A stretch of DNA of 64,000 bases from Saccharopolyspora rosea. Its GTDB lineage: Bacteria > Actinomycetota > Actinomycetes > Mycobacteriales > Pseudonocardiaceae. Made by a program: the position numbers and the translations under genes. Shown here in pieces: positions 1 through 64,000 of the stretch. Every line of letters starts with the position of its first letter. Position 1 is the stretch's first letter. The stretch covers positions 5,766,001-5,830,000 of the forward strand of contig NZ_CP102826.1 of assembly GCF_025643595.1 (NCBI RefSeq), written 5' to 3'. Below the pieces are notes generated by a model. That model saw nothing but the letters and a program-made list of their open reading frames with translations. It searched no databases and had not been told where the DNA came from.

Positions 1-1
1 C

Positions 2-208
2 CCGCCCGCGGCCGTGGCCACCGGCATCGCCATCGCCTACGCCGTGGACCCGATCATGGACATGATGCGCACCGCCACCAACGTGGCGGGCCAGATCGTC
101 GTCCCGGTGGTGGTCGCCCGCAGCGAGGGCATCCTCGACGACGAGGTGCTCGCCGAGCGCAGCGCCCCGCCGCTGCTCGCCGAAGAACGCGAACTCGCCA
201 ACGCCTGA
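2..208 (+). CDS. C-terminal fragment of a dicarboxylate/amino acid:cation symporter (DAACS family)
   Basis: The gene enters the window from the left, so only its last 68 residues are visible. They include [17 protein letters not shown], which matches the conserved C-terminal helix of GltP/DctA-type symporters, where the Asp helps bind substrate and cation. A polar tail rich in Glu and Ala follows. The protein would import C4-dicarboxylates or acidic amino acids with Na+ or H+ across the inner membrane. The substrate cannot be told from this fragment. Downstream lies a 98-bp gap and then the carboxylase gene, so the two need not be cotranscribed. Confidence 0.8.
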
Positions 209-306
209 CCTGCGCGGACCCAGCGGCCCACCCCGGTGCGGGGTGGGCCGCGCCGCGTTCGGCGGAGGGATACTCGACCGGAGAACCGCCACCCGGGAGG
301 TGCCGC

Positions 307-2070
307 GTGCCCGAGCCGACGCCGCTGCGCAAGGTCCTGGTCGCCAACCGCGGGGAGATCGCGGTGCGGGTGGTCCGGGCGTGCCGGGACGAGGGCGTTT
401 CCAGCGTCGCCGTCTACGCCGAGCCCGACGCGGATGCGCCGTTCGTGCGGCTGGCGGACGAGGCGTTCGCGCTGGGCGGGGTCACGGCGGGTGAGTCGTA
501 CCTGGACATCGGCAAGGTCGTGGACGCGGCGCGGCGGTCGGGGGCGGATGCGGTGCATCCGGGGTACGGGTTCTTGTCGGAGAACGCGGAGTTCGCGCAG
601 GCGGTGATCGATGCGGGCCTGGTGTGGGTGGGTCCGTCGCCGCAGGCGATCCGGGATCTGGGGGACAAGGTCACGGCTCGGCACATCGCGATGCGGGCGG
701 GGGCGCCGTTGGTGCCGGGCACGCAGGACCCCGTGTCGGGTGCGGACGAGGTGGTGGCCTTCGCCGAGCGGCACGGGTTGCCGGTGGCGATCAAGGCGGC
801 GTTCGGTGGGGGTGGCCGGGGGTTGAAGGTGGCCCGCACGGTGGAGGAGATCCCGGAGTTGTTCTCCTCGGCGGTGCGGGAGGCCGAGGGCGCCTTCGGT
901 CGGGGCGAGTGCTTCGTGGAGCGGTACCTGGATCGGCCGCGGCACGTGGAGGCGCAGGTGGTGGCCGATCGGCACGGCGCGGTCGTGGTGGTGGGCACCC
1001 GGGATTGTTCGTTGCAGCGGCGGCACCAGAAGCTCGTGGAGGAGGCCCCGGCGCCGTTTCTGGGCGAGGAGCAGCGGCGCACGATTCACGAGGCGGCGCG
1101 GGCGATTTGCGCGCAGGCCGGGTATCACGGGGCGGGGACGGTGGAGTTCCTGGTGGGCCAGGACGGCACGATCTCGTTCCTGGAGGTCAACACGCGGTTG
1201 CAGGTCGAGCACCCGGTGTCGGAGGAGACCGCGGGGATCGACCTGGTGCGCGAGCAGTTCCGCATCGCCGCCGGGGAACGGCTGGCGATCAGCGAGGACC
1301 CGCGGCCGCGGGGGCACGCGATCGAGTTCCGGATCAACGGCGAGGACGCCGGGCGGGGTTTTCTGCCCGCACCGGGCACGGTGACCCGGTGGCAGGCCCC
1401 GGCCGGGCCCGGGGTGCGGGTCGACTCGGGCGTGGAGACCGGCAGCGTCATCGGGGGCCAGTTCGACTCGATGCTGGCCAAGCTGATCGTCACCGGGGCG
1501 GATCGGCGGCAGGCGCTGGAGCGGTCCCGGCGGGCGCTGGACGAGCTGGTGGTGGAGGGCCTGCCCACCGTGGTGCCGTTCCACCGGGCGGTCGTGCGGG
1601 ATCCGGCGTTCACCGGTGAGGACGGGTTCACCGTGCACACCCGGTGGATCGAGACCGAGTTCGACAACACCATCGAACCCCACACCGGCGGAACCGAACC
1701 CGCACCGGCCCCGGACCGGCAGACCATCACCGTCGAAGTCGGCGGCCGGCGACTGGAAGTCTCCCTCCCCGCCCGGTTCACCGCCGCCACCGGGAACAAC
1801 CCGGGACGCGCCGAACCCCGCAGGCGAACGAGCGGCCGGACCCCGACCACCTCGGGCGACGCGGTCACCGCGCCGATGCAGGGCACCATCGTCAAGATCG
1901 CCGTCACCGACGGCCAACGGGTCGCGACCGGAGACCTCATCGCCGTCCTGGAAGCGATGAAGATGGAGAACCCCGTCACCGCGCACAAGGACGGCACCGT
2001 CACCGGTCTCACCGCCCAACCCGGCGACCCCGTCGCGCAGGGCGCACCCCTCTGCGAACTCCGGGAATGA
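307..2070 (+). CDS. Biotin-dependent acyl-CoA carboxylase alpha subunit (biotin carboxylase + BCCP fusion)
   Basis: This 587-residue protein would carboxylate its own biotin with ATP and bicarbonate, and the carboxyl group would then pass to an acyl-CoA on a separate beta subunit. The biotin carboxylase domain fills about residues 8-450: [10 protein letters not shown] at the start, the Gly-rich ATP-grasp loop [10 protein letters not shown] near 165-174, and [12 protein letters not shown] near 295. The C-terminal BCCP domain carries EAMKMEN, with the biotinyl lysine at K552. Length and order match actinobacterial AccA-type subunits for acetyl- or propionyl-CoA. The GTG start follows GGGAGG at 295-300. 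No beta subunit lies nearby, so the substrate is unknown and the partner must be encoded elsewhere. The first two thirds use more G-ending codons than the C-rich last third. Confidence 0.93.
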
Positions 2071-2109
2071 GCGCATCCGCCGAGGCCGCGGCGAACGTAC
2101 GATGGCGGT

Positions 2110-2499
2110 GTGGACAAGGGCCGTCGCGGCAAGGACCTCCGGATCGGGGATCCGGAGCGGGAACGCGCGATGACGCTGCTCGGGGAGCACTTCACGGCCG
2201 GGCGGCTGGAGGTCCACGAGTACGACGAGCGCTGCCGGCTGGCCGCCGCCGCCCGCTTCGCCTCCGAAGTCGACGCGCTGTTCGAGGACCTGCCCGCGCC
2301 GCACCCCGAGGACCCGGCGGTGCCCACCCCGGCCCGCACCCCGCGCCCCTCCGCCGACGCCCAGCGCATCGGCGGCCGCGTCGTGCTGCTGGTGTGCGCG
2401 GCCGCGATGGTGGTGCTGCTCGTCGTGATCGCCAAGCAGTTCGCGCTGCCGCTGCTGGTACCGCTGCTGGCGGTGTTCTGGTTCTCCTCGCGCCGGTGA
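2110..2499 (+). CDS. DUF1707 domain membrane protein
   Basis: A 129-residue protein. Residues about 8-60 form a DUF1707 (SHOCT-like) module: the pattern LRIGDPERERAM, then LGEHFTAGRLEVHEYDER, typical of actinobacterial proteins of unknown role. A proline-rich linker follows. The last 40 residues form a hydrophobic hairpin (VVLLVCAAAMVVLLVVI and a second leucine-rich stretch) ending in two arginines, so the protein is probably anchored in the membrane with its N-terminus in the cytoplasm. It starts with GTG 39 bp after the carboxylase. The function is not known; the family is often linked to envelope or regulatory roles, which the sequence here does not prove. Confidence 0.8.
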   Translation: MDKGRRGKDLRIGDPERERAMTLLGEHFTAGRLEVHEYDERCRLAAAARFASEVDALFEDLPAPHPEDPAVPTPARTPRPSADAQRIGGRVVLLVCAAAMVVLLVVIAKQFALPLLVPLLAVFWFSSRR

Positions 2500-2543
2500 G
2501 TCGCCGCCCCGGGCCGGGAGATCACCCGGTTACGGTGAAGGCC

Positions 2544-3224
2544 ATGCACAGTTCGCGGATCACCGGTGGGCGGAGGCTGGGTGCGGTGCTGGCCGCCGCG
2601 ACGCTCGTCCTCACCGGCTGTGGCCTGTGGCAGTCGCAGCGGAAGGCCGACACGGCAGCTCCGGCGCCGCCGCCACTGCCGCCGACGACCAGCGCTCCCC
2701 CGCCGTTGCCGCCGCGCCCGTACGCGATCCCGCTCGACCACCTCGACCCCTGCGAGCTGCTGACCTCCGACCAGCGCGACCAGCTCGGATTCGACCGCGA
2801 TCCGATCCCGAACTCCGAGGCCGGGTTCGGCGACGCCGCCACGTGCAGCTACCGCAACACCACCGCCAAGGTGGGCGCCCGCCTGGCGCTGATCACCACC
2901 GAGGGCATGGGGGTGTGGACCGACGACACCGCGCAGGTGGAGGCGACTCCGGTCGTGGTCGACGGCTTCCCCGCCCTGGTGATCAAGACCCCGGGACTGG
3001 ACCTGTCCTGCAACGTCGCCGTCGACGTGGCGGACGGCCAGCACCTGGACATCCTCTACCGGGACGACGGGGGCCAGCCGCCACCACCGGTGGACCTGCT
3101 GTGCGCCGGGGCGCAGCACGTCGCCGAGGACACCGTGGCGACGCTGCGCAACCCCGCGACCGCGGAGACGTCCAGTCCGAAGACGTCGACCACGTCGCCA
3201 CGAACGTCCGAGCCGCACCGGTGA
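2544..3224 (+). CDS. DUF3558 family lipoprotein
   Basis: A 226-residue exported lipoprotein. The signal peptide is hydrophobic (AVLAAATLVLTGC) with the lipobox LTGC. A Pro/Ala-rich spacer follows, then a DUF3558 domain beginning DPCELLTSDQRDQLGF, with conserved cysteines at CSY and in the LLCAGA region, and a Thr/Ser-rich tail. DUF3558 proteins are common in Pseudonocardiales and mycobacteria; their biochemical role is unknown. The chosen ATG has GGTGAAGG just upstream; an in-frame GTG at 2535 is an alternative start. The gene stands directly before the PE/PPE/EspG-like trio, an arrangement that suggests an envelope role. Confidence 0.82.
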   Translation: MHSSRITGGRRLGAVLAAATLVLTGCGLWQSQRKADTAAPAPPPLPPTTSAPPPLPPRPYAIPLDHLDPCELLTSDQRDQLGFDRDPIPNSEAGFGDAATCSYRNTTAKVGARLALITTEGMGVWTDDTAQVEATPVVVDGFPALVIKTPGLDLSCNVAVDVADGQHLDILYRDDGGQPPPPVDLLCAGAQHVAEDTVATLRNPATAETSSPKTSTTSPRTSEPHR

Positions 3225-3425
3225 TCCCGGACACGCACCGACACCGGGTGGACCGCTCCGGCGCGGTACTCACCGCGATTGGAGCACTCCCCAGCGTGAC
3301 GATTGGTGACTACAGTGATCGGCGGACGTTTCGGAGCTCGCCGAGGTGACCGGCCGCCCGGTCGAGCGCTCAAGCGCCTGGAGCCCGCTTCCGCAGCGGG
3401 CTCCCACCTGTGGGAGGGGAAACAA

Positions 3426-3797
3426 GTGCCGCTCAGTTCTTCGCCGGGCGACGGGCCCGGACCGCTGCCGGGACCGTCCGGAGGTTCCGTGCAGGTCGAG
3501 CCGACCGCGATCCCGCGGCTGGTCGACGCGCTGCAAACGTCGCTGGACTCGGTCGGGCTGCAGATCGAGCACGCGATCACCGAGCTCCGCATCCGCCCGT
3601 GGGCGGGCGACCCGGTGAGCTCGGGAGCGGCCGAGGAGTTCAACCAGCGCTCGCTCGGCGGCCACGACGACGCGCTGACCGCGCTGTGCGGCTACCGCGA
3701 CCAGTTGCAGGCCGCCGCCGAGTCGCTGCAGCGCGCCAACCGCCAGTACCAGCGGATCGACGGCGACAGCGCGTCGACCATCGGCGGGGACTGCTGA
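3426..3797 (+). CDS. Small PE/WXG100-like ESX-associated protein
   Basis: A 123-residue helical protein: a Gly/Pro/Ser-rich N-terminus of about 22 residues, then two amphipathic helices, IPRLVDALQTSLDSVGLQIE and a second one around LTALCGYRDQLQAAAESLQR, ending IGGDC. The helix-turn-helix hairpin size and its position before a PPE-like gene are what is expected of a PE or WXG100-like partner secreted by a type VII system. No clear WXG is seen; the turn carries RPWAGDPV. The GTG start has a very strong ribosome site, GGGAGGGG at 3412-3419. The next gene starts five bases after its stop, so the two are likely made together. Confidence 0.65.
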   Translation: MPLSSSPGDGPGPLPGPSGGSVQVEPTAIPRLVDALQTSLDSVGLQIEHAITELRIRPWAGDPVSSGAAEEFNQRSLGGHDDALTALCGYRDQLQAAAESLQRANRQYQRIDGDSASTIGGDC

Positions 3798-3802
3798 GCA
3801 CC

Positions 3803-4690
3803 ATGGGCGAGCACCGCTGGCAGGGTTACAGCCACCACGAGCTGTTCGCGCAGATCCACGAGGGCCCGGGGCCGGACGGATCGACCGAGAGCGTCCGCCG
3901 CTGGTCCGAGCTGACCCGGGCGCTCGGCGAGATCGACAACGGGCTGGCCGCGGCGGTCCGGAGCGCGATGGCGGCCTGGCAGGGCGACGCGGCCGACAGC
4001 GCGCGCGACGGGCTCCGCCCGCTCGGCGACTGGGCGACGCAGGCGCAGGAAGCCGCGGCCGTGATGCGGGAGCGCGCCGAGCAGCAGGCCCAGTTCATCG
4101 CCAAGGCGCGCAGCGACATGCCGCCACCGGTGCGCGTGACCACCGAGGACCCGGGGACGGCGGCGACGCTGCTGACCCACCTGTTCGGCGGGCAGACCGA
4201 CTACGAGCTCCAGGAGGCCGAGCAGAACGCGGCCGAACAGCGGGCTTTCGACGTCATGCGCACCTACGAGGCGTCGACGCGCAGCAACACGACGTCGCTG
4301 GCGTCGTTCAGCCCGCCACCCCAGGTCGTCGTGGACGCCCCGGTCACCGGGCACGGCGGCGCGGCGACGCAGCGGCCCGTGACGATCAGCTGGGGCGCCG
4401 CCCCCGCACCGGTGCCGCCGGTCGCCGCCCCGGGCGGCGGCGGTGCGCAGGGCGCGGCGGCGCGTGGCGAATCGCGCGGGAGTCGTGGCGACTCGCGCGG
4501 GAGCCGCGGCGGGGCGGCGGCGCGCCGCGACGGCGGACGCCTGGCCGCGTCGTCCCGGCGGCCGCTCCGGGACCGGGACGCCGAGTCGGTGAACCGGCAG
4601 GTCACCGAGGAGATCGGCGGTTCCGGCGGGTTCTTCGACGAGCCGCAGACGCTGGCGAGGCCGGTGATCGGCGGCGAGCCCGGCGCATGA
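3803..4690 (+). CDS. PPE-like type VII secretion protein
   Basis: A 295-residue protein whose first 160 residues look like the helical bundle of PPE/WXG proteins. RWQGYSHHELFAQIHEG stands at the start, and a WQG turn (AAWQGDAADSARDGL) sits near residue 56 where the W-x-G of PPE or WXG100 proteins lies between two long helices. The C-terminal half is low-complexity Pro, Ala and Arg, with RGES/RGSRGDSRGSRGG repeats (about 4465-4530). It would pair with the preceding PE-like protein and be kept soluble by the next gene, EspG, whose ATG overlaps its stop codon. No ESX ATPase or membrane core is encoded here, so it must use a machine elsewhere. Confidence 0.72.
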   Translation: MGEHRWQGYSHHELFAQIHEGPGPDGSTESVRRWSELTRALGEIDNGLAAAVRSAMAAWQGDAADSARDGLRPLGDWATQAQEAAAVMRERAEQQAQFIAKARSDMPPPVRVTTEDPGTAATLLTHLFGGQTDYELQEAEQNAAEQRAFDVMRTYEASTRSNTTSLASFSPPPQVVVDAPVTGHGGAATQRPVTISWGAAPAPVPPVAAPGGGGAQGAAARGESRGSRGDSRGSRGGAAARRDGGRLAASSRRPLRDRDAESVNRQVTEEIGGSGGFFDEPQTLARPVIGGEPGA

Positions 4691-5502
4691 CCGCTGCCGA
4701 CCAGGACCGGCGGCTGCGGCTGTCGGCGCTCGAATTCGACGTGCTCACCGAACACCTGGGCCTGGAGCGGATGCCGCTGGTGCTCAAGGTCCCGTCACCG
4801 GGACGCACCCGCGCGGAACGCGCCGAACTGGTCGACGCGGTGTGGCGGTCCCTCGCGGACCGCGATCTGGGCGGTCCGACCCGGCTGGACCCGGAGCTGG
4901 AGGGGATGCTGCGGCTGCTGGTCCGACCGGACCGCGAGGTCGACGCCCGGCTCTGGCTGGACCGCAGCGTCCGCGTCCTGGCCGCGGCCGGTCCGGTCGA
5001 CGACGCCGTGCTGGTGGTCAAGGACGAGGACGAGCTCACCTTCCGCCCCGCGGCCGCGTCCGGCCTCGCCCGCGAGGCCGTGTCGGTGCTGCCCGCGCTG
5101 CCCGCCGGATCGGGCGGGTCGGTGTCGGTGCCCAGCGCGGACCTCGACGCGGCGGCCGAGGAAGCGGGCGACGACCTCGAACGGCTGCCGACGGCGCTGG
5201 TGCGCCGGGGCGTCCGCGCCGACGACGCCGAGACGCTGGCGCGCATGGTCAACGGCGTGGGCTCGCGCGGCCAGTTCGGCGTGGCGGCGCGGGACCGCTG
5301 GGGCCGCAGGACCCGCGCGGGCCACGTGGTCGGCTGCTTCGACACCCCGCACGGCCGCTACGCCCAGCTGCGCCGCGAGTCGCCGTCCGGCCAGCCGTGG
5401 AGCACGATCGCCCCGGCGGACGCCCGCCGCCTCACCGCCCACGTCGAGGAACTCCTCGCCGAGGTCACCGACGGCCTCCCGGGCCCGACCCCCTTCACCT
5501 AG
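4687..5502 (+). CDS. EspG-family ESX secretion chaperone
   Basis: A 271-residue cytoplasmic protein of the EspG family, which binds PPE proteins and delivers them to ESX machines. Visible marks are the opening LRLSALEFDVLTEHLGL, the central LVVKDEDELTFRP, and the late part with ARDRWGRRTRAGHVVGCFDT and GRYAQLRRES, all in family order and at family length. It overlaps the PPE-like gene by four bases (ATGA), so translation is probably coupled. The stop codon TAG at 5500-5502 lies at the left edge of an intergenic repeat element. The dedicated partner is almost certainly the upstream PE/PPE-like pair. Confidence 0.85.
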   Translation: MTAADQDRRLRLSALEFDVLTEHLGLERMPLVLKVPSPGRTRAERAELVDAVWRSLADRDLGGPTRLDPELEGMLRLLVRPDREVDARLWLDRSVRVLAAAGPVDDAVLVVKDEDELTFRPAAASGLAREAVSVLPALPAGSGGSVSVPSADLDAAAEEAGDDLERLPTALVRRGVRADDAETLARMVNGVGSRGQFGVAARDRWGRRTRAGHVVGCFDTPHGRYAQLRRESPSGQPWSTIAPADARRLTAHVEELLAEVTDGLPGPTPFT

Positions 5503-5817
5503 CGCGTGTTTTACAAGCGGCGTCAGCCGCTTCCTCTTTCGGTGAGCGGTCTCGCAGCCCGCACCGCCGCGGGTTCTTCGGTGGTCACAGTGGCGCGTCA
5601 GCGCCTCCTTGGGGGTGGTGGTCGGGAGACGGGCGGGCGTCTCGCGAGGACAGCCCCGACGCTGTGTATTGGGCATACATGAGTCGGGGCTCCCGGAGCC
5701 GGTGTGGCTGTGGCGCGCAGCGCCTCCGTGGGGGGCGGTGGTCGGGTGACGGGCGGGCCGCTGAGGTTCCGCTCCCGGCACCGCCACGCAAAGCATTTCC
5801 GGGACACTCCCCAGCCC
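5500..5817 (+). repeat. Dispersed intergenic element, copy 1 (R1), with nested insertion
   Basis: The first of four related elements in the window (others at 24476, 38745 and 41842). It starts on the stop codon of espG. The core has an 18-bp palindrome at 5515-5532 (AAGCGGC, GTCA, GCCGCTT), then TCTTTCGGTGAGCGGTCTCG and CAGCCCGCACCGCC, and after the nested insertion CGCCACGCA. The right end is more diverged than in copies 2 to 4. There is no open frame with coding character; short frames crossing it are not supported. Confidence 0.75.
5569..5785 (+). repeat. Nested insertion inside R1, flanked by GCACCGCC direct repeats
   Basis: The 8-mer GCACCGCC occurs at 5561-5568 and again at 5778-5785. 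The 209 bp between them are absent from copies 3 and 4, where GCACCGCC occurs once. Inside lie a hairpin (AGCCCCGAC at 5652-5660 and GTCGGGGCT at 5683-5691) whose loop holds GTGTATTGGGCATACAT, and two imperfect direct repeats of about 48 bp at 5591-5638 and 5711-5758. This looks like a small non-autonomous insertion with an 8-bp target duplication, or recombination between the 8-mers in the shorter copies. Confidence 0.6.
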
Positions 5818-5820
5818 ACC

Positions 5821-5860
5821 CCGCGGTGCCGCGCGCAAGCACGCGCGACACCGCGGTTTT
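5821..5860 (+). terminator. Strong hairpin between convergent espG and glpD
   Basis: CCGCGGTGCCGCGCG at 5821-5835 pairs with CGCGCGACACCGCGG at 5842-5856 with one G-T wobble, and TTTT follows at 5857-5860. It has the form of a factor-independent terminator for plus-strand transcripts and can also fold at the end of glpD mRNA. Confidence 0.75.
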
Positions 5861-5866
5861 CGCCGG

Positions 5867-7612
5867 TCAGCTGATCGGTTCGGTGAGCTTCTCGCGGGCC
5901 TCCGGGGCGGCGGAGCGCTTGGCGTCGGCCGCCTGGTCGTCGGGCTGCAACTGCGAGTCGCGTTCGGCGTCGACGCGCTGGGTGTAGACCTCGATCTCGC
6001 GGGCCACCCGGGCGTCGTCCCAGCCGAGCACCTCGGCCATCAGCCGGGCCACCGGTTCCGCGCAGTCGATGCCGCGGTGCGCGTACTCGATGGAGATGCG
6101 GGTGCGACGGGTGAGGACGTCCTCCAGGTGGAGCGCGCCCTCGTGGCTGCACGCGTAGGCGACCTCGGCCTGCAGGTAGTTGGGCGCGGCCGGGATCGGC
6201 TTGAGCAGTTCCGGCCGCTCGTCGCCGAGGGCGAGCACGTCGTGGATCTCCGAGCCGTACCGGTCGAGCAGGTGCCGGATGCGGTACGGGTGCAGACCGT
6301 GCTCGGCGGCGAGCTGGTCGGCCTGGTTGACCAGCGCGTGGTAGCCGTCCGCGCCGAGCAGCGGCACCCGGTCGGTGATGGACGGCGCCATCCGGCCGGC
6401 CACGTCGCCGGAGATCGCGTCCACCGCGTCGGCGGCCATCACGCGGTACGTCGTGTACTTGCCGCCCGCGATGGCGACCAGGCCCGGGGCGACCCGGGCG
6501 ACCGCGTGCTCGCGGGACAGCTTGGAGGTCTCCTCGCTCTCCCCCGCCAGCAGCGGGCGCAGACCCGCGTAGACGCCCTCGATGTCGTCGTGCTTGAGCG
6601 GGGTGGCCAGCACGGTGTTGACGTGTTCGAGGATGTAGTCGATGTCGGCCTTGGTCGCGGCCGGGTGCGCCAGGTCGAGGTTCCAGTCGGTGTCGGTGGT
6701 CCCGACGATCCAGTGGTTGCCCCACGGGATGACGAACAGCACCGACTTCTCGGTGCGCAGGATCATCCCGCTCTCGGCGACGATGCGGTCCCGCGGGACG
6801 ACGATGTGCACGCCCTTGCTGGCGCGCACCCGGAAGCGGCCGCGGCCGCCGGAGAGCCGCTGCAGCTCGTCGGTCCACACGCCGGTCGCGTTGATCACGG
6901 CCTGGGCGCGGACCTCGGTCTCCTCACCGGTCTCGACGTCGCGCACCCGCACGCCGGCGATCCGGTCGGCCTCCCGCAGGAACCCGGTGACCTGGCTGGA
7001 GTTCATCACGACCGCGCCGTAGCGGGCGGCGGTGCGGGCCACGGTCATGGTGTGCCGGGCGTCGTCGGCCTGGGCGTCGTAGTAGCGGATGCCGCCGATC
7101 AGCGCGTTTCGCTTGAGCGCCGGGACCATCCGCAGCGCGCCCGCGCGCGAGAGGTGCTTCTGCCCGGGGACCGAGCGGGCCCCGCCCATCGTGTCGTAGA
7201 GGAACAGACCGGCTGCGGTGTACGGGCGTTCCCAGAACCGGTGGGTCAGCGGGTACAGGAAGCTGACCGGCTTCACCAGGTGCGGTGCGAGGCGGGTCAG
7301 CATCAGTTCGCGTTCCCGCAGTGCCTCGCGCACCAACGAGAACTCCAGCTGTTCGAGGTAGCGCAGGCCGCCGTGGAACAGCTTGCTCGACCGGCTGGAC
7401 GTGCCGGAGGCCAGGTCCCGGGCTTCCACCAGGGCGACCCGCAGGCCACGGGTGGCGGCGTCGAGCGCGGTGCCCGCGCCGGTGACCCCACCGCCGATGA
7501 CCACGACGTCGAACTCCTCGGAACCGAGGCGCCGCCAGTTGTCCGCCCGTTCCGCGGGCCCCAGCCTGCCCGTCGTGCGGGCCACTTCGCTTTCGGTCTT
7601 CTGCCTGGACAC
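5867..7612 (-). CDS. glpD: Aerobic glycerol-3-phosphate dehydrogenase
   Basis: A 581-residue FAD enzyme that oxidises sn-glycerol-3-phosphate to dihydroxyacetone phosphate at the membrane, passing electrons to quinone. The N-terminal FAD motif is DVVVIGGGVTGAGTALDAA (about residues 34-52), followed by RDLASGTSSRSSKLFHGGLR, the family signature. Later come GVWTDEL, VPWGNHWIVGTTDTDW-type substrate-pocket sequence and the helical C-terminal domain (YACSHEGALHLEDVLTRRTR). The length is normal. The GTG start has GAGGAGG eight bases upstream. It lies 79 bp after glpR on the same strand and is divergent from glpFK, so the four genes make one glycerol regulon. A hairpin follows its stop. Confidence 0.95.
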   Translation of the reverse strand: MSRQKTESEVARTTGRLGPAERADNWRRLGSEEFDVVVIGGGVTGAGTALDAATRGLRVALVEARDLASGTSSRSSKLFHGGLRYLEQLEFSLVREALRERELMLTRLAPHLVKPVSFLYPLTHRFWERPYTAAGLFLYDTMGGARSVPGQKHLSRAGALRMVPALKRNALIGGIRYYDAQADDARHTMTVARTAARYGAVVMNSSQVTGFLREADRIAGVRVRDVETGEETEVRAQAVINATGVWTDELQRLSGGRGRFRVRASKGVHIVVPRDRIVAESGMILRTEKSVLFVIPWGNHWIVGTTDTDWNLDLAHPAATKADIDYILEHVNTVLATPLKHDDIEGVYAGLRPLLAGESEETSKLSREHAVARVAPGLVAIAGGKYTTYRVMAADAVDAISGDVAGRMAPSITDRVPLLGADGYHALVNQADQLAAEHGLHPYRIRHLLDRYGSEIHDVLALGDERPELLKPIPAAPNYLQAEVAYACSHEGALHLEDVLTRRTRISIEYAHRGIDCAEPVARLMAEVLGWDDARVAREIEVYTQRVDAERDSQLQPDDQAADAKRSAAPEAREKLTEPIS

Positions 7613-7691
7613 CAGGGGTCCTCCTCGCTCGAATCACATGCCACCGCACGACGCGGAACCGGACTCGGCGCCTATCGCCCCGCGGTGGTCA

Positions 7692-8528
7692 TCATGCCCG
7701 ACGGGCACCACCCGTGCCCGCCGCGTCACTGCCCTCAGCACCGGCCCGCTCCACGCGGGCGCCCCGTTCCCGGAGCACCTCGACGTCCGCGTCCGGGGTC
7801 CGGGAATCGACGATCACGACGTCAAAGTCCTCGGCCGGCGCCACCGCGTGCAGCGCGCGCCTGCGGAACTTCGTGTGGTCGACGTAGAGCACCCGGCGCC
7901 GCGCCGAGGCCAGCATGGCCTTCTTGATCTGCACCATCTCCTGCTGCGGGTAGAAGCAGATCCCGTCGGTGACCGCGGAGACCGACATGATCGCCAGGTC
8001 GACGCGCAGGTTGCGCAACGCGTCCAGCGCCATGCCGCCGACGAACGCGTCCGCCCACGGCAGGTAGTCGCCGCCGATGCTGATCAGGTGGATCCCCTGC
8101 GCCGCAGCGAGTTCGCCGAACACGCCGCGGTGGTTGGTGACCACCGTCAGCGGCGCCCGTTCCGGCAGCAGCCGGGCCAGGTAGACGCCCGTGGTGGAGT
8201 CGTCGAGCACCAGCGCCTGACCTGGTTCGACCAGATCGGCGGCGGCCCGGGCGACCTCCTCCTTCTCCGCCTGGTTCTGCTGCATCCGGTACTCCGAAGC
8301 CGCCTCGTACAGCAGCGACGAGGCCGCCGAGACGTAGCCGCGGTTGCGGTGCACCAGCCCTTGCGACTCCAGGTCGGCCAGGTCCCGGTACACGGTCATG
8401 GCGCTGGCGCCCACCGTCGCGACGAGGTCGTCGATGCGGAGGGTGCCCTCCTCCATGACCAGCTCGGTGATCCTGCGCCGTCGGTCCTGCTGCTTGCTCG
8501 ACGGGCGTCGACCGGAAGTCCCGGACAT
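7692..8528 (-). CDS. glpR: DeoR-family regulator, probable glycerol repressor
   Basis: A 278-residue DeoR/GlpR regulator. The N-terminal winged helix-turn-helix lies at about residues 18-70 (RRITELVMEEGTLRIDDLV, then SAMTVYRDLADLESQGLV). The C-terminal sugar-phosphate sensor domain has ALVLDDSTTGVYLARLL, VTNHRGVF, and the late VDHTKFRRRALHAVAP signature. The ligand is probably glycerol-3-phosphate or a related metabolite, judged only from the neighbours glpD, glpF and glpK. The ATG is preceded by AGGGGAAGG. A candidate operator with TCACA and TGTGA arms lies in the divergent intergenic region. The tail is Ala/Gly-rich and probably disordered. A paralogue lies at 19759-20547. Confidence 0.85.
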   Translation of the reverse strand: MSGTSGRRPSSKQQDRRRRITELVMEEGTLRIDDLVATVGASAMTVYRDLADLESQGLVHRNRGYVSAASSLLYEAASEYRMQQNQAEKEEVARAAADLVEPGQALVLDDSTTGVYLARLLPERAPLTVVTNHRGVFGELAAAQGIHLISIGGDYLPWADAFVGGMALDALRNLRVDLAIMSVSAVTDGICFYPQQEMVQIKKAMLASARRRVLYVDHTKFRRRALHAVAPAEDFDVVIVDSRTPDADVEVLRERGARVERAGAEGSDAAGTGGARRA

Positions 8529-8968
8529 TCGACCTTCCCCTCACACCATGTTCGTCCACCGGCAGGCTCCCATCCTCCCCATTGGCGGCGTGGTGTTCGG
8601 GGCGTGCCCGAGGCGCTCCGTCGTCACCGCGTAATCCGATAAAAACATCATAGAACCGGTCTTGCAATGTTGGTTTTCACAGGGTTAATGTGACCCAGCC
8701 TGCGGCGCGGGGCCCAGGCGTATGAGCTCCAACGGGGGAGGTCATGGCAGACGTCCGCATCGCCTGCGACCCCACCCGCGCCCGCTCTACGACCGTCCCC
8801 GATCTCGCAGGTCAACGCGCTAGGCGGGACGGACCAACCGGTTGCCCACGAGTGGCGGCACTCGTGGACACGTGTTGCCATGCGGCAGTACCGTCCCGAC
8901 TCGCTCCACGTCGGACAGACACTGGACCCGCCCGAGTCGACGGCGGTACCTAGAGGGGACCGGGCAGT
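8529..8968. promoter_or_regulatory. Divergent glpR / glpF control region
   Basis: These 440 bp separate glpR from glpF. The stretch 8635-8695 is AT-rich for this genome and includes an inverted repeat TCACA (8677-8681), GGGTTAA, TGTGA (8689-8693), a plausible GlpR site. GAGGGGAC at 8953-8960 is the ribosome site of glpF. An open frame at 8744-8953 (69 codons) has a GGGGGAGG two bases before its ATG, but its second half loses GC3 bias and it resembles no family, so I do not call it a gene. Confidence 0.55.
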
Positions 8969-9715
8969 ATGAGCCTTGGCGAGATCTTCCTGTGGGAATT
9001 AATGGGAACGGCGGCGCTCACCTTGCTGGGCTGCGGGGTCGTGGCGAACGTGGCCCTGCGCAACACCCTCGGCCACAACGGGGGTTGGCTGCTGGTCAAC
9101 TTCGGCTGGGGCTTCGCGGTCTTCGTGGGCGCCAGCATCGCCGCTCCCACCAAGGCGCACCTCAACCCCGCCGTGACGCTGGGACTCGCGATGGACGGCC
9201 AGGTGCCGTGGTCGCAGGTGCCGACCTACATCGCCGCGCAGCTGGTCGGCGGCGCGCTGGGCGCCGGTCTGTGCTGGGCCACCTACAAGCTGCAGTTCGA
9301 CACCCACGACGATCCCGCGAACACGCTGGGCGTCTTCGCCACCGCTCCCACCGTGCGCAACGCGCCGTGGAACCTGGTCACCGAGATCATCGGCACCTTC
9401 GTGCTGGTGCTGTGGATCATCCTCAGCCCGCAGGCGCGCCCCGGCGAACACGTCGGTGTCCCCGAGTTCGGCAACTCGGCGCTCGGCTACGCGGCCGTCG
9501 CGTTCGTGGTGATCAGCATCGGCAGCTCGCTCGGCGGTCCGACCGGATACGCCATCAACCCGGCCCGCGACCTCGGTCCGCGCGTCGCCTACGCGCTGCT
9601 GCCGATCCGCGGCAAGGGCTCGGCCGACTGGGGATACGCGTGGATCCCGATCGTCGGCCCGGTCATCGGCGGCGTGCTGGCCGGTGCTCTGGCGCAGATC
9701 CTGCCGGTCACCTGA
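8969..9715 (+). CDS. glpF: MIP-family glycerol facilitator
   Basis: A 248-residue channel protein with six predicted membrane helices and the two pore half-helices: HLNPAVTLG in the first half and INPARDLGPR in the second. The Arg after the second NPA and the Asp-Leu that follows (NPARDLGPR) are the marks of glycerol-conducting aquaglyceroporins rather than strict water channels. It would let glycerol diffuse across the cytoplasmic membrane. The start ATG sits eight bases after GAGGGGAC. glpK follows 31 bp downstream, so the two form an operon: uptake, then trapping by phosphorylation. Confidence 0.94.
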   Translation: MSLGEIFLWELMGTAALTLLGCGVVANVALRNTLGHNGGWLLVNFGWGFAVFVGASIAAPTKAHLNPAVTLGLAMDGQVPWSQVPTYIAAQLVGGALGAGLCWATYKLQFDTHDDPANTLGVFATAPTVRNAPWNLVTEIIGTFVLVLWIILSPQARPGEHVGVPEFGNSALGYAAVAFVVISIGSSLGGPTGYAINPARDLGPRVAYALLPIRGKGSADWGYAWIPIVGPVIGGVLAGALAQILPVT

Positions 9716-9746
9716 TCCGAACGTCCACACAGGAAGGTAGAGCGAA

Positions 9747-11249
9747 ATGGCCTCCTACGTCGCCGCAATCGACCAGGGAACGACGTCGACCCGGTGCATG
9801 ATCTTCGACCACTCCGGTCAGGTCGTGGCGGTCGACCAGATGGAGCACCGGCAGATCTTCCCTCGGGCGGGCTGGGTCGAGCACGAACCGGCGGAGATCT
9901 GGAGCAACACCCGGCAGGTGTGCGCCGGAGCGCTGGCCAAGGCGGACCTGGTCGCCTCGGAGATCGCCGCGTGCGGGATCACCAACCAGCGCGAAACCAC
10001 CGTGGTGTGGGAGAAGGACACCGGCAAACCGGTCTACAACGCGATCGTCTGGCAGGACACCCGCACCGACGAGATCGTCAACCGGCTCGCCGCCGAGGGC
10101 GGGCAGAACCTCTTCCACCAGCAGACCGGGCTGACGCTGTCGCCGTACTTCTCCGCGACGAAGCTGCGCTGGATACTGGACAATGTGGACGGTGTCCGGG
10201 AGCGCGCCGAGAAGGGCGAGCTGCTGTTCGGCAACATGGACACCTGGGTGCTGTGGAACAGCACCGGCGGCCCGGACGGCGGCCTGCACGTCACCGACCC
10301 GACCAACGCCTCCCGCACGTTGCTGATGGATCTGCGCTCGTTGCAGTGGGATCCGGACATCTGCCGGGAAATCGGCATCCCGATGGCGATGCTGCCGGAG
10401 ATCCGGTCGTCCTCGGAGGTCTACGGCCGGTTCCGGGAACGCGGGGTGTTCGGCGGAATTCCGATCGCGGGCATCCTCGGCGACCAGCAGGCGGCCACCT
10501 TCGGCCAGGCGTGCCTGTCGCCCGGCGAGGCCAAGAACACCTACGGCACCGGCAACTTCCTGCTGCTCAACACCGGAACCGAGCCGGTGCTGAGCAACAA
10601 CGGCCTGCTCACCACGGTCGGCTACAAGATCGGCACGAACGAGACGGTCTACTGCCTGGAGGGGTCGATCGCGGTCACCGGTTCGCTCGTGCAGTGGCTG
10701 CGCGACAACCTCGGCCTGATCGCGACGGCCCCGGAGATCGAGCAGGTGGCGCGTTCCGTCGACGACAACGGCGGCGCCTACTTCGTCCCCGCGTTCTCCG
10801 GACTGTTCGCCCCGCACTGGCGCTCCGACGCGCGCGGCGCGATCGTCGGCCTGACCCGCTACGTCAACCGCGGGCACCTGGCGCGCGCGGTGCTGGAGGC
10901 CACCGCATTCCAGACCCGCGAGATCGTCGAGGCGATGAACGCCGACTCCGGCGTGCCGCTGAAGTCCCTCAAGGTCGACGGCGGCATGGTCGGCAACGAA
11001 CTGCTGATGCAGTTCCAGGCCGACATCCTCGGCGTGCCGGTGATCCGCCCGGTGGTCGCCGAGACCACCGCTCTCGGCGCCGCCTACGCCGCCGGTCTCG
11101 CGGTCGGCTTCTGGGAAGGCGAAGCCGACATCCGCACCAACTGGGCCAAGGACAAGCAGTGGGACCCGGCCATGCCCGCCGACCTCCGCGAACGGCAGTA
11201 CCAGCAGTGGCAGAAGGCGGTGACCAAGACCTTCGGGTGGGTGGAATGA
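9747..11249 (+). CDS. glpK: Glycerol kinase
   Basis: A 500-residue FGGY kinase that phosphorylates glycerol with ATP to sn-glycerol-3-phosphate. The N-terminal phosphate loop is [18 protein letters not shown]. The glycerol contacts appear as [11 protein letters not shown] (Arg-Glu) and WQDTRTD. The second signature [13 protein letters not shown] and [15 protein letters not shown] lie in the C-terminal half. The conserved GTGNFLL and [10 protein letters not shown] stretches are also present. Length is that of the family. AGGAAGG at 9731-9737 is the ribosome site. The product feeds GlpD. A hairpin follows the gene at 11315-11345. Confidence 0.97.
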
Positions 11250-11314
11250 CCCACCGGTAGTCCACTTCGGACGCCGCGCCGCGCGGGCGGGCGCCGGCTG
11301 GGACGTCGGTCGGC

Positions 11315-11345
11315 GGTGCGGGCGACCTCCGGGGGCGCCCGCACC
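11315..11345 (+). terminator. Hairpin after glpK
   Basis: GGTGCGGGCG at 11315-11324 and CGCCCGCACC at 11336-11345 form a perfect 10-bp stem around an 11-base loop, 65 bp past the glpK stop. No T-run follows, as is common for actinobacterial terminators. Confidence 0.6.
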
Positions 11346-11380
11346 GGACCGGGTTGCCCGAACGGTTACCGGAAAGATGC

Positions 11381-11408
11381 TTGCTTCCGCCGGGTTCGCG
11401 CTCATACT
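11381..11408 (+). promoter_or_regulatory. Sigma-70-like promoter for the small gene at 11415
   Basis: TTGCTT at 11381-11386 and CATACT at 11403-11408 are 16 bp apart. The GTG start at 11415 lies six bases after the -10 box, so the mRNA probably begins at or next to the start codon (leaderless). No ribosome site is seen. Confidence 0.55.
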
Positions 11409-11414
11409 GATCAC

Positions 11415-11630
11415 GTGATCGACGAGTTGCAGCGCGAGTACGCGGAGGTGCGCGATCTCATCAGCGCCCTCCAGCAGCGGCTGGTTCGTCTCCCGGTGAG
11501 CCCGGAGTGGAGCAGCTCCTTGCAACGGCTGGTGCGAGAACTGGCCGATCAAGTCGAGCACGCCACGGAGACCCGACGGCCGGTCGAGGAACCGCACCGT
11601 TTCCGGACCAGGCCACCTCGGCTGCGCTAG
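11415..11630 (+). CDS. Small helical protein of unknown function
   Basis: A 71-residue protein, mostly one or two charged amphipathic helices (VIDELQREYAEVRDLISAL, and LQRLVRELADQVEHATE) with a basic Pro/Arg tail. No family is recognised. Support comes from the good promoter 6 bp upstream, the high GC3 of its codons and its position free of overlap between the glpK terminator and the minus-strand genes. It may be a coiled-coil dimer. No enzyme motif or membrane segment is present. Confidence 0.5.
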   Translation: MIDELQREYAEVRDLISALQQRLVRLPVSPEWSSSLQRLVRELADQVEHATETRRPVEEPHRFRTRPPRLR

Positions 11631-11668
11631 CGCAGTTCGTCCACAGTGGAGGATTGTGGCCGGTCTGC

Positions 11669-12493
11669 TCAGCGGAAGTCGGCCGCGTGGTCGCGCGCCC
11701 ACTCGGCGAAGGTGCGCGCGGGACGGCCGGTGACCTGCTCGACCGTGGGCAGGACCGCCTCGGCCGCGCGGGACCGGAAGTGCAGCAGCGAGTCGGCGAC
11801 CGCGGCCGGGACGCCGTGCGCGATCCACTGCTCGCGGGCCGTTTCCGGGGAGATCTCCTCGAAGCGGACGTCCCGGCCGATCACGGCACCGATCGCGCGC
11901 ACCTGGTCCGCGATCGTGATCACCTCGGGTCCGCTGAGCGTGTACACCTGCCCCGCGTGACCCGGCTCCAGCAGTGCGGTCGCGGCGACCGCGGCGATGT
12001 CGTCCTCGTGGATCGGCGCCTGGCCGGTCGAGCCGTGCGGTTCGCGGACCACGCCGTCGGCGCGGATGCTCGGCGCCCAGGCCAGGGCGTTCGCCGCGAA
12101 CGCGCCGGGCCGCACGTGCGTCCACCGCAGACCGGCCTCCTCCACCGCCCGCTCGACCGCGCGGTGCCGCTCGCCGATCGGGTTCGGCTCGGCGAAACCG
12201 GTCGCGGCCGACGACAGCACGGCCACGTGCCGCACCCCGGCCGCCTTCGCCCGCGCGGCGAACTCGCGGGCCGTCTCGGGCACCGGGAACAGGAAGGCGG
12301 CGTCGACGCCCGCCAACGCGCCGTCCAGCGCGGCGGGGTCGGTGAGGTCACCGCGCACCACCTCGACCCCGGCTGGCAGGCCCGCCGTCTCCGGGCGCCT
12401 GGTCAGCGCCCGCACCCGTCGCCCGGCCGCGAGCAGCCGGTCGACCACGCGGCGTCCCACGTTCCCGGTGGCCCCCGTCACCAACACCGTCAT
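11669..12493 (-). CDS. NmrA-like NAD(P)-binding oxidoreductase
   Basis: A 274-residue atypical short-chain dehydrogenase of the NmrA/quinone-oxidoreductase type. The Rossmann motif MTVLVTGATGNVGRRVVDRL opens the protein; RALTRRPE gives basic residues that favour NADP(H), and VVRGDLTDP follows. There is no Tyr-x3-Lys catalytic pair, which is usual for NmrA-like sensors or redox proteins. The start was set at this ATG because the protein then begins on the dinucleotide fold and AAGGGACGGG lies just upstream; a longer frame to 12544 adds 17 unconserved residues. Function is not known from context; it lies 57 bp after the aldo/keto reductase and could share its transcript. Confidence 0.85.
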   Translation of the reverse strand: MTVLVTGATGNVGRRVVDRLLAAGRRVRALTRRPETAGLPAGVEVVRGDLTDPAALDGALAGVDAAFLFPVPETAREFAARAKAAGVRHVAVLSSAATGFAEPNPIGERHRAVERAVEEAGLRWTHVRPGAFAANALAWAPSIRADGVVREPHGSTGQAPIHEDDIAAVAATALLEPGHAGQVYTLSGPEVITIADQVRAIGAVIGRDVRFEEISPETAREQWIAHGVPAAVADSLLHFRSRAAEAVLPTVEQVTGRPARTFAEWARDHAADFR

Positions 12494-12550
12494 GACCCGT
12501 CCCTTCGTCGGATGGACCAGGCGACCGTATTCCTTGGAGCGCACTGGAAG

Positions 12551-13540
12551 TCAAGGTCCGGACTGGGGGACCAGGTCGGCCCGCAGCAGTCCGGCGGCCA
12601 CGAGATCCGCCCAGAACGCGGCCGGAACCGGCTCGACGAACAGGGCGGCGTTGCCGCGCACCTCCTCGGCGGACCGGGCGCCGACCACGACCGAGGCCAC
12701 CGCCGGGTGCGAGGCGGCGAAGGCCATCGCCGCCTGCGGCACGCGGACGTCGTGCCGCCTGGCCACCTCGGCGATCCGCCGGACGCGGTCGCGCAGCTCC
12801 CGCGACGCGGGCGCGTAGTCGTACCTGGCGTCCGGCCCCGGCTCGTCGGTGGCGAGCAGACCGCCGTTGAACACCCCCGCCGCGAGCACGGACACGCCCC
12901 GCCGCAAGCACGCCGGCAGCATCGTGTCCACTGCGGACTGATCGAGCAGCGTCCACCGACCGGCCAGCATCACCACGTCGACGTCGGTCTCCACGACGAA
13001 GCGCTCCAGCAGCCGCCACTGGTTCATGCCCACGCCGATCGCGCCGACGACGCCCTGCGCGCGCAGCTCGTGCAGCGCGGGGTACGCCTCGCGGACCACC
13101 TGTTCCCAGTGGTCGTCCGGGTCGTGCAGGAGCACCACGTCGACCCGGTCGGTGCCCAGACGGTCCAAACTGGACTCCAGCGAACGGCGGATGCCGTCGG
13201 CGCTGAAGTCCCACCGCCGCTCGTGGTCGGCGGGCACGTCGAAACCGGCGTCGTCGCGCAGCGCCGCCCGGTGCGGGCTGGGGACCAGCAGCCTGCCGAC
13301 CTTCGTGGACAGCGCGAACTCCGCGCGCGGCCGTCCCGCGAGCGCCGCGCCCAGCCGGCGTTCCGCCAGGCCCAGGCCGTAGTGCGGCGCGGTGTCGAAG
13401 TACCGGACACCGGCCTGCCACGCAGCGTCGACGGCGCCGCGCGCGGTGTCCTCGTCGACCGCCCGGTACAGGTTGCCGATGACCGCACCGCCGAACCCGA
13501 GCCCGGTGACGCGCACCCGGGAGCGGCCCAGCCGCCGCAC
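12551..13540 (-). CDS. Aldo/keto reductase, probable L-fucose (aldose) 1-dehydrogenase
   Basis: A 329-residue TIM-barrel oxidoreductase. It shows GLGFGGAVIGNLYRAV near the N-terminus, FDTAPHYGLGLAERRLG with the catalytic Asp-Tyr pair, the Lys in LSTKVGRLL, and VDVVLLHDPDDHW with the catalytic His. This set and the sequence around them match the D-threo-aldose/L-fucose dehydrogenase branch. It would oxidise L-fucose or a similar aldose to the lactone with NAD(P)+. The next genes on the same strand, an SDR and a fuconate dehydratase, supply later steps of the same oxidative route, which supports the call. It begins three bases after the stop of the SDR gene. Confidence 0.82.
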   Translation of the reverse strand: MRRLGRSRVRVTGLGFGGAVIGNLYRAVDEDTARGAVDAAWQAGVRYFDTAPHYGLGLAERRLGAALAGRPRAEFALSTKVGRLLVPSPHRAALRDDAGFDVPADHERRWDFSADGIRRSLESSLDRLGTDRVDVVLLHDPDDHWEQVVREAYPALHELRAQGVVGAIGVGMNQWRLLERFVVETDVDVVMLAGRWTLLDQSAVDTMLPACLRRGVSVLAAGVFNGGLLATDEPGPDARYDYAPASRELRDRVRRIAEVARRHDVRVPQAAMAFAASHPAVASVVVGARSAEEVRGNAALFVEPVPAAFWADLVAAGLLRADLVPQSGP

Positions 13541-13543
13541 GGG

Positions 13544-14293
13544 TCAACCCTTCCGCAGCCGCAGGCCGTGCATGCCGCCGTCCACGGCCAGCGACGTCCC
13601 GGTGGTGGCACCGGCCGACGGGCCCGCCAGGTAGGCGATCGCGGCGGCGACCTCGGCCGCGGACACCAGGCGTCCGGTGGGCTGCCGGGCCCGCAGCGCG
13701 CGCAGCTCGGCCTCCGGGTCCTCGGCGGCGGACAGCAACCGGCGTACCCACGGGGTGTCCGCGGTCCCCGGGTTGACGCAGTTGACGCGGATGCCCTCGG
13801 CGAGGTGGTCGGCGGCCATCGCCCGCGTCAACGACAGCACGGCCCCCTTGCTGGCGCTGTACAGCGCCCGGTCGGGCAATCCGGCGGTCGCCGCGATCGA
13901 GCAGGTGTTGACGATCGCCGCCGACGACGACCGGCGCAGGTGCGGCAGGCAGGCGCGCGTGGTGCGCACGATGCCCAGCACGTTGACGTCGAAGACCCGG
14001 TTCCACTCGGCGTAGGAGTTCGCCTCGACGGTGCCCTGCGCGCCGATCCCGGCGTTGTTGACCAGCACGTCCACGCCGCCCAACCGCCGGGCCGCCTCGT
14101 CGACTGCCCCGGTGACCGCGGCCGGGTCGGTGACGTCGCACTCCAGGCCGAGCACCCCGGCGGGCGCCCCCGACGGGTCCAGGTCGAGGCACGCCACCGC
14201 CGCGCCCCGGGACGCCAGTTCCTCCGCCGCGGCGCGCCCGATCCCCGATCCGCCGCCGGTGACGACCGCCGCCAGCCCCGCGAACTCGCTCAT
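13544..14293 (-). CDS. Short-chain dehydrogenase, probable 2-keto-3-deoxy-L-fuconate dehydrogenase
   Basis: A 249-residue classical SDR. It has the cofactor motif [15 protein letters not shown], an acidic CLDLDPSG that favours NAD+, NNAGIGAQG, the catalytic Ser in [10 protein letters not shown] and YSASKGAVL with the Tyr and Lys. In the L-fucose oxidative pathway such an enzyme acts on 2-keto-3-deoxy-L-fuconate, the product of the dehydratase encoded just upstream. Its ATG overlaps the stop of that gene (ATGA), so the two proteins are probably made in step. It could instead be an L-fucose dehydrogenase; biochemistry would be needed to decide. Confidence 0.85.
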
Positions 14294-15606
14294 GCGCCGC
14301 GCTCCCTCGCGATGTCCGTCCACACCGGACCGTCCGGGTAGCGGTACTCGGCCACCGACTCCGGACGCATCCGCGCGGAGAACCCCGGCTCCCGCGGCAC
14401 CTGGTAGTGCCCGTCGCGCACCACCGCCGGGTCGAGGAAGTGCTCGTGCAGGTGGTCGACGTACTCGATGACCCGGTCCTCCATCGAGCCGGACACCGCC
14501 ACGAAGTCGAACATCGACAGGTGCCGCACCAGCTCGCACAACCCGACGCCGCCCGCGTGCGGGCAGACCGGAACGCCGAACTTGGCCGCCAGCAGCAGGA
14601 TCGCGATGTTCTCGTTCACCCCGCCCACGCGCGCGGCGTCGATCTGCAGGTACGACAGCGCGTCCGCCTGGAGCAGCTGCTTGAACACGACGCGGTTGGC
14701 GACGTGCTCACCGGTGGCGACCCGCACCGGCGAGATCGCGCGGGCGATGGCGGCGTGCCCCAGCACATCGTCCGGGCTGGTCGGCTCCTCCACCCACCAC
14801 GGGTCGAACGGGGCGAGTTCGCGGATCCAGTCGATCGCGGTGCCGACGTCCCAGCGCTGGTTGGCGTCGACCGCGATGCGCACGTCCGGTCCGACGACCT
14901 CCCGCGCGATGCGCATCCGCCGCACGTCGTCCGCGACGTCCCCGCCGACCTTGAGCTTGATCTGCCGGAAACCCCGCTCGACGGCCTCGCGGCACAGCCG
15001 CCGCAGCTTCGCGTCGTCGTAGCCGAGCCAGCCGGGACTGGTGGTGTAGGCCGGGTAGCCGGACCGGCGCAGCTGCGCCTCCCGCTGCGCGCGCCCGGGT
15101 TCGGCGCGGCGCAGGATGTCCAGCGCCTCCTCCCGGGTCAGCGCGTCGCTGAGGTACCGGAAGTCGACCAGATCGACGATCTCGGTGGGCGGCAGGTCGG
15201 CGAGCAGCTTCCACAACGGCTTGCCGTCGCGCCTGGCCCGCATGTCCCACAGCGCGTTGACCACCGCCGCCACCGCCATGTGCACGACGCCCTTCTCCGG
15301 GCCGAGCCAGCGCAGCTGCGAATCGTGCACCAACTCGGCCCACACGCCGCCGAGGTCGTCCAGCGTCGCGTCGAGGGGCCGACCGGCCAGGAACGGCTCC
15401 AGGGCGCGGATCGCCGCGGTCTGCACCTCGTTGCCGCGGCCGATGGTGAAGGCGAAGCCGTGCCCCGCCAGGCCGGTGTCGGTGTCGACCACGACGTAGG
15501 AGGCCGAGTAGTCGGGGTCGGGGTTCATCGCATCCGACCCGTCGAGTTCGCGGGAGGTGGGGAAGCGGACATCGCAGGTGCTCAGCCCGGTGATCGTGCC
15601 CGTCAC
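14290..15606 (-). CDS. L-fuconate dehydratase (enolase superfamily)
   Basis: A 438-residue enzyme of the mandelate racemase/enolase superfamily, close in length to known L-fuconate dehydratases. It opens with [20 protein letters not shown], the fuconate dehydratase signature. The catalytic Lys lies in IKLKVGGD, the metal ligands in [20 protein letters not shown] and ATGEHVANR, and the general-acid His in CPHAGGVGL. It would dehydrate L-fuconate to 2-keto-3-deoxy-L-fuconate. GTG at 15606 was chosen because GGAGGTGGGG lies just before it; a frame open to 15672 adds residues unlike the family. It heads a three- or four-gene operon. No lactonase, aldolase or sugar transporter is linked. Confidence 0.88.
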
Positions 15607-15725
15607 GCCTGCCCCACCTCCGGGTGCGGTGAGTCCGTCCGGCCCCACGACGTCCCCTGCCCGCAGCGGCACATCGCCGCCGCGCGAAGGTCACCACCCA
15701 CGAGCGGTGTGTCGTCGATCACTCG

Positions 15726-15754
15726 ACCCTATCCGTCGGATGACCGCCCCACAA
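15726..15754 (-). promoter_or_regulatory. Probable promoter of the fuconate dehydratase operon
   Basis: On the minus strand TTGTGG (15754-15749) and TAGGGT (15731-15726) are separated by 17 bp, a good sigma-70 spacing, about 120 bp before the dehydratase start. The rest of the 15607-15974 gap holds a perfect palindrome GTCCAC-T-GTGGAC at 15880-15892 and no gene. Confidence 0.5.
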
Positions 15755-15974
15755 GGGACCGGAATCCGGGCTCCGCCGACCGGCATCGGCGCGAAGGGAG
15801 CAGACCTGTGCGCTCTCGACGACCGGACGCCACCCGTCGCGCGAACCTCCCGGTGCCCCGAGGGGGCGCTCCGTCGAGTGTCCACTGTGGACGCCGAGGT
15901 GGTCCGCTCCGGACACGGCGACCCGGGCACGTCCGGCGGCGGAGCCGAACTCCGCGCCGCGGCAGCGGAACTCG

Positions 15975-16994
15975 TCAGCTGACCGGCGACGCCAGCGCCT
16001 CCAACGCCTCCTCCACCATGCGCTTGGTGTGCCGCAGTTCGTGGCCGTCCAGCCGATCCCGCAACTCGCGCAGCTCCCGTTCGGTGTCCCGCCGCGGGCG
16101 TCCCAACCGGTCCAGGCTCTTGAGCAGCCCCAGCCGGGCCAGCGCCGAGCCGCGCGGTTCCTCGATGGCCTGGAACTTCTCCCAGGCGTCCCGGTAGGTC
16201 CGCGCCGCCTCGCCGTACCAGGACGCGCGGAACAGCACGTTGCCGCGCATCTTCCGGTTGTACGCCAGGGCGCTGGCCAGATCCATGCGGCGGCAGATCT
16301 GCTCGCCGCGCGCGAGCAGCGCGAGCGCCTCGTCGTGCTCACCGCGCAGCGACAGCACATCCGCCTGCCCGCGCAGCGCCCAGGCGAGGCCGCGCTCGTC
16401 CCCGCCGTCCTCGGCGATCCGGGCGGCCTCGTCGAAACCGCTCCAGGCCGCGTCCAGGTCCCCGGCGTTGCGGTCCAGCTGCGCGAGTCCCTCCAGCGCC
16501 CACACGATGTGGCGGCAGGCGCCCTGCTCACGCGCCTCGTCGAGCAGCTGGACGTGCAGGACGCGCGCCTCCTGGTGGTCACCGCGGATGCGCAGCGTCT
16601 CGGCGACCCCGGCCAGCGAATAGCCGAACGCCACCCGATCGCCGCCCCGGTCCGCGAGGTCGCGCGCGGCGCTGAGCCAGCGCACCGCCAGGTTCAGCCG
16701 ACCGCGCTGCCGCGCGAGCGTTCCCCCGCTCCACAGCGCCCACGCCATCGCGGCCTCGTCGGGCACGTCACGGGCGGCGCGGTAGCTGCCCCGCCACGCC
16801 GACTCGGCCTCGTCGAGCCGACCGAGCCGACGGCAGGCTTCGGCCATCGCGAGCCGCGACTGGGCCAGCGTGCGCCTGGCGTCGCGTTCCCGCTCCTTCG
16901 CCGTCTCCAAGACGCTGCGGTAGTCCGTGTTGACCGACATCTCGCTGAGCACCCCTTGGTACTCCGGAGCGAACGCCTTGCCGTACATCTCCAC
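15975..16994 (-). CDS. Tetratricopeptide-repeat protein
   Basis: A 339-residue protein made almost wholly of TPR-like helical hairpins, for example ACRRLGRLDEAESAWRGSYR, AVRWLSAARDLADRGGD, GDLDAAWSGFDEAARIAEDG and GEHDEALALLARGEQICR. At least six repeats can be seen from residue 40 to 290; a charged C-terminal helix follows. It has no DNA-binding or catalytic domain, so it is not a full SARP or STAND regulator, though it resembles their C-terminal parts. It probably binds other proteins in the cytoplasm. The GTG start has AAGGCGAAGG upstream. The neighbours give no clear hint of its partner. Confidence 0.75.
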   Translation of the reverse strand: MEMYGKAFAPEYQGVLSEMSVNTDYRSVLETAKERERDARRTLAQSRLAMAEACRRLGRLDEAESAWRGSYRAARDVPDEAAMAWALWSGGTLARQRGRLNLAVRWLSAARDLADRGGDRVAFGYSLAGVAETLRIRGDHQEARVLHVQLLDEAREQGACRHIVWALEGLAQLDRNAGDLDAAWSGFDEAARIAEDGGDERGLAWALRGQADVLSLRGEHDEALALLARGEQICRRMDLASALAYNRKMRGNVLFRASWYGEAARTYRDAWEKFQAIEEPRGSALARLGLLKSLDRLGRPRRDTERELRELRDRLDGHELRHTKRMVEEALEALASPVS

Positions 16995-17183
16995 CTTCGC
17001 CTTCAGCGCGCCGGCCGGTGTCCTCCGCCGATCCCCGAGGAAGCGGAGGACACCGGCACTTCGAACCCCCGATGACAGGCACGCTACGGGCGCGAGGTGG
17101 TCGGCGACCTCGGCCGAAATGGCCGACGGGGTCGACCGATCGGCCAGGAGATCGGCCCGCCTCCTCGACCGTTCGACCGAGGA

Positions 17184-17570
17184 TCAGTGCCCGGGGCGCT
17201 GCTCCGGCGGCAGCTGGCAGGCGGGCGTGGCGCCGGGTATCCGCGAGCGGTTGGCGGCCACCCAGCGGTAGACGAGGTCGGCGGCGGTGCGCACCACGGG
17301 TGCCGACAGCAGCCAACCGAGCGGACGCCACGGCAGGCGGCACCGCTTGAGCAGTTCGGCCACCGCCGCGGCTCCGCCGAACACCCGTCCGGACGGGGCC
17401 ACCCACAGCACCTCGTGCCGCGCGCGGTCCTCGGTGGTGCGGTACGCCGCCAGGTCGGCTTCCTGCCAGGCGAGGACTCGCATGCGCACGGGCAGCCGTT
17501 CGGCCCACCGCGCGCTGCGGGTGCAGAAGCCGCAGTCGCCGTCGTAGATCAGCACCGGCAGGTCTGCCAT
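17184..17570 (-). CDS. DCC-family (DUF393) thiol-disulfide oxidoreductase-like protein
   Basis: A 128-residue protein with the DCC signature at its start: LIYDGDCGFCTRSARW, residues 7-22, including the D-x-x-C-x-x-C motif. Then follow a thioredoxin-like pattern (VLWVAPSGRVFGGAAAVAEL) and a hydrophobic segment (PLGWLLSAPVVRTAADLVYRW) that ends the family domain. The role of DUF393 proteins is not established; the CxxC suggests redox or metal chemistry. ATG follows GGGAGGGG closely. The next gene on this strand, a flavin reductase, ends 44 bp before it, so the two may form a redox pair in one transcript. Confidence 0.85.
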   Translation of the reverse strand: MADLPVLIYDGDCGFCTRSARWAERLPVRMRVLAWQEADLAAYRTTEDRARHEVLWVAPSGRVFGGAAAVAELLKRCRLPWRPLGWLLSAPVVRTAADLVYRWVAANRSRIPGATPACQLPPEQRPGH

Positions 17571-17614
17571 GGCCCCTCCCAGCTCACCGTCGGCCGCGAA
17601 CGGTGGTGTCCTGG

Positions 17615-19018
17615 TCAGTCCAGGTCGTCGTGGCGCATCAGCTGGCGGCCGGCCTCGGTCAGCGAACCGGACAGCGACGGGTACACCGAGAAGGTGTTCG
17701 CCAGGTTGTCCACGGTGACCTGGTTCTGGACCGCGAGCGCGATCGGCAGGATCAGTTCGCTGGCATTGGGCGCGACCACCACGCCGCCCACGACCACCCC
17801 GGTCTGCGGACGGCAGAACACCTTGAGGAAGCCGCGGCGCAGCCCCTCCATCTTCGCGCGCGCGTTGGTCGCCAGCGGCATCATCACCGTCCGCGCGGGC
17901 ACCTCACCGGAGTCGATGGCCTGCTGGCTGATCCCGACCGTGGCGATCTCCGGATGCGTGAACACGTTCGCCGCGACGGTCTTGAGCTTGATCGGCGTGA
18001 CGCCCTCACCGAGCGCGTGCCACATCGCGATGCGCCCCTGCATCCCCGCCACCGACGCCAGCAGCAGCACGCCGGTGCAGTCACCGGCCGCGTAGATGCC
18101 GTGCACGCCCGTGCGCGAGACCCGGTCGACCGGGATGTAACCCCGCCGGTCGGGTTCGATGCCGACCCGCTCCAGGCCGATGTCCTCGGTGTTCGGCACC
18201 GAGCCGACGGTCATCAGCGCGTGGCTGGCCTCGACGCGGCGGCCGTCGGCGAGGTGGATCAGCACCCCGGAGTCGGTGCGCTCCACCTTCTCCGCGCGGG
18301 CGTGCTTGACGACCTCGGTGCCGCGCTCGGCGAACACCTCCTCCAGCACCGCGGCCGCGTCGGCGTCCTCGTGCGGCAGCACGCGGTCCCGGCTGGAGAT
18401 CATGGTGACCTTCACACCCATCTCGGTGTAGGCGGAGGCGAACTCGACGCCGGTGACGCCGGAACCGATCACGGCCAGGTGCTCGGGCAGGTCCGGCAGG
18501 TCGTAGAGCTGCCGCCAGGTCAGGATCCGCTCGCCGTCGGGTTCGGCGCCCTTGAGGATGCGCGGGGTGGCACCCGTGGCGATCAGCACGACGTCGGCCA
18601 CCAGTTCCTCGGAGCCGCCGTCGGCGAGCTCGACGCCGACGCGGTGCTCGGCCATGCCCTTGGTGGGGTTGGTGAAGCGGGCCCGCCCGGCCAGGATCTG
18701 CACGCCTTCCCGGCGCACCCGGGAGCGGATGTCGGCGGACTGCGCCAGCGCCAGGCCCTTGACCCGGCCGTGCACCACGGCCACGTCGACGTCGGAGTCC
18801 TCGGTCTTGGTTCGGATGCCCAGTTCCCGGGCGTCCCGGAACGCCGACCTGGCGCCCGCGGAGGCGATGAAGGTCTTCGACGGCACGCAGTCGTACAGGA
18901 CGCAGGACCCGCCGAGGCCCTCCGGCTCGACCAGCGTGACGTCCGCGCCGTTCTGCGCCGCCACCAGCGCCGCTTCGTAGCCCGCCGGGCCGCCTCCCAT
19001 GATCACGATGCGGGTCAC
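17615..19018 (-). CDS. NAD(P)H-quinone dehydrogenase of the LpdA type (flavoprotein disulfide reductase family)
   Basis: A 467-residue two-dinucleotide-binding flavoprotein. The FAD motif is RIVIMGGGPAGYEAALVAA; a C-x4-C motif stands at GGSCVLYDCVPSKTF; NAD(P)H binding is at VIGSGVTGVEFASAY; the second FAD contact is GIYAAGDCTG. In true lipoamide dehydrogenases the C-terminus carries a catalytic His-Pro ... Glu (HPTLSE); here that region reads VYPSLSGSLTE, so the His is replaced by Tyr. This matches the LpdA branch of mycobacteria, which reduces quinones rather than lipoamide. GTG at 19018 follows GGGAGGAG, and the protein then starts right on the FAD fold. Confidence 0.85.
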   Translation of the reverse strand: MTRIVIMGGGPAGYEAALVAAQNGADVTLVEPEGLGGSCVLYDCVPSKTFIASAGARSAFRDARELGIRTKTEDSDVDVAVVHGRVKGLALAQSADIRSRVRREGVQILAGRARFTNPTKGMAEHRVGVELADGGSEELVADVVLIATGATPRILKGAEPDGERILTWRQLYDLPDLPEHLAVIGSGVTGVEFASAYTEMGVKVTMISSRDRVLPHEDADAAAVLEEVFAERGTEVVKHARAEKVERTDSGVLIHLADGRRVEASHALMTVGSVPNTEDIGLERVGIEPDRRGYIPVDRVSRTGVHGIYAAGDCTGVLLLASVAGMQGRIAMWHALGEGVTPIKLKTVAANVFTHPEIATVGISQQAIDSGEVPARTVMMPLATNARAKMEGLRRGFLKVFCRPQTGVVVGGVVVAPNASELILPIALAVQNQVTVDNLANTFSVYPSLSGSLTEAGRQLMRHDDLD

Positions 19019-19227
19019 TTCGCCGCTCCTCCCGGATCCGCCTGCCTTGTGGGCGCCGGAACCACCGTACGCTGCGCGGAGTTCGGCCAATTCGGGTGGT
19101 GCGCGCCATGGCGGCACCCGCGTTCCGCCGCACTCTCGTTGCCGGTCCCCGCCCGGGTTGTCCGGTACCCACTCTCGCGACGCCGTCCGGTCCGCTCAAG
19201 GGCCTGTCGATCGCTACCCTGTGGGGC

Positions 19228-19680
19228 GTGCCTCTGTACGCCGCGTACGGGTCCAACATGGATCCGGCCCAGATGATGAAGCGCGCCCCGCACTCCCCGT
19301 TGGCGGGCACGGGCTGGCTGCAGGACTGGCGGTTGACCTTCGGCGGGGAGGACTACGGGTGGGAAGGCGCCCTGGCCACCATCGTCGAGCATCCCGGTGA
19401 GCAGGTGTTCTGCGTCCTCTACGACGTCGGCCCGCTGGACGAGCGGCAGCTCGACAGCTGGGAGGGCGCCGAGCTCGGGATGTACCGCAAGCTCCGGATG
19501 CGGGTGCAGACGCTGGACGGTCCGGTGCTCGCCTGGTTCTACGTGCTCGACGCCTACGAGGGCGGACTGCCCTCCGCCCGGTACCTCGGCGTGATGGCCG
19601 ATGCCGCCGAGGCGGCCGGGGCGCCCGAGGACTACGTGGAGAAGCTCCGCACCCGCCCGTGCCACAACGTCGGACCCTGA
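19228..19680 (+). CDS. Gamma-glutamylcyclotransferase-like protein
   Basis: A 150-residue protein of the GGCT/AIG2 fold. It opens with LYAAYGSNMDPAQM, which holds the YGSN substrate loop, and continues with GEQVFCVLYDVGPLDERQLDSWEG, where an acidic residue usually acts as the catalytic base. LAWFYVLDAYEGG is the next family strand. These proteins remove 5-oxoproline from gamma-glutamyl peptides or amines; the substrate here is unknown. A TACCCT box at 19215-19220 lies seven bases before the GTG, so the message may be leaderless. The frame is open upstream to 19096 but that stretch is not conserved. Confidence 0.8.
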   Translation: MPLYAAYGSNMDPAQMMKRAPHSPLAGTGWLQDWRLTFGGEDYGWEGALATIVEHPGEQVFCVLYDVGPLDERQLDSWEGAELGMYRKLRMRVQTLDGPVLAWFYVLDAYEGGLPSARYLGVMADAAEAAGAPEDYVEKLRTRPCHNVGP

Positions 19681-19718
19681 CCGGCATGTGACGACCGGCC
19701 CGGAAATCACGCGGAACG

Positions 19719-19731
19719 TGTGATAATCACT
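19719..19731 (+). promoter_or_regulatory. Candidate operator of the second DeoR regulator
   Basis: GTGAT-A-ATCAC at 19720-19730 is a perfect odd palindrome 28 bp before the regulator start. A near copy, TGTGATAACCGCT, stands at 22937-22949 in front of the divergent kinase and HAD genes, so TGTGATAA may be the half-site this regulator reads. Confidence 0.5.
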
Positions 19732-19758
19732 CCCCGAAGCACAAGCGAGGGGGTGTTC

Positions 19759-20547
19759 GTGGCCGAGGGCAACGGCGCGCCGGCGAGCCAGCAGGAACGG
19801 CGCGACCAGATCCGCCAGGAGGTGCTGGCCAGCGGCTTCGTCCGCATCGAGCAGCTGGCCGCGGAGCACGGCGTCAGCGGCATGACCATCCACCGCGACC
19901 TCGACGTGCTGGAGCGGCAGGGGTGGCTGCGCAAGGTCCGCGGCGGGGCGATGTCCACCCCGACCGCGCTGCTGGAGACCTCGGTGCGGGCCCGCATCGC
20001 GGACGCGGCGGACGAGAAGGCGCGCATCGCCGAGCACGCCGTCCGGCACGCAGCCGCCGGGCAGGTGGTGGCGCTCGATGACAGCACGAGCGCGCTGGCC
20101 GTCGCGGAACGGCTCGCACCACTGGGCCCGTTGACCGTGGTGAGCAACTTCCTGTCCGTGATCAACCTGCTCAGCGGCGAGCCCGGCCTGCACCTGATCG
20201 GCCTCGGCGGCGACTACCAGCCCTCCTACGACGCGTTCCTCGGCCTGCACACCGCGGACATGGCACGGCGGATGCGCTCGGACGTGCTGTTCATGTCGAC
20301 GACGGCGGTCGTCGGCGGCCATTGCCTGCACCGCTCGCAGGAGACGATCCAGGTCAAGCGCGCGCTGATGGAGACGACCGCGAAGCGGGTGCTGCTGCTC
20401 GACCACTCCAAGTTCGAGCGCCGCGCCGTGCACGAGCTGGCCCCGCTGACCGACTTCGACGTGGTGATCGTCGACCCGGGCACCCCGCAGGAGGTCCGCG
20501 ACGAGCTGCGCGCCGCCGGCGTGGCCCTGGAGGTCGCCGAGGGCTGA
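19759..20547 (+). CDS. DeoR-family transcriptional regulator of a sugar/polyol gene set
   Basis: A 262-residue DeoR regulator with the winged helix-turn-helix at about residues 10-60 (RRDQIRQEVLASGFVRIEQL, then SGMTIHRDLDVLERQGWL). The sensor domain carries VVALDDSTSALAVAERL, VVSNFLSVIN and LLLDHSKFERRAVHELAPL. It is 262 residues from the GTG at 19759, chosen because GAGGGGG lies six bases before it; the longer frame from 19720 would start within the putative operator. It is convergent with an FGGY kinase gene; a HAD phosphatase and a second kinase follow, which are its likely targets through the shared TGTGATAA motif. Confidence 0.85.
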   Translation: MAEGNGAPASQQERRDQIRQEVLASGFVRIEQLAAEHGVSGMTIHRDLDVLERQGWLRKVRGGAMSTPTALLETSVRARIADAADEKARIAEHAVRHAAAGQVVALDDSTSALAVAERLAPLGPLTVVSNFLSVINLLSGEPGLHLIGLGGDYQPSYDAFLGLHTADMARRMRSDVLFMSTTAVVGGHCLHRSQETIQVKRALMETTAKRVLLLDHSKFERRAVHELAPLTDFDVVIVDPGTPQEVRDELRAAGVALEVAEG

Positions 20548-20634
20548 GCGCCGCGGGCCGTCCTGACGAGGCGCGCCGGGCCGCGAGGGGCCGGTGCCGG
20601 GGGGAACGGCCCACCCGCTCCCCCGGGCCGAGCA

Positions 20635-20657
20635 CCGGTTCGAAGGCAGGCGGTCAG
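20635..20657 (-). repeat. Solo terminus (R5) of the dispersed intergenic element
   Basis: Read on the minus strand, CTGACCGCCTGCCTTCGAAC and the following CGG align with the left end of copy 2 at 24477 (CTGAGTGCCCTTCTTTGAAC, CGG). As in the full copies, the CTGA supplies the stop codon of the adjacent gene. No core follows, so this is a fragment or a decayed copy. Confidence 0.5.
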
Positions 20658-22087
20658 ACCCAGCCGCGCGACCGCAGTTCGTCGAGGAACCCGCGGTAGC
20701 CCTCGTCCAACCGCGCCACCTCCGCCGCCGTCGGCTCGATCCGCTCACCTTCCGGGACCATCGCCGCCGCGGCGCTGCTCAGGTCCGGATAGGTGGAACC
20801 GCTGGCGGCGAGCAGTGCCGCGCCCAGCGCGGTCCCCGCGCCCAGCACCCGGATGACCTCGGTGTTCAGCACCGAAGCGCGGATGGAGCACCACGCGGCG
20901 CTGCGCGCCCCGCCACCGGCCGTGCGCACCGGTCCGGAGGCCGGCGCACCGAGATCGGCCAGCCGCTCCAGCGCCAGCCGCTCGCAGTATGCGACGCCTT
21001 CCAGTCGGGACCGGTACTCGTCCACGTCGTCCTCCGGGACTCCCAGCAGGAACCGGGCCGCATCCGGGGCGAGGAACGGGAAGCGCTCGCCCTCACCGCG
21101 CAGCGGGTACTGCACGACGGTGGACGGGCCCCGCTCCAGGGCCGCCGCGTCCAGCCCCGACAGCTCAGCGGGGTCCACATCGGACAGTGCGGATCCGCCG
21201 ATGTTGGCCGCGCCGCCGGGCAACCAGACGCCGTCCGGGTGCAGGTGGCTGTAGACGGCTCCGGCCGGGTCGTGCACCAGCTCCTTCGAGACGCCCTTGA
21301 GCACCAGCGTGGTGCCGATGACGGTCACGAACTGCCCGACGTCGACCGCACCGCACGCCAACTGCCCGGCGCAGCCATCCGTCATACCGGCGCGCACCGC
21401 GCAGCCGACCGGGAGTCCGGTCTGCTCAGCGGCCGCTCCGCTCACCACGCCGAGCACGGACGTGGGGCGGACGACCGCCGGCAACAGCCGCTCCGGCACG
21501 GCGAGCGCGTCGAAGACCTCGGGCGCCCACTCCCCGGCCACCGCGTCGTACCCGCTCTTGAGCGCGTGGCTGGAGTCGGCGGCGACCGGGTGCCCGGTCA
21601 GCTTCCACGCGACGAGGTCCGGGGTGTGGCAGACCTGGACCGCGTCGTCCGGGAGGTGCCGGGCCAACCATCCGATCCGAGCCAGCCCGGACCCCGCCGA
21701 GGGCGTGATGCCGGTGCGCTGCCAGCGGTCGGCCCCGACCCGAGCCGCCGTGCGCGCCTCGTCCTCGGCGCGCCGGTCGTCGTACATCAGGGCCGGTCCG
21801 ACGGGTTCGGCGGCGCCGTCGACCAGCACGACCGTGCCCGAGGTGGCCGAGATCGCCAGCGCGGTGATCTCGGCGGCACGCGACCCGAGCGCCGCGGTGC
21901 ACTCGGCGAGGCAGTCGCGGACCGCGGGCCACCACGTCCCGGCGTCCTGCTCGGACCGCCCGCCACCGGGCCGTTCCGGCTGCGGGAGCGGTCTGGACGC
22001 CGCCGCGACCACCGCTCCCGCCGGGTCGTGCACCTGCACCCGGACGTTCGCGGTCGCGATGTCGACACCCGCGACGAGCTCGCTCAT
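20654..22087 (-). CDS. FGGY-family carbohydrate kinase (xylulokinase-like)
   Basis: A 477-residue FGGY kinase. It starts AGVDIATANVRVQVHDPAG, the phosphate-1 loop; then DDRRAEDEARTAARVG, GMTDGCAGQLACGAVDVGQF (substrate/ADP region) and GTTLVLKGVS. Near the end RTAGGGARSAAWCSIRASVL and GAGTALGAALLA form the adenosine-binding part. It would phosphorylate a keto-sugar or polyol; the exact substrate cannot be read from the sequence. It is 46 bp after the HAD gene on the same strand, so they are probably one operon. The last codon region carries a fragment of the intergenic element (R5). Confidence 0.88.
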   Translation of the reverse strand: MSELVAGVDIATANVRVQVHDPAGAVVAAASRPLPQPERPGGGRSEQDAGTWWPAVRDCLAECTAALGSRAAEITALAISATSGTVVLVDGAAEPVGPALMYDDRRAEDEARTAARVGADRWQRTGITPSAGSGLARIGWLARHLPDDAVQVCHTPDLVAWKLTGHPVAADSSHALKSGYDAVAGEWAPEVFDALAVPERLLPAVVRPTSVLGVVSGAAAEQTGLPVGCAVRAGMTDGCAGQLACGAVDVGQFVTVIGTTLVLKGVSKELVHDPAGAVYSHLHPDGVWLPGGAANIGGSALSDVDPAELSGLDAAALERGPSTVVQYPLRGEGERFPFLAPDAARFLLGVPEDDVDEYRSRLEGVAYCERLALERLADLGAPASGPVRTAGGGARSAAWCSIRASVLNTEVIRVLGAGTALGAALLAASGSTYPDLSSAAAAMVPEGERIEPTAAEVARLDEGYRGFLDELRSRGWV

Positions 22088-22133
22088 GACACCTCCCAGT
22101 TGCGCCGGGCCGTCGGGCGCCCGGATCTCGACC

Positions 22134-22841
22134 TCACCGCCTGCCCTGCAGCCGGTCCAACGCCTCCGGCAGCTCGGCCAGCGAGCGCACCGCGACGTCC
22201 GGCTCGGCGAGCTGCTCCGGGGTCGGGGCGGGCGGGGCCTCACCGCGCACCACCCACACCGTGCGCAGCCCGACCCGGTGGGCGCCCCGCACGTCGGTGT
22301 CGAGCCGGTTGCCGACGTGGACGGCGTGCTTCGGCTCGACTCCGGCTTCGCGCAACGCGTGCTCGAAGATCCGCGGATCGGGCTTCTCGGCCCCCACGAC
22401 CTCGGAGACGGCCCAGACGTCGATGTGGTCGGCGACGCCGTCGCGGCGCAGCGCGTCCACCACGACTCCCCGCTGGTTCGCCACGATCGCCAGCGTGTAG
22501 CGGCCGGACAGCTCCCGCAGCGTCGGCAGCACGTCGGAGTACAGCGCCGACGGCGGGTAGACCCAGTACCGCTCGGCGCGTTCGGACAACCGCTGCCGGT
22601 CCTCCGGGGTGAGGAAGCGCTCGGCGATGGCGGTGCGCAGCGAGCCGCCCTGGGCCTGCCTGCGTTCGTCGTAGACCTGCTGGAACTCGTCCTCGTCGAC
22701 GGACCTGCCCTCCTCGGCGGCGAGTTCGCGCGTGGCGCGCAGCAGCGCGTCGCGGTAGGTCGCGTCGTCGTAGATGGGGCCGCCGACGTCGAGCAGCACG
22801 AGGTCGATCCGCTCGGCTGCGGAGCCAGGTTGAGCCGACAC
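22134..22841 (-). CDS. HAD-superfamily phosphatase
   Basis: A 235-residue HAD hydrolase: motif I LLDVGGPIYDD (D18, where the second Asp of DxD is Gly-Gly-spaced as in some HAD branches), motif II around TLAIVANQRG, motif III Lys in EVVGAEKPDPRIFE, motif IV GNRLDTDVRGAHRVG. A helical cap of about 70 residues lies between motifs I and II. It would dephosphorylate a small phosphate ester in the cytoplasm, perhaps a stalled sugar phosphate made by the neighbouring kinases; that is inference. It is the first gene of a two-gene operon and is divergent from the second kinase. Confidence 0.87.
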   Translation of the reverse strand: MSAQPGSAAERIDLVLLDVGGPIYDDATYRDALLRATRELAAEEGRSVDEDEFQQVYDERRQAQGGSLRTAIAERFLTPEDRQRLSERAERYWVYPPSALYSDVLPTLRELSGRYTLAIVANQRGVVVDALRRDGVADHIDVWAVSEVVGAEKPDPRIFEHALREAGVEPKHAVHVGNRLDTDVRGAHRVGLRTVWVVRGEAPPAPTPEQLAEPDVAVRSLAELPEALDRLQGRR

Positions 22842-23002
22842 GTCGCGTCCTTTCGGCAGTGGTCCCGGGCCGGGACCGGTATGTCACATCCTACCTCCAA
22901 AATAACACCAATCTTGAAATTTCTAACAGCAAATGCTGTGATAACCGCTGGGTGGTCCGGCAGCGGGGTCGGCCACGCAGGTGTGACCAGGAAGGATCGG
23001 TC
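22842..23002. promoter_or_regulatory. Divergent control region of the HAD/kinase and kinase operons
   Basis: This 161-bp region is the most AT-rich in the neighbourhood (22890-22945). It holds a perfect palindrome ACAGCA-AA-TGCTGT at 22926-22939, overlapping TGTGATAACCGCT at 22937-22949, which resembles the palindrome upstream of the DeoR gene at 19719. AGGAAGGA at 22989-22996 is the ribosome site of the next gene. Confidence 0.55.
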
Positions 23003-24478
23003 GTGATCACGATCGGCATCGACGCCGGGACGTCCGTGGTGAAGAGCGTCGCCTACGCCTCGGACGGCACCGAACTGGCCGTGGTGCGCCGCCCCACCAA
23101 GGTCGAGCACCCGCGCCCCGGATGGGCCGAGCAGGACATGGACGAGGTCTGGCAGGCCGTGGCGGGCACGATCAACGAGCTCGTCGCCGAAGTCGGCTCC
23201 GACGTCGGAGCCTTGTCCGTCACGGCGCAGGGCGACGGCTGCTGGTTGGTGGACTCCGACGGGCGGCCGACCGGACCCGCCATGCTGTGGAACGACGCCC
23301 GGTCCGCCCCGATCGCGGCGCGCTGGGCCGAGTCCGGCCTGCTCGACGAGCTGTTCCGGATCAACGGATCGGTGGGCTTCGCCGGCCTCCCGCACGCCCA
23401 GCTGACCTGGCTGGCCGAGCACGCCCCCGCCCGAGTCGAAGCCGCCTCGGCGGTGCTGTCCTGCGGCGGCTGGCTCTACCGGTGCCTGACCGGCCGCACC
23501 GCGTGGGACGTCTCGGAGGCGTCCAATCCCTTCCTCGACGCGCGCACCGGCGAGTACTCCGAACAGGTCCTCGACGACCTCGGGCTGGGCTGGGCGCGCA
23601 GGCTGCTCCCGGAGGTCGTCGACGGTGCGGGACGCGTGGCACCGCTGCGGGAGTGCGCCGCGCGGCTGCTGGGGCTCGAACCCGGGACGCCGGTGGTGCT
23701 CGCCGCGTACGACGTGGTGTCCACCGCGATCGGCGCCGGTGTCACCGACCCCGGGCAGGCGTGCACCATCCTCGGCACGACCATCTGCACCGAGGTGATC
23801 AGCGACGACCCGCGGCTGGAACGCGCGCCGGTCGGGATGTCGCTGCGCACCCCCGCTCGCGGGCGGTGGATGCTGGCCAGCGCGACGCTCGCGGGCACCG
23901 AGGTCGTCGAGTGGGCGTGCCGGATGCTCGGGCTGCCCAATCCGGAGAACCTCACCGAACTCGCCGAACACGCCGACCCCGGCAGCAAGGGCCTGCTGAT
24001 GCTGCCCTACCTGTCCCCGGGCGGTGAGCGGGCGCCGTTCTACGACCCGACCGCGCGCGGCAGCCTGCACGGGCTGAGCCTCGAACACGGGCCGGCCGAG
24101 ATCGCGCGCGCCTGCCTGGAAGGGCTGGCCATGGTCATCCGCGACTGCCTGCGCGCCAGCGCGGCGGATCCCACCGAACTGCGGCTCACCGGCGGCGGCG
24201 CGGCGAACCCGCTGTGGCGCCGGGTGATCGCGGACGTCACCGGACTGCCGGTGGTGCGCACCACCGACGCCCAGGCCGGAGCGCGCGGCGCGGCGGTCAC
24301 CGCGCACGCCGTCCTCGAAGGGCGCGGCATCGCCGAAGTCGCCGCCGACCTGGTCGGCACCTCCGAGCCCGTCCGGCCGACCGAGGCGAACCGGGCGACC
24401 TACGAGGACGCGTACGCCCGGTTCGTCGAAGCGAGGACGTCGGCCCAGGCCGCGCACTGGTTCCGCCCCGCGCACTGA
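23003..24478 (+). CDS. FGGY-family carbohydrate kinase (erythritol/xylulose-kinase-like)
   Basis: A 491-residue FGGY kinase. ITIGIDAGTSVVKSVAYASD is the phosphate loop, followed by GWAEQDMDEVWQAV, SVTAQGDGCWLVDSDG and WNDARS, which place it near the erythritol kinase/L-xylulokinase branch. The C-terminal ATPase domain has CTILGTTICTEV, YLSPGGERAPFYDP and LTGGGAANPLWRRVIADV. It would phosphorylate a polyol or ketose after uptake; no transporter or dehydrogenase lies beside it to fix the substrate. The GTG start follows AGGAAGGA. Its stop codon TGA lies in the left terminus of intergenic element copy 2. Confidence 0.87.
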   Translation: MITIGIDAGTSVVKSVAYASDGTELAVVRRPTKVEHPRPGWAEQDMDEVWQAVAGTINELVAEVGSDVGALSVTAQGDGCWLVDSDGRPTGPAMLWNDARSAPIAARWAESGLLDELFRINGSVGFAGLPHAQLTWLAEHAPARVEAASAVLSCGGWLYRCLTGRTAWDVSEASNPFLDARTGEYSEQVLDDLGLGWARRLLPEVVDGAGRVAPLRECAARLLGLEPGTPVVLAAYDVVSTAIGAGVTDPGQACTILGTTICTEVISDDPRLERAPVGMSLRTPARGRWMLASATLAGTEVVEWACRMLGLPNPENLTELAEHADPGSKGLLMLPYLSPGGERAPFYDPTARGSLHGLSLEHGPAEIARACLEGLAMVIRDCLRASAADPTELRLTGGGAANPLWRRVIADVTGLPVVRTTDAQAGARGAAVTAHAVLEGRGIAEVAADLVGTSEPVRPTEANRATYEDAYARFVEARTSAQAAHWFRPAH

Positions 24479-24716
24479 GTGCCCTTCTTTGAACCGGTCC
24501 GTAAGGACGACGGCAAGGAGAGCTAGCCGCCCTTCTCTCTTTCGGTGAGTGATCTTGCAACCCGCACCGCCGCGGGTTCTCAGCGGTCGTCTCGCGAGGA
24601 CAGCCCCGACGCCGTGTATTGGGCATACATCAGGAGGGGCTTCCGCAGTCGAGACGGCCGCTGAGGTTCCGCTCCCGGCACCGCCACGCACAACGAGTTC
24701 GAAGACAGGCTCTGAG
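24476..24716 (+). repeat. Dispersed intergenic element, copy 2 (R2), with nested insertion
   Basis: Terminal inverted repeats are CTGAGTGCCCTTCTTTGAAC at the left and TTCGAAGACAGGCTCTGAG at 24698-24716, whose complement begins CTCAGAGCCTGTCTTCGAA. Between them are TCTCTTTCGGTGAG, CAACCCGCACCGCC and, after the nested insertion, ACGCACAACGAG. The TGA stop of the kinase is part of the left repeat. The element separates the kinase from the 3' end of a shortened AbiEi-like gene read from the other strand. Confidence 0.8.
24572..24685 (+). repeat. Nested insertion inside R2, flanked by GCACCGCC direct repeats
   Basis: GCACCGCC stands at 24564-24571 and 24678-24685. The 106-bp insert has imperfect inverted ends GCGGGTTCTCAGCGG (24572-24586) and CCGCTGAGGTTCCGC (24658-24672) and shares the GTGTATTGGGCATACAT block with the larger insert in R1. 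It sits at exactly the same point of the host element as in R1. Confidence 0.65.
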
Positions 24717-24726
24717 TGGGGCGTCG

Positions 24727-25398
24727 TCACCGCGCACCTCCCACCGGCTCGGCCTCCTCGGCCGACGACGGTGACCAGGCGAGTTCGAGCAGGGCTGCCG
24801 CGCGACGGGTGCCGCGCCGGTCCCGCCGCCGCGCCAGCCGTTCCGCGACCAGCCACCGGAAGTGCTCCGCGTTGCCCGCGAGCTCGTCGAGCGTCTGCTC
24901 CAGGCAGGCCAACGCCATCCGCTGCGGCCCGGTGCAGAGCAGTTCGGCGGTGGCGAAGTCCAGCGCGTGGACCCGCAGACCGTCGAGTTCGACCACGTCG
25001 GACTCGCGGATCCACGCCTGGTGGAACACCAGGTCCGCGGTGGACCGGCGTTCCCGGTCGTACGGGATGGTCACGTGGACGGCGTCGTCGCGAGCGGCCG
25101 TGCAGCCGTGCATCGCGACAGCGGTCACTCCGGACAGCACCGCGTGGGGACCGGCGCGCAGCAGGGCGGCGGCCGCGCGGGTGCGCCGGTCCTCGGCGAA
25201 CTGAGCGGGCACCACCACCCCGGACCACAGCTCGGTCCAGGTGCCGTCGTCCAGCGCCGCGTCCAGTTCGGTGCGTCCGAGCAGCCGTTCGGCGTCGACG
25301 CGGGTCAGCGCCGCGTGCGAGGTGGGCGACCGGTCCGGCGGCACGCGGCTACCGGCCGCCGGTCGGTCCGTTTCGGGAAGAGCGATGTTCGTGGTCAC
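24727..25398 (-). CDS. AbiEi-like antitoxin-domain protein, apparently lacking its C-terminal DUF559 nuclease
   Basis: A 223-residue protein resembling the N-terminal part of actinobacterial AbiEi/DUF559 proteins: a winged-helix opening (ALTRVDAERLLGRTELDAAL), then LLRAGPHAVLSGVTAVAMHG, FHQAWIRESDVVELDGLRVH and ALDFATAELLC. In the longer relatives a DUF559 endonuclease-like domain follows the RRAxxALELA helix; here the protein stops soon after RRAAALLELAWSP. The stop lies 10 bp from the right end of repeat copy 2, so the insertion or a linked deletion may have removed the 3' part. No AbiEii toxin gene is adjacent. GTG start with AAGGG close by. Confidence 0.65.
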   Translation of the reverse strand: MTTNIALPETDRPAAGSRVPPDRSPTSHAALTRVDAERLLGRTELDAALDDGTWTELWSGVVVPAQFAEDRRTRAAAALLRAGPHAVLSGVTAVAMHGCTAARDDAVHVTIPYDRERRSTADLVFHQAWIRESDVVELDGLRVHALDFATAELLCTGPQRMALACLEQTLDELAGNAEHFRWLVAERLARRRDRRGTRRAAALLELAWSPSSAEEAEPVGGAR

Positions 25399-25466
25399 GC
25401 CCTTGAAGAGCAGCGAACCCCGCGCTCAGATCCAGCCCGCTCCCGGATACACCTCGATCAGGTGGT

Positions 25467-26807
25467 TCAGTGCTGCAACGCGCTGAGCGCGGTGTTCACC
25501 ATCGCCCGGATCCCGACCAGCAGCGCCCGCTCGTCCAGCGAGAACGTCGGCTGGTGCAGGTCCTTGATCCGGCCGCTGCCCGGGTGCACGCCGAGCCGCG
25601 CGAAGGAACCGGGCACGTGTTCGAGGTACCAGCCGAAGTCCTCACCCCCGGACGATTGCGGAGTGCTGCTGAGCGCCTGCTCCCCGACCCCGGCGGCGAT
25701 GCCGGAGCGCAGCACCTCGGTGCTCTCGGCATCGTTGACCACCGGCGGCACACCGCGGTGGTGCTTGAGGTCGAACCCGACGCCCAGCGGCGACAGCAGG
25801 CTGTGCACCAGCTCGTGGACCAGCGGTTCCAGCTTCGCCCAGGTGTCCCGGTCACCGGTCCGCAGCGTCCCGGTCAACGCGCCGTCCTGCGGGATCGCGT
25901 TGGGCGCCTCCCCCGCGTGCACCGACCCCCAGGTGAGCACGGTTCCGGTGCGCGGGTCGACGCGCCGGGACAGCAACGTCGGCAAGCCGGTGATCACCGC
26001 GCCCAGCGCGTGCACCAGGTCCGCCGTCAGGTGGGGGCGGGAGGTGTGGCCGCCGGGCGAGGTCAGGCGGAGTTCCAGCAGGTCGCTGGCGGAGGTGATG
26101 GCACCGACCCGGGTGCCGATCCGCCCCACCGGCAGCCGGGGGTCGCAGTGCAGCCCGAAGATCCGGTCCACGCCGTCGAGCGCGCCCGCGGACAGCACGT
26201 CCAGCGCGCCGCCGGGCATCACCTCCTCCGCCGGCTGGAAGATCATCCGCACCCGGCCCGGCAGGTCGGGCGCTCCGGCCAGCGCGAGCGCCGCGCCGAG
26301 CGCGATCGTGGTGTGCGCGTCGTGGCCGCAGGCGTGCGCGACTCCGTCCACAGTGGAGGAATACGGCAGGCCGGTCGCCTCGGTCAGGGGCAGCGCGTCG
26401 ATGTCCGCGCGCAGCGCGACGGTGCGTTGCCCCGGTTTCGGGTCCGGCCCGATGTCGCACACCAGACCGGTACCGACCGGCAGGACCCGCGGCTGCAGCC
26501 CGACGCTGGTCAGCCGCTCGGCGAGGAACCGGGTGGTCTCGTGCTCGGCGCGGGAGAGCTCGGGGTGGGCGTGGATGTGCCTGCGCCAGGCGACCACGCG
26601 GCCGGCGTTGACACCGATCCAGGCGTCCAGCCAGGAGGGTCCCCGCCCCGCACCGAGGTCTTCCACCGCGGATTCCACACTGGACCCCACGCTGGACATG
26701 GTGGAACCGATGTCCTCGCTCGGCCTGTCCACGCCCGGGGCCACGAGAGTCCCCTGCACCGAACCCCGGAACTGCCCTTCCGGCTCCCGAGAATCCACTA
26801 CCGTCAC
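25467..26807 (-). CDS. M20-family amidohydrolase / peptidase
   Basis: A 446-residue zinc hydrolase of the M20D group (hippurate hydrolase or AmiA/AmiB-like). Marks: WRRHIHAHPELSRAEHET, the metal site VALRADIDALPL and HACGHDAHTTIALG, the catalytic Glu pair in FQPAEEVMPGGA, and late SSGGEDFGWYLEHVPGSF. It would cleave N-acyl or amide bonds of amino acid derivatives in the cytoplasm. The N-terminus is about 60 residues longer than the minimal fold (Ser/Gly-rich), but the GTG at 26807 is backed by AGGAGGG at the right distance. It is the last gene before a 1-kb stretch with no clear gene. Confidence 0.88.
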   Translation of the reverse strand: MTVVDSREPEGQFRGSVQGTLVAPGVDRPSEDIGSTMSSVGSSVESAVEDLGAGRGPSWLDAWIGVNAGRVVAWRRHIHAHPELSRAEHETTRFLAERLTSVGLQPRVLPVGTGLVCDIGPDPKPGQRTVALRADIDALPLTEATGLPYSSTVDGVAHACGHDAHTTIALGAALALAGAPDLPGRVRMIFQPAEEVMPGGALDVLSAGALDGVDRIFGLHCDPRLPVGRIGTRVGAITSASDLLELRLTSPGGHTSRPHLTADLVHALGAVITGLPTLLSRRVDPRTGTVLTWGSVHAGEAPNAIPQDGALTGTLRTGDRDTWAKLEPLVHELVHSLLSPLGVGFDLKHHRGVPPVVNDAESTEVLRSGIAAGVGEQALSSTPQSSGGEDFGWYLEHVPGSFARLGVHPGSGRIKDLHQPTFSLDERALLVGIRAMVNTALSALQH

Positions 26808-27792
26808 GCCAACCCTCCTGTCCTGCGGGGAATCCGCACCCGCTACCGCCGCGGCACGAGCGAGAAGGCACGTTGCTCATGCCCACCTGTCCTCAGGCGA
26901 CGCCTGGGCGAGCGCGCCTGCACGGCCCGGCGCGGCGGGTCGACACCGCGCCGCCGGATGTGAAAGGAACCGCTCCGGCTAACCGCTCCCGGCCGGACCG
27001 CACCGGCCGCGCGAGCCCCCGTTCCGCAGGGCCCGACATCGACGGCCGCGGGATAACGGCTGCTCGCCGCCCGGGCCTGCCGTCGTCGATGGCGACTTCC
27101 GGTCGAGCGGTTCGCGCTCGACCTCGATCGCGCGGCGGTGCACCTCCGACGTGCACCCGTGGGCGCCGGTGTGTCCGGTCGCGCCGCTGGAGTGCTGCGT
27201 GGCACGCGCCGCGGTGAACGCGGGAACGCTGTTCGGCTCCGCGCCACCCGCAGTAACGATAGCGTGCACCATCCGTGGCGCTGCTGGGTGTCGGACGTGA
27301 CGCTCCGGGACCGCCGGTCCGGGTCGGATGACCACCTGCTCCGGCTCGTGGCGCAGCGCCGGTGCGCGACCGCGGGCGCGCACTGCCGCGATGCGGCTGT
27401 CGGCACGGTGCTGGAACGGAGCGGTACTCATGTGCTCCCCATCCTGCACCACGAGAGCGGCCGGTGCCTGCGCGATCGCCACGCAGAGCGACCACCGGTC
27501 GTTGGACTGCGACGAACGGGTGTCGCGGTTTCGGCCCGGCAGAAGAATGTTGCGCGCGCCGAAACGTCCGGTGAAGAAAATCGGGATCGACGTGGAAGGG
27601 TGTGGGCCGGCACCGGTCGGGGGGCTTCCCGGTGCCGGCCCACGTCTGTGCGTGCACGCGCCCCAGCCGGGGCCGCCCAAGCACGCGCTTAGTTGTGAAA
27701 ATCCCACAGGTTCGGCGCCAGGTCTAGTCCATCGCGAAAATTCGCCTATCAAGAATTCGCAATAAACCGACCGTTCGGCATGCCCGCTGCGG
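26808..27792. other. Stretch of about 985 bp with no convincing gene
   Basis: All long open frames here (for example 27138-27692 plus, 26893-27684 and 26979-27752 minus) give Arg- and Ala-rich peptides without recognisable domains and with weaker GC3 than neighbours. The minus frame 26979-27332 has the best codon bias (MSTAPFQHRADSRIAAVRA) but matches nothing I know. AT-rich patches lie at 27520-27600 and 27690-27780. A perfect hairpin at 27602-27643 hints that something is, or was, transcribed. Decayed genes are the likeliest content. Confidence 0.5.
27602..27643. terminator. Perfect 15-bp hairpin
   Basis: GTGGGCCGGCACCGG (27602-27616) and CCGGTGCCGGCCCAC (27629-27643) pair without mismatch around a 12-base loop. 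The strength and form are those of an actinobacterial terminator, although no gene ending here is certain on either strand. Confidence 0.65.
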
Positions 27793-28053
27793 CTACTTCT
27801 TCCACTTGACGAAGAAGACCGGCTTCTTGCGCGCTCGCCGGGACCCCAGAACCGCGGCGATCAGCACGATCCCGGTGACACCGATCGCGACCCGCTGCCG
27901 CGGCGTCAGCTGCTGCTCGGAGCCGGGATCCTGGGCGGGCGGCTGCGCGACCACCGTGGTCGCGGGAGCCGGCGCGGACGCCGCGGCAGGCGGCGCGAAC
28001 ACCAGGAACATGCCGATCAGGAGGCCGGAGAGCACACGGCCGGTCCGTCCCAT
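27793..28053 (-). CDS. Small secreted or membrane protein of unknown function
   Basis: An 86-residue protein with an N-terminal hydrophobic segment that looks like a signal peptide (LSGLLIGMFLVFAPPAAASA), a Pro/Gln-rich middle, a second hydrophobic segment (VAIGVTGIVLIAAVLGS) and a strongly basic end (RRARKKPVFFVKWKK). It may be a cell-wall-facing peptide held by its C-terminal helix with the basic tail in the cytoplasm, as in many actinobacterial small proteins. An in-frame GTG at 28065 is the other possible start; AAGGGG stands directly before it, which favours the ATG. No family is recognised. Confidence 0.55.
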   Translation of the reverse strand: MGRTGRVLSGLLIGMFLVFAPPAAASAPAPATTVVAQPPAQDPGSEQQLTPRQRVAIGVTGIVLIAAVLGSRRARKKPVFFVKWKK

Positions 28054-28177
28054 GGCGGTCCACACCCCTTCGCGCCGCGTCGATCACGCATTCACCCGTA
28101 CAGGTTCATTTGATCATATTCGCGGTTCGAAGTGACCAGCCGTGTTCGAGTTACCCCGGATCGTCGCAGTCCCGGGG

Positions 28178-28525
28178 TCAGCGGACCCGCCCTTCGCGCT
28201 CGATGCGGTCGCCGAGTTCGTCGACGACCAGGGTGTCGCGGCGGATGCCGTCCGTCCGGTAGGCCGCGCGGCCGACGAGCTGCGCCAGCACCGGGGCGGT
28301 CAGCATCTGGAACAGGCCGACCAGGACCAGCCCGGACGCGTAGCCGAAGTCGAACTGGACCGCGGTGCCGATGAGGATCAGCACCAGGCCGAGCGTCTGC
28401 GGTTTGGTGGCCGCCTGCAGACGCGCCGCCACGTCCGGGAAGCGCAGCAGACCCACCACGCCCAGCAGGCAGGACAGGGCACCGCCGATCAGGCACACCG
28501 CCGAGAACACGTCCAGCCAGCTCAT
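28178..28525 (-). CDS. mrpG: Monovalent cation/H+ antiporter subunit G
   Basis: A 115-residue membrane protein with three hydrophobic helices: VFSAVCLIGGALSCLLGVVG, a middle one (LGLVLILIGTAVQF) and VLVGLFQMLTAPVLAQLVG. The PDVAARLQAATKPQTLGL loop between helices 1 and 2 is the MnhG signature. It is the last member of the seven-gene Mrp complex, which exchanges Na+ or K+ for protons across the cytoplasmic membrane and serves pH and salt homeostasis. The ATG overlaps the stop of mrpF. The C-terminal 30 residues are charged and cytoplasmic. Confidence 0.92.
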   Translation of the reverse strand: MSWLDVFSAVCLIGGALSCLLGVVGLLRFPDVAARLQAATKPQTLGLVLILIGTAVQFDFGYASGLVLVGLFQMLTAPVLAQLVGRAAYRTDGIRRDTLVVDELGDRIEREGRVR

Positions 28526-28788
28526 CGGTACGGCTCCTTCTTCTCCACCAGGCGGGCCGCGCCGATCGACCCGATGAACGCCAGCAGCGAGAACCCGGCC
28601 AGCAGCGCGATGTTCGACCCGTCCTTCTGCCAGCCCATGCCGACGCACGTCGCCGCCACGATCAGCGTGACGAACACGTCGACCGCCACGATGCGGTCCA
28701 GGGTGGTCCGGCCGCGCAGCAAGCGGACCAGCACGAGCAGCCCGGCCACCGACAGCAGCCCGAACGTCACCGCGAAAACCCAGGTCAT
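28522..28788 (-). CDS. mrpF: Monovalent cation/H+ antiporter subunit F
   Basis: An 88-residue protein with three membrane helices (VFAVTFGLLSVAGLLVLVRL, IVAVDVFVTLIVAATCVG, NIALLAGFSLLAFIGSIGAA). RGRTTLDRIVAVDV, with the conserved Arg-Asp pair, is the MnhF/MrpF signature. It is needed for assembly of the Mrp antiporter and is related to bile-salt/cation transport subunits. Its ATG overlaps the mrpE stop and its own stop overlaps the mrpG start, so translation runs through the operon. Confidence 0.92.
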   Translation of the reverse strand: MTWVFAVTFGLLSVAGLLVLVRLLRGRTTLDRIVAVDVFVTLIVAATCVGMGWQKDGSNIALLAGFSLLAFIGSIGAARLVEKKEPYR

Positions 28789-29318
28789 GCCGCACTCCCC
28801 CGATCGACCAGGGCCACCGCCCGGGGCGACCCGACCGCCCGCACCACCCGCTTCTCCAGCGCCAGCACGTCCCGGCGCACCGACTCGGCGTCGGACTCCC
28901 GCATGCCGAGCGCGTAGACGTAGCAGATGCGGTTGACGCGGTCGATCTGCATCACGAACTTGCCGGGCGCCAGCGACACCCCGTTCGCCACCATCGCGGT
29001 CAGGTGGTCGGAGTCGGTCAGCAGCGTCACCGCGACGATGCCCGCCGGTGTCCCGGGACCGTGGCGCAGCGCCTGCCAGGACACCCGCAACGTGGAGACC
29101 ACCAGGTCCCAGGCGAGGTAGCCGATCAGCTCCAGCAGCCGCAGCGGGCGCAGCCGCATGCCGGTCGTGATCGGCGGCATCGGGAAGACCGCGGCCACCA
29201 GCGCCGCCACCACCACGCCGAACACCAGCGTGCCGAGGTCGAAGGTGCCCCACAGCAGCAGCCACACCACCGTCAGCCAGGCCACCAGCGGCAGGCGCCG
29301 GGCGAACCGTCCGGTCAT
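28785..29318 (-). CDS. mrpE: Monovalent cation/H+ antiporter subunit E
   Basis: A 177-residue subunit. Two to three N-terminal helices (LPLVAWLTVVWLLLWGTFDL, VFGVVVAALVAAVFPM) are followed by a cytoplasmic domain with VSTLRVSWQALRHGPGTPAG, LTDSDHLTAMVANGVSLAPG and VYALGMRESDAESVRRDV, the MnhE signature. It helps hold the MrpABCD and MrpEFG parts together. The ATG overlaps the stop of mrpD by four bases. A cytoplasmic tail of about 40 residues follows the conserved core. Confidence 0.92.
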   Translation of the reverse strand: MTGRFARRLPLVAWLTVVWLLLWGTFDLGTLVFGVVVAALVAAVFPMPPITTGMRLRPLRLLELIGYLAWDLVVSTLRVSWQALRHGPGTPAGIVAVTLLTDSDHLTAMVANGVSLAPGKFVMQIDRVNRICYVYALGMRESDAESVRRDVLALEKRVVRAVGSPRAVALVDRGSAA

Positions 29319-30844
29319 CGCGCACCTCCCAGCACCGCGGTGCGGTACGCCTCGCCGTGCATCAGGTCGGCGGCCGCCCGGCCGCTGATGTTCGCCAGCG
29401 GACCGGCCACCAGCGCGATCACCACGCTCGCCGCGACCAGCACGCCGGTCGCCGCCACCATCGGCCGGTTCGACGTGGCGGTGCCGACGACGAGTTCGTC
29501 GCTGGGGTCGGGATCGGCCTCGGGCGCCCTGACCTGGCCCCAGAAGGCGCGGGTCCACACCCGGGCCATCGCGTAGAGGGTCAGCAGGCTGGTGAGCACG
29601 GCACCGCCGGTCACCGCGTAGGCCGCCCAGGTGCCGACGCCGACACCGGCCTGCAACAGGGCGAGCTTGGCGACGAAACCGGAGAACGGCGGCACGCCCG
29701 CGAGGCTGAGCGCGGGCAGCGCGAACAGCACCGCGATCAGCGGCGCCGCCTTGACCAGTCCGCCCATCCGGGTCAGCGCCACCGTGCCGGTGTGCCGCGT
29801 GATCAACCCGCTGACCAGGAACAACGTGGCCTGCACGGTGATGTGGTGGACGACGTAGAGGATCACGCCGGTCAGCCCGGCGATGTCGTAGACGCCGAGC
29901 CCGAACAGCATGTAGCCGATGTGGCTGACCAGCAGGAACGACAGCAGCCGGTTCAGGTCGTTCTGGGCCAGCGCGCCCAGTGCGCCGACCAGCATCGTGA
30001 CCAGGGCGATCACCAGCATCAGCGTCCAGCTCTGCTGGTGGGTGAACACCAGCGTCTGGGTGCGGATCAGCGCGTAGACGCCGACCTTGGTGAGCAGTCC
30101 GGCGAACACCGCGGTGACGGGCGCGGGTGCCGTCGGATAGCTGTCCGGCAGCCAGAAGTGCAGCGGCACCATCGCGGCCTTGATCCCGAACACGATCACC
30201 ACGAGCAGGCTCAGCGCCACCCGCAGGCCGTCCGGGAGCAGCCCGACCTTCTGGCCGAGGTCGGCGAGGTTGACCGTGCCGGTGGACGCGTACACCAGCG
30301 CGATCACGGTGATGAACAGCAGCGACGACGCGAGGCTGACGATCGTGTAGGTCATGCCCGCGCGGACCCGGCGCGTCGTGGTGCGCCGCGTGATCAGCAC
30401 GTACGACGACGAGAGCATGATCTCGAAGGCGACGAACAGGTTGAACAGGTCGCCGGTGAGGTAGGCCAGCGAGACGCCCGCGCACAGCATCAGGTACATC
30501 GGGTGGAACGTGGTGCTGGAGCGCTCCCGGCCGTAGTCGGTGATGCGCTGCCCGATCGAGTAGATCAGCACCGCGAACGTCACCACCGACGAGACCACCA
30601 GCAGCAGCGCGGACAACCGGTCGGCGACCAGGGTGATCCCGGCGGGCGCCGGCCAGCCGCCCATCTGCAGCACCAGCGGGCCGTCGCGGTCGGCGACGCG
30701 CAGCAGCACGACCGCGTCGGCGATGATCGCGCCGAGCACGACGACGCCGATCAACCGCTGCACGTCGGCGAAGCGGCCGAGCGCCAGCGACAGCCCCGCG
30801 GCGGCCAGCGGGAGCAGCACGGGCAGGGCCACCAGGACGTTCAC
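29315..30844 (-). CDS. mrpD: Monovalent cation/H+ antiporter subunit D
   Basis: A 509-residue membrane protein of the NuoL/M/N antiporter family with about 14 helices. Family marks include the Lys/Glu sites of proton antiporters: LFVAFEIMLSSSYVL (helix 5 Glu), GIKAAMVPLHFWLPDSYPTAP (helix 7-8 Lys and the LPDSY loop), and FAGLLTKVGVYALIRTQTLV. It pumps or conducts protons coupled to cation export in the Mrp complex and is related to complex I subunits. GTG overlaps the stop of mrpC (GTGA). Confidence 0.95.
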   Translation of the reverse strand: MNVLVALPVLLPLAAAGLSLALGRFADVQRLIGVVVLGAIIADAVVLLRVADRDGPLVLQMGGWPAPAGITLVADRLSALLLVVSSVVTFAVLIYSIGQRITDYGRERSSTTFHPMYLMLCAGVSLAYLTGDLFNLFVAFEIMLSSSYVLITRRTTTRRVRAGMTYTIVSLASSLLFITVIALVYASTGTVNLADLGQKVGLLPDGLRVALSLLVVIVFGIKAAMVPLHFWLPDSYPTAPAPVTAVFAGLLTKVGVYALIRTQTLVFTHQQSWTLMLVIALVTMLVGALGALAQNDLNRLLSFLLVSHIGYMLFGLGVYDIAGLTGVILYVVHHITVQATLFLVSGLITRHTGTVALTRMGGLVKAAPLIAVLFALPALSLAGVPPFSGFVAKLALLQAGVGVGTWAAYAVTGGAVLTSLLTLYAMARVWTRAFWGQVRAPEADPDPSDELVVGTATSNRPMVAATGVLVAASVVIALVAGPLANISGRAAADLMHGEAYRTAVLGGAR

Positions 30845-31260
30845 TCCGTGGCCTCCTTCTCCAGCTGCTCCTCGGCGGCGTCCTCCTCGGACTCGGCGAG
30901 CTGCCGTTCCAGCCGCTGGATCCGCCGGTCCTCGACGTCGTCGCGGACCTCGTCGTGGCCCAGCAGCGACCACGACCGGTAGGCCAGGGCGAGCAGGAAG
31001 GTGGTGAGCGCGAAGGTGATCACGATCGCGGTCAGCGCCATGGCCTGCGGCAGCGGGTCGGCCATCTGCTCCGGCGACGCGGAGCCGAGCATCGGCGCGC
31101 GTCCGGGCGGCCCACCGGCCAGTTGCAGCAGCAGGTTCGAGGCGTGCCCGAGGACGACGATGCCGATCAGCACGCGCATCAACGACCGCTGCATGAGCAG
31201 GTAGAAGCCGACGGAATACAGCACCGCCAGCACCACGGCCATCGTCAGGTTCACCGTCAC
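30841..31260 (-). CDS. mrpC: Monovalent cation/H+ antiporter subunit C
   Basis: A 139-residue NuoK-like subunit with three helices (AVVLAVLYSVGFYLLMQRSL, VLIGIVVLGHASNLLLQLAG, and QAMALTAIVITFALTTFLLA). The DPLPQAMALTAIVI loop is the MnhC signature. It extends about 25 residues past the usual end with a strongly acidic helical tail (RLERQLAESEEDAAEEQLEK), as seen in other actinobacterial copies. GTG overlaps mrpB's stop (GTGA). Confidence 0.94.
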   Translation of the reverse strand: MTVNLTMAVVLAVLYSVGFYLLMQRSLMRVLIGIVVLGHASNLLLQLAGGPPGRAPMLGSASPEQMADPLPQAMALTAIVITFALTTFLLALAYRSWSLLGHDEVRDDVEDRRIQRLERQLAESEEDAAEEQLEKEATE

Positions 31261-31793
31261 GGCTGGCCCCTCTCCGCCGCGGCCGCGTCGGCTTCGATCC
31301 CGGAGCCGAGGGTGCGCAGCAGGTCGAGGACCACGCCGACGATCAGCACGTAGACGCCGGTGTCGAGCACGACGCTGGTGACGAATTTCAGCTGCCCCAG
31401 CAGCGGCACGTCGAACTTGTAGATGGCGCTTTCCAGCAGCTGCCCGCCGAACAGCAGCGGGAGGAACGCGGTGAGCGTGGCGACGGTCAGGCCGATCCCG
31501 ATCAGCACCGGCGGGCGCATCGACACGATCGCGCTGTCGTCCATTCGCCCGCCGGCGAGGTAGCGCAGCACGAACGCCTGCCCGGCGACCAGACCGCCGC
31601 TGAAGCCGCCGCCCGCGCGGTCGTGCCCGGCGAACAGCAGGTAGATCGACAGCACCAGGACGGTCGGGAACACGATCCGCGCCGTGAGTTCCAGCAGGAC
31701 GGTGCGTTCCCGGCCGTCGCGGCAGAAGCCGGACAGCATCCACCGCTCGGTCGGCGCGTCCCAGTTCGTCCAGGGCGTTTTGCTGGTGGTCAT
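31257..31793 (-). CDS. mrpB: Monovalent cation/H+ antiporter subunit B
   Basis: A 178-residue subunit with four helices. The ELTARIVFPTVLVLSIYLLF start, AGHDRAGGGFSGGLVAG loop and LKFVTSVVLDTGVYVLIVGV are MnhB signatures; the last helix holds the conserved Asp-Thr-Gly. The N-terminal 25 residues (TTSKTPWTNWDAPTERWML) are cytoplasmic. The ATG overlaps mrpA's stop by four bases, so it is translated in step with the large subunit. Confidence 0.95.
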   Translation of the reverse strand: MTTSKTPWTNWDAPTERWMLSGFCRDGRERTVLLELTARIVFPTVLVLSIYLLFAGHDRAGGGFSGGLVAGQAFVLRYLAGGRMDDSAIVSMRPPVLIGIGLTVATLTAFLPLLFGGQLLESAIYKFDVPLLGQLKFVTSVVLDTGVYVLIVGVVLDLLRTLGSGIEADAAAAERGQP

Positions 31794-34141
31794 TCCCGCA
31801 CCTCCTCCTGCGTTCCACTGAGGACGGTCGTTCGGGTCTCGGCCCGGCGGCTGCTGCGTTTTCGGCGTTCGTGCCGGGCGGCGAGGACCAGGCTGGCCAC
31901 GCCGGTGGCGGCGACCGCGAGCACCGAGATCTCGCCGACGGTGTCGAAGGCGCGGAAGTCGACGATGATCGCGTTGACGATGTTGGTGGCCCCGGTGCCC
32001 TGCGGCGCATCGACGACGTACCGGGCGGTGGCCTGCGGCGGGGCCTGCCGGGCGGAGCTGAAGACCACCGCCGCGGCGGCGATGAACATCCCGGCGGCAG
32101 CGGCGATGACCATCTTCGGCCAACGCAGCGCCCGGGCGCCGTCGCCCTGGGCGAACCGGACCGGCAGGCGGCGCAGCACGAGCACGAACGCCACCAGGGT
32201 CAGCGTCTCGACGAGGAACTGCGCCAGCGCCAGGTCCGGCCCACCGTCCACGATGAACAGTCCACCGATGCCGTAGCCGACGACGCCGACCATGAGCACC
32301 GCGGTCAGCCGCCGCCGGGACCGCGCCACCGCGATCGCGGCGACCACGACGGCCACCGCCAGCGGGAGCTGGAGCAGCTCGTCGTAGGCCCGCAGGTTCT
32401 CCGGCGCGCTCGCCCGCAGCGCCAGCGCCGTGCCGGGGACCGCCAGCACCGTCAGCAGGATGATGCCGAGGTAGGTGGGCAGCGAACCGACCTGGAGCCG
32501 ACCGGTGACGCCGACCGCGACGCGTTCCAGCAGGGCCATGATCCGCTCGTAGCCGCGTTGCGCGTCGAGCGGGTGGGGCAGTTCCTCCCGGAATCCGGTG
32601 ACGTGCGTCCTGGCCAGGTGCAGCACCACACCGCCGGCCACTGCGAAGGCCGACAGCAGCAGCGGGACCGTCCAGCCGTGCCAGAGGTCCAGGTGGTAGT
32701 CGTGCGTGCCGAAGACCGCCGCGTAGGCGGTCGCGAGCTCGTCGGCGACCGGGTAGCCGATGCCCAGCACCACGCCGGCGAGCGAGGGCAGCGCCGCGGC
32801 GGCGAACCCGAGCAACGCGGGCCGGCTCGCTTCCGTCGGTGCGACACCGGGTTTCGTCGCGAACACGCCCCACAGCACGCGCAGGCTGTAGGCGACGGTC
32901 AGCATCGACCCGCCGACCAGCACGACGTCGATCAGCAGGTCGGTGCGGTCGCCTTCGAGGAAGGCGCTGAACGCGGCCTCCTTGCCGAGGAACCCGAGCA
33001 TCGGCGGCAGCCCCGCCATCGACGCCACGCCCAGCAAGGCGATCCCGGCCAACCACGGCATCCGCCTGCCCAGACCGGACAGCTCGCGCAGGTCGCGGGT
33101 GCCCGCCTCGTGGTCGACGATCCCGACGACCAGGAACAGCGTCGCCTTGAACAGGCCGTGCGCGAGCAGCATCGCCGCCCCGGCCACCGCGGCGGTGTAG
33201 GTCCCGGTGCCGAGCAGCACCATCAGGAAGCCGAGCTGGCTGACGGTCCCGTAGGCGAGCAGCTTCTTCAGGTCGTACTCGTGCAGTGCGCGCCAACCAC
33301 CGAGGAGCATCGTGACCAGTCCGAAGACGACGGCGGGCACCCACCACACGGCGACGCCGAGGAACACCGGCGCCAACCGGGCCACCAGGAACACCCCGGC
33401 CTTGACCATCGACGCGGCGTGCAGGTACGCCGAGATCGGCGTGGGCGCGACCATCGCGGCCGGAAGCCAGTTGTGGAACGGGATCTGCGCGGACTTGGTG
33501 AACGCGCCGACGAGGATCAGCACCGCGGCCACCGCGACCGGGGCGCCGCCGGGCGGGTTGGCCATCAGCTCCGAGATCCGGTAGGTGCCCGCGGACTCGC
33601 CGAGGACGACGAAACCGAGCAGCATCACCAGCCCGCCGAGCGTGGTGATCATCAGCGCCTGCAACGCCGAGCGCCGCGATCCGCGGCTGACCCCGGCCTG
33701 ACCGACCAGCAGGAACGAGCAGATCGTGGTCAGTTCCCAGAAGACGTAGAGGGTGATCAGGTCGTCGGCCAGGACGAGGCCGAGCATCGCCCCGGCGAAC
33801 GCCAGCAGCAGCGGTGCGCTGCGCCGCGCTGCACCGCTGCCCGCGGCGAAGTAGTAGTCGGAGTAGAGCAGCACGAGGGCGCCGATGCCCGCGACGAGGA
33901 TCGTCATCAGCAGCGCGAGCGCGTCGAGGCGGAAGCTGAACTCCAGGCCGATCAGCGGCGCCCACGCGACGGTTTCGGTGCTCACCTGGCCGTCGAGCAC
34001 CGCTGGCGCCTGGGACAACACCCAGCCGAGCGCTGCGGCGGGCGGCACCGCGGCGATCAGGAACGCGGCGCGGGTGCTGCGACGGGTGATGGCCGGCAGG
34101 CCCAGGGCGACCAGCAGGTGCGCGATGACGAAAGCGAGCAA
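31790..34141 (-). CDS. mrpA: Monovalent cation/H+ antiporter subunit A
   Basis: The large subunit, 783 residues. The N-terminal two thirds is a NuoL-like antiporter with DDLITLYVFWELTTICSFLL, TKSAQIPFHNWLPAAMVAPT and HAASMVKAGVFLVARLAPVF, which carry the ion-path Glu and Lys residues. The C-terminal third (from about 560) adds the MbhD/MbhE-like helices with VDGGPDLALAQFLVETLTLV and VVDFRAFDTVGEISVLAVAA, so A is the usual fused form. The start is uncertain: TTG at 34141 stands five bases after GAGGAGG, while GTG at 34147 lies inside it. It heads a seven-gene operon in which every junction overlaps by four bases. Confidence 0.95.
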   Translation of the reverse strand: MLAFVIAHLLVALGLPAITRRSTRAAFLIAAVPPAAALGWVLSQAPAVLDGQVSTETVAWAPLIGLEFSFRLDALALLMTILVAGIGALVLLYSDYYFAAGSGAARRSAPLLLAFAGAMLGLVLADDLITLYVFWELTTICSFLLVGQAGVSRGSRRSALQALMITTLGGLVMLLGFVVLGESAGTYRISELMANPPGGAPVAVAAVLILVGAFTKSAQIPFHNWLPAAMVAPTPISAYLHAASMVKAGVFLVARLAPVFLGVAVWWVPAVVFGLVTMLLGGWRALHEYDLKKLLAYGTVSQLGFLMVLLGTGTYTAAVAGAAMLLAHGLFKATLFLVVGIVDHEAGTRDLRELSGLGRRMPWLAGIALLGVASMAGLPPMLGFLGKEAAFSAFLEGDRTDLLIDVVLVGGSMLTVAYSLRVLWGVFATKPGVAPTEASRPALLGFAAAALPSLAGVVLGIGYPVADELATAYAAVFGTHDYHLDLWHGWTVPLLLSAFAVAGGVVLHLARTHVTGFREELPHPLDAQRGYERIMALLERVAVGVTGRLQVGSLPTYLGIILLTVLAVPGTALALRASAPENLRAYDELLQLPLAVAVVVAAIAVARSRRRLTAVLMVGVVGYGIGGLFIVDGGPDLALAQFLVETLTLVAFVLVLRRLPVRFAQGDGARALRWPKMVIAAAAGMFIAAAAVVFSSARQAPPQATARYVVDAPQGTGATNIVNAIIVDFRAFDTVGEISVLAVAATGVASLVLAARHERRKRSSRRAETRTTVLSGTQEEVRE

Positions 34142-34578
34142 GGGCACCTCCTCGACTGGTCGGTCGGCGGTGTCCTGCCGAACACCTGTCGACTGCACCG
34201 GCAGGGGGGAGATCACACCCGGGGGCAGTCACCAGACCTGCCGACACCCGACCACCGGGGATTGTTCGCCACCACCACCGTGGGCGCACCGCGAGCGGAT
34301 GTCGGTTGAGGAAGGCTCGGGCCAGGACGTTCAGCGAGGTCCGATTGATGCCAACTTATCCGAAAGCCACTTCTCATGCCCAATCGCGCACAGGCGACGA
34401 CCACGGGCTCCGGCGAGCGTTTTCCGTTGCGACGACAGCGACCTCCCGTCCCGGACAGCCGGACCGCACCACCTGCACCAGTGGGAAACTTCACTTTTCG
34501 GTAACGTCGTTTCGGCAGCTCAGCGTCGGCCTCACCGGTTCCGCACCGCAGGGCCGATCAACGGTGGACAATGTTCGG
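34142..34578. promoter_or_regulatory. Divergent region between mrpA and the Ser/Thr kinase gene
   Basis: These 437 bp should hold promoters for both the mrp operon and the kinase. AT-richer patches lie at 34330-34385 and 34485-34510 (CTTCACTTTTCGGTAACG). In-frame sequence upstream of the kinase stays open but shows no conservation. No other gene is supported. I cannot place the promoters with confidence. Confidence 0.45.
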
Positions 34579-36255
34579 GTGTCCACGGAGAGCAATGACA
34601 CCGTCGCCGGCGCCGGACGGTTGATCGCCGACCGGTACCGCCTGGAGAACAAGCTCGGCAGCGGCGCCATGGGCACCGTGTGGGCCGGGATGGACGAACT
34701 GCTCCGCCGGCCGGTCGCGGTCAAGGAGGTGCGGCTGCCCCCCGGCATGCCGGACGAGGAAGCCGCGGAGATCCGCGAACGCGCCCTGCGCGAAGCCCGC
34801 GCCATCGCGGTGCTCAGCCACCCCAACGTCGTCACGCTCTACGACGTGGCGCGCGAGGAGGGCGAGCCGTTCGTCGTCATGGAACTGGTGCCCTCGCAGG
34901 CCCTCGCGGCGATCCTGGCCGAGCACGGGGCGCTGGACGACCGGCAGCTCGCGGTCGTCGCCGACGGGGTCGCCGCCGCGCTGGACGCCGCGCACCAGGC
35001 CGGGATCGTGCACCGCGACGTCAAACCCGGCAACGTGCTCATCGCCGACGACGGGCGGATCAAGCTCAGCGACTTCGGGATCTCCCGCAACCGCGCCGAG
35101 CACACCATCACCAGCACCGGCATCCTGCTCGGCACGCCGTCGTTCATCGCGCCGGAGATCGCCGCGGGCGAACCGGTCACGGCCAAGGCGGATCTGTGGG
35201 GGCTGGGCGCGACGCTGTTCGCCGCCTCCGAGGGCCGACCGCCCTACGACGTCGGCGACGACCCGGTCGCGACGGTGACCGAAGTGGTCCACGGCCCCGT
35301 CCCGGTGTGCCGGCGGACCGGACCGATCGCCGACGTCATCGCGGGGCTGATGGTCAAGGACCCGGCGCAGCGGATGTCGCTGACCGAGGTGCGCCGCCGC
35401 ATCCAGCACATGCTGCCGGAACCGGGTAGCCGACCGTTCTCGATGCTGCTCGACCCCGAGGCGCCGACGCTGCGGGTGCGGCGGCCGGAACCGCAGAACC
35501 CGACCCGCCAGGACCAGCCGGAGCCGGCGGCCGCCCCGCTGGCCGCCGATCCCGGTGCGCCCCCGTTCGAACTGCGCGACCCCCCGCCCGCCCCGCCGCA
35601 GCGCCGTCGCCGGTCCCCGCTGGCCGTGGTGGCGCTGGCGCTCGGCGCGCTGCTGGTGTTCTCCGCCGCGCTCGCGGGCGGCTTCGCGGCGACCCGGGTG
35701 GCCGCGGGCCGGTCGCCGCTGCCCCCGGAGCGGACCGGAACGGCCTCGGCGGCACCGACGACGCGACTGGACACGCGCACGGACGCGGCCAACCACACCG
35801 GCGACTCGGGTTCCGGCCGGTTCTCCATCCCGGTCCCGGCGGGGTGGACGGTCTACCACAGCGAGCGATCGGACCTGACCAACAGCAAGACGGTGTCCTT
35901 CGTGTCGCCGGACGGGCACCGCGAGCTCGCGGTGGAACGCTTCGGCGGCTACTTCGGGGACGGCTACTCGGTGGCGGACTACGTGCGCGCGCTGCCGAAG
36001 CTGGCCGCCGGGTCCAAGGGCGCCTTCACGCTGCGGGGCCAGTCGCAGCAGGGGCAGGACCAGCAGGTGTCCTACTCGACCGTGGAGTCGGCGCTGGTCG
36101 GTTCCGGGGCGTCGCTGAGCCGGACGACGACCGCCCGGCTGGTGCGCCACGACAACGACCTGTGGGTGGTCCGGGTGACGGTTCCGACCCAGGACGCGGC
36201 GCGGAGCGCGAAACTGCTGAACACCGTGTTCCCGGGGTTCGCACCCGCGTCCTGA
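34579..36255 (+). CDS. Membrane-anchored Ser/Thr protein kinase
   Basis: A 558-residue Hanks-type kinase. The N-terminal kinase domain (about 18-280) is complete: glycine loop [11 protein letters not shown]49 in [16 protein letters not shown] with D147, DFGISR at 165-170, and SFIAPE. A Pro-rich linker follows, then one membrane helix (about 347-371, [20 protein letters not shown]), then an outside domain of about 185 residues ([18 protein letters not shown]) that is not made of PASTA repeats. It probably senses an envelope signal and phosphorylates cytoplasmic targets. GTG at 34564 or 34579 may be the start; no ribosome site is clear. It is divergent from the mrp operon, but a functional link is not shown. 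Confidence 0.9.
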
Positions 36256-36298
36256 GATCGCCGACATCGTCCGTCGGCACGGACTAAGCTGCGCGGCC

Positions 36299-37096
36299 GT
36301 GACGCCTACGACGACAGCAGACGCGACGGCCGCCGCGACGAGGATCGCCGAAACCACCGGGGTTGACCGGCACGACCTGGCCGTGGTGCTGGGTTCCGGT
36401 TGGCAGCCCGCCGCCGAGGAGATCGGCGCGCCGGTCACCGAGGTGCACATGGCCGAACTGCCCGGGTTCGTGCCGCCGGGCGCGATCGGGCACAGCGGGC
36501 GGATCTGGTCGGTCGAGGTCGGCGCCAAGCGCGTCCTGGTGCTGCTCGGCCGCACCCACCTCTACGAGGGCAAGGGCATCGACCCGGTGGCCCACGGGGT
36601 GCGGACGGCCGTCGCGGCGGGGTGCGGCGCGGTGGTGCTCACCAACGCGGCGGGCGGACTGCGCGAGGGCATGGCCGTCGGCCAGCCGGTGCTGATCAGC
36701 GACCACCTCAACCTGACCGCGCGGTCGCCGCTGGTGGGCGCGGACTTCGTGGACCTCACCGACCTGTACTCGCCGCGACTGCGCGAACTGGCGCGCGGCG
36801 TCGACCCGTCGCTGGCGGAGGGCGTGTACGCGGGTCTGCCCGGCCCGCACTTCGAGACGCCCGCGGAGATCCGCATGCTGCGCACCCTCGGCGCCGATCT
36901 GGTGGGCATGTCCACGGTGCTGGAGGCGATCGCGGCGCGGGCCGCGGGCGCGGAGGTCCTCGGCGTGTCGCTGGTGACGAACCTGGCGGCCGGGCTGACC
37001 GGCGAACCGCTGAGCCACGAGGAGGTCCTGGAGGCCGGTCGCGCGTCGGCGAGCCGGATGGGCAAGCTGCTGCGGTCCCTCGCGGAGGCGGCATGA
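36299..37096 (+). CDS. Purine nucleoside phosphorylase (trimeric type)
   Basis: A 265-residue enzyme that splits (deoxy)inosine and (deoxy)guanosine with phosphate into base and (deoxy)ribose-1-phosphate. Phosphate and substrate motifs: [56 protein letters not shown] and [13 protein letters not shown], ending with [11 protein letters not shown] that holds the base-contacting Asn. TAAGCT at 36286-36291 lies seven bases before the GTG start, as in leaderless genes. Its stop overlaps the ATG of the sugar phosphomutase, which suggests the mutase handles the ribose-1-phosphate produced here. Confidence 0.93.
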
Positions 37097-38748
37097 GCGA
37101 CGATTCCGCGCCGGTCGGCGGGACGAGCCACGTCGAGGCGGCGCTGCGCTGGATCGACGCGGACGTCGACCCGCGCGCCCGCGCGGAGCTGCGGGAGCTG
37201 GTGGACACCTCGGCGGACGAGCTGGCCGACCGGATGTCCGGGATGCCGCGCTTCGGCACCGCGGGGCTGCGGGCCCCGGTGCGGGCGGGGGCGAACGGCA
37301 TGAACCGGGCGGTGGTGATCCGCACGACCGCCGGGGTCGCGACCTGGCTGCGGGAGCGCGGTTTCGGCGGCGGGACGGTGGTCGTCGGCCGCGACGCCCG
37401 GCACGGTTCCGAGGACTTCGCCCACGACACCGCCGGAGTGCTGGCGGCCGCCGGGTTCGACGTCCGGCTGCTGCCCGCTGCGCTCCCGACCCCGGTGCTC
37501 GCGCACGCCACGCGCGCGCTGGACGCGGTGGCGGGCATCCAGATCACCGCCTCGCACAACCCGCCGCGGGACAACGGGTACAAGCTGTACCTGCGCGGCG
37601 GAATCCACCTGGTGTCGCCGACCGATTCCGAGATCGAGGAGGCGATCGCCCGGGCTCCCGGCGCGAACGAGGTCCCCCGCGCCGCGGACTGGACGGTCCT
37701 GGAGTCCGCTGTGGACGAATACCTGGACCGCGTGGCGTCGTTGCCGCGCGGCCGGTCCCGCACGCTGCGGATCGCCGCCACGGCGCTGCACGGCGTGGGC
37801 GCCGAGCCGCTGGTGGAGGCGCTGCGGCGGGCCGGGTTCACCGACGTCCACCTGGTGGCGTCCCAGGCCCGACCGGATCCGGACTTCCCGACGGTGGGGT
37901 TCCCCAACCCCGAGGAGCCGGGAGCCACGGACGCGCTCCTGGAGCTGGCCGAGGCGGTCGACGCCGACCTGGCCGTGGCGCTGGACCCGGACGCCGACCG
38001 CTGCGCGCTGGGCGCTCGCGACGGCGGGCGGTGGCGGATGCTCAGCGGCGACGAGACGGGCGTCCTGCTCGCCCGGCACATTTTGTCCACTTTGGACAGA
38101 GAAGCGGTGCCCGATCCGCTGGTCGCCACCACGGTCGTCTCCTCGACGATGCTGCGCTCGCTGGCCGCCGACCACGGCGTCCGCTACGACGAGACGCCGA
38201 CCGGGTTCAAGTGGCTGGTCCGCGCCGGGGACGGCGCCGGGACCGGCCTGGTGTACGCCTACGAGGAAGCCCTCGGGCACTGCGTCGACCCGGACCGGGT
38301 GCGCGACAAGGACGGCATCGCCACGGCCGTCCTGGCCGCGGACCTCGCCGCCACCGCGAAGTCGCGGGGACGCGCCCTCCCGGACCTGGTGGACGAGCTG
38401 TCCACCGCCTACGGCGTCCACCAGACCGGCCAGGTCTCGGTCCGCGTCACGGACCTCGACGTCATCGACCGGACGATGCGCCGCCTGCGCGCGCACCCGC
38501 CGACCCGGCTCGCCGGCAGCGAGGTCGCGGTCGACGACCTGCTGCCGACCACGGACGCCCTGGTCGTCCGGGGCGCGGGCGGCCTGCGGGTGGTGATCCG
38601 CCCGTCGGGCACCGAACCGAAGCTGAAGTGCTACCTCCAGGTGGTCGAGCCGGTCGGCGACGCCGGGCTGGCCGCGACCAAGGGCCGGGCGGCGGACCGC
38701 CTGTCGGCGCTGCGCGACGCGGTGTCCGAACTCGTGGGAGAAGCCTGA
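37093..38748 (+). CDS. Alpha-D-phosphohexomutase family enzyme (phospho-sugar mutase)
   Basis: A 551-residue four-domain mutase. The phosphoserine loop is [17 protein letters not shown], the Mg2+ loop [12 protein letters not shown], the sugar-specificity loop [14 protein letters not shown], and the phosphate-binding loop [13 protein letters not shown]. This is the long bacterial PGM2/PMM form, some of which act on ribose-1-phosphate and deoxyribose-1-phosphate. Its four-base overlap with the purine phosphorylase gene favours a pentose-phosphate role, though glucose or mannose phosphates remain possible. The stop codon TGA is inside the left end of intergenic element copy 3. Confidence 0.9.
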
Positions 38749-38869
38749 GCGGCTGTCTTTGATCTTGGTTGCGGCGGTCGTGGTAAGCGGCGTGAGCCGC
38801 TTTCTCTTTCGGTGAGCGGTCTCGCAGCCCGCACCGCCACGCACAACGAGTTCGAAGACAGGCTCTGAG
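38745..38869 (+). repeat. Dispersed intergenic element, copy 3 (R3), without nested insertion
   Basis: Ends: CCTGAGCGGCTGTCTTTGAT at the left and TTCGAAGACAGGCTCTGAG at the right, inverted to one another with small mismatches. The core holds the 18-bp palindrome at 38785-38802 (AAGCGGC, GTGA, GCCGCTT), TCTTTCGGTGAGCGGTCTCG, one GCACCGCC (38831-38838) and ACGCACAACGAG. This is the simplest copy and shows the element without the insertion. The mutase stop codon lies in the left terminus. Confidence 0.82.
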
Positions 38870-38918
38870 CCCGCCTCGCCCCTTGCCCCGGACGCACCAC
38901 GGCCTGCACGCTCGCAAC

Positions 38919-39371
38919 GTGCCCCGGTTGCTGATCGTCCACCACACGCCGTCGCCGAACCTGCAAGCCATGTTCGAAGCGGTCATCGCCGGCGCGACGA
39001 CCGACGAGATCGAAGACGTCGAGGTCGTCCGCCGCGCCGCCTTGGAAGCCACCCCGTCCGACGCGCTCGCGGCCGATGGCTACGTCCTCGGCACGCCGGC
39101 CAACCTGGGCATGATGAGCGGTGCTCTCAAGGTCTTCTTCGACCTCGCTTACTACCCCTGCCTGGATTCCACCCGTGGTCGCCCGTACGGCCTCTACGTG
39201 CACGGGAACAACGACACGACCGGAGCCGTTCGCGGAATCGAGTCGATCACCACCGGCCTCGGGTGGGAGAAGGTCACGCACACCGTCTCGGTGACCGGGG
39301 AACCGTCCAAGGAAGACCTCGAATCCTGCTGGGAACTCGGCGCCACGGTGGCGGCGAGCCTGATGCCGTAG
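38919..39371 (+). CDS. Flavodoxin-like / NAD(P)H-dependent FMN reductase
   Basis: A 150-residue flavodoxin-fold protein. RLLIVHHTPSPNLQAMFEAV is the FMN phosphate loop with the strand-loop-helix of flavodoxins; ADGYVLGTPANLGMMSGALK binds the isoalloxazine ring (the GTPxNxGxxSG pattern); RPYGLYVHGNNDT and LGWEKVTHTV follow. It would transfer electrons or reduce small substrates with FMN in the cytoplasm. The start is set at GTG 38919, where the conserved fold begins. The frame is open upstream to 38883 within poor context. It lies 50 bp after the repeat element and has no obvious operon partner. Confidence 0.82.
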   Translation: MPRLLIVHHTPSPNLQAMFEAVIAGATTDEIEDVEVVRRAALEATPSDALAADGYVLGTPANLGMMSGALKVFFDLAYYPCLDSTRGRPYGLYVHGNNDTTGAVRGIESITTGLGWEKVTHTVSVTGEPSKEDLESCWELGATVAASLMP

Positions 39372-39953
39372 CGGTTCCACCGGAATCAGTGCGACTCCTT
39401 GTCGGTCCAGCCCGGTGGCGCTGTTCACCGGGCTTTCCCCTGGCCGCAACGTCCTTGTGCGGTGGGCGGAATCCGCTGCCCGGTCGCCACCACGGCAGGC
39501 GCGGCAACGGGTTTCGCGCCGCCCGCGGGAACCCCCGCTCGCCGCTCGGGCCCGGCCTTCAGCCGGGCGGTCACGCGCTCTCGGCGGGGCACCGGTCCGG
39601 TGCTCGCCCCGGGCTCCGGTGATCGTTCCGCGCGGCCTGGGCGCGGTGCGACCTCCACGCCCACCCGAACGGGTTCTTGCGTGGAGCGATCACCTCTGAA
39701 ACGTTCCAGGGGATCGGGAAACCCTCCCCAGTTGATCTTGGTATTGCGGGCGGAGGTAACCTGATCGAGTCGCCGGGACGCAGTCCTCGGTGACGAGTGG
39801 GCGCCCTGGACAAAGCCCGCCTTCCCTCATCAACGTGCGATGTTCAGGGCGCTCCCGCCACTGTCGGCGCCAGCGGTGCCATCCGCTCGGTGAACGAGGT
39901 CACCGCGGCCCCTGAGGCAGCATCGGGCCGGGCCGAGGGGTTACCCTGCGACA
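39372..39953. other. Intergenic stretch of 582 bp without a supported gene
   Basis: Short open frames on both strands give Arg/Pro-rich peptides of no family. Structure seen: a 7-bp hairpin GCCCGGC-CTTCA-GCCGGGC at 39550-39568 and a longer one with arms GCGCCCTGGACA (39801-39812) and TGTTCAGGGCGC (39841-39852), one mismatch. AT-richer sequence at 39725-39760 (TTGATCTTGGTATTGCGG) may be a promoter. TACCCT at 39942-39947 serves the next gene. Confidence 0.45.
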
Positions 39954-40289
39954 GTGAGTGAGGAAACGATCCGACTCGAACTCGACGACTCCGGCCTCTC
40001 CGTGGATCTCCCGAAACCACCGAATCCGAATGACCAGGTCCAGGGCGTTCCGTATCGCCCGGTCGAGTTCCGCGACGACGACCTGCCGACCGCCCTGGAG
40101 CGGTCCGCCCAGTGGCTCCGCGAAGCCCAGAACTGGTTGGGTGAGCCGCTCGACGTCATCGCCGTGCACCTCGACTACGACGATCGCGAAGGCGCCCCTT
40201 ACTACGACCTGAAGTTGCTGTGCAACGAAGAGGACCTGGCCGGAGCGCCGATCGCCCTGCGCAAGCTGCAGAGCGGCACCGCAGGCTGA
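39954..40289 (+). CDS. Conserved-looking acidic protein of unknown function
   Basis: A 111-residue soluble acidic protein. The order is ETIRLELDDSGLSVDLPKPP, a central helix LPTALERSAQWLREAQNWLG, and two strands (LDVIAVHLDYDDREGAPYYD, LKLLCNEEDLAG). Codon bias is strong and a TACCCT -10 box lies seven bases before the GTG, so the gene is very likely real and leaderless. No family is recognised. No membrane segment or enzyme motif is present. It stands alone; the Doc-like toxin gene lies convergent to it, about 100 bp further. Confidence 0.65.
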   Translation: MSEETIRLELDDSGLSVDLPKPPNPNDQVQGVPYRPVEFRDDDLPTALERSAQWLREAQNWLGEPLDVIAVHLDYDDREGAPYYDLKLLCNEEDLAGAPIALRKLQSGTAG

Positions 40290-40392
40290 CCCGAGAAGTC
40301 CACCCACGCCGGGCCGGGTTCGCGCATCGCGGACCCGGCCTCGTGGTGCCGCCGGCCGGGAGCGGCGATCCCGGCGTGAGTCCACTGAGGAC

Positions 40393-40773
40393 TCAGGATT
40401 TCGGTTCGGCCCACTGCTCCAGGCGGTCCGCGATCTCCGGCAGCTCCCGCCGGTCGCGGCCGACCTCGCGGACGAGGATGAGCGCGGCCTCGTCGTCGGC
40501 CTCCACCCACCAGCCGTTCATGTCGCACATCGCGACCGCCGCGACCCAGCCGAGGCGCCAGTTGCCCTCGTGCAGCGGCCGGGTGCGCACGATCGAGTCG
40601 AGCAGCGCCGCCGCCTTGAGCCACAGCGTCTCGTAGGCGGGAACCCCGAGGACCTCCGCGCGGGGCCGGTACGCCGCCGCGTCCAGCAGTCCGCTGTCGC
40701 GGACCAGCAGATCACCGTCGGTGATCGCGGTGGCGAGCAGGAGCAGGTCGGAGCTGTCGAGGTAAACGATCAC
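40393..40773 (-). CDS. Doc/Fic-like toxin of a toxin-antitoxin pair
   Basis: A 126-residue helical protein. The Fic/Doc core is seen as RPLHEGNWRLGWVAAVAMCD (about 66-85), matching the H-x-x-N-x-R pattern of Doc-like toxins, although the usual Phe and the acidic residue of HxFxDxNKR are not in place. The start IVYLDSSDLLLLATAI and VPAYETLWLKAAALLDSIVR fit the helices that precede the core. Doc proteins block translation by modifying EF-Tu. It follows the ribbon-helix-helix gene by 14 bp on the same strand, the normal antitoxin-then-toxin order. GTG start. Confidence 0.7.
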   Translation of the reverse strand: MIVYLDSSDLLLLATAITDGDLLVRDSGLLDAAAYRPRAEVLGVPAYETLWLKAAALLDSIVRTRPLHEGNWRLGWVAAVAMCDMNGWWVEADDEAALILVREVGRDRRELPEIADRLEQWAEPKS

Positions 40774-40787
40774 CGCTCAATGGTCGA

Positions 40788-40994
40788 TCATGCCGGTCCG
40801 AGCCTGTCCAGCAAGCCCCGGTAGCGCGGCACGACCCGGTCCACGACCTCGCCGATCTGCTGTTCCCGCCGGCGACGGGCCCAACGCTCGGCCAGCGCGC
40901 TGCGCACCACCTCCTGCTTGGAACGCCCCTCGGCCTCGGCCAGCTCGGCGAGCCGCCGGTTGTCTTCCTCGCTCAGGCGCAGCGTCATAGCCAT
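40788..40994 (-). CDS. Ribbon-helix-helix antitoxin
   Basis: A 68-residue DNA-binding antitoxin. MAMTLRLSEEDNRRLAELAE gives the beta strand and first helix; EGRSKQEVVRSALAERWARR the second helix of the ribbon-helix-helix fold. The rest (IGEVVDRVVPRYRGLLDRL) would wrap and neutralise the toxin. It is expected to bind its own promoter, which lies in the short space before the broken tetR gene on the opposite strand. ATG at 40994, with a second ATG two codons in. Confidence 0.8.
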   Translation of the reverse strand: MAMTLRLSEEDNRRLAELAEAEGRSKQEVVRSALAERWARRRREQQIGEVVDRVVPRYRGLLDRLGPA

Positions 40995-41047
40995 GTGCGG
41001 GATGGTATCGCGGTGGTACCACTCCGCCCAGGCGATACGTTCGGTGA

Positions 41048-41640
41048 ATGGCCCGACCACGAGTGCACGACGAGGCCCTGCGCGTCCGGCTGCTCGACCG
41101 CGCGGCGAGCTGCTCTCGGCGCACGGCCCCGAGGCGTTGAGCCTGCGCCGCCTCGCCGCCGACGCGGGCACCTCGACCACCGCCGTGTACTCGCTGTTCG
41201 GCGGCAAACCCGCCCTGGTCCGCGAGCTGTACGTGGAGGGGTTCCAGCGGCTCGGCGACCGGTTGGAACAGGTGCCGCGCACCGAGGACCCGCTGGCCGA
41301 CCTGGAAGCGCTCGGCCACGCCTACCGGGACAGCGCGCTGGCGAACCCGCACTTCTACTCGATCATGTTCGGCCGCGCGGTCCCCGACTTCGCTCCCGAC
41401 GAGGCCGCGCTGGAGCTGTCCAAGCAGTGCATGCGGCCGCTGCGGGAGGCCGTCTGCCGGGCCATCGAGGCGGGCCTGCTGGTCGAGGTCGATCCCGAGG
41501 AGATCGTGTTCGCCGCCTGGGGACTCGTGCACGGTCTGGTGTCGTTGGAGCTCAACGGGTCGACGCCGGGGGCGGGCGAACGCCGCGCCGCCCGCTACAG
41601 CCGGGCGCTGGAGCACAGCATGGCGGGCTGGAGGCGCTGA
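41048..41640 (+). pseudogene. TetR-family regulator broken by a one-base frameshift
   Basis: ATG at 41048 opens MARPRVHDEALRVRLLDRAA, a normal TetR start, but after about residue 19 the frame is lost: the next residues of the fold, ELLSAHGPEALSLRRLAADA and GTSTTAVYSLFGGKPALVRE, continue in the +1 frame from 41107. One base is missing in GCGGCGAG near 41105. Downstream the protein is complete to the stop at 41640 (about 197 residues in all), with a ligand-binding domain resembling the TetR_C_33-type. A start at 41002 in the second frame gives an unlike N-terminus. Either a real inactivating deletion or a sequencing error is possible. Confidence 0.75.
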
Positions 41641-41841
41641 CCCCGAGCGACGGGGGCCTGACTCGGGGCCAGCGCGGTCGTGGGCACCGGCACGTGCCCA
41701 CGATTCCTCCCGGCGACCGGCGAGTGCGGGCTCGCCGTCGGGGCGTCGCCGTCCCGCGGGCTCGAAGTGGTATAGACCATCTTGCGCCGGGTTCCGGCCC
41801 GGATCGAGCGGCCCAACGGCCGCACCGGATGCGACGGTCGG

Positions 41842-41978
41842 GTCAGAGCCTGTCTCCGAACTCTTTGCGGGGAGCGCTGCCGGTGGCGGTGCGAGCGGCG
41901 AGACGGCTCACCGACGGGGAAAGCGGCCGACGCCGCTTGCACGTCCCTCCCGGGAGCAGGTTCACGACAAGCACTCAG
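41842..41978 (-). repeat. Dispersed intergenic element, copy 4 (R4), without nested insertion
   Basis: This copy lies in reverse. On the minus strand it starts CTGAGTGCTTGTCGTGAACC on the stop codon of upp, then has AAGCGGCGTCGGCCGCTT, TCGGTGAGCCGTCTCGCCG, one GCACCGCC and ends with GAGTTCGGAGACAGGCTCTG. It fills most of the convergent space between the broken tetR gene and upp. The rest of 41641-41841 shows no gene. Confidence 0.78.
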
Positions 41979-42598
41979 ACCGAGCCGTACTCGCGATCCC
42001 CCGCGTCACCGAGACCGGGAACGATGAAGCCGGACTCGTTGAGGCGCTCGTCGACGCTGGCGGTGATCACGCGCACCGGCAGCCCGGAGTCCTCCAGCCT
42101 GCGCAGGCCCTCCGGAGCGGCGAGCGTGCAGATCGCCGTCACGTCGCTGGCCCCGCGACCGGTCAGCAGGCTGATCGTGTGCACCATCGAGCCGCCGGTG
42201 GCCAGCATCGGGTCGAGCACGTACACCGGCCGCCCGGCGAGGTCGGCGGGCAGCGACTCCAGGTACGGCGTGGGCTGCAGCGTCTCCTCGTCGCGCGCCA
42301 GGCCCACGAAACCCATCTGCGCCTCCGGGATCATCCGGTGCGCCTGGTCGGCCATGCCGAGCCCGGCCCGCAGCACCGGCACCAGCAGCGGCGGGTTCGC
42401 CAGCCGGTAGCCGTCGGTGCGCGCCACGGGGGTGTGGATCGGCTCCACCGCCACCTCGGCGTCCCGGGTGGCCTCGTAGATCAGCATGAGCGTGAGCTCC
42501 TGCAACGCGGCCCGGAACGCGGCGCTGTTGGTCCGCGCATCGCGCATTGTGGACAGTCTTGACTTGGCGAGTGGGTGTTCCACGACCCGGACATCCAT
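41975..42598 (-). CDS. upp: Uracil phosphoribosyltransferase
   Basis: A 207-residue enzyme that joins uracil to PRPP to give UMP. Signatures: [37 protein letters not shown], the PRPP loop [19 protein letters not shown] and, near the end, [20 protein letters not shown] that holds the uracil-binding loop. Length and order are those of the family. ATG at 42598. It recycles uracil made by the linked thymidine phosphorylase and cytidine deaminase genes. The stop codon TGA forms the outer end of element copy 4. Confidence 0.95.
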
Positions 42599-42656
42599 GG
42601 GCAACAACAGTAACCGCGGGTCACGGCCCCCACGTGCGACGCGGGGCCGCAACGTG

Positions 42657-43358
42657 TCATGCGTCGCAGGCGTGGGTGGCCAGGCCGCGCACCACGAGAT
42701 CCAGCCCGAACTCGAAGCGCTCGTCGGCGTCGCCGGACATCAGCACGGGCAGCATCGCGGTGAGGACCGGGAAGCGGTCGCGCGGCAGCTGGGAGTAGTA
42801 CTGCTCGACCTGCGCCATGCGCGTGGTGCGCTCGGCTTCGGTGAGCCCGAAGTCGGCCGAGCGCTCCATCGCGACCGCCGTGCCGCAGAGGGCGAGGAAG
42901 TCGGCGGCGAAAGCGACGACGCGCTCGGGCAGTCCGCCCGCGCGCAGCAGCGCGAGCAGCGCCTCGGTGACCGCGACCGCGTTCGGGCCGGTCGGCGCGG
43001 GGGCGCGCAGGGGGACCACGGCGATGCCGGGGTGCCGGGTCATCACCTCGACCGACTGGCGCAGGAGGTCCTTGACCTGCTCCTGCCAGCGCGCCGGGTC
43101 GGGTTCGGGGAGCTCGATCTCGCCGAGCACCAGGTCCAGCACCAGCTCGTGCAGCTCGTCCTTGTTGCGCACGTAGGCGTACAGCGACGCCGCTCCGGTG
43201 CCGAGGCGCTGGGCGACCTTGCGCATGCTCACCGCGTCGAGCCCCTCGGCGTCGAGCAGCTCCAGCGCGGTGCGCAGGATCAGGTCCAGGCTCAACGGCT
43301 GCTTCGCCGACGGCTCGCGCGCTGCGCGCTGCCGCCAGGGCGGGACGGGCACCGACAT
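42657..43358 (-). CDS. TetR-family regulator of the adjacent monooxygenase
   Basis: A 233-residue TetR repressor: helix-turn-helix at about residues 22-66 ([40 protein letters not shown]) and a TetR_C ligand domain with [20 protein letters not shown]. The ATG follows GGGAGAG. It is divergent from the flavin monooxygenase gene, and the 99-bp space between holds clear inverted repeats (CGAACACCGT and ACGGTGTTCG, plus GAACAGCGTTC inside the promoter), so it very probably represses both genes until an aromatic or drug-like ligand binds. Confidence 0.88.
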
Positions 43359-43381
43359 CTCTCTCCCATCGATCGTTGCTG

Positions 43382-43430
43382 CGAACACCGTACTTGACGC
43401 GAACAGCGTTCGTCCGTAGAACGGTGTTCG
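43382..43430 (+). promoter_or_regulatory. Promoter and TetR operators before the monooxygenase
   Basis: TTGACG (43394-43399) and TAGAAC (43417-43422) are 17 bp apart, a near-ideal promoter. GAACAGCGTTC (43401-43411) lies in the spacer and the outer arms CGAACACCGT (43382-43391) and ACGGTGTTCG (43421-43430) form a 10-bp inverted repeat. A bound dimer would cover the polymerase site. Confidence 0.75.
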
Positions 43431-43457
43431 TAACCCGCCGCAGCAGAGGGGCACGAG

Positions 43458-45020
43458 ATGTCCGAACGCACTCCCGTCCTGATCGTCGGCGCCGGGCTGG
43501 CCGGCCTGTCGACCGCCGTCTTCCTGGGCCTGCACGGCACGCCGTCGCTGGTCGTCGAACGCCACCCGAGCACGTCCACGCAGCCGAAAGCGCGCGGTCA
43601 GCAGCACCACGTGATGGAGGCGCTGGGCTACGTCGGCCTGGCCGAAGCGATGGTCGAGGCCTCACCGCGCACCACTGGATTCCGGTTGCGCATCGCGGAA
43701 AGCGCGAGCGGCCCGGTGCTCCGCGAGATCCTGCACGACACCTTCCTCCAACTCGACGACATCACGCCCGCCCGCTCGGCGGACGCCAGCCAGGCCAGCG
43801 CGGAACGCGCGCTCGCCGCGCGCGCCCGCGAACTGGGCGCCGAGATCCGCTTCTCCACCACCCTGGAATCGTTCGAGCAGAGCGAATCCGGGGTGCGCGC
43901 GACCCTCTCCGACGCGAGCGGAACCCGCACGGTGCTCGCCGACTACCTCGTGGCCGCCGACGGTCACCGCAGCCCGGTCCGCGAGCGGCTGGGCATCGGC
44001 ACCCACGGCCGCGGCGCCCTGGGGCACTCGATCCTCTGGTTGATCCGCGCCGACCTGACGCACCTCGTGGGCGACCGCCAGGTCCTCTACAACCTGCAGA
44101 ACCCGGAGCTCTCCGGCGGCACCGGCGTCCTGGTCAGCACCGACCACCGGGACCAGTTCGTGGCCGGGGTCGGCTACGACCCCGAGACGCAAGCCCTGGC
44201 CGACTTCCCCGCGGATCGCGCCGTCGAGCAGATCCGGCTGATCACCGGCCTACCCGACCTGGAGGTGGAGATCCTCGACGCCGACACCACGGAGATCGGC
44301 ATGCACGTCGCGGACCGGTTCTCCAGCGGCCGGGCGCACCTGGTCGGCGACGCGGCGCACACCATGCCTCCACAGGGCGGGCTGGGCGGCAACACCGCCG
44401 TGATGGACGGCTTCTACCTGGCGTGGAAGCTCGCCGCGGTGCTCCGGGGCGAAGCCGGGCCGGGACTGCTGGACAGCCACGACACCGAGCGGCGACCGGT
44501 GGGCGAACTCATCGCGGAGAACCAGTACAAGAACGCCATCGAGCGCAGCATGCCGCACCTGAAGCGGCCGGACGACACCCCGCCGATCGAGGACCCGGGC
44601 ATGCTGCTGTTCGGCTACCGGCACAACGGCGCGGTCGTCCCGGAGCCCGGCGAGGACGGCGAGCTCTTGGAGGACCCGACCGAGCCGACGGGCCGTCCCG
44701 GCTCGCGCGCCCCGCACGTCCGGCTGACCACGTCGGACGGTGAGCTGTCCACGATCGACCTGTTCGGCCGGGAGTTCGTGCTGCTGACCGAGTCCGAGGC
44801 GTGGGCGAAGGCGGCCGAGCAGGTGGCCGCGGACCTCGGCGTCCGGCTGCGGGCGCACCTGCTCGGCGGTGAGATGACCGGCGACTGGGCCGCCAAGTAC
44901 GGCGTCACCACCGACGGAGCGGTCCTGGTGCGCCCGGACCGCTTCATCGCCTGGCGCAGCCCCGGAGCGGGCGACGGGCGGGACTTGGCGGCGGCGCTGC
45001 GGACGGTGCTGTGCCGCTGA
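43458..45020 (+). CDS. FAD-dependent aromatic monooxygenase
   Basis: A 520-residue class A flavin hydroxylase. PVLIVGAGLAGLSTAVFLGL is the FAD fold, followed by the DG motif region DYLVAADGHRSPVRERLGI and the GD motif AHLVGDAAHTMPPQGGLGGN. The C-terminal 110 residues form a thioredoxin-like domain (LSTIDLFGREFVLLTESEAW), as in phenol and polyketide or rifampicin hydroxylases. It would add oxygen to an aromatic or polyketide substrate with NAD(P)H and O2. Control by the divergent TetR suggests a detoxification or tailoring role. RBS-like GAGGGG lies just before the ATG. A strong terminator follows. Confidence 0.9.
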   Translation: MSERTPVLIVGAGLAGLSTAVFLGLHGTPSLVVERHPSTSTQPKARGQQHHVMEALGYVGLAEAMVEASPRTTGFRLRIAESASGPVLREILHDTFLQLDDITPARSADASQASAERALAARARELGAEIRFSTTLESFEQSESGVRATLSDASGTRTVLADYLVAADGHRSPVRERLGIGTHGRGALGHSILWLIRADLTHLVGDRQVLYNLQNPELSGGTGVLVSTDHRDQFVAGVGYDPETQALADFPADRAVEQIRLITGLPDLEVEILDADTTEIGMHVADRFSSGRAHLVGDAAHTMPPQGGLGGNTAVMDGFYLAWKLAAVLRGEAGPGLLDSHDTERRPVGELIAENQYKNAIERSMPHLKRPDDTPPIEDPGMLLFGYRHNGAVVPEPGEDGELLEDPTEPTGRPGSRAPHVRLTTSDGELSTIDLFGREFVLLTESEAWAKAAEQVAADLGVRLRAHLLGGEMTGDWAAKYGVTTDGAVLVRPDRFIAWRSPGAGDGRDLAAALRTVLCR

Positions 45021-45027
45021 CGCGGCG

Positions 45028-45056
45028 AACGGCCCGTCCCGGGCGGACGGGCCGTT
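45028..45056. terminator. Terminator between convergent monooxygenase and fdhA
   Basis: AACGGCCCGTCC (45028-45039) and GGACGGGCCGTT (45045-45056) form a perfect 12-bp stem around CGGGC, eight bases after the monooxygenase stop and 13 before the fdhA stop; it can serve both strands. Confidence 0.8.
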
Positions 45057-45068
45057 GCCCGCGGGTCG

Positions 45069-46202
45069 TCACGGGTGCAGGACGACCTTGGTGTACCCCT
45101 CCACGCGCTGGTCGAACTTGCGGTAGGCGTCCGGGGCGTCGGACAGGGACAACTCGTGCGACACGACGAAGCTGGGCTTGGCCCGCCCGGCGATGATCAT
45201 GTCGCGCAGCTGCCGGTTGTACCGCTTGACGTTGCACTGGCCGGTGCCCATCACCTGGCCCTTCTCGAACATCTTCCCGATGGCCACGCGGAGCATGCCC
45301 TGCTTGGCGTGCTCGTCGACCCCGCCGGGGTCGGACGGCACGTACAGGCCCGGCACGCCGATCCGGCCGGTCGGGCGGACGGTCTGGATGACCGAGTTGA
45401 GCACGATCGCGGGCTCCTCCTTGGAGGCGTCGCCGACCTGCGCCTGGTAGCCGACCGCGTCGACGCCCTTGTCGGTGCCCTCGCCGTCGGTCTGGTCCTT
45501 GATCATCTCGACCGGGTCGCCCTTGCTGAAGTCGATCGGGATGGCACCGATCTGCTCCGCCTTGGCCAGCCGCTCCGGGATCCGATCGACGCAGAACACC
45601 CGCGCCGCCCCGCGCAGCATGGCGGAGTACGCGGCCATCAGGCCGACCGGCCCGGCGCCGTAGACCACGACCGACTCGCCCGGCGACACCTGGGCCAGCT
45701 CGCAGCCGTGGTAGCCCGTGGGGAAGATGTCGGCGAGCAGCACGAAGTCGGCCTCGTGGCTGCCGTCGTTGGGCAGCTTGAGGCAGTTGAAGTCGGCGAA
45801 CGGCACCCGCAGGTACTCGGCCTGGCCGCCCGAGTACGGGCCCATCGCCACGTAGCCGTAGGCACCGCCGGCGAACCCCGGGTTCACGGTGAGGCAGAAC
45901 CCGGTGTTGCCCGCCAGGCAGTTCTTGCAGAAGCCGCAGGCGACGTTGAACGGCATCACCACCCGGTCACCCCGGTTCAGGCTGGTGACGCCGGACCCGA
46001 GCTCCTCGACGATCCCGAGGTTCTCGTGCCCGAACACGATGCCCGGCTCGGCCGCCGTCCGGCCCTCGTACATGTGCAGATCGGAACCGCAGATCGCGGT
46101 CGAGGTGACCCGCACGACGACGTCGTTGGGGTGCTGGATCGTCGGCCGGTCCACCTCGTCGATCGCCACCGAGTAGGGCTCTCGGTACACGACTGCCTTC
46201 AT
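45069..46202 (-). CDS. fdhA: Glutathione-independent formaldehyde dehydrogenase (zinc alcohol dehydrogenase family)
   Basis: A 377-residue zinc enzyme that oxidises formaldehyde (or other aldehydes/alcohols) with bound NAD+. Catalytic zinc ligands are C38 (AICGSDLHMYEG) and H59/E60 (GHENLG); the structural zinc site is C89, C92, C95 and C103 (CGFCKNCLAGNTGFC). The insert GAYGYVAMGPYSGGQAEYLR after it is typical of the glutathione-independent FDH branch, as is VSPGESVVVYGAGPVGLMAA at the NAD fold. A hairpin GACACC-GAAA-GGTGTC lies about 80 bp upstream. It is a single gene and likely protects against formaldehyde. Confidence 0.92.
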   Translation of the reverse strand: MKAVVYREPYSVAIDEVDRPTIQHPNDVVVRVTSTAICGSDLHMYEGRTAAEPGIVFGHENLGIVEELGSGVTSLNRGDRVVMPFNVACGFCKNCLAGNTGFCLTVNPGFAGGAYGYVAMGPYSGGQAEYLRVPFADFNCLKLPNDGSHEADFVLLADIFPTGYHGCELAQVSPGESVVVYGAGPVGLMAAYSAMLRGAARVFCVDRIPERLAKAEQIGAIPIDFSKGDPVEMIKDQTDGEGTDKGVDAVGYQAQVGDASKEEPAIVLNSVIQTVRPTGRIGVPGLYVPSDPGGVDEHAKQGMLRVAIGKMFEKGQVMGTGQCNVKRYNRQLRDMIIAGRAKPSFVVSHELSLSDAPDAYRKFDQRVEGYTKVVLHP

Positions 46203-46281
46203 GAGGGACCACCTCCGGTGGTATGCGGCGCGGAACGCATCTCCATGTCGTTACCCGACTACCCCGCTCGGACCACCCCAA

Positions 46282-46297
46282 GACACCGAAAGGTGTC
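46282..46297. promoter_or_regulatory. Palindrome upstream of fdhA
   Basis: GACACC-GAAA-GGTGTC is a perfect 6-bp stem with a GAAA tetraloop on the plus strand, 80 bp before the fdhA start. As DNA it is a palindromic operator candidate; as RNA it would be a stable hairpin. It stands in a 245-bp gap with no gene. Confidence 0.4.
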
Positions 46298-46447
46298 CCT
46301 CGTGAGGGGAGTTAGGTAGTCCTCGCCCCCCAGCAGCGGCTCAGCCGGACCGCACCGCCCGGAAGCGCACCGCGCCAGTCCTTTGTGGACCAGCGTGCGG
46401 CACCGTGCGCCGCCGGGTGGCCCCCGACGGCGCGCGGCGGCCCGGTC

Positions 46448-47929
46448 TCACGCGGTGTGGGCCGAGCGTCGCGGGGGTGGCGCCGACTTCGCGGCGGGCG
46501 GGGGTTCGGCGGGCCAGGCCGCCGGGCAGTGCGTGTTCGGCGGGGGTGTGCGCAGCGTGGTCAGGTAGTCCTCGACCCGCCCGGTGACGCAGTCGTTGCG
46601 GTAGTACTGGCCGTGGCCGATGCCGTCGTGCTCCAGCAGGACGGAGTGCGGGATCTGCTCGGCGACGGCGCGGTTCCACGCGTTCGGGGTGGCCACGTCG
46701 TACTTGCCCGTGACGACGAGGATCGGCGGGGTGCCGCTGATCGACAGCCGGTGCTGCGGGTTGCGGACCTCGGCGGGCCAGCCGAGGCAGGACGTGACGT
46801 CGCTGAAGAACGGCGAGAGCCGGGTGTGCGGGGCGACCTCGGCCGCCCGGTCGCGCCAGGAGCGCAGCTCGGCGAAGTCGCGGACCTGCCAGTTCCAGTC
46901 CTCGCACCAGATCGCCTGGTAGGAGTTCTGCGCCAGGGCGGGTGCCGCCTGCGCCGAGGCCGCCGGGGTCCCGGCCTGCAGGGCCTTGAGCCGCTCGGCG
47001 AACGGGTACCAGCGCTCCTCCGGGCGGTACATGGCCTCCAGCGCCTCGGAGCGCAGCGCCTCCGCGGTCAGCGGTCGGCCGGTGGCCGGATCGGTGAGCC
47101 GGCCCGCCTCGGCCCGCGCGTGCAGGTCGTCCCAGACGGCGCGGACGTCCCGGCCGTGCAACGGGCAGTTCGCGGTGCGCTCGCACCAGTCCGCGAACTC
47201 GCTGAACGAGCCCTCCAGGTCCGCCGAGGTGGTCTCGATGTACCGGCCGCCGGAGGTCATGCCGTGGTCCATGTTCGAGTCCGCGACCATCGCGCGGACC
47301 CGGTGCGGGAACAGCTCCGCGTACTGCTGCTCCACCTGGGTCCCGTAGGACGCGCCGTAGAAGCTGAGCTCGTCCTCCCCCAGCGCGCCGCGGATGGCGT
47401 CCAGGTCGCGGACCGCGCTGGTGGTGTCGACGAAGTCGAAGACCGGACCGGTGTGCGCGCGGCAGTCCGCGCCGAGCCTGGCGTTGTAGTCCAGCAGGTC
47501 CCGGTACTGCTGCTCGGTCGCGGGGAAGTCCTTCGGCGCCCGGTCGAGCAGATCCTCGCTGCACCGGACCTCGCCGCTGCGCTTCACCCCGCGCTGGTCC
47601 CAGCTGACGATGTCGAAGTTCCGGCGCAGCCGCGCGATCTTGTCGCCGCCCAGGACGTAGGTGTCGATGCCCGAGGCGCCCGGGCCGCCGGGTGGCACGA
47701 ACAGCACGCCGATGCGGTGCTGCGGGTCGGTGGCGGGGAGGCGGCCGATGGCGATGTCCATCTTCGCCCCGTCCGGGTGGCTCCAGTCCACGGGCACCTC
47801 GACGCTGCTGCATTCGCCCTGGCCGCAGGGCTGCCAGGACAGCGTTCCGGGTGTCGCCGCAGCGGCGCAGGCGAAGGAGGGGAGGGTGAGCGCGACCGCG
47901 GCCGCGCACCACGACGAACGTGTGAGCAC
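46448..47929 (-). CDS. Secreted alpha/beta hydrolase, tripeptidyl aminopeptidase-like
   Basis: A 493-residue exported hydrolase. A signal peptide is clear (AAAVALTLPSFACAAAA). The oxyanion region FVPPGGPGASGID, the nucleophile motif YGASYGTQ with S194, the later Asp in ILVVTGKYDVATPN and the His in LEHDGIGHGQYY, which carries the C-terminal TAP-like domain, form the triad of SlpD/SlpE or TAP-type peptidases of Streptomyces. It probably trims peptides outside the cell. The chain ends in a Pro/Ala-rich tail. GTG/ATG choice at 47929 gives a good signal peptide; the gene is alone. Confidence 0.88.
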   Translation of the reverse strand: MLTRSSWCAAAVALTLPSFACAAAATPGTLSWQPCGQGECSSVEVPVDWSHPDGAKMDIAIGRLPATDPQHRIGVLFVPPGGPGASGIDTYVLGGDKIARLRRNFDIVSWDQRGVKRSGEVRCSEDLLDRAPKDFPATEQQYRDLLDYNARLGADCRAHTGPVFDFVDTTSAVRDLDAIRGALGEDELSFYGASYGTQVEQQYAELFPHRVRAMVADSNMDHGMTSGGRYIETTSADLEGSFSEFADWCERTANCPLHGRDVRAVWDDLHARAEAGRLTDPATGRPLTAEALRSEALEAMYRPEERWYPFAERLKALQAGTPAASAQAAPALAQNSYQAIWCEDWNWQVRDFAELRSWRDRAAEVAPHTRLSPFFSDVTSCLGWPAEVRNPQHRLSISGTPPILVVTGKYDVATPNAWNRAVAEQIPHSVLLEHDGIGHGQYYRNDCVTGRVEDYLTTLRTPPPNTHCPAAWPAEPPPAAKSAPPPRRSAHTA

Positions 47930-48084
47930 AGGCTCTCCTCGTGCGATCAGTGATCCGGGCAGGAGGCTAGGAGCCGGTGATCACCCGAAAGGGTCATTCG
48001 GGGGCGACTGGCGGGTTTTCGCCACGCTTGGTGATCACTCCCGCGCCGCAGTGCGTGCGCCCGATCGGCGCTTAGACTCCGCAC

Positions 48085-49053
48085 ATGGTCAACCCGACGA
48101 GCGCCGCGCCACGGCTCCCCGCCGAGCTGGCCGACGCGACCCGTGACGACCGGGCGCTGCGCCGGTTCCTGCACGGTCTGCCCGGCGTGGACCAGGTGGG
48201 CCTCGAACAGCGGGCCGCCGCCCTGGCGACCCGCAGCATCAAGAAGGCCGCGAAGCGGTGGGCGATCGACACCGCGATCTCGATGGTCGACCTGACCACC
48301 CTCGAAGGAGCCGACACCGAGGGCAAGGTGCGGGCGCTGTGCGCCAAGGCCCGCCGCCCGGATCCGGATCGGCCGGGCACTCCCCCGGTCGCCGCCGTGT
48401 GCGTCTACCCCGACCTCGTCGCGCCCGCCGTGGCGGCGCTGGACGGCACGGACGTGCACGTCGCGTCCGTGGCGACCGCCTTCCCGTCCGGGCGGTCGTC
48501 GCTGCGGGTCAAGCTCGCCGACGTCGAGGTCGCCGTGTCCGCCGGGGCGCACGAGGTCGACATGGTCATCGACCGGGGCGCGTTCCTGGCCGGTCGCTAC
48601 GGCGAGGTCTTCGACCAGATCAGGGCGGTCAAGCAGGCGTGCGGCCAGGCGCACCTCAAGGTCATCCTGGAGACCGGCGAACTGGCCACCTACGACAACG
48701 TGCGCCGCGCGTCGTGGCTGGCGCTGCTGGCCGGGGGCGACTTCATCAAGACCTCCACGGGGAAGGTCTCGCCCGCCGCGACGCTGCCCGTGACGCACCT
48801 GATGCTCCAGGCGGTCCGGGACTGGCGGGCCACCACCGGTGAGCTGCGCGGTGTCAAGCCCGCGGGCGGCATCCGCACCACCAAGGACGCGGTGCGCTAC
48901 CTGGTCGCGGTGCACGAAGTGGCCGGGCCGGAGTGGCTGCGCCCGGCGCTGTTCCGGTTCGGCGCGTCCAGCCTGCTCAACGACCTGCTGATGCAGCGGC
49001 GCACCCAGCTCGACGGGCACTACAGCGGCCCCGACTACGTGGCGGTGGACTGA
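48085..49053 (+). CDS. deoC: Deoxyribose-phosphate aldolase
   Basis: A 322-residue class I aldolase that splits 2-deoxyribose-5-phosphate into acetaldehyde and glyceraldehyde-3-phosphate. SMVDLTTLEGADTEGKVRAL opens the barrel; AVCVYPDLVAPAV, HEVDMVIDRGAFLAG and LKVILETGELATYDNV follow; the Schiff-base Lys is in FIKTSTGK, and VKPAGGIRTTKDAV closes the site. It is about 60 residues longer than E. coli DeoC, the long actinobacterial form. TAGACT at 48073-48078 lies six bases before ATG, a leaderless pattern. The following aldehyde dehydrogenase starts two bases after its stop and could take the acetaldehyde. Confidence 0.95.
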   Translation: MVNPTSAAPRLPAELADATRDDRALRRFLHGLPGVDQVGLEQRAAALATRSIKKAAKRWAIDTAISMVDLTTLEGADTEGKVRALCAKARRPDPDRPGTPPVAAVCVYPDLVAPAVAALDGTDVHVASVATAFPSGRSSLRVKLADVEVAVSAGAHEVDMVIDRGAFLAGRYGEVFDQIRAVKQACGQAHLKVILETGELATYDNVRRASWLALLAGGDFIKTSTGKVSPAATLPVTHLMLQAVRDWRATTGELRGVKPAGGIRTTKDAVRYLVAVHEVAGPEWLRPALFRFGASSLLNDLLMQRRTQLDGHYSGPDYVAVD

Positions 49054-49054
49054 C

Positions 49055-50491
49055 ATGACCAGCCCCTGGGAGTACGCGCCCGCGCCCGAGTCGCGCGAGG
49101 TCGCCAACCTGAAGCCGAGCTACCGGATGTTCGTCGACGGCGAGTTCGTCGACGGCTCCGGCGAACCGCTCAAGAGCACCAACCCGGCCACCGGGGAAAC
49201 GCTCGCCGAGGTCGCCGCCGCTGGTGAGTCCGATGTGGACACCGCAGTGCGGGCGGCTCGGCGGGCCTTCGAGAACACCTGGTCGCGAATGCCGGGCGCC
49301 GAACGCGCCAAGTACCTGTTCCGCATCGCCCGGTTGATCCAGGAGCGGGCGCGGGAACTGGCCGTCCTGGAGACGCTGGACAACGGCAAGCCGATCCGCG
49401 AGTCGCGCGACGCCGACGTGCCCACCGCGGCCGCGCACTTCTTCCACCACGCCGGGTGGGCCGACAAGCTCGGGCACGCCGGGTACGGCCCCGATCCCCG
49501 ACCGGTCGGGGTGGCCGGGCAGGTGATCCCGTGGAACTTCCCGCTGCTCATGCTGGCGTGGAAGATCGCCCCCGCGCTGGCCTGCGGCAACACCGTGGTG
49601 CTCAAACCCGCCGAGACCACGCCGCTGACCGCGCTGGTGTTCGCCGAGATCTGCCGCCAGGCCGAGCTGCCGCCCGGGGTGGTCAACATCCTGCCGGGCG
49701 CCGGGGACGTCGGTGCCGCGCTGGTGTCCCACCCGGGCGTCGACAAGGTCGCCTTCACCGGGTCCACCGAGGTCGGCAAGCAGATCCAGGCCGCGCTGGC
49801 CGGCACCGGCAAGCGGTTGACGCTGGAGCTCGGCGGCAAGGCCGCGAACATCGTCTTCGACGACGCCCCTCTCGACCAGGCGGTGGAGGGCATCGTCAAC
49901 GGCATCTTCTTCAACCAGGGGCACGTGTGCTGCGCGGGGTCCCGGCTGCTGGTGCAGGAGTCGGTCGCCGAGGAGCTGCTGGACAAGCTGCGGACCCGCG
50001 TCACCGCGCTGCGAGTCGGCGACCCGCTGGACAAGAACACCGACGTCGGCGCGGTCAACTCCGCCGAACAGCTGGCCCGGATCACCGAGCTGGCGAACAG
50101 CGGTGACGCCGAGGGAGCCCAGCGGTGGACCAGCCCGTGCCCGCTGCCCGACCGGGGTTTCTTCTTCGCTCCCACGGTGTTCTCCGACGTCCAGCAGTCC
50201 ATGCGGATCGCGCGGGAGGAGATCTTCGGCCCGGTCCTGTCGGTGCTGACGTTCCGCACTCCTGACGAGGCGGTCGCCAAGGCCAACAACACGCCCTACG
50301 GCCTGTCGGCCGGGATCTGGACCGACAAGGGTTCCCGGATCCTGTGGGCGGCGCAGCGCATGCGGGCGGGCGTGGTGTGGGCGAACACCTTCAACCGCTT
50401 CGACCCGACCGCCCCCTTCGGCGGCTACCAGGAGTCCGGTTTCGGCCGCGAGGGCGGTCGCGCAGGACTGGAGGCCTACCTCGATGTCTGA
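49055..50491 (+). CDS. Aldehyde dehydrogenase
   Basis: A 478-residue NAD(P)+-dependent aldehyde dehydrogenase. VIPWNFPLLMLAWKIAPAL is the cofactor region, FTGSTEVGKQIQAA the Rossmann loop, LTLELGGKAANIV holds the general-base Glu (E258) and FNQGHVCCAGSR the nucleophile (C292). It is complete. Only one base separates deoC's stop from its ATG, so acetaldehyde made by DeoC is a likely substrate, giving acetate. Its last eight bases overlap the start of a second, shortened aldehyde dehydrogenase gene, with which it may form a mixed complex. Confidence 0.92.
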   Translation: MTSPWEYAPAPESREVANLKPSYRMFVDGEFVDGSGEPLKSTNPATGETLAEVAAAGESDVDTAVRAARRAFENTWSRMPGAERAKYLFRIARLIQERARELAVLETLDNGKPIRESRDADVPTAAAHFFHHAGWADKLGHAGYGPDPRPVGVAGQVIPWNFPLLMLAWKIAPALACGNTVVLKPAETTPLTALVFAEICRQAELPPGVVNILPGAGDVGAALVSHPGVDKVAFTGSTEVGKQIQAALAGTGKRLTLELGGKAANIVFDDAPLDQAVEGIVNGIFFNQGHVCCAGSRLLVQESVAEELLDKLRTRVTALRVGDPLDKNTDVGAVNSAEQLARITELANSGDAEGAQRWTSPCPLPDRGFFFAPTVFSDVQQSMRIAREEIFGPVLSVLTFRTPDEAVAKANNTPYGLSAGIWTDKGSRILWAAQRMRAGVVWANTFNRFDPTAPFGGYQESGFGREGGRAGLEAYLDV

Positions 50492-51356
50492 CACCCCGGA
50501 GCGGCTTGCCGTGGCCAAGACGTACAAGCTCTACATCGGCGGGGCGTTCCCGCGCTCCGAGTCCGGCCGGGTCTACCCGGTGCACGACGCGCACGGCGCG
50601 TTCCTCGCCAACGCCGCGCACGCCTCGCGCAAGGACGTCCGCGACGCGGTGGCGGCCGCGCGCAAGGCGTTCGGTCCCTGGTCCGGGGCCACCGCCTACA
50701 ACCGCGGCCAGGTGCTGTTCCGCATCGCCGAGGTGCTGGAAGGGCGGCGCGAGCAGTTCGCCGCCGAGATCGCCGCCGCGGAGGGCGTCTCCCGCGAACA
50801 GGCGTTGTCCGCAGTGGACCTCTCGGTGGACCGCGTGGTGTGGTACGCGGGCTGGACCGACAAGATCGCCACGGTGCTCGGGGCGGCGAACCCGGTCGCC
50901 GGTCCGTACTTCTCGTTCAGCGTGCCGGAACCGACCGGTGTGGTCGGGGTGCTCGCGCCGCCGGAATCCGCGCTGCTCGGCCTGGTGAGCGTGGTGCTCC
51001 CGGTCATCGCGGCGGGCAACGCGTGCGTGGTCGTCGCCTCCGGCGACCGGCCGCTCCCGGCGATCACCTTCGCCGAGGTGCTGGCCACCTCGGACGTCCC
51101 GGGCGGGGTGGTCAACGTGCTGACCGGCCAGGTCGACGAACTGGCGCCCTGGCTCGCCGCGCACGCCGACGTCAACGCGCTCGACCTCACCGGAGCGTCG
51201 GAAGGATCGCGCGCCGACCTCGAACGCGCCGCCGCCGACACCGTCAAACGAGTCCTGCCGGTGCGCACGCCGGTGGACTGGACCAGGGAACCCGACCTGC
51301 AACGGCTCCGCGCGTTCACCGAGGTCAAGACCGTCTGGCACCCGGTGGGCAGCTGA
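50484..51356 (+). CDS. Aldehyde dehydrogenase-like protein lacking the catalytic domain
   Basis: A 290-residue relative of aldehyde dehydrogenases. The N-terminal part matches through SFSVPEPTGVVGVLAPPESA, NACVVVASGDRPLPAITFAE and VPGGVVNVLTGQVDELAPWL, then it leaps to the family's extreme end (RLRAFTEVKTVWHPVG). The segment that should carry the Glu and Cys of the active site is missing, so it cannot be an oxidising enzyme by itself. The frame is intact and strongly codon-biased, and it overlaps the full-length gene by eight bases. It may be a structural or regulatory partner of that enzyme. Confidence 0.8.
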   Translation: MSDTPERLAVAKTYKLYIGGAFPRSESGRVYPVHDAHGAFLANAAHASRKDVRDAVAAARKAFGPWSGATAYNRGQVLFRIAEVLEGRREQFAAEIAAAEGVSREQALSAVDLSVDRVVWYAGWTDKIATVLGAANPVAGPYFSFSVPEPTGVVGVLAPPESALLGLVSVVLPVIAAGNACVVVASGDRPLPAITFAEVLATSDVPGGVVNVLTGQVDELAPWLAAHADVNALDLTGASEGSRADLERAAADTVKRVLPVRTPVDWTREPDLQRLRAFTEVKTVWHPVGS

Positions 51357-51947
51357 TCAGCGGATCTGCCAGTCGATCCGGCCGTCCTCGGTGACCGTGG
51401 GGTAGCTGTGCCCGGCGGGAACGCCCTCGCTCAACGCCCGGTGGACCTCGGCGAGCATCGCCGCGACGCCCCTCCACTCCGGGCGGAGCACCTGGGCCGA
51501 CTCCTGCTCCCACTCCAGCACGCAGCCGTGCAGCGGGCCGGGCCGCAGGTCGACGACCAGTTCGTCGGCGAACCCGTCCCCCGCGATCGGGATCCACGCC
51601 GGGTGGTAGCTGGACCCCGGCGAACCGGCGTAGTAGTCGCACGCGGGGCGGTCCCACTGGGTCGTCCACGTCTTGCGGTGGTCCTGCCAGGCCGCCAGCG
51701 CCTCGGCCGCGCCGTAGGGCGTGTAGAACGGCGGCAGGACGTCGGCGAGCACGTCCGGGTCGGTGCCGCCGCAGCACGTCCACCACTCGCGCAGGTCGTC
51801 GGGCAACCGCAGGCCGAACTCGGCTTCCAGCCCCTCCAGGTCGGGCGGGGGCGAGGGCGAACGGAGCGCCGCCGCGGTCACCGGCGCGTGCTCGGTCAGC
51901 CAGAGCACGATCTTCGTCCACAGCTCCGTGACATTCATTCCGATCAT
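51357..51947 (-). CDS. SMI1/KNR4-family protein
   Basis: A 196-residue protein of the SMI1/KNR4 (SUKH) superfamily. LEGLEAEFGLRLPDDLREWW and the Gly-rich turn CCGGTDPDVL near residues 36-60 are the family signature; later come YHPAWIPIAGDGFADELVVD and LHGCVLEWEQESAQVL. SUKH proteins often act as immunity proteins against contact or secreted toxins in bacteria, or as scaffolds; no toxin gene lies beside it. ATG at 51947; another ATG lies three codons in. The gene is convergent with the aldehyde dehydrogenase pair and divergent from the next gene. Confidence 0.82.
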   Translation of the reverse strand: MIGMNVTELWTKIVLWLTEHAPVTAAALRSPSPPPDLEGLEAEFGLRLPDDLREWWTCCGGTDPDVLADVLPPFYTPYGAAEALAAWQDHRKTWTTQWDRPACDYYAGSPGSSYHPAWIPIAGDGFADELVVDLRPGPLHGCVLEWEQESAQVLRPEWRGVAAMLAEVHRALSEGVPAGHSYPTVTEDGRIDWQIR

Positions 51948-52124
51948 GATCGTCCGCGGCGCCGCCGACGGGTACCGCCAACCGGTAGCCCGCGGTTCAC
52001 CGGGGGTTCTGGTCGACGTCGCCTCGCACCGACTCGATACGGTGGCAGGCGACCGGGGCACACTGCGTGCACCCCGACCCCGTAGGCTTCCGCGAGGTCT
52101 CGTTCGGTGACCGGAGGTAGAGAG

Positions 52125-53354
52125 ATGGCGCACGACATCGTCCCCATCGAGCTCGGGCTGCCGCAGGGCGACCTCGTCACCCTGTGGGCGCCGCGCTGGC
52201 ACGAGGACGGCGAGGAGTGGGAAGCCTTCCTCGGGTTCTCCGACGACCTCTACACGTTCCCGGACGCCGCGCGGCTGGCCGCCTTCGTCCGCACCGCCAC
52301 CGAGCACGACCTCGACGACCACCCGGCCTGGCACGTGGTGCCGGGCCTGTCGGCGGCGGAGCTCAACCCGGACGAGGACCACCAGTACGACCTGGTGGGC
52401 GTGCCCGAGCTGGTGGCCGAACCGCCGGACACCTGGACCATCAACGAACTCGCCGACATCGTGGACATCGCCCGCTCGCTGGCCGACGTCTGCGAACTGG
52501 ACGCGGTGCACGAGGTGCTCGACTCGGCGGCGGGCTTCGCCGTGCTGCACGAGGGCACCCTGGCGTTCTCCGGCAAGGACGGCCAGCGGCGGTGGACCGA
52601 GCTGTGCAAGGTCGTCGCAGAGCGGTGGGACGAGCTGCTCGACGCCATCGACGGCGTCGTGACCACCCCGGAGGTGCCCGAGGACGCGGTGGCCACCGCG
52701 GAAGCCGAACTCGCCGAGGCGCTGGAGACCGCGGCCGAGGACACCGAGCCCGCCACCGCCGAGGCCGCCGAGGTCGACGACATCGAGGAGGTCGAACCCG
52801 GCTTCTGGGGCGAAGTGGGCATCGACCCGATCCGGATCATCACCAGCCAGGGCGAGTACTACTCGCTGCGCTGCTACCTCGACGACGATCCGGTCTTCCT
52901 CGGTTCGGACGGCATGATCGACGTGACCACCTCGCCGCGCGCGCTGGCCCGTTTCCTCGCCGAGGAGGGCGCGCTGGAGGGCAACGACCTCACCCGGGTG
53001 TCCACCTGGCCGGAGGTGCGGGACAAGGCCACCGCCGGGGAGCTGTCCGTCGACGTCGACGAGGACAACACCTACGTGCTGACCGGCCTGGACGCCGACC
53101 TCGCCGCCGGTCCGTCCGAAGTGGACCCCGCACAGCTCGACCTCGCCGAGGAACTGCTGCTGGACGCGGCGACCTGGGCCGGGGACGACTCCGTCGAGGC
53201 GGCGCTGCAACCGTCCGAACGACTGGGCTGGCTGGTCTCCTTCGCGCTGCGGCCGGACCCGAACCGGCTGCCCCCGAGCGCGCCGTTCGACGCCGAGGTC
53301 GCCACTTGGCGCAAGCTGGTCGAGGGCCTGGAGGCACGCCTCCGCGTCCACTGA
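52125..53354 (+). CDS. Large acidic protein of unknown function ('primosomal protein'-like of actinomycetes)
   Basis: A 409-residue very acidic protein. It has two similar halves separated by an Ala/Glu-rich linker (about 185-225, [20 protein letters not shown]): [20 protein letters not shown] and [20 protein letters not shown] in the first; [20 protein letters not shown] and [20 protein letters not shown] in the second, suggesting an internal duplication. Relatives are labelled primosomal proteins in some genomes, without solid proof. GGAGGTAG at 52113-52120 is the ribosome site and TAGGCT at 52083-52088 a possible -10 box. Its stop codon lies in a GTCC-N5-GGAC palindrome. Confidence 0.75.
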
Positions 53355-53392
53355 GGACACCCGCCGCCGGCCCGGCGCGCTGCTCGCGAAGG

Positions 53393-54150
53393 TCAGCCCA
53401 CCAGCGCCGGGTAGCCGGGTTCGATGACGTCCTGGATGATCCGCGGGCGCTCGTCGAAGCGCAGGACGCCAGCCGCCCCGGGGGCGGACCTCCCCGTCGT
53501 CGACCCAGGTCGTCGACGCCCCGCACCCCGTGCCCGAGGCGTTCGGCCCCGCAGTGCTGGATCGCCTCCCAGATCCGGGGCGGCAACGCCTCACCGGCGT
53601 GAATCGTGAATTGCGCGTGCTGCCGCCGCACGCATTCGAATGCGTCCGGGTCGTGAGTGGGCGGATAGCCGACTTCCGGACCCGCGATGCCGAAACCTCG
53701 GCATCGCGGCGCCGCACCGCGAACTCGGCGATTTCCGCCGACCGGCGTTCCGCCGCATCGCGCACAGCAACGTACCGATTCGGATACGTTTTCCATTCGT
53801 TTCGGCGTGTCGCTCCCCTTCGCGGAAACCTTCTTGCACCGACTGCACGATTCCGCCGAGCGTCCAACTCCGCTCCTGGCGAACAACTCCGGTGCTTAGC
53901 GGACTTCGGCGTGGACGACCCCGCCCGCGGCCAGGCCCTCGGCGCACTCGGCCGCGGCCCGGTGCAGCGCCGCCGCGGCACCCCGACGGCGCGCGGGAAC
54001 GCCTCCAGGTAGCGCTCCAGCGAACCGGAGCCGGCGCCGCGGCGAACCATCGCCCCAGTTCACCGGGGTCGTCGTAGGTAGTGCCGGACACCCGGTGCGG
54101 CGAGCCAACTCGACGGCCGCGCGTCGAGGCGGTCGTGCAGGAAACAGCTC
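53393..54150 (-). pseudogene. Adenosine deaminase pseudogene with several frameshifts and a deletion
   Basis: Fragments of adenosine deaminase appear in order on the minus strand but in different frames: LHDRLD with AAVELARRTGCPALPTT (about 54075-54145), PGELGRWFAA, GSGSLERYLEAF (54010-54035), ALHRAAAECAEGLAAGGVVH (53915-53970), [20 protein letters not shown] and [12 protein letters not shown] (53740-53860), [50 protein letters not shown] and [15 protein letters not shown] (53510-53690), then, after a deletion of about 100 codons, [20 protein letters not shown] and VG-stop (53393-53460). At least four shifts break it. It would have deaminated adenosine in the salvage locus upstream. Confidence 0.9.
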
Positions 54151-54508
54151 GGGAGCCGACCGCGCGGTGGCCAAGTTCACCGGAGATGCCATGACTCCCG
54201 CGCTACCGGCCCCGCAAGGGCGCGTGCGAGCACTTCGCGGGCGTCGAAAAGCGCGCGACAACGGCGTGCGGACGGAATGCACGGCGCGAACGGGATCGGC
54301 CATTGTCACCCGAAAGGCTGCATCTCACGATGCTTGCAGCATTCGGACGGGAGCCCACTGGGCCGTTCGGCCCAATCCGCAACGTCCGAACGGCGTTGGC
54401 GAAAGGACCGCTATAACGCAAAGTATCGGGGGGTGGCTGGGAACGCCGCGAACGAGTAGCTACGCTCCTGGAGTCCTCCCCTCCCCTCGACGAAGGACGC
54501 CCCTAGCC
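54151..54508. other. Gap between the adenosine deaminase remnant and the coiled-coil gene
   Basis: About 360 bp with no convincing open frame. AT-richer sequence lies at 54405-54470; TACGCT at 54463-54468 may be the -10 box of the coiled-coil gene, 40 bp before its start. A remnant of the original adenosine deaminase promoter may lie here but cannot be recognised. Confidence 0.4.
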
Positions 54509-55702
54509 GTGACCGAGAACATGTCGTTCGACCGCATGCGGAACATGCTCACGCGTGCGGCTGAGATCCGCGAGAGCGAACAGCAGCAGATCTTCGACGC
54601 GCTGGACGAGATCCACGCGCGGTTGTCCCCGCTGGAGTCGCTGGGCTCCGTGCGGAAACGATTGTCCGAGCTGCCGGACCGCACCGAGGTCAGCGTCCTC
54701 GCCGAACGACTCGACGAGGCACTGGCCAAGCTCGAAGGGCACGACAGTGCGCTCCTGGAGCTCAAGGGCGCCGTCGAAGGGCTCGTCGACAAGCTCGCCA
54801 AGCCGTTCGCGCAGCTGGACGGGCGGCTCGACGGGATGGCCGGCCACATGGACGGCGTCTCCGGTCGGATGGACGGCCTGGAGGACAAGCTGGGCCACAT
54901 CCACAAGCGGCTCGACGAGCTGGGCCTGCACCTGGACAAGCAGGACGGGCGGCTCGAAGCGCTGCCGGGCGCGGTCCAGGAGCCGGTGCGGGAGCGCATC
55001 GACTCGCTGGAGACCAGCCTGCGCGGTCGCTTCACCGAGATCGACGAGGGCGTGCACGAACACCTCGACGGCACCCGCGAGGCGTTGCAGCGCGCCGTCA
55101 CCGAGTCGACGGGCGGCGTGCAGCAGAACCTCGCCGACGCGGTGTCCGCCAGCCGCGACCAGCTCAACGGCAGGCTCGACGAGCTGGCCGCCCGGCCCGC
55201 CGTGGACCCGACCGACCGGCTGGACAAGCTGGCCGAGCGGCTGGAGCAGCTCGCCGACCGGGTCGACCAGGTGGCCGGCAACCTCGACCGCGTCGAGCAG
55301 AACGTCAACGGCCGGATCGACACCGTCGAGCAGGGCTTCAGCACCCGCCTGGAGACCGTCGAGGAAGGCGTCAAGAGCGGCCTCGGCGAGCTCGGCGGCA
55401 CCCTGTCGAAGAACCTGTCGCAGCTCAGCGGCTCGCTCTCCGAGCGCCCGGACGCCGACGCGCTGAACTCGCTGGTCCGCCAGGCCAACGAGGAGAGCGA
55501 GCGGCGGCACGCCGGTCAGCTGGACGAGGCGATGGCCACCTTCGCCGAGCTCATCCTCGGCGGCAGTGCCCCGTCGTCCCCGCCACCGCCCACCACCCTG
55601 CCGCGCCAGCAGCGCCGCAGCCGCTCCAAGAGCGCCAAGCGGGACCCGGAGAAGGCGCTGCCGGCCGACGACGGCGACGACTACACCGCCGAAAGCGCCT
55701 GA
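54509..55702 (+). CDS. Long coiled-coil protein of unknown function
   Basis: A 397-residue protein made of a long run of heptad and hendecad repeats: ESEQQQIFDALDEIHARLSP, RTEVSVLAERLDEALAKLEG, DGRLDGMAGHMDGVSGRMDG, then DRLDKLAERLEQLADRVDQV and NLDRVEQNVNGRIDTVEQGF. It resembles apolipoprotein-like or myosin-tail-like bacterial proteins. The C-terminus is a Pro/Ser stretch and a basic patch (RQQRRSRSKSAKRDPEK) followed by an acidic end. It could be a cytoskeletal or DNA-adjacent filament. GTG at 54509 (GAAGGA upstream) or ATG at 54521. It stands between deoA and the dead adenosine deaminase gene. Confidence 0.7.
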   Translation: MTENMSFDRMRNMLTRAAEIRESEQQQIFDALDEIHARLSPLESLGSVRKRLSELPDRTEVSVLAERLDEALAKLEGHDSALLELKGAVEGLVDKLAKPFAQLDGRLDGMAGHMDGVSGRMDGLEDKLGHIHKRLDELGLHLDKQDGRLEALPGAVQEPVRERIDSLETSLRGRFTEIDEGVHEHLDGTREALQRAVTESTGGVQQNLADAVSASRDQLNGRLDELAARPAVDPTDRLDKLAERLEQLADRVDQVAGNLDRVEQNVNGRIDTVEQGFSTRLETVEEGVKSGLGELGGTLSKNLSQLSGSLSERPDADALNSLVRQANEESERRHAGQLDEAMATFAELILGGSAPSSPPPPTTLPRQQRRSRSKSAKRDPEKALPADDGDDYTAESA

Positions 55703-55727
55703 CGCCCGGGACGTGCACCGGTCCGGC

Positions 55728-55771
55728 GAGCCCGTCCTCGAACCTGGTCCCCGGAGTTCGAGGGCGGGCTC
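55728..55771. terminator. Bidirectional terminator between the coiled-coil gene and deoA
   Basis: GAGCCCGTCCTCGAAC (55728-55743) pairs with GTTCGAGGGCGGGCTC (55756-55771) over 16 bp with one G-T pair; an outer GTGCACCGG/CCGGTGCAC repeat also flanks it. It ends 26 bp past the coiled-coil gene stop and abuts the deoA stop. Confidence 0.8.
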
Positions 55772-57082
55772 TCAGCCCGTCGAGGGCGATGCCGGTGCAC
55801 GATCCCGGTCCGCGACTCTGTCGAGCACCAGCGGCGTCGACCCCGCGTCGGCGTCGCTGATCGCGTAGGCGCCGTCCAGCGCCGCCACCGCGGCTTCGAC
55901 GGTTTCCGGTCGTTCGGTGTGCAGTTCGAGCAGCGGCTGGCCCTCGACGACGCGGTCGCCCGGTTTGGCCAGGCACAGCACGCCCGCGCTGTGCTCGACC
56001 GCGTCCTCCTTGCGGGCACGCCCGGCGCCGAGGCGCCAGGCGGCCACACCGACCGCGTAGGCGTCCAGCTCCCGCAGCGTCCCGTCGCGCGGCGCGGTGA
56101 CGACGTCCACGTGCGGCGCGCGCGACAGCGGAGCCTCCGGCTCGCCGCCCTGCGCCGCGATCATCCGGCACCACGTCTCGTAGGCCCGGCCGTCCGCCAG
56201 CGCCGCAGCGGGGTCCACATCGGACAGACCGGCCAGCGCGAGCATCTCCCGGGCCAGGGCCACGGTCAGCTCCACCACGTCTGCAGGCCCGCCCCCGCGC
56301 AGCACGTCGACCGCTTCGGCGACTTCCAGCGCGTTGCCGACGGCGCGCCCCAGCGGCGCCGACATGCGGGTGATCAGCGCGCTCGTGCGCAGCCCGTTCG
56401 CGCTGCCGATGCCGACCAGCGCGGTCGCCAACTCGCGGGCTCGGCCGAGGTCCTTCATGAACGCACCCGAGCCGCACTTGACGTCGAGCACCAGCGAGCC
56501 GACCCCTTCGGCGATCTTCTTGCTCATGATCGAACTCGCGATGAGCGGAACCGACTCCACCGTGCCGGTCACGTCCCGCAGCGCGTAGAGCTTGCGGTCC
56601 GCGGGCGCGATGTCCTCGGTGGCCGCGCAGACCACCGCGCCGACGTCGTCGAGCCGGGCTCGGATCTCGTCGCCGGACAGCCGCGCTCGCCAGCCGGGTA
56701 TCGACTCCAGCTTGTCCAGGGTCCCGCCGGTATGCCCCAGTCCGCGGCCGGACAGCTGCGGAACCGCGGCACCGCAGGCGGCGACCAGCGGCGTCAACGG
56801 CAGCGTGATCTTGTCCCCCACCCCGCCGGTGGAGTGCTTGTCCACGGTCGGTCGCCGGAGGCCGGACAGGTCCAGCCGCCGTCCCGACGCGACCATCGCC
56901 GCGGTCCAGCGGGCGGTCTCCACTTCGGACATGCCGCGCAGCACGATCGCCATGGCCAGCGCCGACATCTGCTCCTCGGCGACCAGGCCCCGCGTGTAGG
57001 CGTCGACGACCCAGTCGATCTGCTCGCCGGACAGCTCCCGGCCGTCGCGCTTCGCGCGGATCACGTCGATCGCGGTGTGCAT
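55772..57082 (-). CDS. deoA: Thymidine (pyrimidine-nucleoside) phosphorylase
   Basis: A 436-residue enzyme that splits thymidine or deoxyuridine with phosphate into base and 2-deoxyribose-1-phosphate. Signatures: VIRAKRDGRELSGEQIDWVV, the phosphate site VDKHSTGGVGDK, SGRGLGHTGGTLDKLESIPG, and VLDVKCGSGAFMKDLGRARE. The C-terminal alpha/beta domain (APRDGTLRELDAYAVGVAAW) is present. Length is that of the family. ATG at 57082 has GAGGAGGA before it; a frame open to 57145 is not used. It follows cdd by about 97 bp in the nucleoside importer operon. Confidence 0.94.
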   Translation of the reverse strand: MHTAIDVIRAKRDGRELSGEQIDWVVDAYTRGLVAEEQMSALAMAIVLRGMSEVETARWTAAMVASGRRLDLSGLRRPTVDKHSTGGVGDKITLPLTPLVAACGAAVPQLSGRGLGHTGGTLDKLESIPGWRARLSGDEIRARLDDVGAVVCAATEDIAPADRKLYALRDVTGTVESVPLIASSIMSKKIAEGVGSLVLDVKCGSGAFMKDLGRARELATALVGIGSANGLRTSALITRMSAPLGRAVGNALEVAEAVDVLRGGGPADVVELTVALAREMLALAGLSDVDPAAALADGRAYETWCRMIAAQGGEPEAPLSRAPHVDVVTAPRDGTLRELDAYAVGVAAWRLGAGRARKEDAVEHSAGVLCLAKPGDRVVEGQPLLELHTERPETVEAAVAALDGAYAISDADAGSTPLVLDRVADRDRAPASPSTG

Positions 57083-57179
57083 CTCGTCCTCCTCGAACTC
57101 GCCCGCACCGGCTTCCTGCAATGAAGAGGCCGCGAACCCCCGCACAGATACACCCCGAACGGGTGATCTTCGACGACCT

Positions 57180-57557
57180 TCACAGCTCGAAGGCGTCCGG
57201 GAGGACTTCGGTCATCGGGCGGATGCCTCGGGGGGTGTCGAGCAGGCAGTCCGGACCGCCGAGTTCGTGCAGCAGCTGGCGGCAGCGACCGCACGGCATG
57301 AGGAGGTCACCGGTGCCGCTGCGGCACGCGACCGCGCGGAACCGGCCGCCGCCGGTCAGCCGCAGCTGGCCCGCCATCGTGCACTCGGCGCACAACGTCA
57401 GGCCGTACGAGCCGTTCTCCACGTTGCAGCCGACGACGATCCTGCCGTCGTCGCACAGCGCCGCCGCGCCCACTCGCAGCCCCGAGTACGGGCAGTACGC
57501 GTTGGCGGCGGCCTCCACCGCCGCCGCGCGCAGCGCTTCCCAGTCCACTGTGGTCAC
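57180..57557 (-). CDS. cdd: Cytidine deaminase
   Basis: A 125-residue zinc enzyme converting cytidine and deoxycytidine to uridine and deoxyuridine. YCPYSGLRVGAAALCDDGRI leads; the zinc and catalytic Glu are in LCAECTMAGQL and the other two Cys in MPCGRCRQLLHELGG, as in the small tetrameric form. GTG overlaps the stop of the permease (GTGA). It works with DeoA, the next gene: imported (deoxy)cytidine is deaminated and then phosphorolysed. Confidence 0.95.
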   Translation of the reverse strand: MTTVDWEALRAAAVEAAANAYCPYSGLRVGAAALCDDGRIVVGCNVENGSYGLTLCAECTMAGQLRLTGGGRFRAVACRSGTGDLLMPCGRCRQLLHELGGPDCLLDTPRGIRPMTEVLPDAFEL

Positions 57558-58828
57558 TCCCGTGCTCCCTGTTCGCCTCGTCGGTAGGGCAGTCCGTTCG
57601 CGGCGGGTGGTCGGAGGCGTTGCGAAGCCGCGCCGAGAACCACCAGCGTCACCAGGTGCGGGGTGTAGGCGGTGATCTCCTCGGGGAGCTGGTCGGTCGC
57701 CAGGTACACGGCGAGCACCGCCGCGGCGGCGACCAGCGCCACCCCGGCGCCCAGCTTCCGGCGCCGCCACAGCTGCGCCGCCGCGACGACCAGCAGCACC
57801 AGCGCGGCGGCCAGCAGCAGGGCGTGCACGGTGGTCCCGCCGCTGCGCAACTGGAGTCCGTCGGAGTAGCCGAACAGCGCCGCCCCGCCGAGCAGCCCGC
57901 CGGGCCGCCAGTTGCCGAAGATCATCGCCGCGAGGCCGATGTAGCCGCGGTTGTTGGTCTGGTTCTCCAGGTACCCGGCCTGGCCCGGGTTCAGGATCAG
58001 CGCGGCACCGCCGATCCCGGCCAGCGTGCCGGACACCACCACGGCCAGGTACTTGTAGCGGTGGACGGCGACGCCGAGCGACTCCGCCGCGATCGGGTTC
58101 TCCCCGCAGGAGCGCAGCCGCAGCCCGAACCGCGACCGCCACAGCACCAGGTAGCTGACCGGCACCGACAGGTACGCCAGCATCGTCAGCGGCGACACCC
58201 CGGTCACCAGTCCACCGAGCACGCCCGCGACGTCGGAGATCCCCACCCGCTGGAGGTTCTCCAGCTCGTGCAGCCAGGCCCCGAGCGGTTGCGCCGAGTA
58301 CGTGTCGAACTTGGGCACCGGCGGCGACTCGCGCGGGTTCTTCGAGACCGGCTCGAACAGCAGGGTCGACAGGTACTTCGCGGTCCCCGCGCCGAGCAGG
58401 TTGATCGCCACCCCGGACACGATGTGGTTGACGCCGAAGGTCACGGTCGCCACCGCGTGCACCAGCCCGCCCAGCGCGCCGAACACCGCCGCCGCGAGCA
58501 GCCCGGCCGCCGGACCCCACTGGTAGCCCGCCCAGGCCCCACCCCAGGTGCCCAGGATCATCATGCCTTCCAGGCCGATGTTGATGACGCCCGCGCGCTC
58601 CGCCCACAGGCCGCCCAGCCCGGCGAGCAGGATCGGGATGCCGAGCCGCACCGCCGACTGCACGGTCCCCGAGGACGTCAGCTGCGGCAGGCCCGTCTGG
58701 TACGAGGCGAAGGACACCGCGACCACGCCGACCACCACCCACAGCGCGGCGTGCGCCCAGCCGGGCACCGGCCCCCGGGCGCGCTGCGGCCGTCCGGTCG
58801 CCGTCCCGGTCCTGACCTCGGTCCTCAT
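57554..58828 (-). CDS. Nucleoside ABC importer permease (second)
   Basis: A 424-residue permease of the BMP/ribose-type importers with about nine to ten helices. GGLWAERAGVINIGLEGMMI is the signature of this nucleoside branch (YufQ/NupQ-like); LVHAVATVTFGVNHIVSGVA and GENPIAAESLGVAVHRYKYL are further family marks. A long N-terminal Arg-rich region is cytoplasmic. Its ATG overlaps the stop of the first permease and its own stop overlaps cdd, so import and deamination are coupled in expression. It forms the channel with the next upstream gene. Confidence 0.92.
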   Translation of the reverse strand: MRTEVRTGTATGRPQRARGPVPGWAHAALWVVVGVVAVSFASYQTGLPQLTSSGTVQSAVRLGIPILLAGLGGLWAERAGVINIGLEGMMILGTWGGAWAGYQWGPAAGLLAAAVFGALGGLVHAVATVTFGVNHIVSGVAINLLGAGTAKYLSTLLFEPVSKNPRESPPVPKFDTYSAQPLGAWLHELENLQRVGISDVAGVLGGLVTGVSPLTMLAYLSVPVSYLVLWRSRFGLRLRSCGENPIAAESLGVAVHRYKYLAVVVSGTLAGIGGAALILNPGQAGYLENQTNNRGYIGLAAMIFGNWRPGGLLGGAALFGYSDGLQLRSGGTTVHALLLAAALVLLVVAAAQLWRRRKLGAGVALVAAAAVLAVYLATDQLPEEITAYTPHLVTLVVLGAASQRLRPPAANGLPYRRGEQGARE

Positions 58829-59915
58829 GACCGGTCACCTCCGGTGCTCGCGGCGGCCGGTGCGACCGCGGTCCCCGTCGCGCGCCCGACCCGCCGCTGC
58901 TCGGCCGCCAGCTCGCGGCGCCGCACCAGGGCGTAGGCGACGACCACCGACAGCACGATCGTGCCCTGCAGGATCGTCACGATCTCCCGGGGAACGCCGA
59001 TGTCGTCCAGCGTCAGCGAACTCTTGTCCAGGAAGGACCACAGCAGCGCGCCGAACGCGACGCCCACCGGGTGGTTGCGGCCGAGCAGCGCGATGGCCAG
59101 TCCCGCGTAGCCGTACCCGGCGGAGAAGGTGATGGTGAACGTGTGGTCCCGGCCGAGGATCTCGGGCAGTCCGGCCAGTCCGGCGACCGCCCCGGACAGC
59201 AGCATCACCGACAGCACCATGCGCCGGTGGTTCACCCCGCCCGCCGCGGCCGCCGTCGGCGACAGGCCGGACGCGCGCAGTTCGAAGCCGTAGCGCGTGC
59301 GGTCCAGCAGCACCGCGTAACCGATTCCGACCACCACGGCCAGCAGCACCAGGCCGAAGACCGTGCCCGCCCCGCCCAGCGGGATCCCCGGCACCCAACC
59401 GGACTCGGGGATGATCCGGGTCCCCTGGGTGTTGCCGCGCAGCACGCCGAAGGTCTGCGTCAGGTAGGCGATCAGGCCGAACGCCAGGGTGTTGAGCATG
59501 ATCGTCGAGATCACCTCGGACACCCCGCGGTAGACCTTCAGCAGCGCGGCGATGCCGCACCACGCGGCGCCGACCGCCGCGCCCACCACGACGACGACCA
59601 GCGCGTGCACCCCGGGCGGCAGACTGATCGCGCCGCCCGCGATGGCCGCCGCGCAGGCGCCCAGCCGGTACTGGCCCTCGATGCCGATGTTGAGCAGGTT
59701 CATCCGGAAACCGATCGCGGCGGCCACCGCGACCAGGTAGTACGCCCCCGCGGTGTTGACGATGTCCACCGCCGTCGAGCCGCGCCCGACCTGCGTCACC
59801 AGCTGCGCCAGCGTGGCCACCGGGTCGGCGCCGGAGGCCAGCAGGACCGCGGCGCACAGCACGGCGGAGAAGGCGATCGCCAACGCGGGCGGCAGCAGCC
59901 GTGCTCGCCAGGTGC

Positions 59916-59919
<4 letters not shown>
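58825..59919 (-). CDS. Nucleoside ABC importer permease (first)
   Basis: A 364-residue permease (YufP/NupP-like) with about nine helices. The signature AAAIGFRMNLLNIGIEGQYR appears near residue 70; LLKVYRGVSEVISTIMLNTL, YGFELRASGLSPTAAAAGGV and GYGYAGLAIALLGRNHPVGV are the other family blocks. The C-terminal tail is basic. It overlaps the ATPase gene at its start and the second permease at its end, so the three transporter proteins come from one coupled unit. It dimerises with the other permease to bring nucleosides in. Confidence 0.92.
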
Positions 59920-61445
<1,526 letters not shown>

Positions 61446-61470
61446 GCGACTCCCGCTCGGCGAGCACCGG

Positions 61471-62616
61471 TCAGGGCCGGTCGGAGACCTTGATCCGGCC
61501 GGTCGCGATCGCCGCCCGGTAAGCGTCCACAGTGGGCACCAGGTCGTCGATCATGCCGCCGGACGTCGAGTAGCCGACGCCGTCGAGCGACAGGTCGAAC
61601 TTCTCCGGAACCGAAGCCAGGTCGCCGCGCGCCGCCGCGGCCACGTAGTCGAACACCGCGAGGTCGACCCGCTTGAGCATCGAGCTGATGATCACGTCGC
61701 GGTAGTCGGCCACCGACGGCTGCCGGTACTGGTCGGAGTCCACCCCGATGGCCTTGGCGCCCGCGGACTTCACCGACGAGAACACGCCCTTCCCGGACGC
61801 CCCGGCCGCGTGGTAGATCACGTCCACCCCGCCGTCGAGCTGGCCCTGCGCGACCTCGGCGCCCTTGTTGGGGTCCTGGAAACCGCTGGGATCGCCGGCC
61901 GGGGTCAGGTACGCGCGGTCGATCCGGATGTCCGGCGCGGCCGCCTTGGCGCCCGCGGCGTAACCGGCCTCGAACTTCTGGATCAGCGGGGTGCGCACTC
62001 CGCCGACGAAGCCGATGTGGCAGGTCTTCGTGCGGTGCGCGGCGATCACGCCGGCCAGGAACGAGCCCTGCTCCTCGGCGAACACCAGCGGTGTGACGTT
62101 CGGAATGCCCCGCAGGTCCTCGTCGATGATCGCGAAGCGGGTGCGCGGGAACTGCGCAGCGACGATCTTCAACGCGTCGGCGTAGGCGTAGCCGACGGCG
62201 ATGACCGGGTCGAAGCCCTCCTGGGCGAGCTGGCGCAACCGGGTCTGCTTGGCGTCCTCGGGTTCCCCCGCGCCCGCGTCGAGCTCCTTGACCTCGGCCA
62301 GTCCCATCTCCCGCTTGGCGCGCTCCAGACCCGCCACCGAGGCGTCGTTGAACGACGCGTCACCCCGGCCGCCGATGTCGAAGGCCAGCCCGACCTTCAT
62401 GGCCGCCGCGTTCGGCGCCGGTCCGGGCCGGTGCACCACCGGACCGCCCGCGGTGACCACCGGGGGCGGGTTGAGCCGGCAGCCCTGCCCCGCGGAACCC
62501 GCGGTGCCTCCCCCGATGTCCTTGGCGCACCCGGTCAGGCCGAGCGCTCCGGCCAGCAGCGCGGTGGCCACCGCGGCCACCGCGCGACGCGATCGTCCGG
62601 CACCCGAAGCCCGCAT
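61471..62616 (-). CDS. BMP-family nucleoside-binding lipoprotein
   Basis: A 381-residue substrate-binding lipoprotein. Signal peptide and lipobox: AVATALLAGALGLTGC, acylated at C30. The binding domain starts MKVGLAFDIGGRGDASFNDA and includes FAIIDEDLRGIPNVTPLVFA, EEQGSFLAGVIAAHRTKTCH and GVDVIYHAAGASGKGVF, typical of BMP/PnrA/TmpC nucleoside receptors. It captures nucleosides outside the membrane and passes them to the importer encoded downstream. ATG at 62616 follows GGAAGGGGAA; the earlier open frame is not needed. First gene of the operon. Confidence 0.93.
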   Translation of the reverse strand: MRASGAGRSRRAVAAVATALLAGALGLTGCAKDIGGGTAGSAGQGCRLNPPPVVTAGGPVVHRPGPAPNAAAMKVGLAFDIGGRGDASFNDASVAGLERAKREMGLAEVKELDAGAGEPEDAKQTRLRQLAQEGFDPVIAVGYAYADALKIVAAQFPRTRFAIIDEDLRGIPNVTPLVFAEEQGSFLAGVIAAHRTKTCHIGFVGGVRTPLIQKFEAGYAAGAKAAAPDIRIDRAYLTPAGDPSGFQDPNKGAEVAQGQLDGGVDVIYHAAGASGKGVFSSVKSAGAKAIGVDSDQYRQPSVADYRDVIISSMLKRVDLAVFDYVAAAARGDLASVPEKFDLSLDGVGYSTSGGMIDDLVPTVDAYRAAIATGRIKVSDRP

Positions 62617-63060
62617 GCCGTTCCCCTTCCGCCAGGTACCGCCACGGCCCCCCGGCCGCGCTCCCGGGCCCCCGGGAGACCACGGCACCGGACGAATTCC
62701 ACCCGATGGTGTTCACCGCGGTGAATTGTTGGCCCGGTGCGCGACGCACGCCATTCGGTGACGTGGCTCTCGAAATTAAGGCTTGACGGTGCGGCGCGGG
62801 CATTGCTCGCACGTCACGAAACGATTTCTACATCGATCAACCGATCCGAGGCGCTTGTCTGGTCGATCACAGACAGCATCGGGCGAGTAGGCCCGGCAGA
62901 TGCCTCGGGTCTAGCATCCGAGAAGTCAAGGCCCCAGTTCAGTGGCCGGTGACGGGCGTGCACCCAATGCCAGATTGGGACCAACTGCAACTCGGGGCCG
63001 GTCGCCCCTGTTCGGCGAACGGGGCCGTCAGTCCACCAGCGAGGTTGGAGGCCTTCCACC
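62617..63060. promoter_or_regulatory. Divergent region between the nucleoside importer and sdhC
   Basis: These 444 bp should hold promoters for both operons. AT-rich sequence at 62770-62785 (TCGAAATTAAGGCTTGACG) includes TTGACG, and TCTAGCATCC near 62915 may be the -10 box for sdhC. Palindrome-like GTCTGGTCGATCACAGAC lies at 62858-62875. GGAGG at 63047-63051 serves sdhC. No other gene is supported. Confidence 0.45.
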
Positions 63061-63498
63061 ATGGCCAGCACCACCGCCTCCGCGGCCGAGGCCCCCGAGC
63101 GCGTCGAACCGCCGCGCGCCAAGGGCCGCCTCTACCGCGGCGATCTGGGCATGTGGTCGTGGGTCGCCCACCGGATCACGGGCGTACTCACTTTCTTCTT
63201 CTTGTTCGTGCACGTCCTGGACACGGCTCTGGTCCGGGTCTCCCCGAACGCCTACGACACGGTCATCAACACCTACAAGCAGCCGGTGATGATCCTGTTC
63301 GAGCTGGGTCTGCTGGCGGCCGTGCTGTTCCACGCGTTCAACGGCATCCGGGTGATGCTGGTCGACTTCTGGTCGAAGGGCACCAAGTACCAGAAGCCGA
63401 TGCTGTGGACCGTCGTGGTGCTGTGGCTGGTGTTGATCATCCCGGCCGCGATCAGCCTGATCGGCCGCGCCATCACGCAACTCACCGGGGGGCTGTGA
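63061..63498 (+). CDS. sdhC: Succinate dehydrogenase cytochrome b subunit
   Basis: A 145-residue membrane anchor with three helices. WSWVAHRITGVLTFFFLFVH has the Ser/Arg near the quinone site and the His that can bind heme; LLAAVLFHAFNGIRVMLVDF has the second signature of SdhC; the third helix is TVVVLWLVLIIPAAISLIG. It anchors succinate dehydrogenase and passes electrons to menaquinone. A 30-residue polar N-terminus precedes the first helix. sdhD starts five bases after its stop. Confidence 0.93.
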   Translation: MASTTASAAEAPERVEPPRAKGRLYRGDLGMWSWVAHRITGVLTFFFLFVHVLDTALVRVSPNAYDTVINTYKQPVMILFELGLLAAVLFHAFNGIRVMLVDFWSKGTKYQKPMLWTVVVLWLVLIIPAAISLIGRAITQLTGGL

Positions 63499-63503
63499 GA
63501 CCG

Positions 63504-63923
63504 ATGACCGTCACCGACGCTCCGCTGTCCGTCGACAAGCCGCGCTCGCCGTCCCGCCGCGCCGCGCGCCGCAGCAACTTCGAGATGTTCAGCTGGCTGT
63601 TCATGCGGCTGTCCGGCGTGGTCCTGCTGTTCCTGGTGCTGGGGCACCTGCTGATCATGCTGTTCCTGGACGGCGGGGTCCACAAGATCAACTTCGCGTT
63701 CGTGGCGGGTCGCTGGGCTTCGCCGTTCTGGCAGCTCTGGGACCTGACCATGCTCTGGCTGGCCGGACTGCACGGCGGGAACGGCCTGCGCACCGTCATC
63801 AACGACTACTCCCGCAAGGACAGCACGCGCTTCTGGCTGAGGATGCTGCTGTACGTCTCGGTCATCCTGACCGTGGGTCTGGGCACCTTCGTGATCTTCA
63901 CCTTCGACCCGAACATCGGCTGA
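63504..63923 (+). CDS. sdhD: Succinate dehydrogenase hydrophobic membrane anchor
   Basis: A 139-residue membrane protein, partner of SdhC. After a basic N-terminus come three helices: LFMRLSGVVLLFLVLGHLLI with the Arg-Leu-Ser-Gly and His of the family, LWDLTMLWLAGLHGGNGLRT with a His for heme, and MLLYVSVILTVGLGTFVIFT. The order sdhC, sdhD, sdhA is normal for actinobacteria. ATG at 63504. Confidence 0.92.
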   Translation: MTVTDAPLSVDKPRSPSRRAARRSNFEMFSWLFMRLSGVVLLFLVLGHLLIMLFLDGGVHKINFAFVAGRWASPFWQLWDLTMLWLAGLHGGNGLRTVINDYSRKDSTRFWLRMLLYVSVILTVGLGTFVIFTFDPNIG

Positions 63924-63984
63924 CCGCAGACCACAGCGTGGCGCACCGCGCGGCGGTCGGCGCCACCAGCCCGAGGAGGCGACC

Positions 63985-64000
63985 ATGCAATTCCACAAGT
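63985..64000 (+). CDS. sdhA: Succinate dehydrogenase flavoprotein subunit, first codons only
   Basis: Only MQFHK is inside the window, but the ATG follows GAGGAGG (63974-63980) and lies 61 bp after sdhD, where sdhA is expected. The identification rests on gene order and this short opening, which matches actinobacterial SdhA starts. Confidence 0.75.

Follow-up and report, generated by a model that had tools for sequence, protein, structure and literature searches.

Four copies of an intergenic repeat lie in the window, a 64,000-nucleotide stretch of the Saccharopolyspora rosea genome (contig NZ_CP102826.1, positions 5,766,001 to 5,830,000), and each has one end on a stop codon, which raises the question of what the repeat is and how it comes to lie there. 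A preliminary description had proposed a small non-autonomous mobile or structured element that enters at gene 3' ends or is tolerated only there. Our analysis favours, as the probable answer, a non-autonomous mobile family in which one conserved folded core is packaged between ends of different types, with a putative role for the core itself.

All four copies proved real, each having one end flush to an in-frame stop (espG, PF14011; FGGY kinase; PGM/PMM mutase; upp), as listed in Table 1. Some details needed revision. The AAGCGGC...GCCGCTT arms are present in copies 1, 3 and 4 but not in copy 2, and the right end ascribed to all four, TTCGAAGACAGGCTC followed by TGA, is absent from copy 1, whose ends (CGCGTGTT preceded by CTAG and GGGACACTCC followed by CCAG) are a different pair from those of copies 2–4. 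Nor does the repeat itself provide the TGA, as had been thought: in copies 2–4 it is a 3-bp target duplication, found at both ends. In the short copies 3 and 4 most of the conserved core is missing; of the pair of GCACCGCC direct repeats flanking the core in long forms, copy 3 retains one.

Table 1. The four copies in the window, their ends, target duplications and folded parts.
Feature	Position	Strand
Copy 1, long form, B-type ends (CGCGTGTTTTACAAG ... GGGACACTCC)	5503..5810	+
Copy 1 left CTAG; TAG at 5500-5502 is the espG stop codon	5499..5502	+
Copy 1 right partner, decayed CCAG	5811-5814	+
Copy 1 hairpin 1, AAGCGGC-GTCA-GCCGCTT (cGNNAg loop)	5515..5532	+
Copy 2, standard form, A-type ends (GTGCCCTTCTTTGAAC ... 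GTTCGAAGACAGGCTC), without usual hairpin 1 arms	24479..24712	+
Copy 2 left TGA target duplication, stop of the FGGY kinase gene (23003-24478)	24476..24478	+
Copy 2 right TGA duplicate	24713-24715	+
Copy 2 conserved structured core, model R1 match, 143.6 bits	24562..24689	+
Copy 3, short form, A-type ends	38749..38865	+
Copy 3 TGA target duplication, stop of the PGM/PMM gene (37093-38748)	38746..38748	+
Copy 3 right TGA duplicate	38866-38868	+
Copy 3 hairpin 1, AAGCGGC-GTGA-GCCGCTT	38785..38802	+
Copy 4, short form, A-type ends	41846..41974	-
Copy 4 hairpin 1, AAGCGGC-GTCG-GCCGCTT; loop GTCG, not the usual GNNA	41921..41938	-
Copy 4 TGA target duplication, upp stop codon	41975..41977	-
Copy 4 second TGA duplicate	41843-41845	-

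The repeat is not limited to these four places. A 21-bp core pattern with up to 3 mismatches matched 155 sites in the 6.56-Mb genome compared to 0 for the reversed-pattern control, so that chance is excluded for the repeat. The same core is found within two types of ends: A-type ends sit in TNA duplications, mostly CTNAG, and B-type ends in CTAG. A-type ends gave 175–207 matches at 3–4 mismatches in 1.143 Mb (reversed controls, 0–4), in stretches picked around copies where element density is not that of the whole genome; four 20-kb stretches at hand-picked positions held 2 fragments. Among two-ended territories, which may contain nested copies or an IS, 33 of the 58 of A type had identical 3-bp flanks (TGA 18, TCA 14, TTA 1) and 25 did not, while CTAG lay on both sides in 7 of the 16 of B type. 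A resident 963-bp IS of the IS5 family (NF033580) is present in 10 copies that are 99–100% identical. The A-type terminal inverted repeats resemble its ends (GTGCCTGTCTTTGATCTTG in the IS, GAGCCTGTCTTTGAACTTG in the element), and all 10 IS copies are flanked by TGA/TGA or TCA/TCA, matching the duplications around the A territories. Nine of the 10 lie within the element's internal site, and the element's own site, the junction of GGCCGCTGA and GGTTCC, holds other copies or the IS. Judged from their sequence, the A-type copies here appear to behave as a MITE of the IS5-family IS. No autonomous B-type IS was identified in the limited evidence of 43 B right-end patterns (control, 1) and 11 DUF4096 places; 10 of the latter were the known IS5-family IS and the eleventh (L417) was without CTAG. 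Carriage by plasmid or phage was rejected, as one 233-bp element had no match in either collection, from which near records may be left out.

The earlier view that the copies are too diverged for recent spread finds no support: the IS copies are nearly identical, element pairs reach 96% identity and the upp copy is missing in 21 of 21 congeners. Two of these (G003 and G012) have the exact empty site, GTC-TGA-CCC, at upp. The proposal of a small non-autonomous mobile element is supported by this empty site, by the terminal repeats and the duplications of TNA or CTAG, and by an intact IS whose ends match. Confinement of the family to S. rosea, considered when the 21-bp pattern at up to 1 mismatch was found in 1 of 22 genus genomes, was rejected, as blastn detected elements in 21 of 22, S. 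rosea included. Transposase relatives at E 1e-20 were found in only 6 of the 21 congeners, compared to 20 of 21 with elements, which counts against the explanation we favour.

Hits on stop codons have two causes: TGA, TAA or TAG is part of the CTNAG and CTAG targets, and surviving copies lie mostly in 3' gaps. When an insertion hits CTGAG or CTAG at a gene end the stop codon is duplicated and the gene therefore stays intact; the IS5-type target (CTNAG, CTAG) turns stop codons into safe landing sites. With genes taken from a codon-usage caller trained on the S. rosea genome and applied to the other genomes too, rather than from curated annotation, 38 of 76 two-ended territories lay in convergent gaps, compared to 183 of 1015 gene pairs, and 4 of 76 in divergent gaps. 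Tolerance at gene 3' ends thus holds largely but not exclusively. Perfect A duplications were stops in 22/33 cases, compared to 88/243 harmless CTNAG sites that already are stop codons (Fisher p 0.001). Within gap types, however, the excess over CTNAG sites is small when all 58 territories are counted (convergent, 19/28 vs 24/42; tandem, 13/26 vs 59/139; divergent, 0/4 vs 0/41; 32 stops observed, about 27 expected), and we rejected a special stop-codon target for A type. B-type territories were at stops in 11/16 cases vs 22/115 (p 1e-4) with all gap types pooled. The shared orientation to the neighbouring gene, true of the four copies, did not extend to the genome: among 32 flush-stop two-ended A territories in the fetched stretches, 14 had the same orientation, 13 the opposite and 1 both, with 4 undetermined.

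Of 297 family genomes, 79 carried a core of about 125 nt, which occurred in 15 of 46 genera and in 2 of 394 class genomes, both belonging to Pseudonocardiaceae, with stricter filters and the best 11 (family) or 8 (class) candidates per genome scored, so that the number of copies given for a genome is a minimum and weak ones may have been overlooked. Over the 15 genera the core is conserved and the ends differ. Outside the S. rosea genome, the right end of the core usually lies 17–34 nt from a gene 3' end, and orientation at tandem sites is 43:6 (shared sites merged), compared to 13:12 inside. The other-genus copies came from genomes with the best scores or with few copies (49 copies, which reduce to 39 sites when those with similar flanks are merged); CTAG flanked both sides in 4/49, a coarse window count with ends read by eye, and an upstream hairpin of at least 6 bp was not found in 16/49. 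Rfam gave 0 matches in the window at the gathering threshold and, for one element searched at E up to 5, a best E of 0.29, below its cut-off; with nothing found in the window and matches no better than chance for that element, we rejected a known RNA family. Within a limited word-based search of open-licence papers, the element is unreported.

The predicted structure consists of a leading hairpin and a stem of about 125 nt. Across 98 aligned matches (the best 98 of 114, 14 of which are the opposite strand of listed copies), 95.6% of cells were paired and 420 were double-change cells, compared to 121 ± 13 in shuffles and 48–74 in slides, in an alignment fitted to the model and hence with counts leaning towards it. 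An unfitted alignment showed double changes in 17 of 39 pairs. Compensatory changes thus exceed both shuffled and slid pairings, as in a structured element. At the gatB site, orthologues (single-copy in 3 of 5 genomes) stay paired, although as many as 8 double changes separate them in a single comparison. Compensatory change in a palindrome can also come from arm-to-arm template switching, without selection. The repeat could then be an ordinary MITE whose core has no cellular role, whose pairing stems from such switching and for which 3' ends are harmless insertion places, a reading that we consider possible though doubtful. It agrees with the terminal repeats, the TNA and CTAG duplications, the matching IS, the convergent-gap enrichment and the recombination signs between copies (all four combinations at 438/561 site pairs), but sits poorly with a core conserved in 15 genera while the ends vary and with the pairing kept at the gatB site, and the 43:6 orientation outside the S. 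rosea genome is unexpected from symmetric transposition.

The strand on which the core would act separates two further readings. With two almost invariant G.U pairs left aside, the core strand has more G.U than A.C in all three groups (37:3, 70:22 and 48:10). Loops of the leading hairpin were GNA in 56/57 triloops and GNNA in 65/70 tetraloops, only 23/65 of the latter being GNRA; by analogy, these loops are as in extra-stable DNA hairpins. Folding energy was rejected as a strand test, since the groups disagree and the core strand is not singled out (core strand folding better in 6/43 congener, 20/28 S. rosea and 25/48 other-genus copies with RNA parameters, and in 5/43, 19/28 and 27/48 with DNA parameters). 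Readthrough RNA of the adjoining gene would have the sequence of the non-core strand. Covariation and the G.U excess would suit a structured ncRNA of core-strand sequence, spread by transposons and running antisense to the 3' end of the neighbouring gene, yet the hairpin 1 loops (GNA and GNNA) are not of the RNA-type GNRA and Rfam holds no match, which makes this reading unlikely. About equally improbable is a 3'-UTR element in the adjoining gene's mRNA, on the strand opposite the core strand, acting as a putative terminator or RNase barrier. Mostly fixed orientation and short stop-codon spacing outside the S. rosea genome, together with the better folding of congener copies on that strand, speak for it; against it, G.U pairs become A.C mismatches there, the S. 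rosea genome has no orientation preference and, by eye, the U-tract typical of intrinsic terminators is absent. That a single-strand (Y1/HUH) transposase moved a REP-like element, which IS5-type ends later captured, is very unlikely, since the TNA and CTAG duplications point to DDE transposition in the S. rosea genome, despite the strand-specific hairpins, 3'-end location and IS landing-site use that recall REPs. These readings overlap, and our confidence in them does not sum to one.

In the explanation we favour, a mobile family with a repackaged folded core, the core is carried between transposon-type ends (A, like those of the IS5-family IS; B, in CTAG), as is shown for the S. rosea genome. 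There, insertion into CTGAG or CTAG at a gene end duplicates the stop, and copies persist mainly in 3' gaps; in the copies sampled across the family, compensatory change keeps the pairing. The core itself would fold in a single-strand-specific way, most likely as a DNA hairpin extruded on the core strand, and would have been kept as a gene-end element (boundary or transcription end) whose effect depends on orientation; an IS5-type burst in the S. rosea genome may have overridden that orientation. Against this explanation count, besides the scarcity of transposase relatives in the congeners, the folding energies, the A and B territories whose flanks are not identical, the negative search for a B-type IS, the 16 other-genus copies in which no upstream hairpin was found, the readthrough RNA, which would be of the other strand, and template switching as another source of compensatory change. 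Dispersed bacterial repeats are usually short palindromes or transposon remnants; this repeat instead has a large core covarying over 15 genera, no Rfam family and interchangeable transposon ends, and may represent a kind of gene-end element not yet on record, as opposed to the usual debris of transposons. More tentatively, it could be a Pseudonocardiaceae-specific element whose DNA (or RNA) core folds strand-specifically, keeps one orientation and a fixed short distance from stops, and defines gene boundaries at many loci, the core having repeatedly been repackaged into different transposon ends that spread it. If the core works, an unrecorded gene-end element would exist at many loci of Pseudonocardiaceae, a family known for antibiotic producers; if it has no function, the repeat would be a clear test case of palindrome pairing kept without function.

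Several known systems invite comparison. Like IS5-family MITEs, the element is short, lacks a transposase and has terminal repeats similar to those of a resident IS5-family IS, a putative member of the IS1031-type TNA-target subgroup, with 3-bp TNA duplications. MITEs normally have ends in common, not interiors, whereas this core is conserved across genera and common to at least two end types. MIRU of mycobacteria insert at DTGA sites of translational coupling and, compared by description only, are likewise small actinobacterial elements at a stop-codon TGA; unlike them, the element has terminal repeats and half of its two-ended territories in convergent gaps. Early promoter hairpins of phage N4 share the cGNAg-type DNA hairpin loop, and their extrusion needs a C:G closing pair and the loop G and A (PMC4496689); the analogy is one of loop chemistry and implies no such polymerase or promoter for the element. 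REP/BIME palindromes are also extragenic, numerous and targets of several IS families, IS5 included (PMC1525189, PMC2817692). They differ in size, at 20–40 bp (PMC3733652), from the element's complex 125-nt stem and hairpin. The element differs further in its DDE-type duplications and, outside the S. rosea genome, in the spacing and orientation that it prefers relative to gene ends.

All four copies of the intergenic element reported from the window were found again, and direct reading showed an in-frame stop codon flush with one end of each. The single core and right end attributed to all of them held only in part, as copy 1 has a right end different from that of copies 2–4 and copy 2 is without the palindrome. 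The upp protein at copy 4 has its nearest named relatives in Kutzneria, Actinopolyspora and Amycolatopsis (84–87%, in a search from which close genomes may be absent), as would suit a host in or close to the Pseudonocardiaceae. In the single-contig 6.56-Mb genome, of which the window is bases 5,766,001–5,830,000, the genome-wide search proposed in the preliminary description gave 155 matches to a 21-bp core pattern at ≤3 mismatches, compared to 0 for the reversed pattern.

Positions of the element copies and associated features (L numbers, fetched stretches)
Feature	Stretch	Position	Gene with flush stop codon
Copy 1	window	5500	espG (PF14011)
Copy 2	window	24476	FGGY kinase
Copy 3	window	38745	PGM/PMM mutase
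Copy 4	window	41842 (reverse)	upp
Inverted repeat, 44 bp	window	55728–55771	
TCA, stop codon	window	55772–55774	
Minus-strand gene ending in this TCA	window	55772–57121	
Element::IS composite	L139	4504–5887	
Element::IS composite	L174	4504–5750	
Core, another genus	L346	1501	

The anatomy of the element was read from 96 element-centred stretches, four 20-kb controls and the window (1,142,983 bases), which contained 170 territories occupied by the element, small fragments among them; the controls held 2 fragments in total, both within one control. Of 76 two-ended territories, some with nested copies or IS inside, 58 had two A-type ends (inverted repeats resembling GAGCCTGTCTTTGAACTTG, with TNA flanks that are identical in 33/58), 16 had two B-type ends (on CTAG, identical in 7/16) and 2 had one of each. 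The 68 pairs of A ends fell into size classes near 119, 143, 232, 283 and 337 bp, plus a few others. Longer forms carry the core between two GCACCGCC direct repeats, while short forms such as copy 3 retain one and look like products of core loss between the two. Among 35 unique S. rosea cores, all four combinations were present at 438/561 variable-site pairs, pointing to probable recombination or conversion between copies, to which repeated mutation may contribute. A 44-bp near-perfect inverted repeat in the window, each arm of which resembles the terminal repeat of A type with 4 mismatches, is followed directly by a stop codon and is possibly a solo-end palindrome.

Classed as a transposable element, the repeat is a MITE partnered by an IS of IS5 type. 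A 963-bp IS with A-type ends encodes an IS5-family transposase (NF033580, PF13340, PF01609) and is present in 10 copies of 99–100% identity, the protein match being uninterrupted in 9 and broken in two in 1. Nine of the ten sit inside the element's internal GGCCGCTGA/GGTTCC site and the tenth in CGCTGA/GGTAGG. Since 47/216 A-type ends (≤3 mismatches, IS ends counted) adjoin the internal site, element copies nest within copies too. The outer left flank aaaaaccaagctca is common to two element::IS composites, so element and IS may have moved, or been duplicated, as a unit. Transposase relatives (E 1e-20 or better) occur in only 6/21 genomes of the same genus (congeners), with per-genome best matches 46–59% identical, a scarcity that calls for caution in reading the IS5 transposase as the mobiliser.

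A gene stop codon was flush with an end in 45/76 two-ended territories. Perfect A duplications were stops in 22/33 cases compared to 88/243 harmless CTNAG sites (Fisher p = 0.001), and B territories lay at stops in 11/16 compared to 22/115 harmless CTAG sites (p = 1e-4). The view that the element is tolerated only at gene 3' ends was largely borne out in that convergent gaps hold half of the 76 territories, compared to 183/1015 gene pairs (p = 2e-9). Once split by gap type, A-type territories lie at stops little more often than the CTNAG background predicts (32/58 observed, ~27 expected). On a plain reading, the stop codon forms part of the target, the duplication spares the gene and insertions at other places are lost. 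A shared orientation with the neighbouring gene did not extend genome-wide, the core in A/A territories being oriented as the flush gene in 14, opposite in 13, both in 1 and ambiguous in 4. An empty-site comparison at upp (260 bases 3' of the stop, by eye) showed the element to be absent in 21/21 congeners, two of which (G003 and G012) have the exact empty site; this absence and the near-identity of the IS copies speak against the earlier statement that copies are too diverged for recent spread.

Searching relatives extended the core well beyond S. rosea. With one 233-bp element as blastn query, 21/22 genomes of the genus, S. rosea counted, had matches, per-genome numbers being lower bounds as at most ~36 candidates were scored for most genomes. 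The congener matches listed were 81–90% identical and mostly covered query 75–233, with a few beginning near 36–40, and the left end is not common to them; congener copies contain the same core within several different ends. One genome (G027, 4.0 Mb) was the sole one of 22 without a detectable core, and G025, G029 and G009 had only a few matches each. Two G003 cores (L301 and L241) lie between AAACTGCG-like flanks, apparently a third kind of end, distinct from A and B. A covariance model of the core matched 79/297 genomes and 15/46 genera of the family Pseudonocardiaceae and, at class level, 2/394 genomes, both members of the same family. Rfam gave no match for the window at the gathering threshold, and for one element searched at E up to 5 it gave only chance-level hits (best E 0.29, below that family's cut-off).

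The core covaries. RNAalifold on an unfitted 58-sequence alignment gave 39 pairs, of which 17 carried compensatory double changes. Two further counts rest on an alignment fitted to the model: 98 matches (96 distinct) were 95.6% paired, with double changes in 27/39 pairs (15.8 in shuffles, with a maximum of 21) and 420 double-change cells (121 ± 13 shuffled, 48–74 slid), and all 114 rows, 14 of them the same copies matched on the opposite strand, were 95.0% paired with 491 such cells (132 ± 15 shuffled). In five species of genus g41, with shared flanks, gatB (Pfam match in both species examined) has a core at its end. The ten pairwise comparisons of these cores each showed 0–8 compensatory double changes (none in 2/10), 0–2 one-sided changes, 2–6 pairs unpaired in one sequence and 2–7 differences in 49 unpaired positions. 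Pairing at this site may also have been kept through arm-to-arm template switching. Gene conversion between copies is unlikely in three of the five genomes, because each has one core match and no second copy was detected.

Outside S. rosea, 43 cores from congeners and 49 from other genera were located relative to the genes on either side. With shared sites left unmerged, 3' gene ends facing the core's right side lay 17–34 nt from the core edge in 29/43 cases in other genera (26 within 17–24), 24/31 in congeners and 29/52 in S. rosea. With shared sites merged, the gene of a tandem pair ended on the right of the core in 43 cases and on its left in 6 (congeners 20:3, other genera 23:3), compared to 13:12 in S. 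rosea (Fisher p = 0.001); of the remaining sites outside S. rosea, 20 were convergent and 10 divergent, and 1 lay at the edge of a stretch. We infer that a single orientation was kept among older copies, or was the one in which they inserted, and that the IS5-driven expansion in S. rosea has been too recent or too symmetric for the bias to appear.

Hairpin 1, which leads the core, was sought as the best hairpin of ≥6 bp within 75 nt upstream; none was found for 16/49 cores in other genera, 3/43 in congeners and 4/66 in S. rosea. In the same order, triloops were GNA in 22/23, 29/29 and 5/5, tetraloops were GNNA in 3/5, 9/9 and 53/56, and 5, 2 and 1 loops had other lengths, counts that are not independent because copies are related. 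Only 23 of the 65 GNNA tetraloops were GNRA. Upstream of the L346 core, hairpin 1 and its linker occur in three tandem CACAAGCGGCGAAGCCGCTTACGGTGAGG-like copies. The most frequent stems (AAGCGGC, ATGCGCC, AAACGCC and TCAGCGGC) have a C:G closing pair, and d(cGNNAg) hairpins are stable. A title cited in PMC7432603 associates GNA loops with extraordinarily stable DNA minihairpins, and extrusion at phage N4 promoters requires a C:G closing pair and loop G and A, according to a passage in PMC4496689. With two near-invariant G.U pairs excluded, G.U exceeded A.C on the core strand (37:3, 70:22 and 48:10 by group, cells not independent; 45:21 by distinct states). From the loop types and this excess we favour a hairpin that the core strand would form as DNA; folding energies, which disagree and point to no single strand, count against it. 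Antisense transcription enriched at gene 3' ends, as an excerpt of PMC3610266 reports for Saccharopolyspora erythraea, is only a lead for the element.

The proposal of a small non-autonomous mobile element thus stands as to mobility, and we infer a functional role for the core, whose conservation and covariation go beyond that proposal. Among known systems, REP palindromes are described, in passages of the respective papers, as targets for several IS families, IS5 among them (PMC1525189), and as linked to Y1 transposases (PMC2817692). The element resembles them in its extragenic location and role as an IS target, but differs in size, structure and target duplications. MIRU is an actinobacterial precedent for insertion at TGA. 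The element is set apart by its core, which is conserved, covaries, is often anchored where genes end and outlasts the ends that enclose it.
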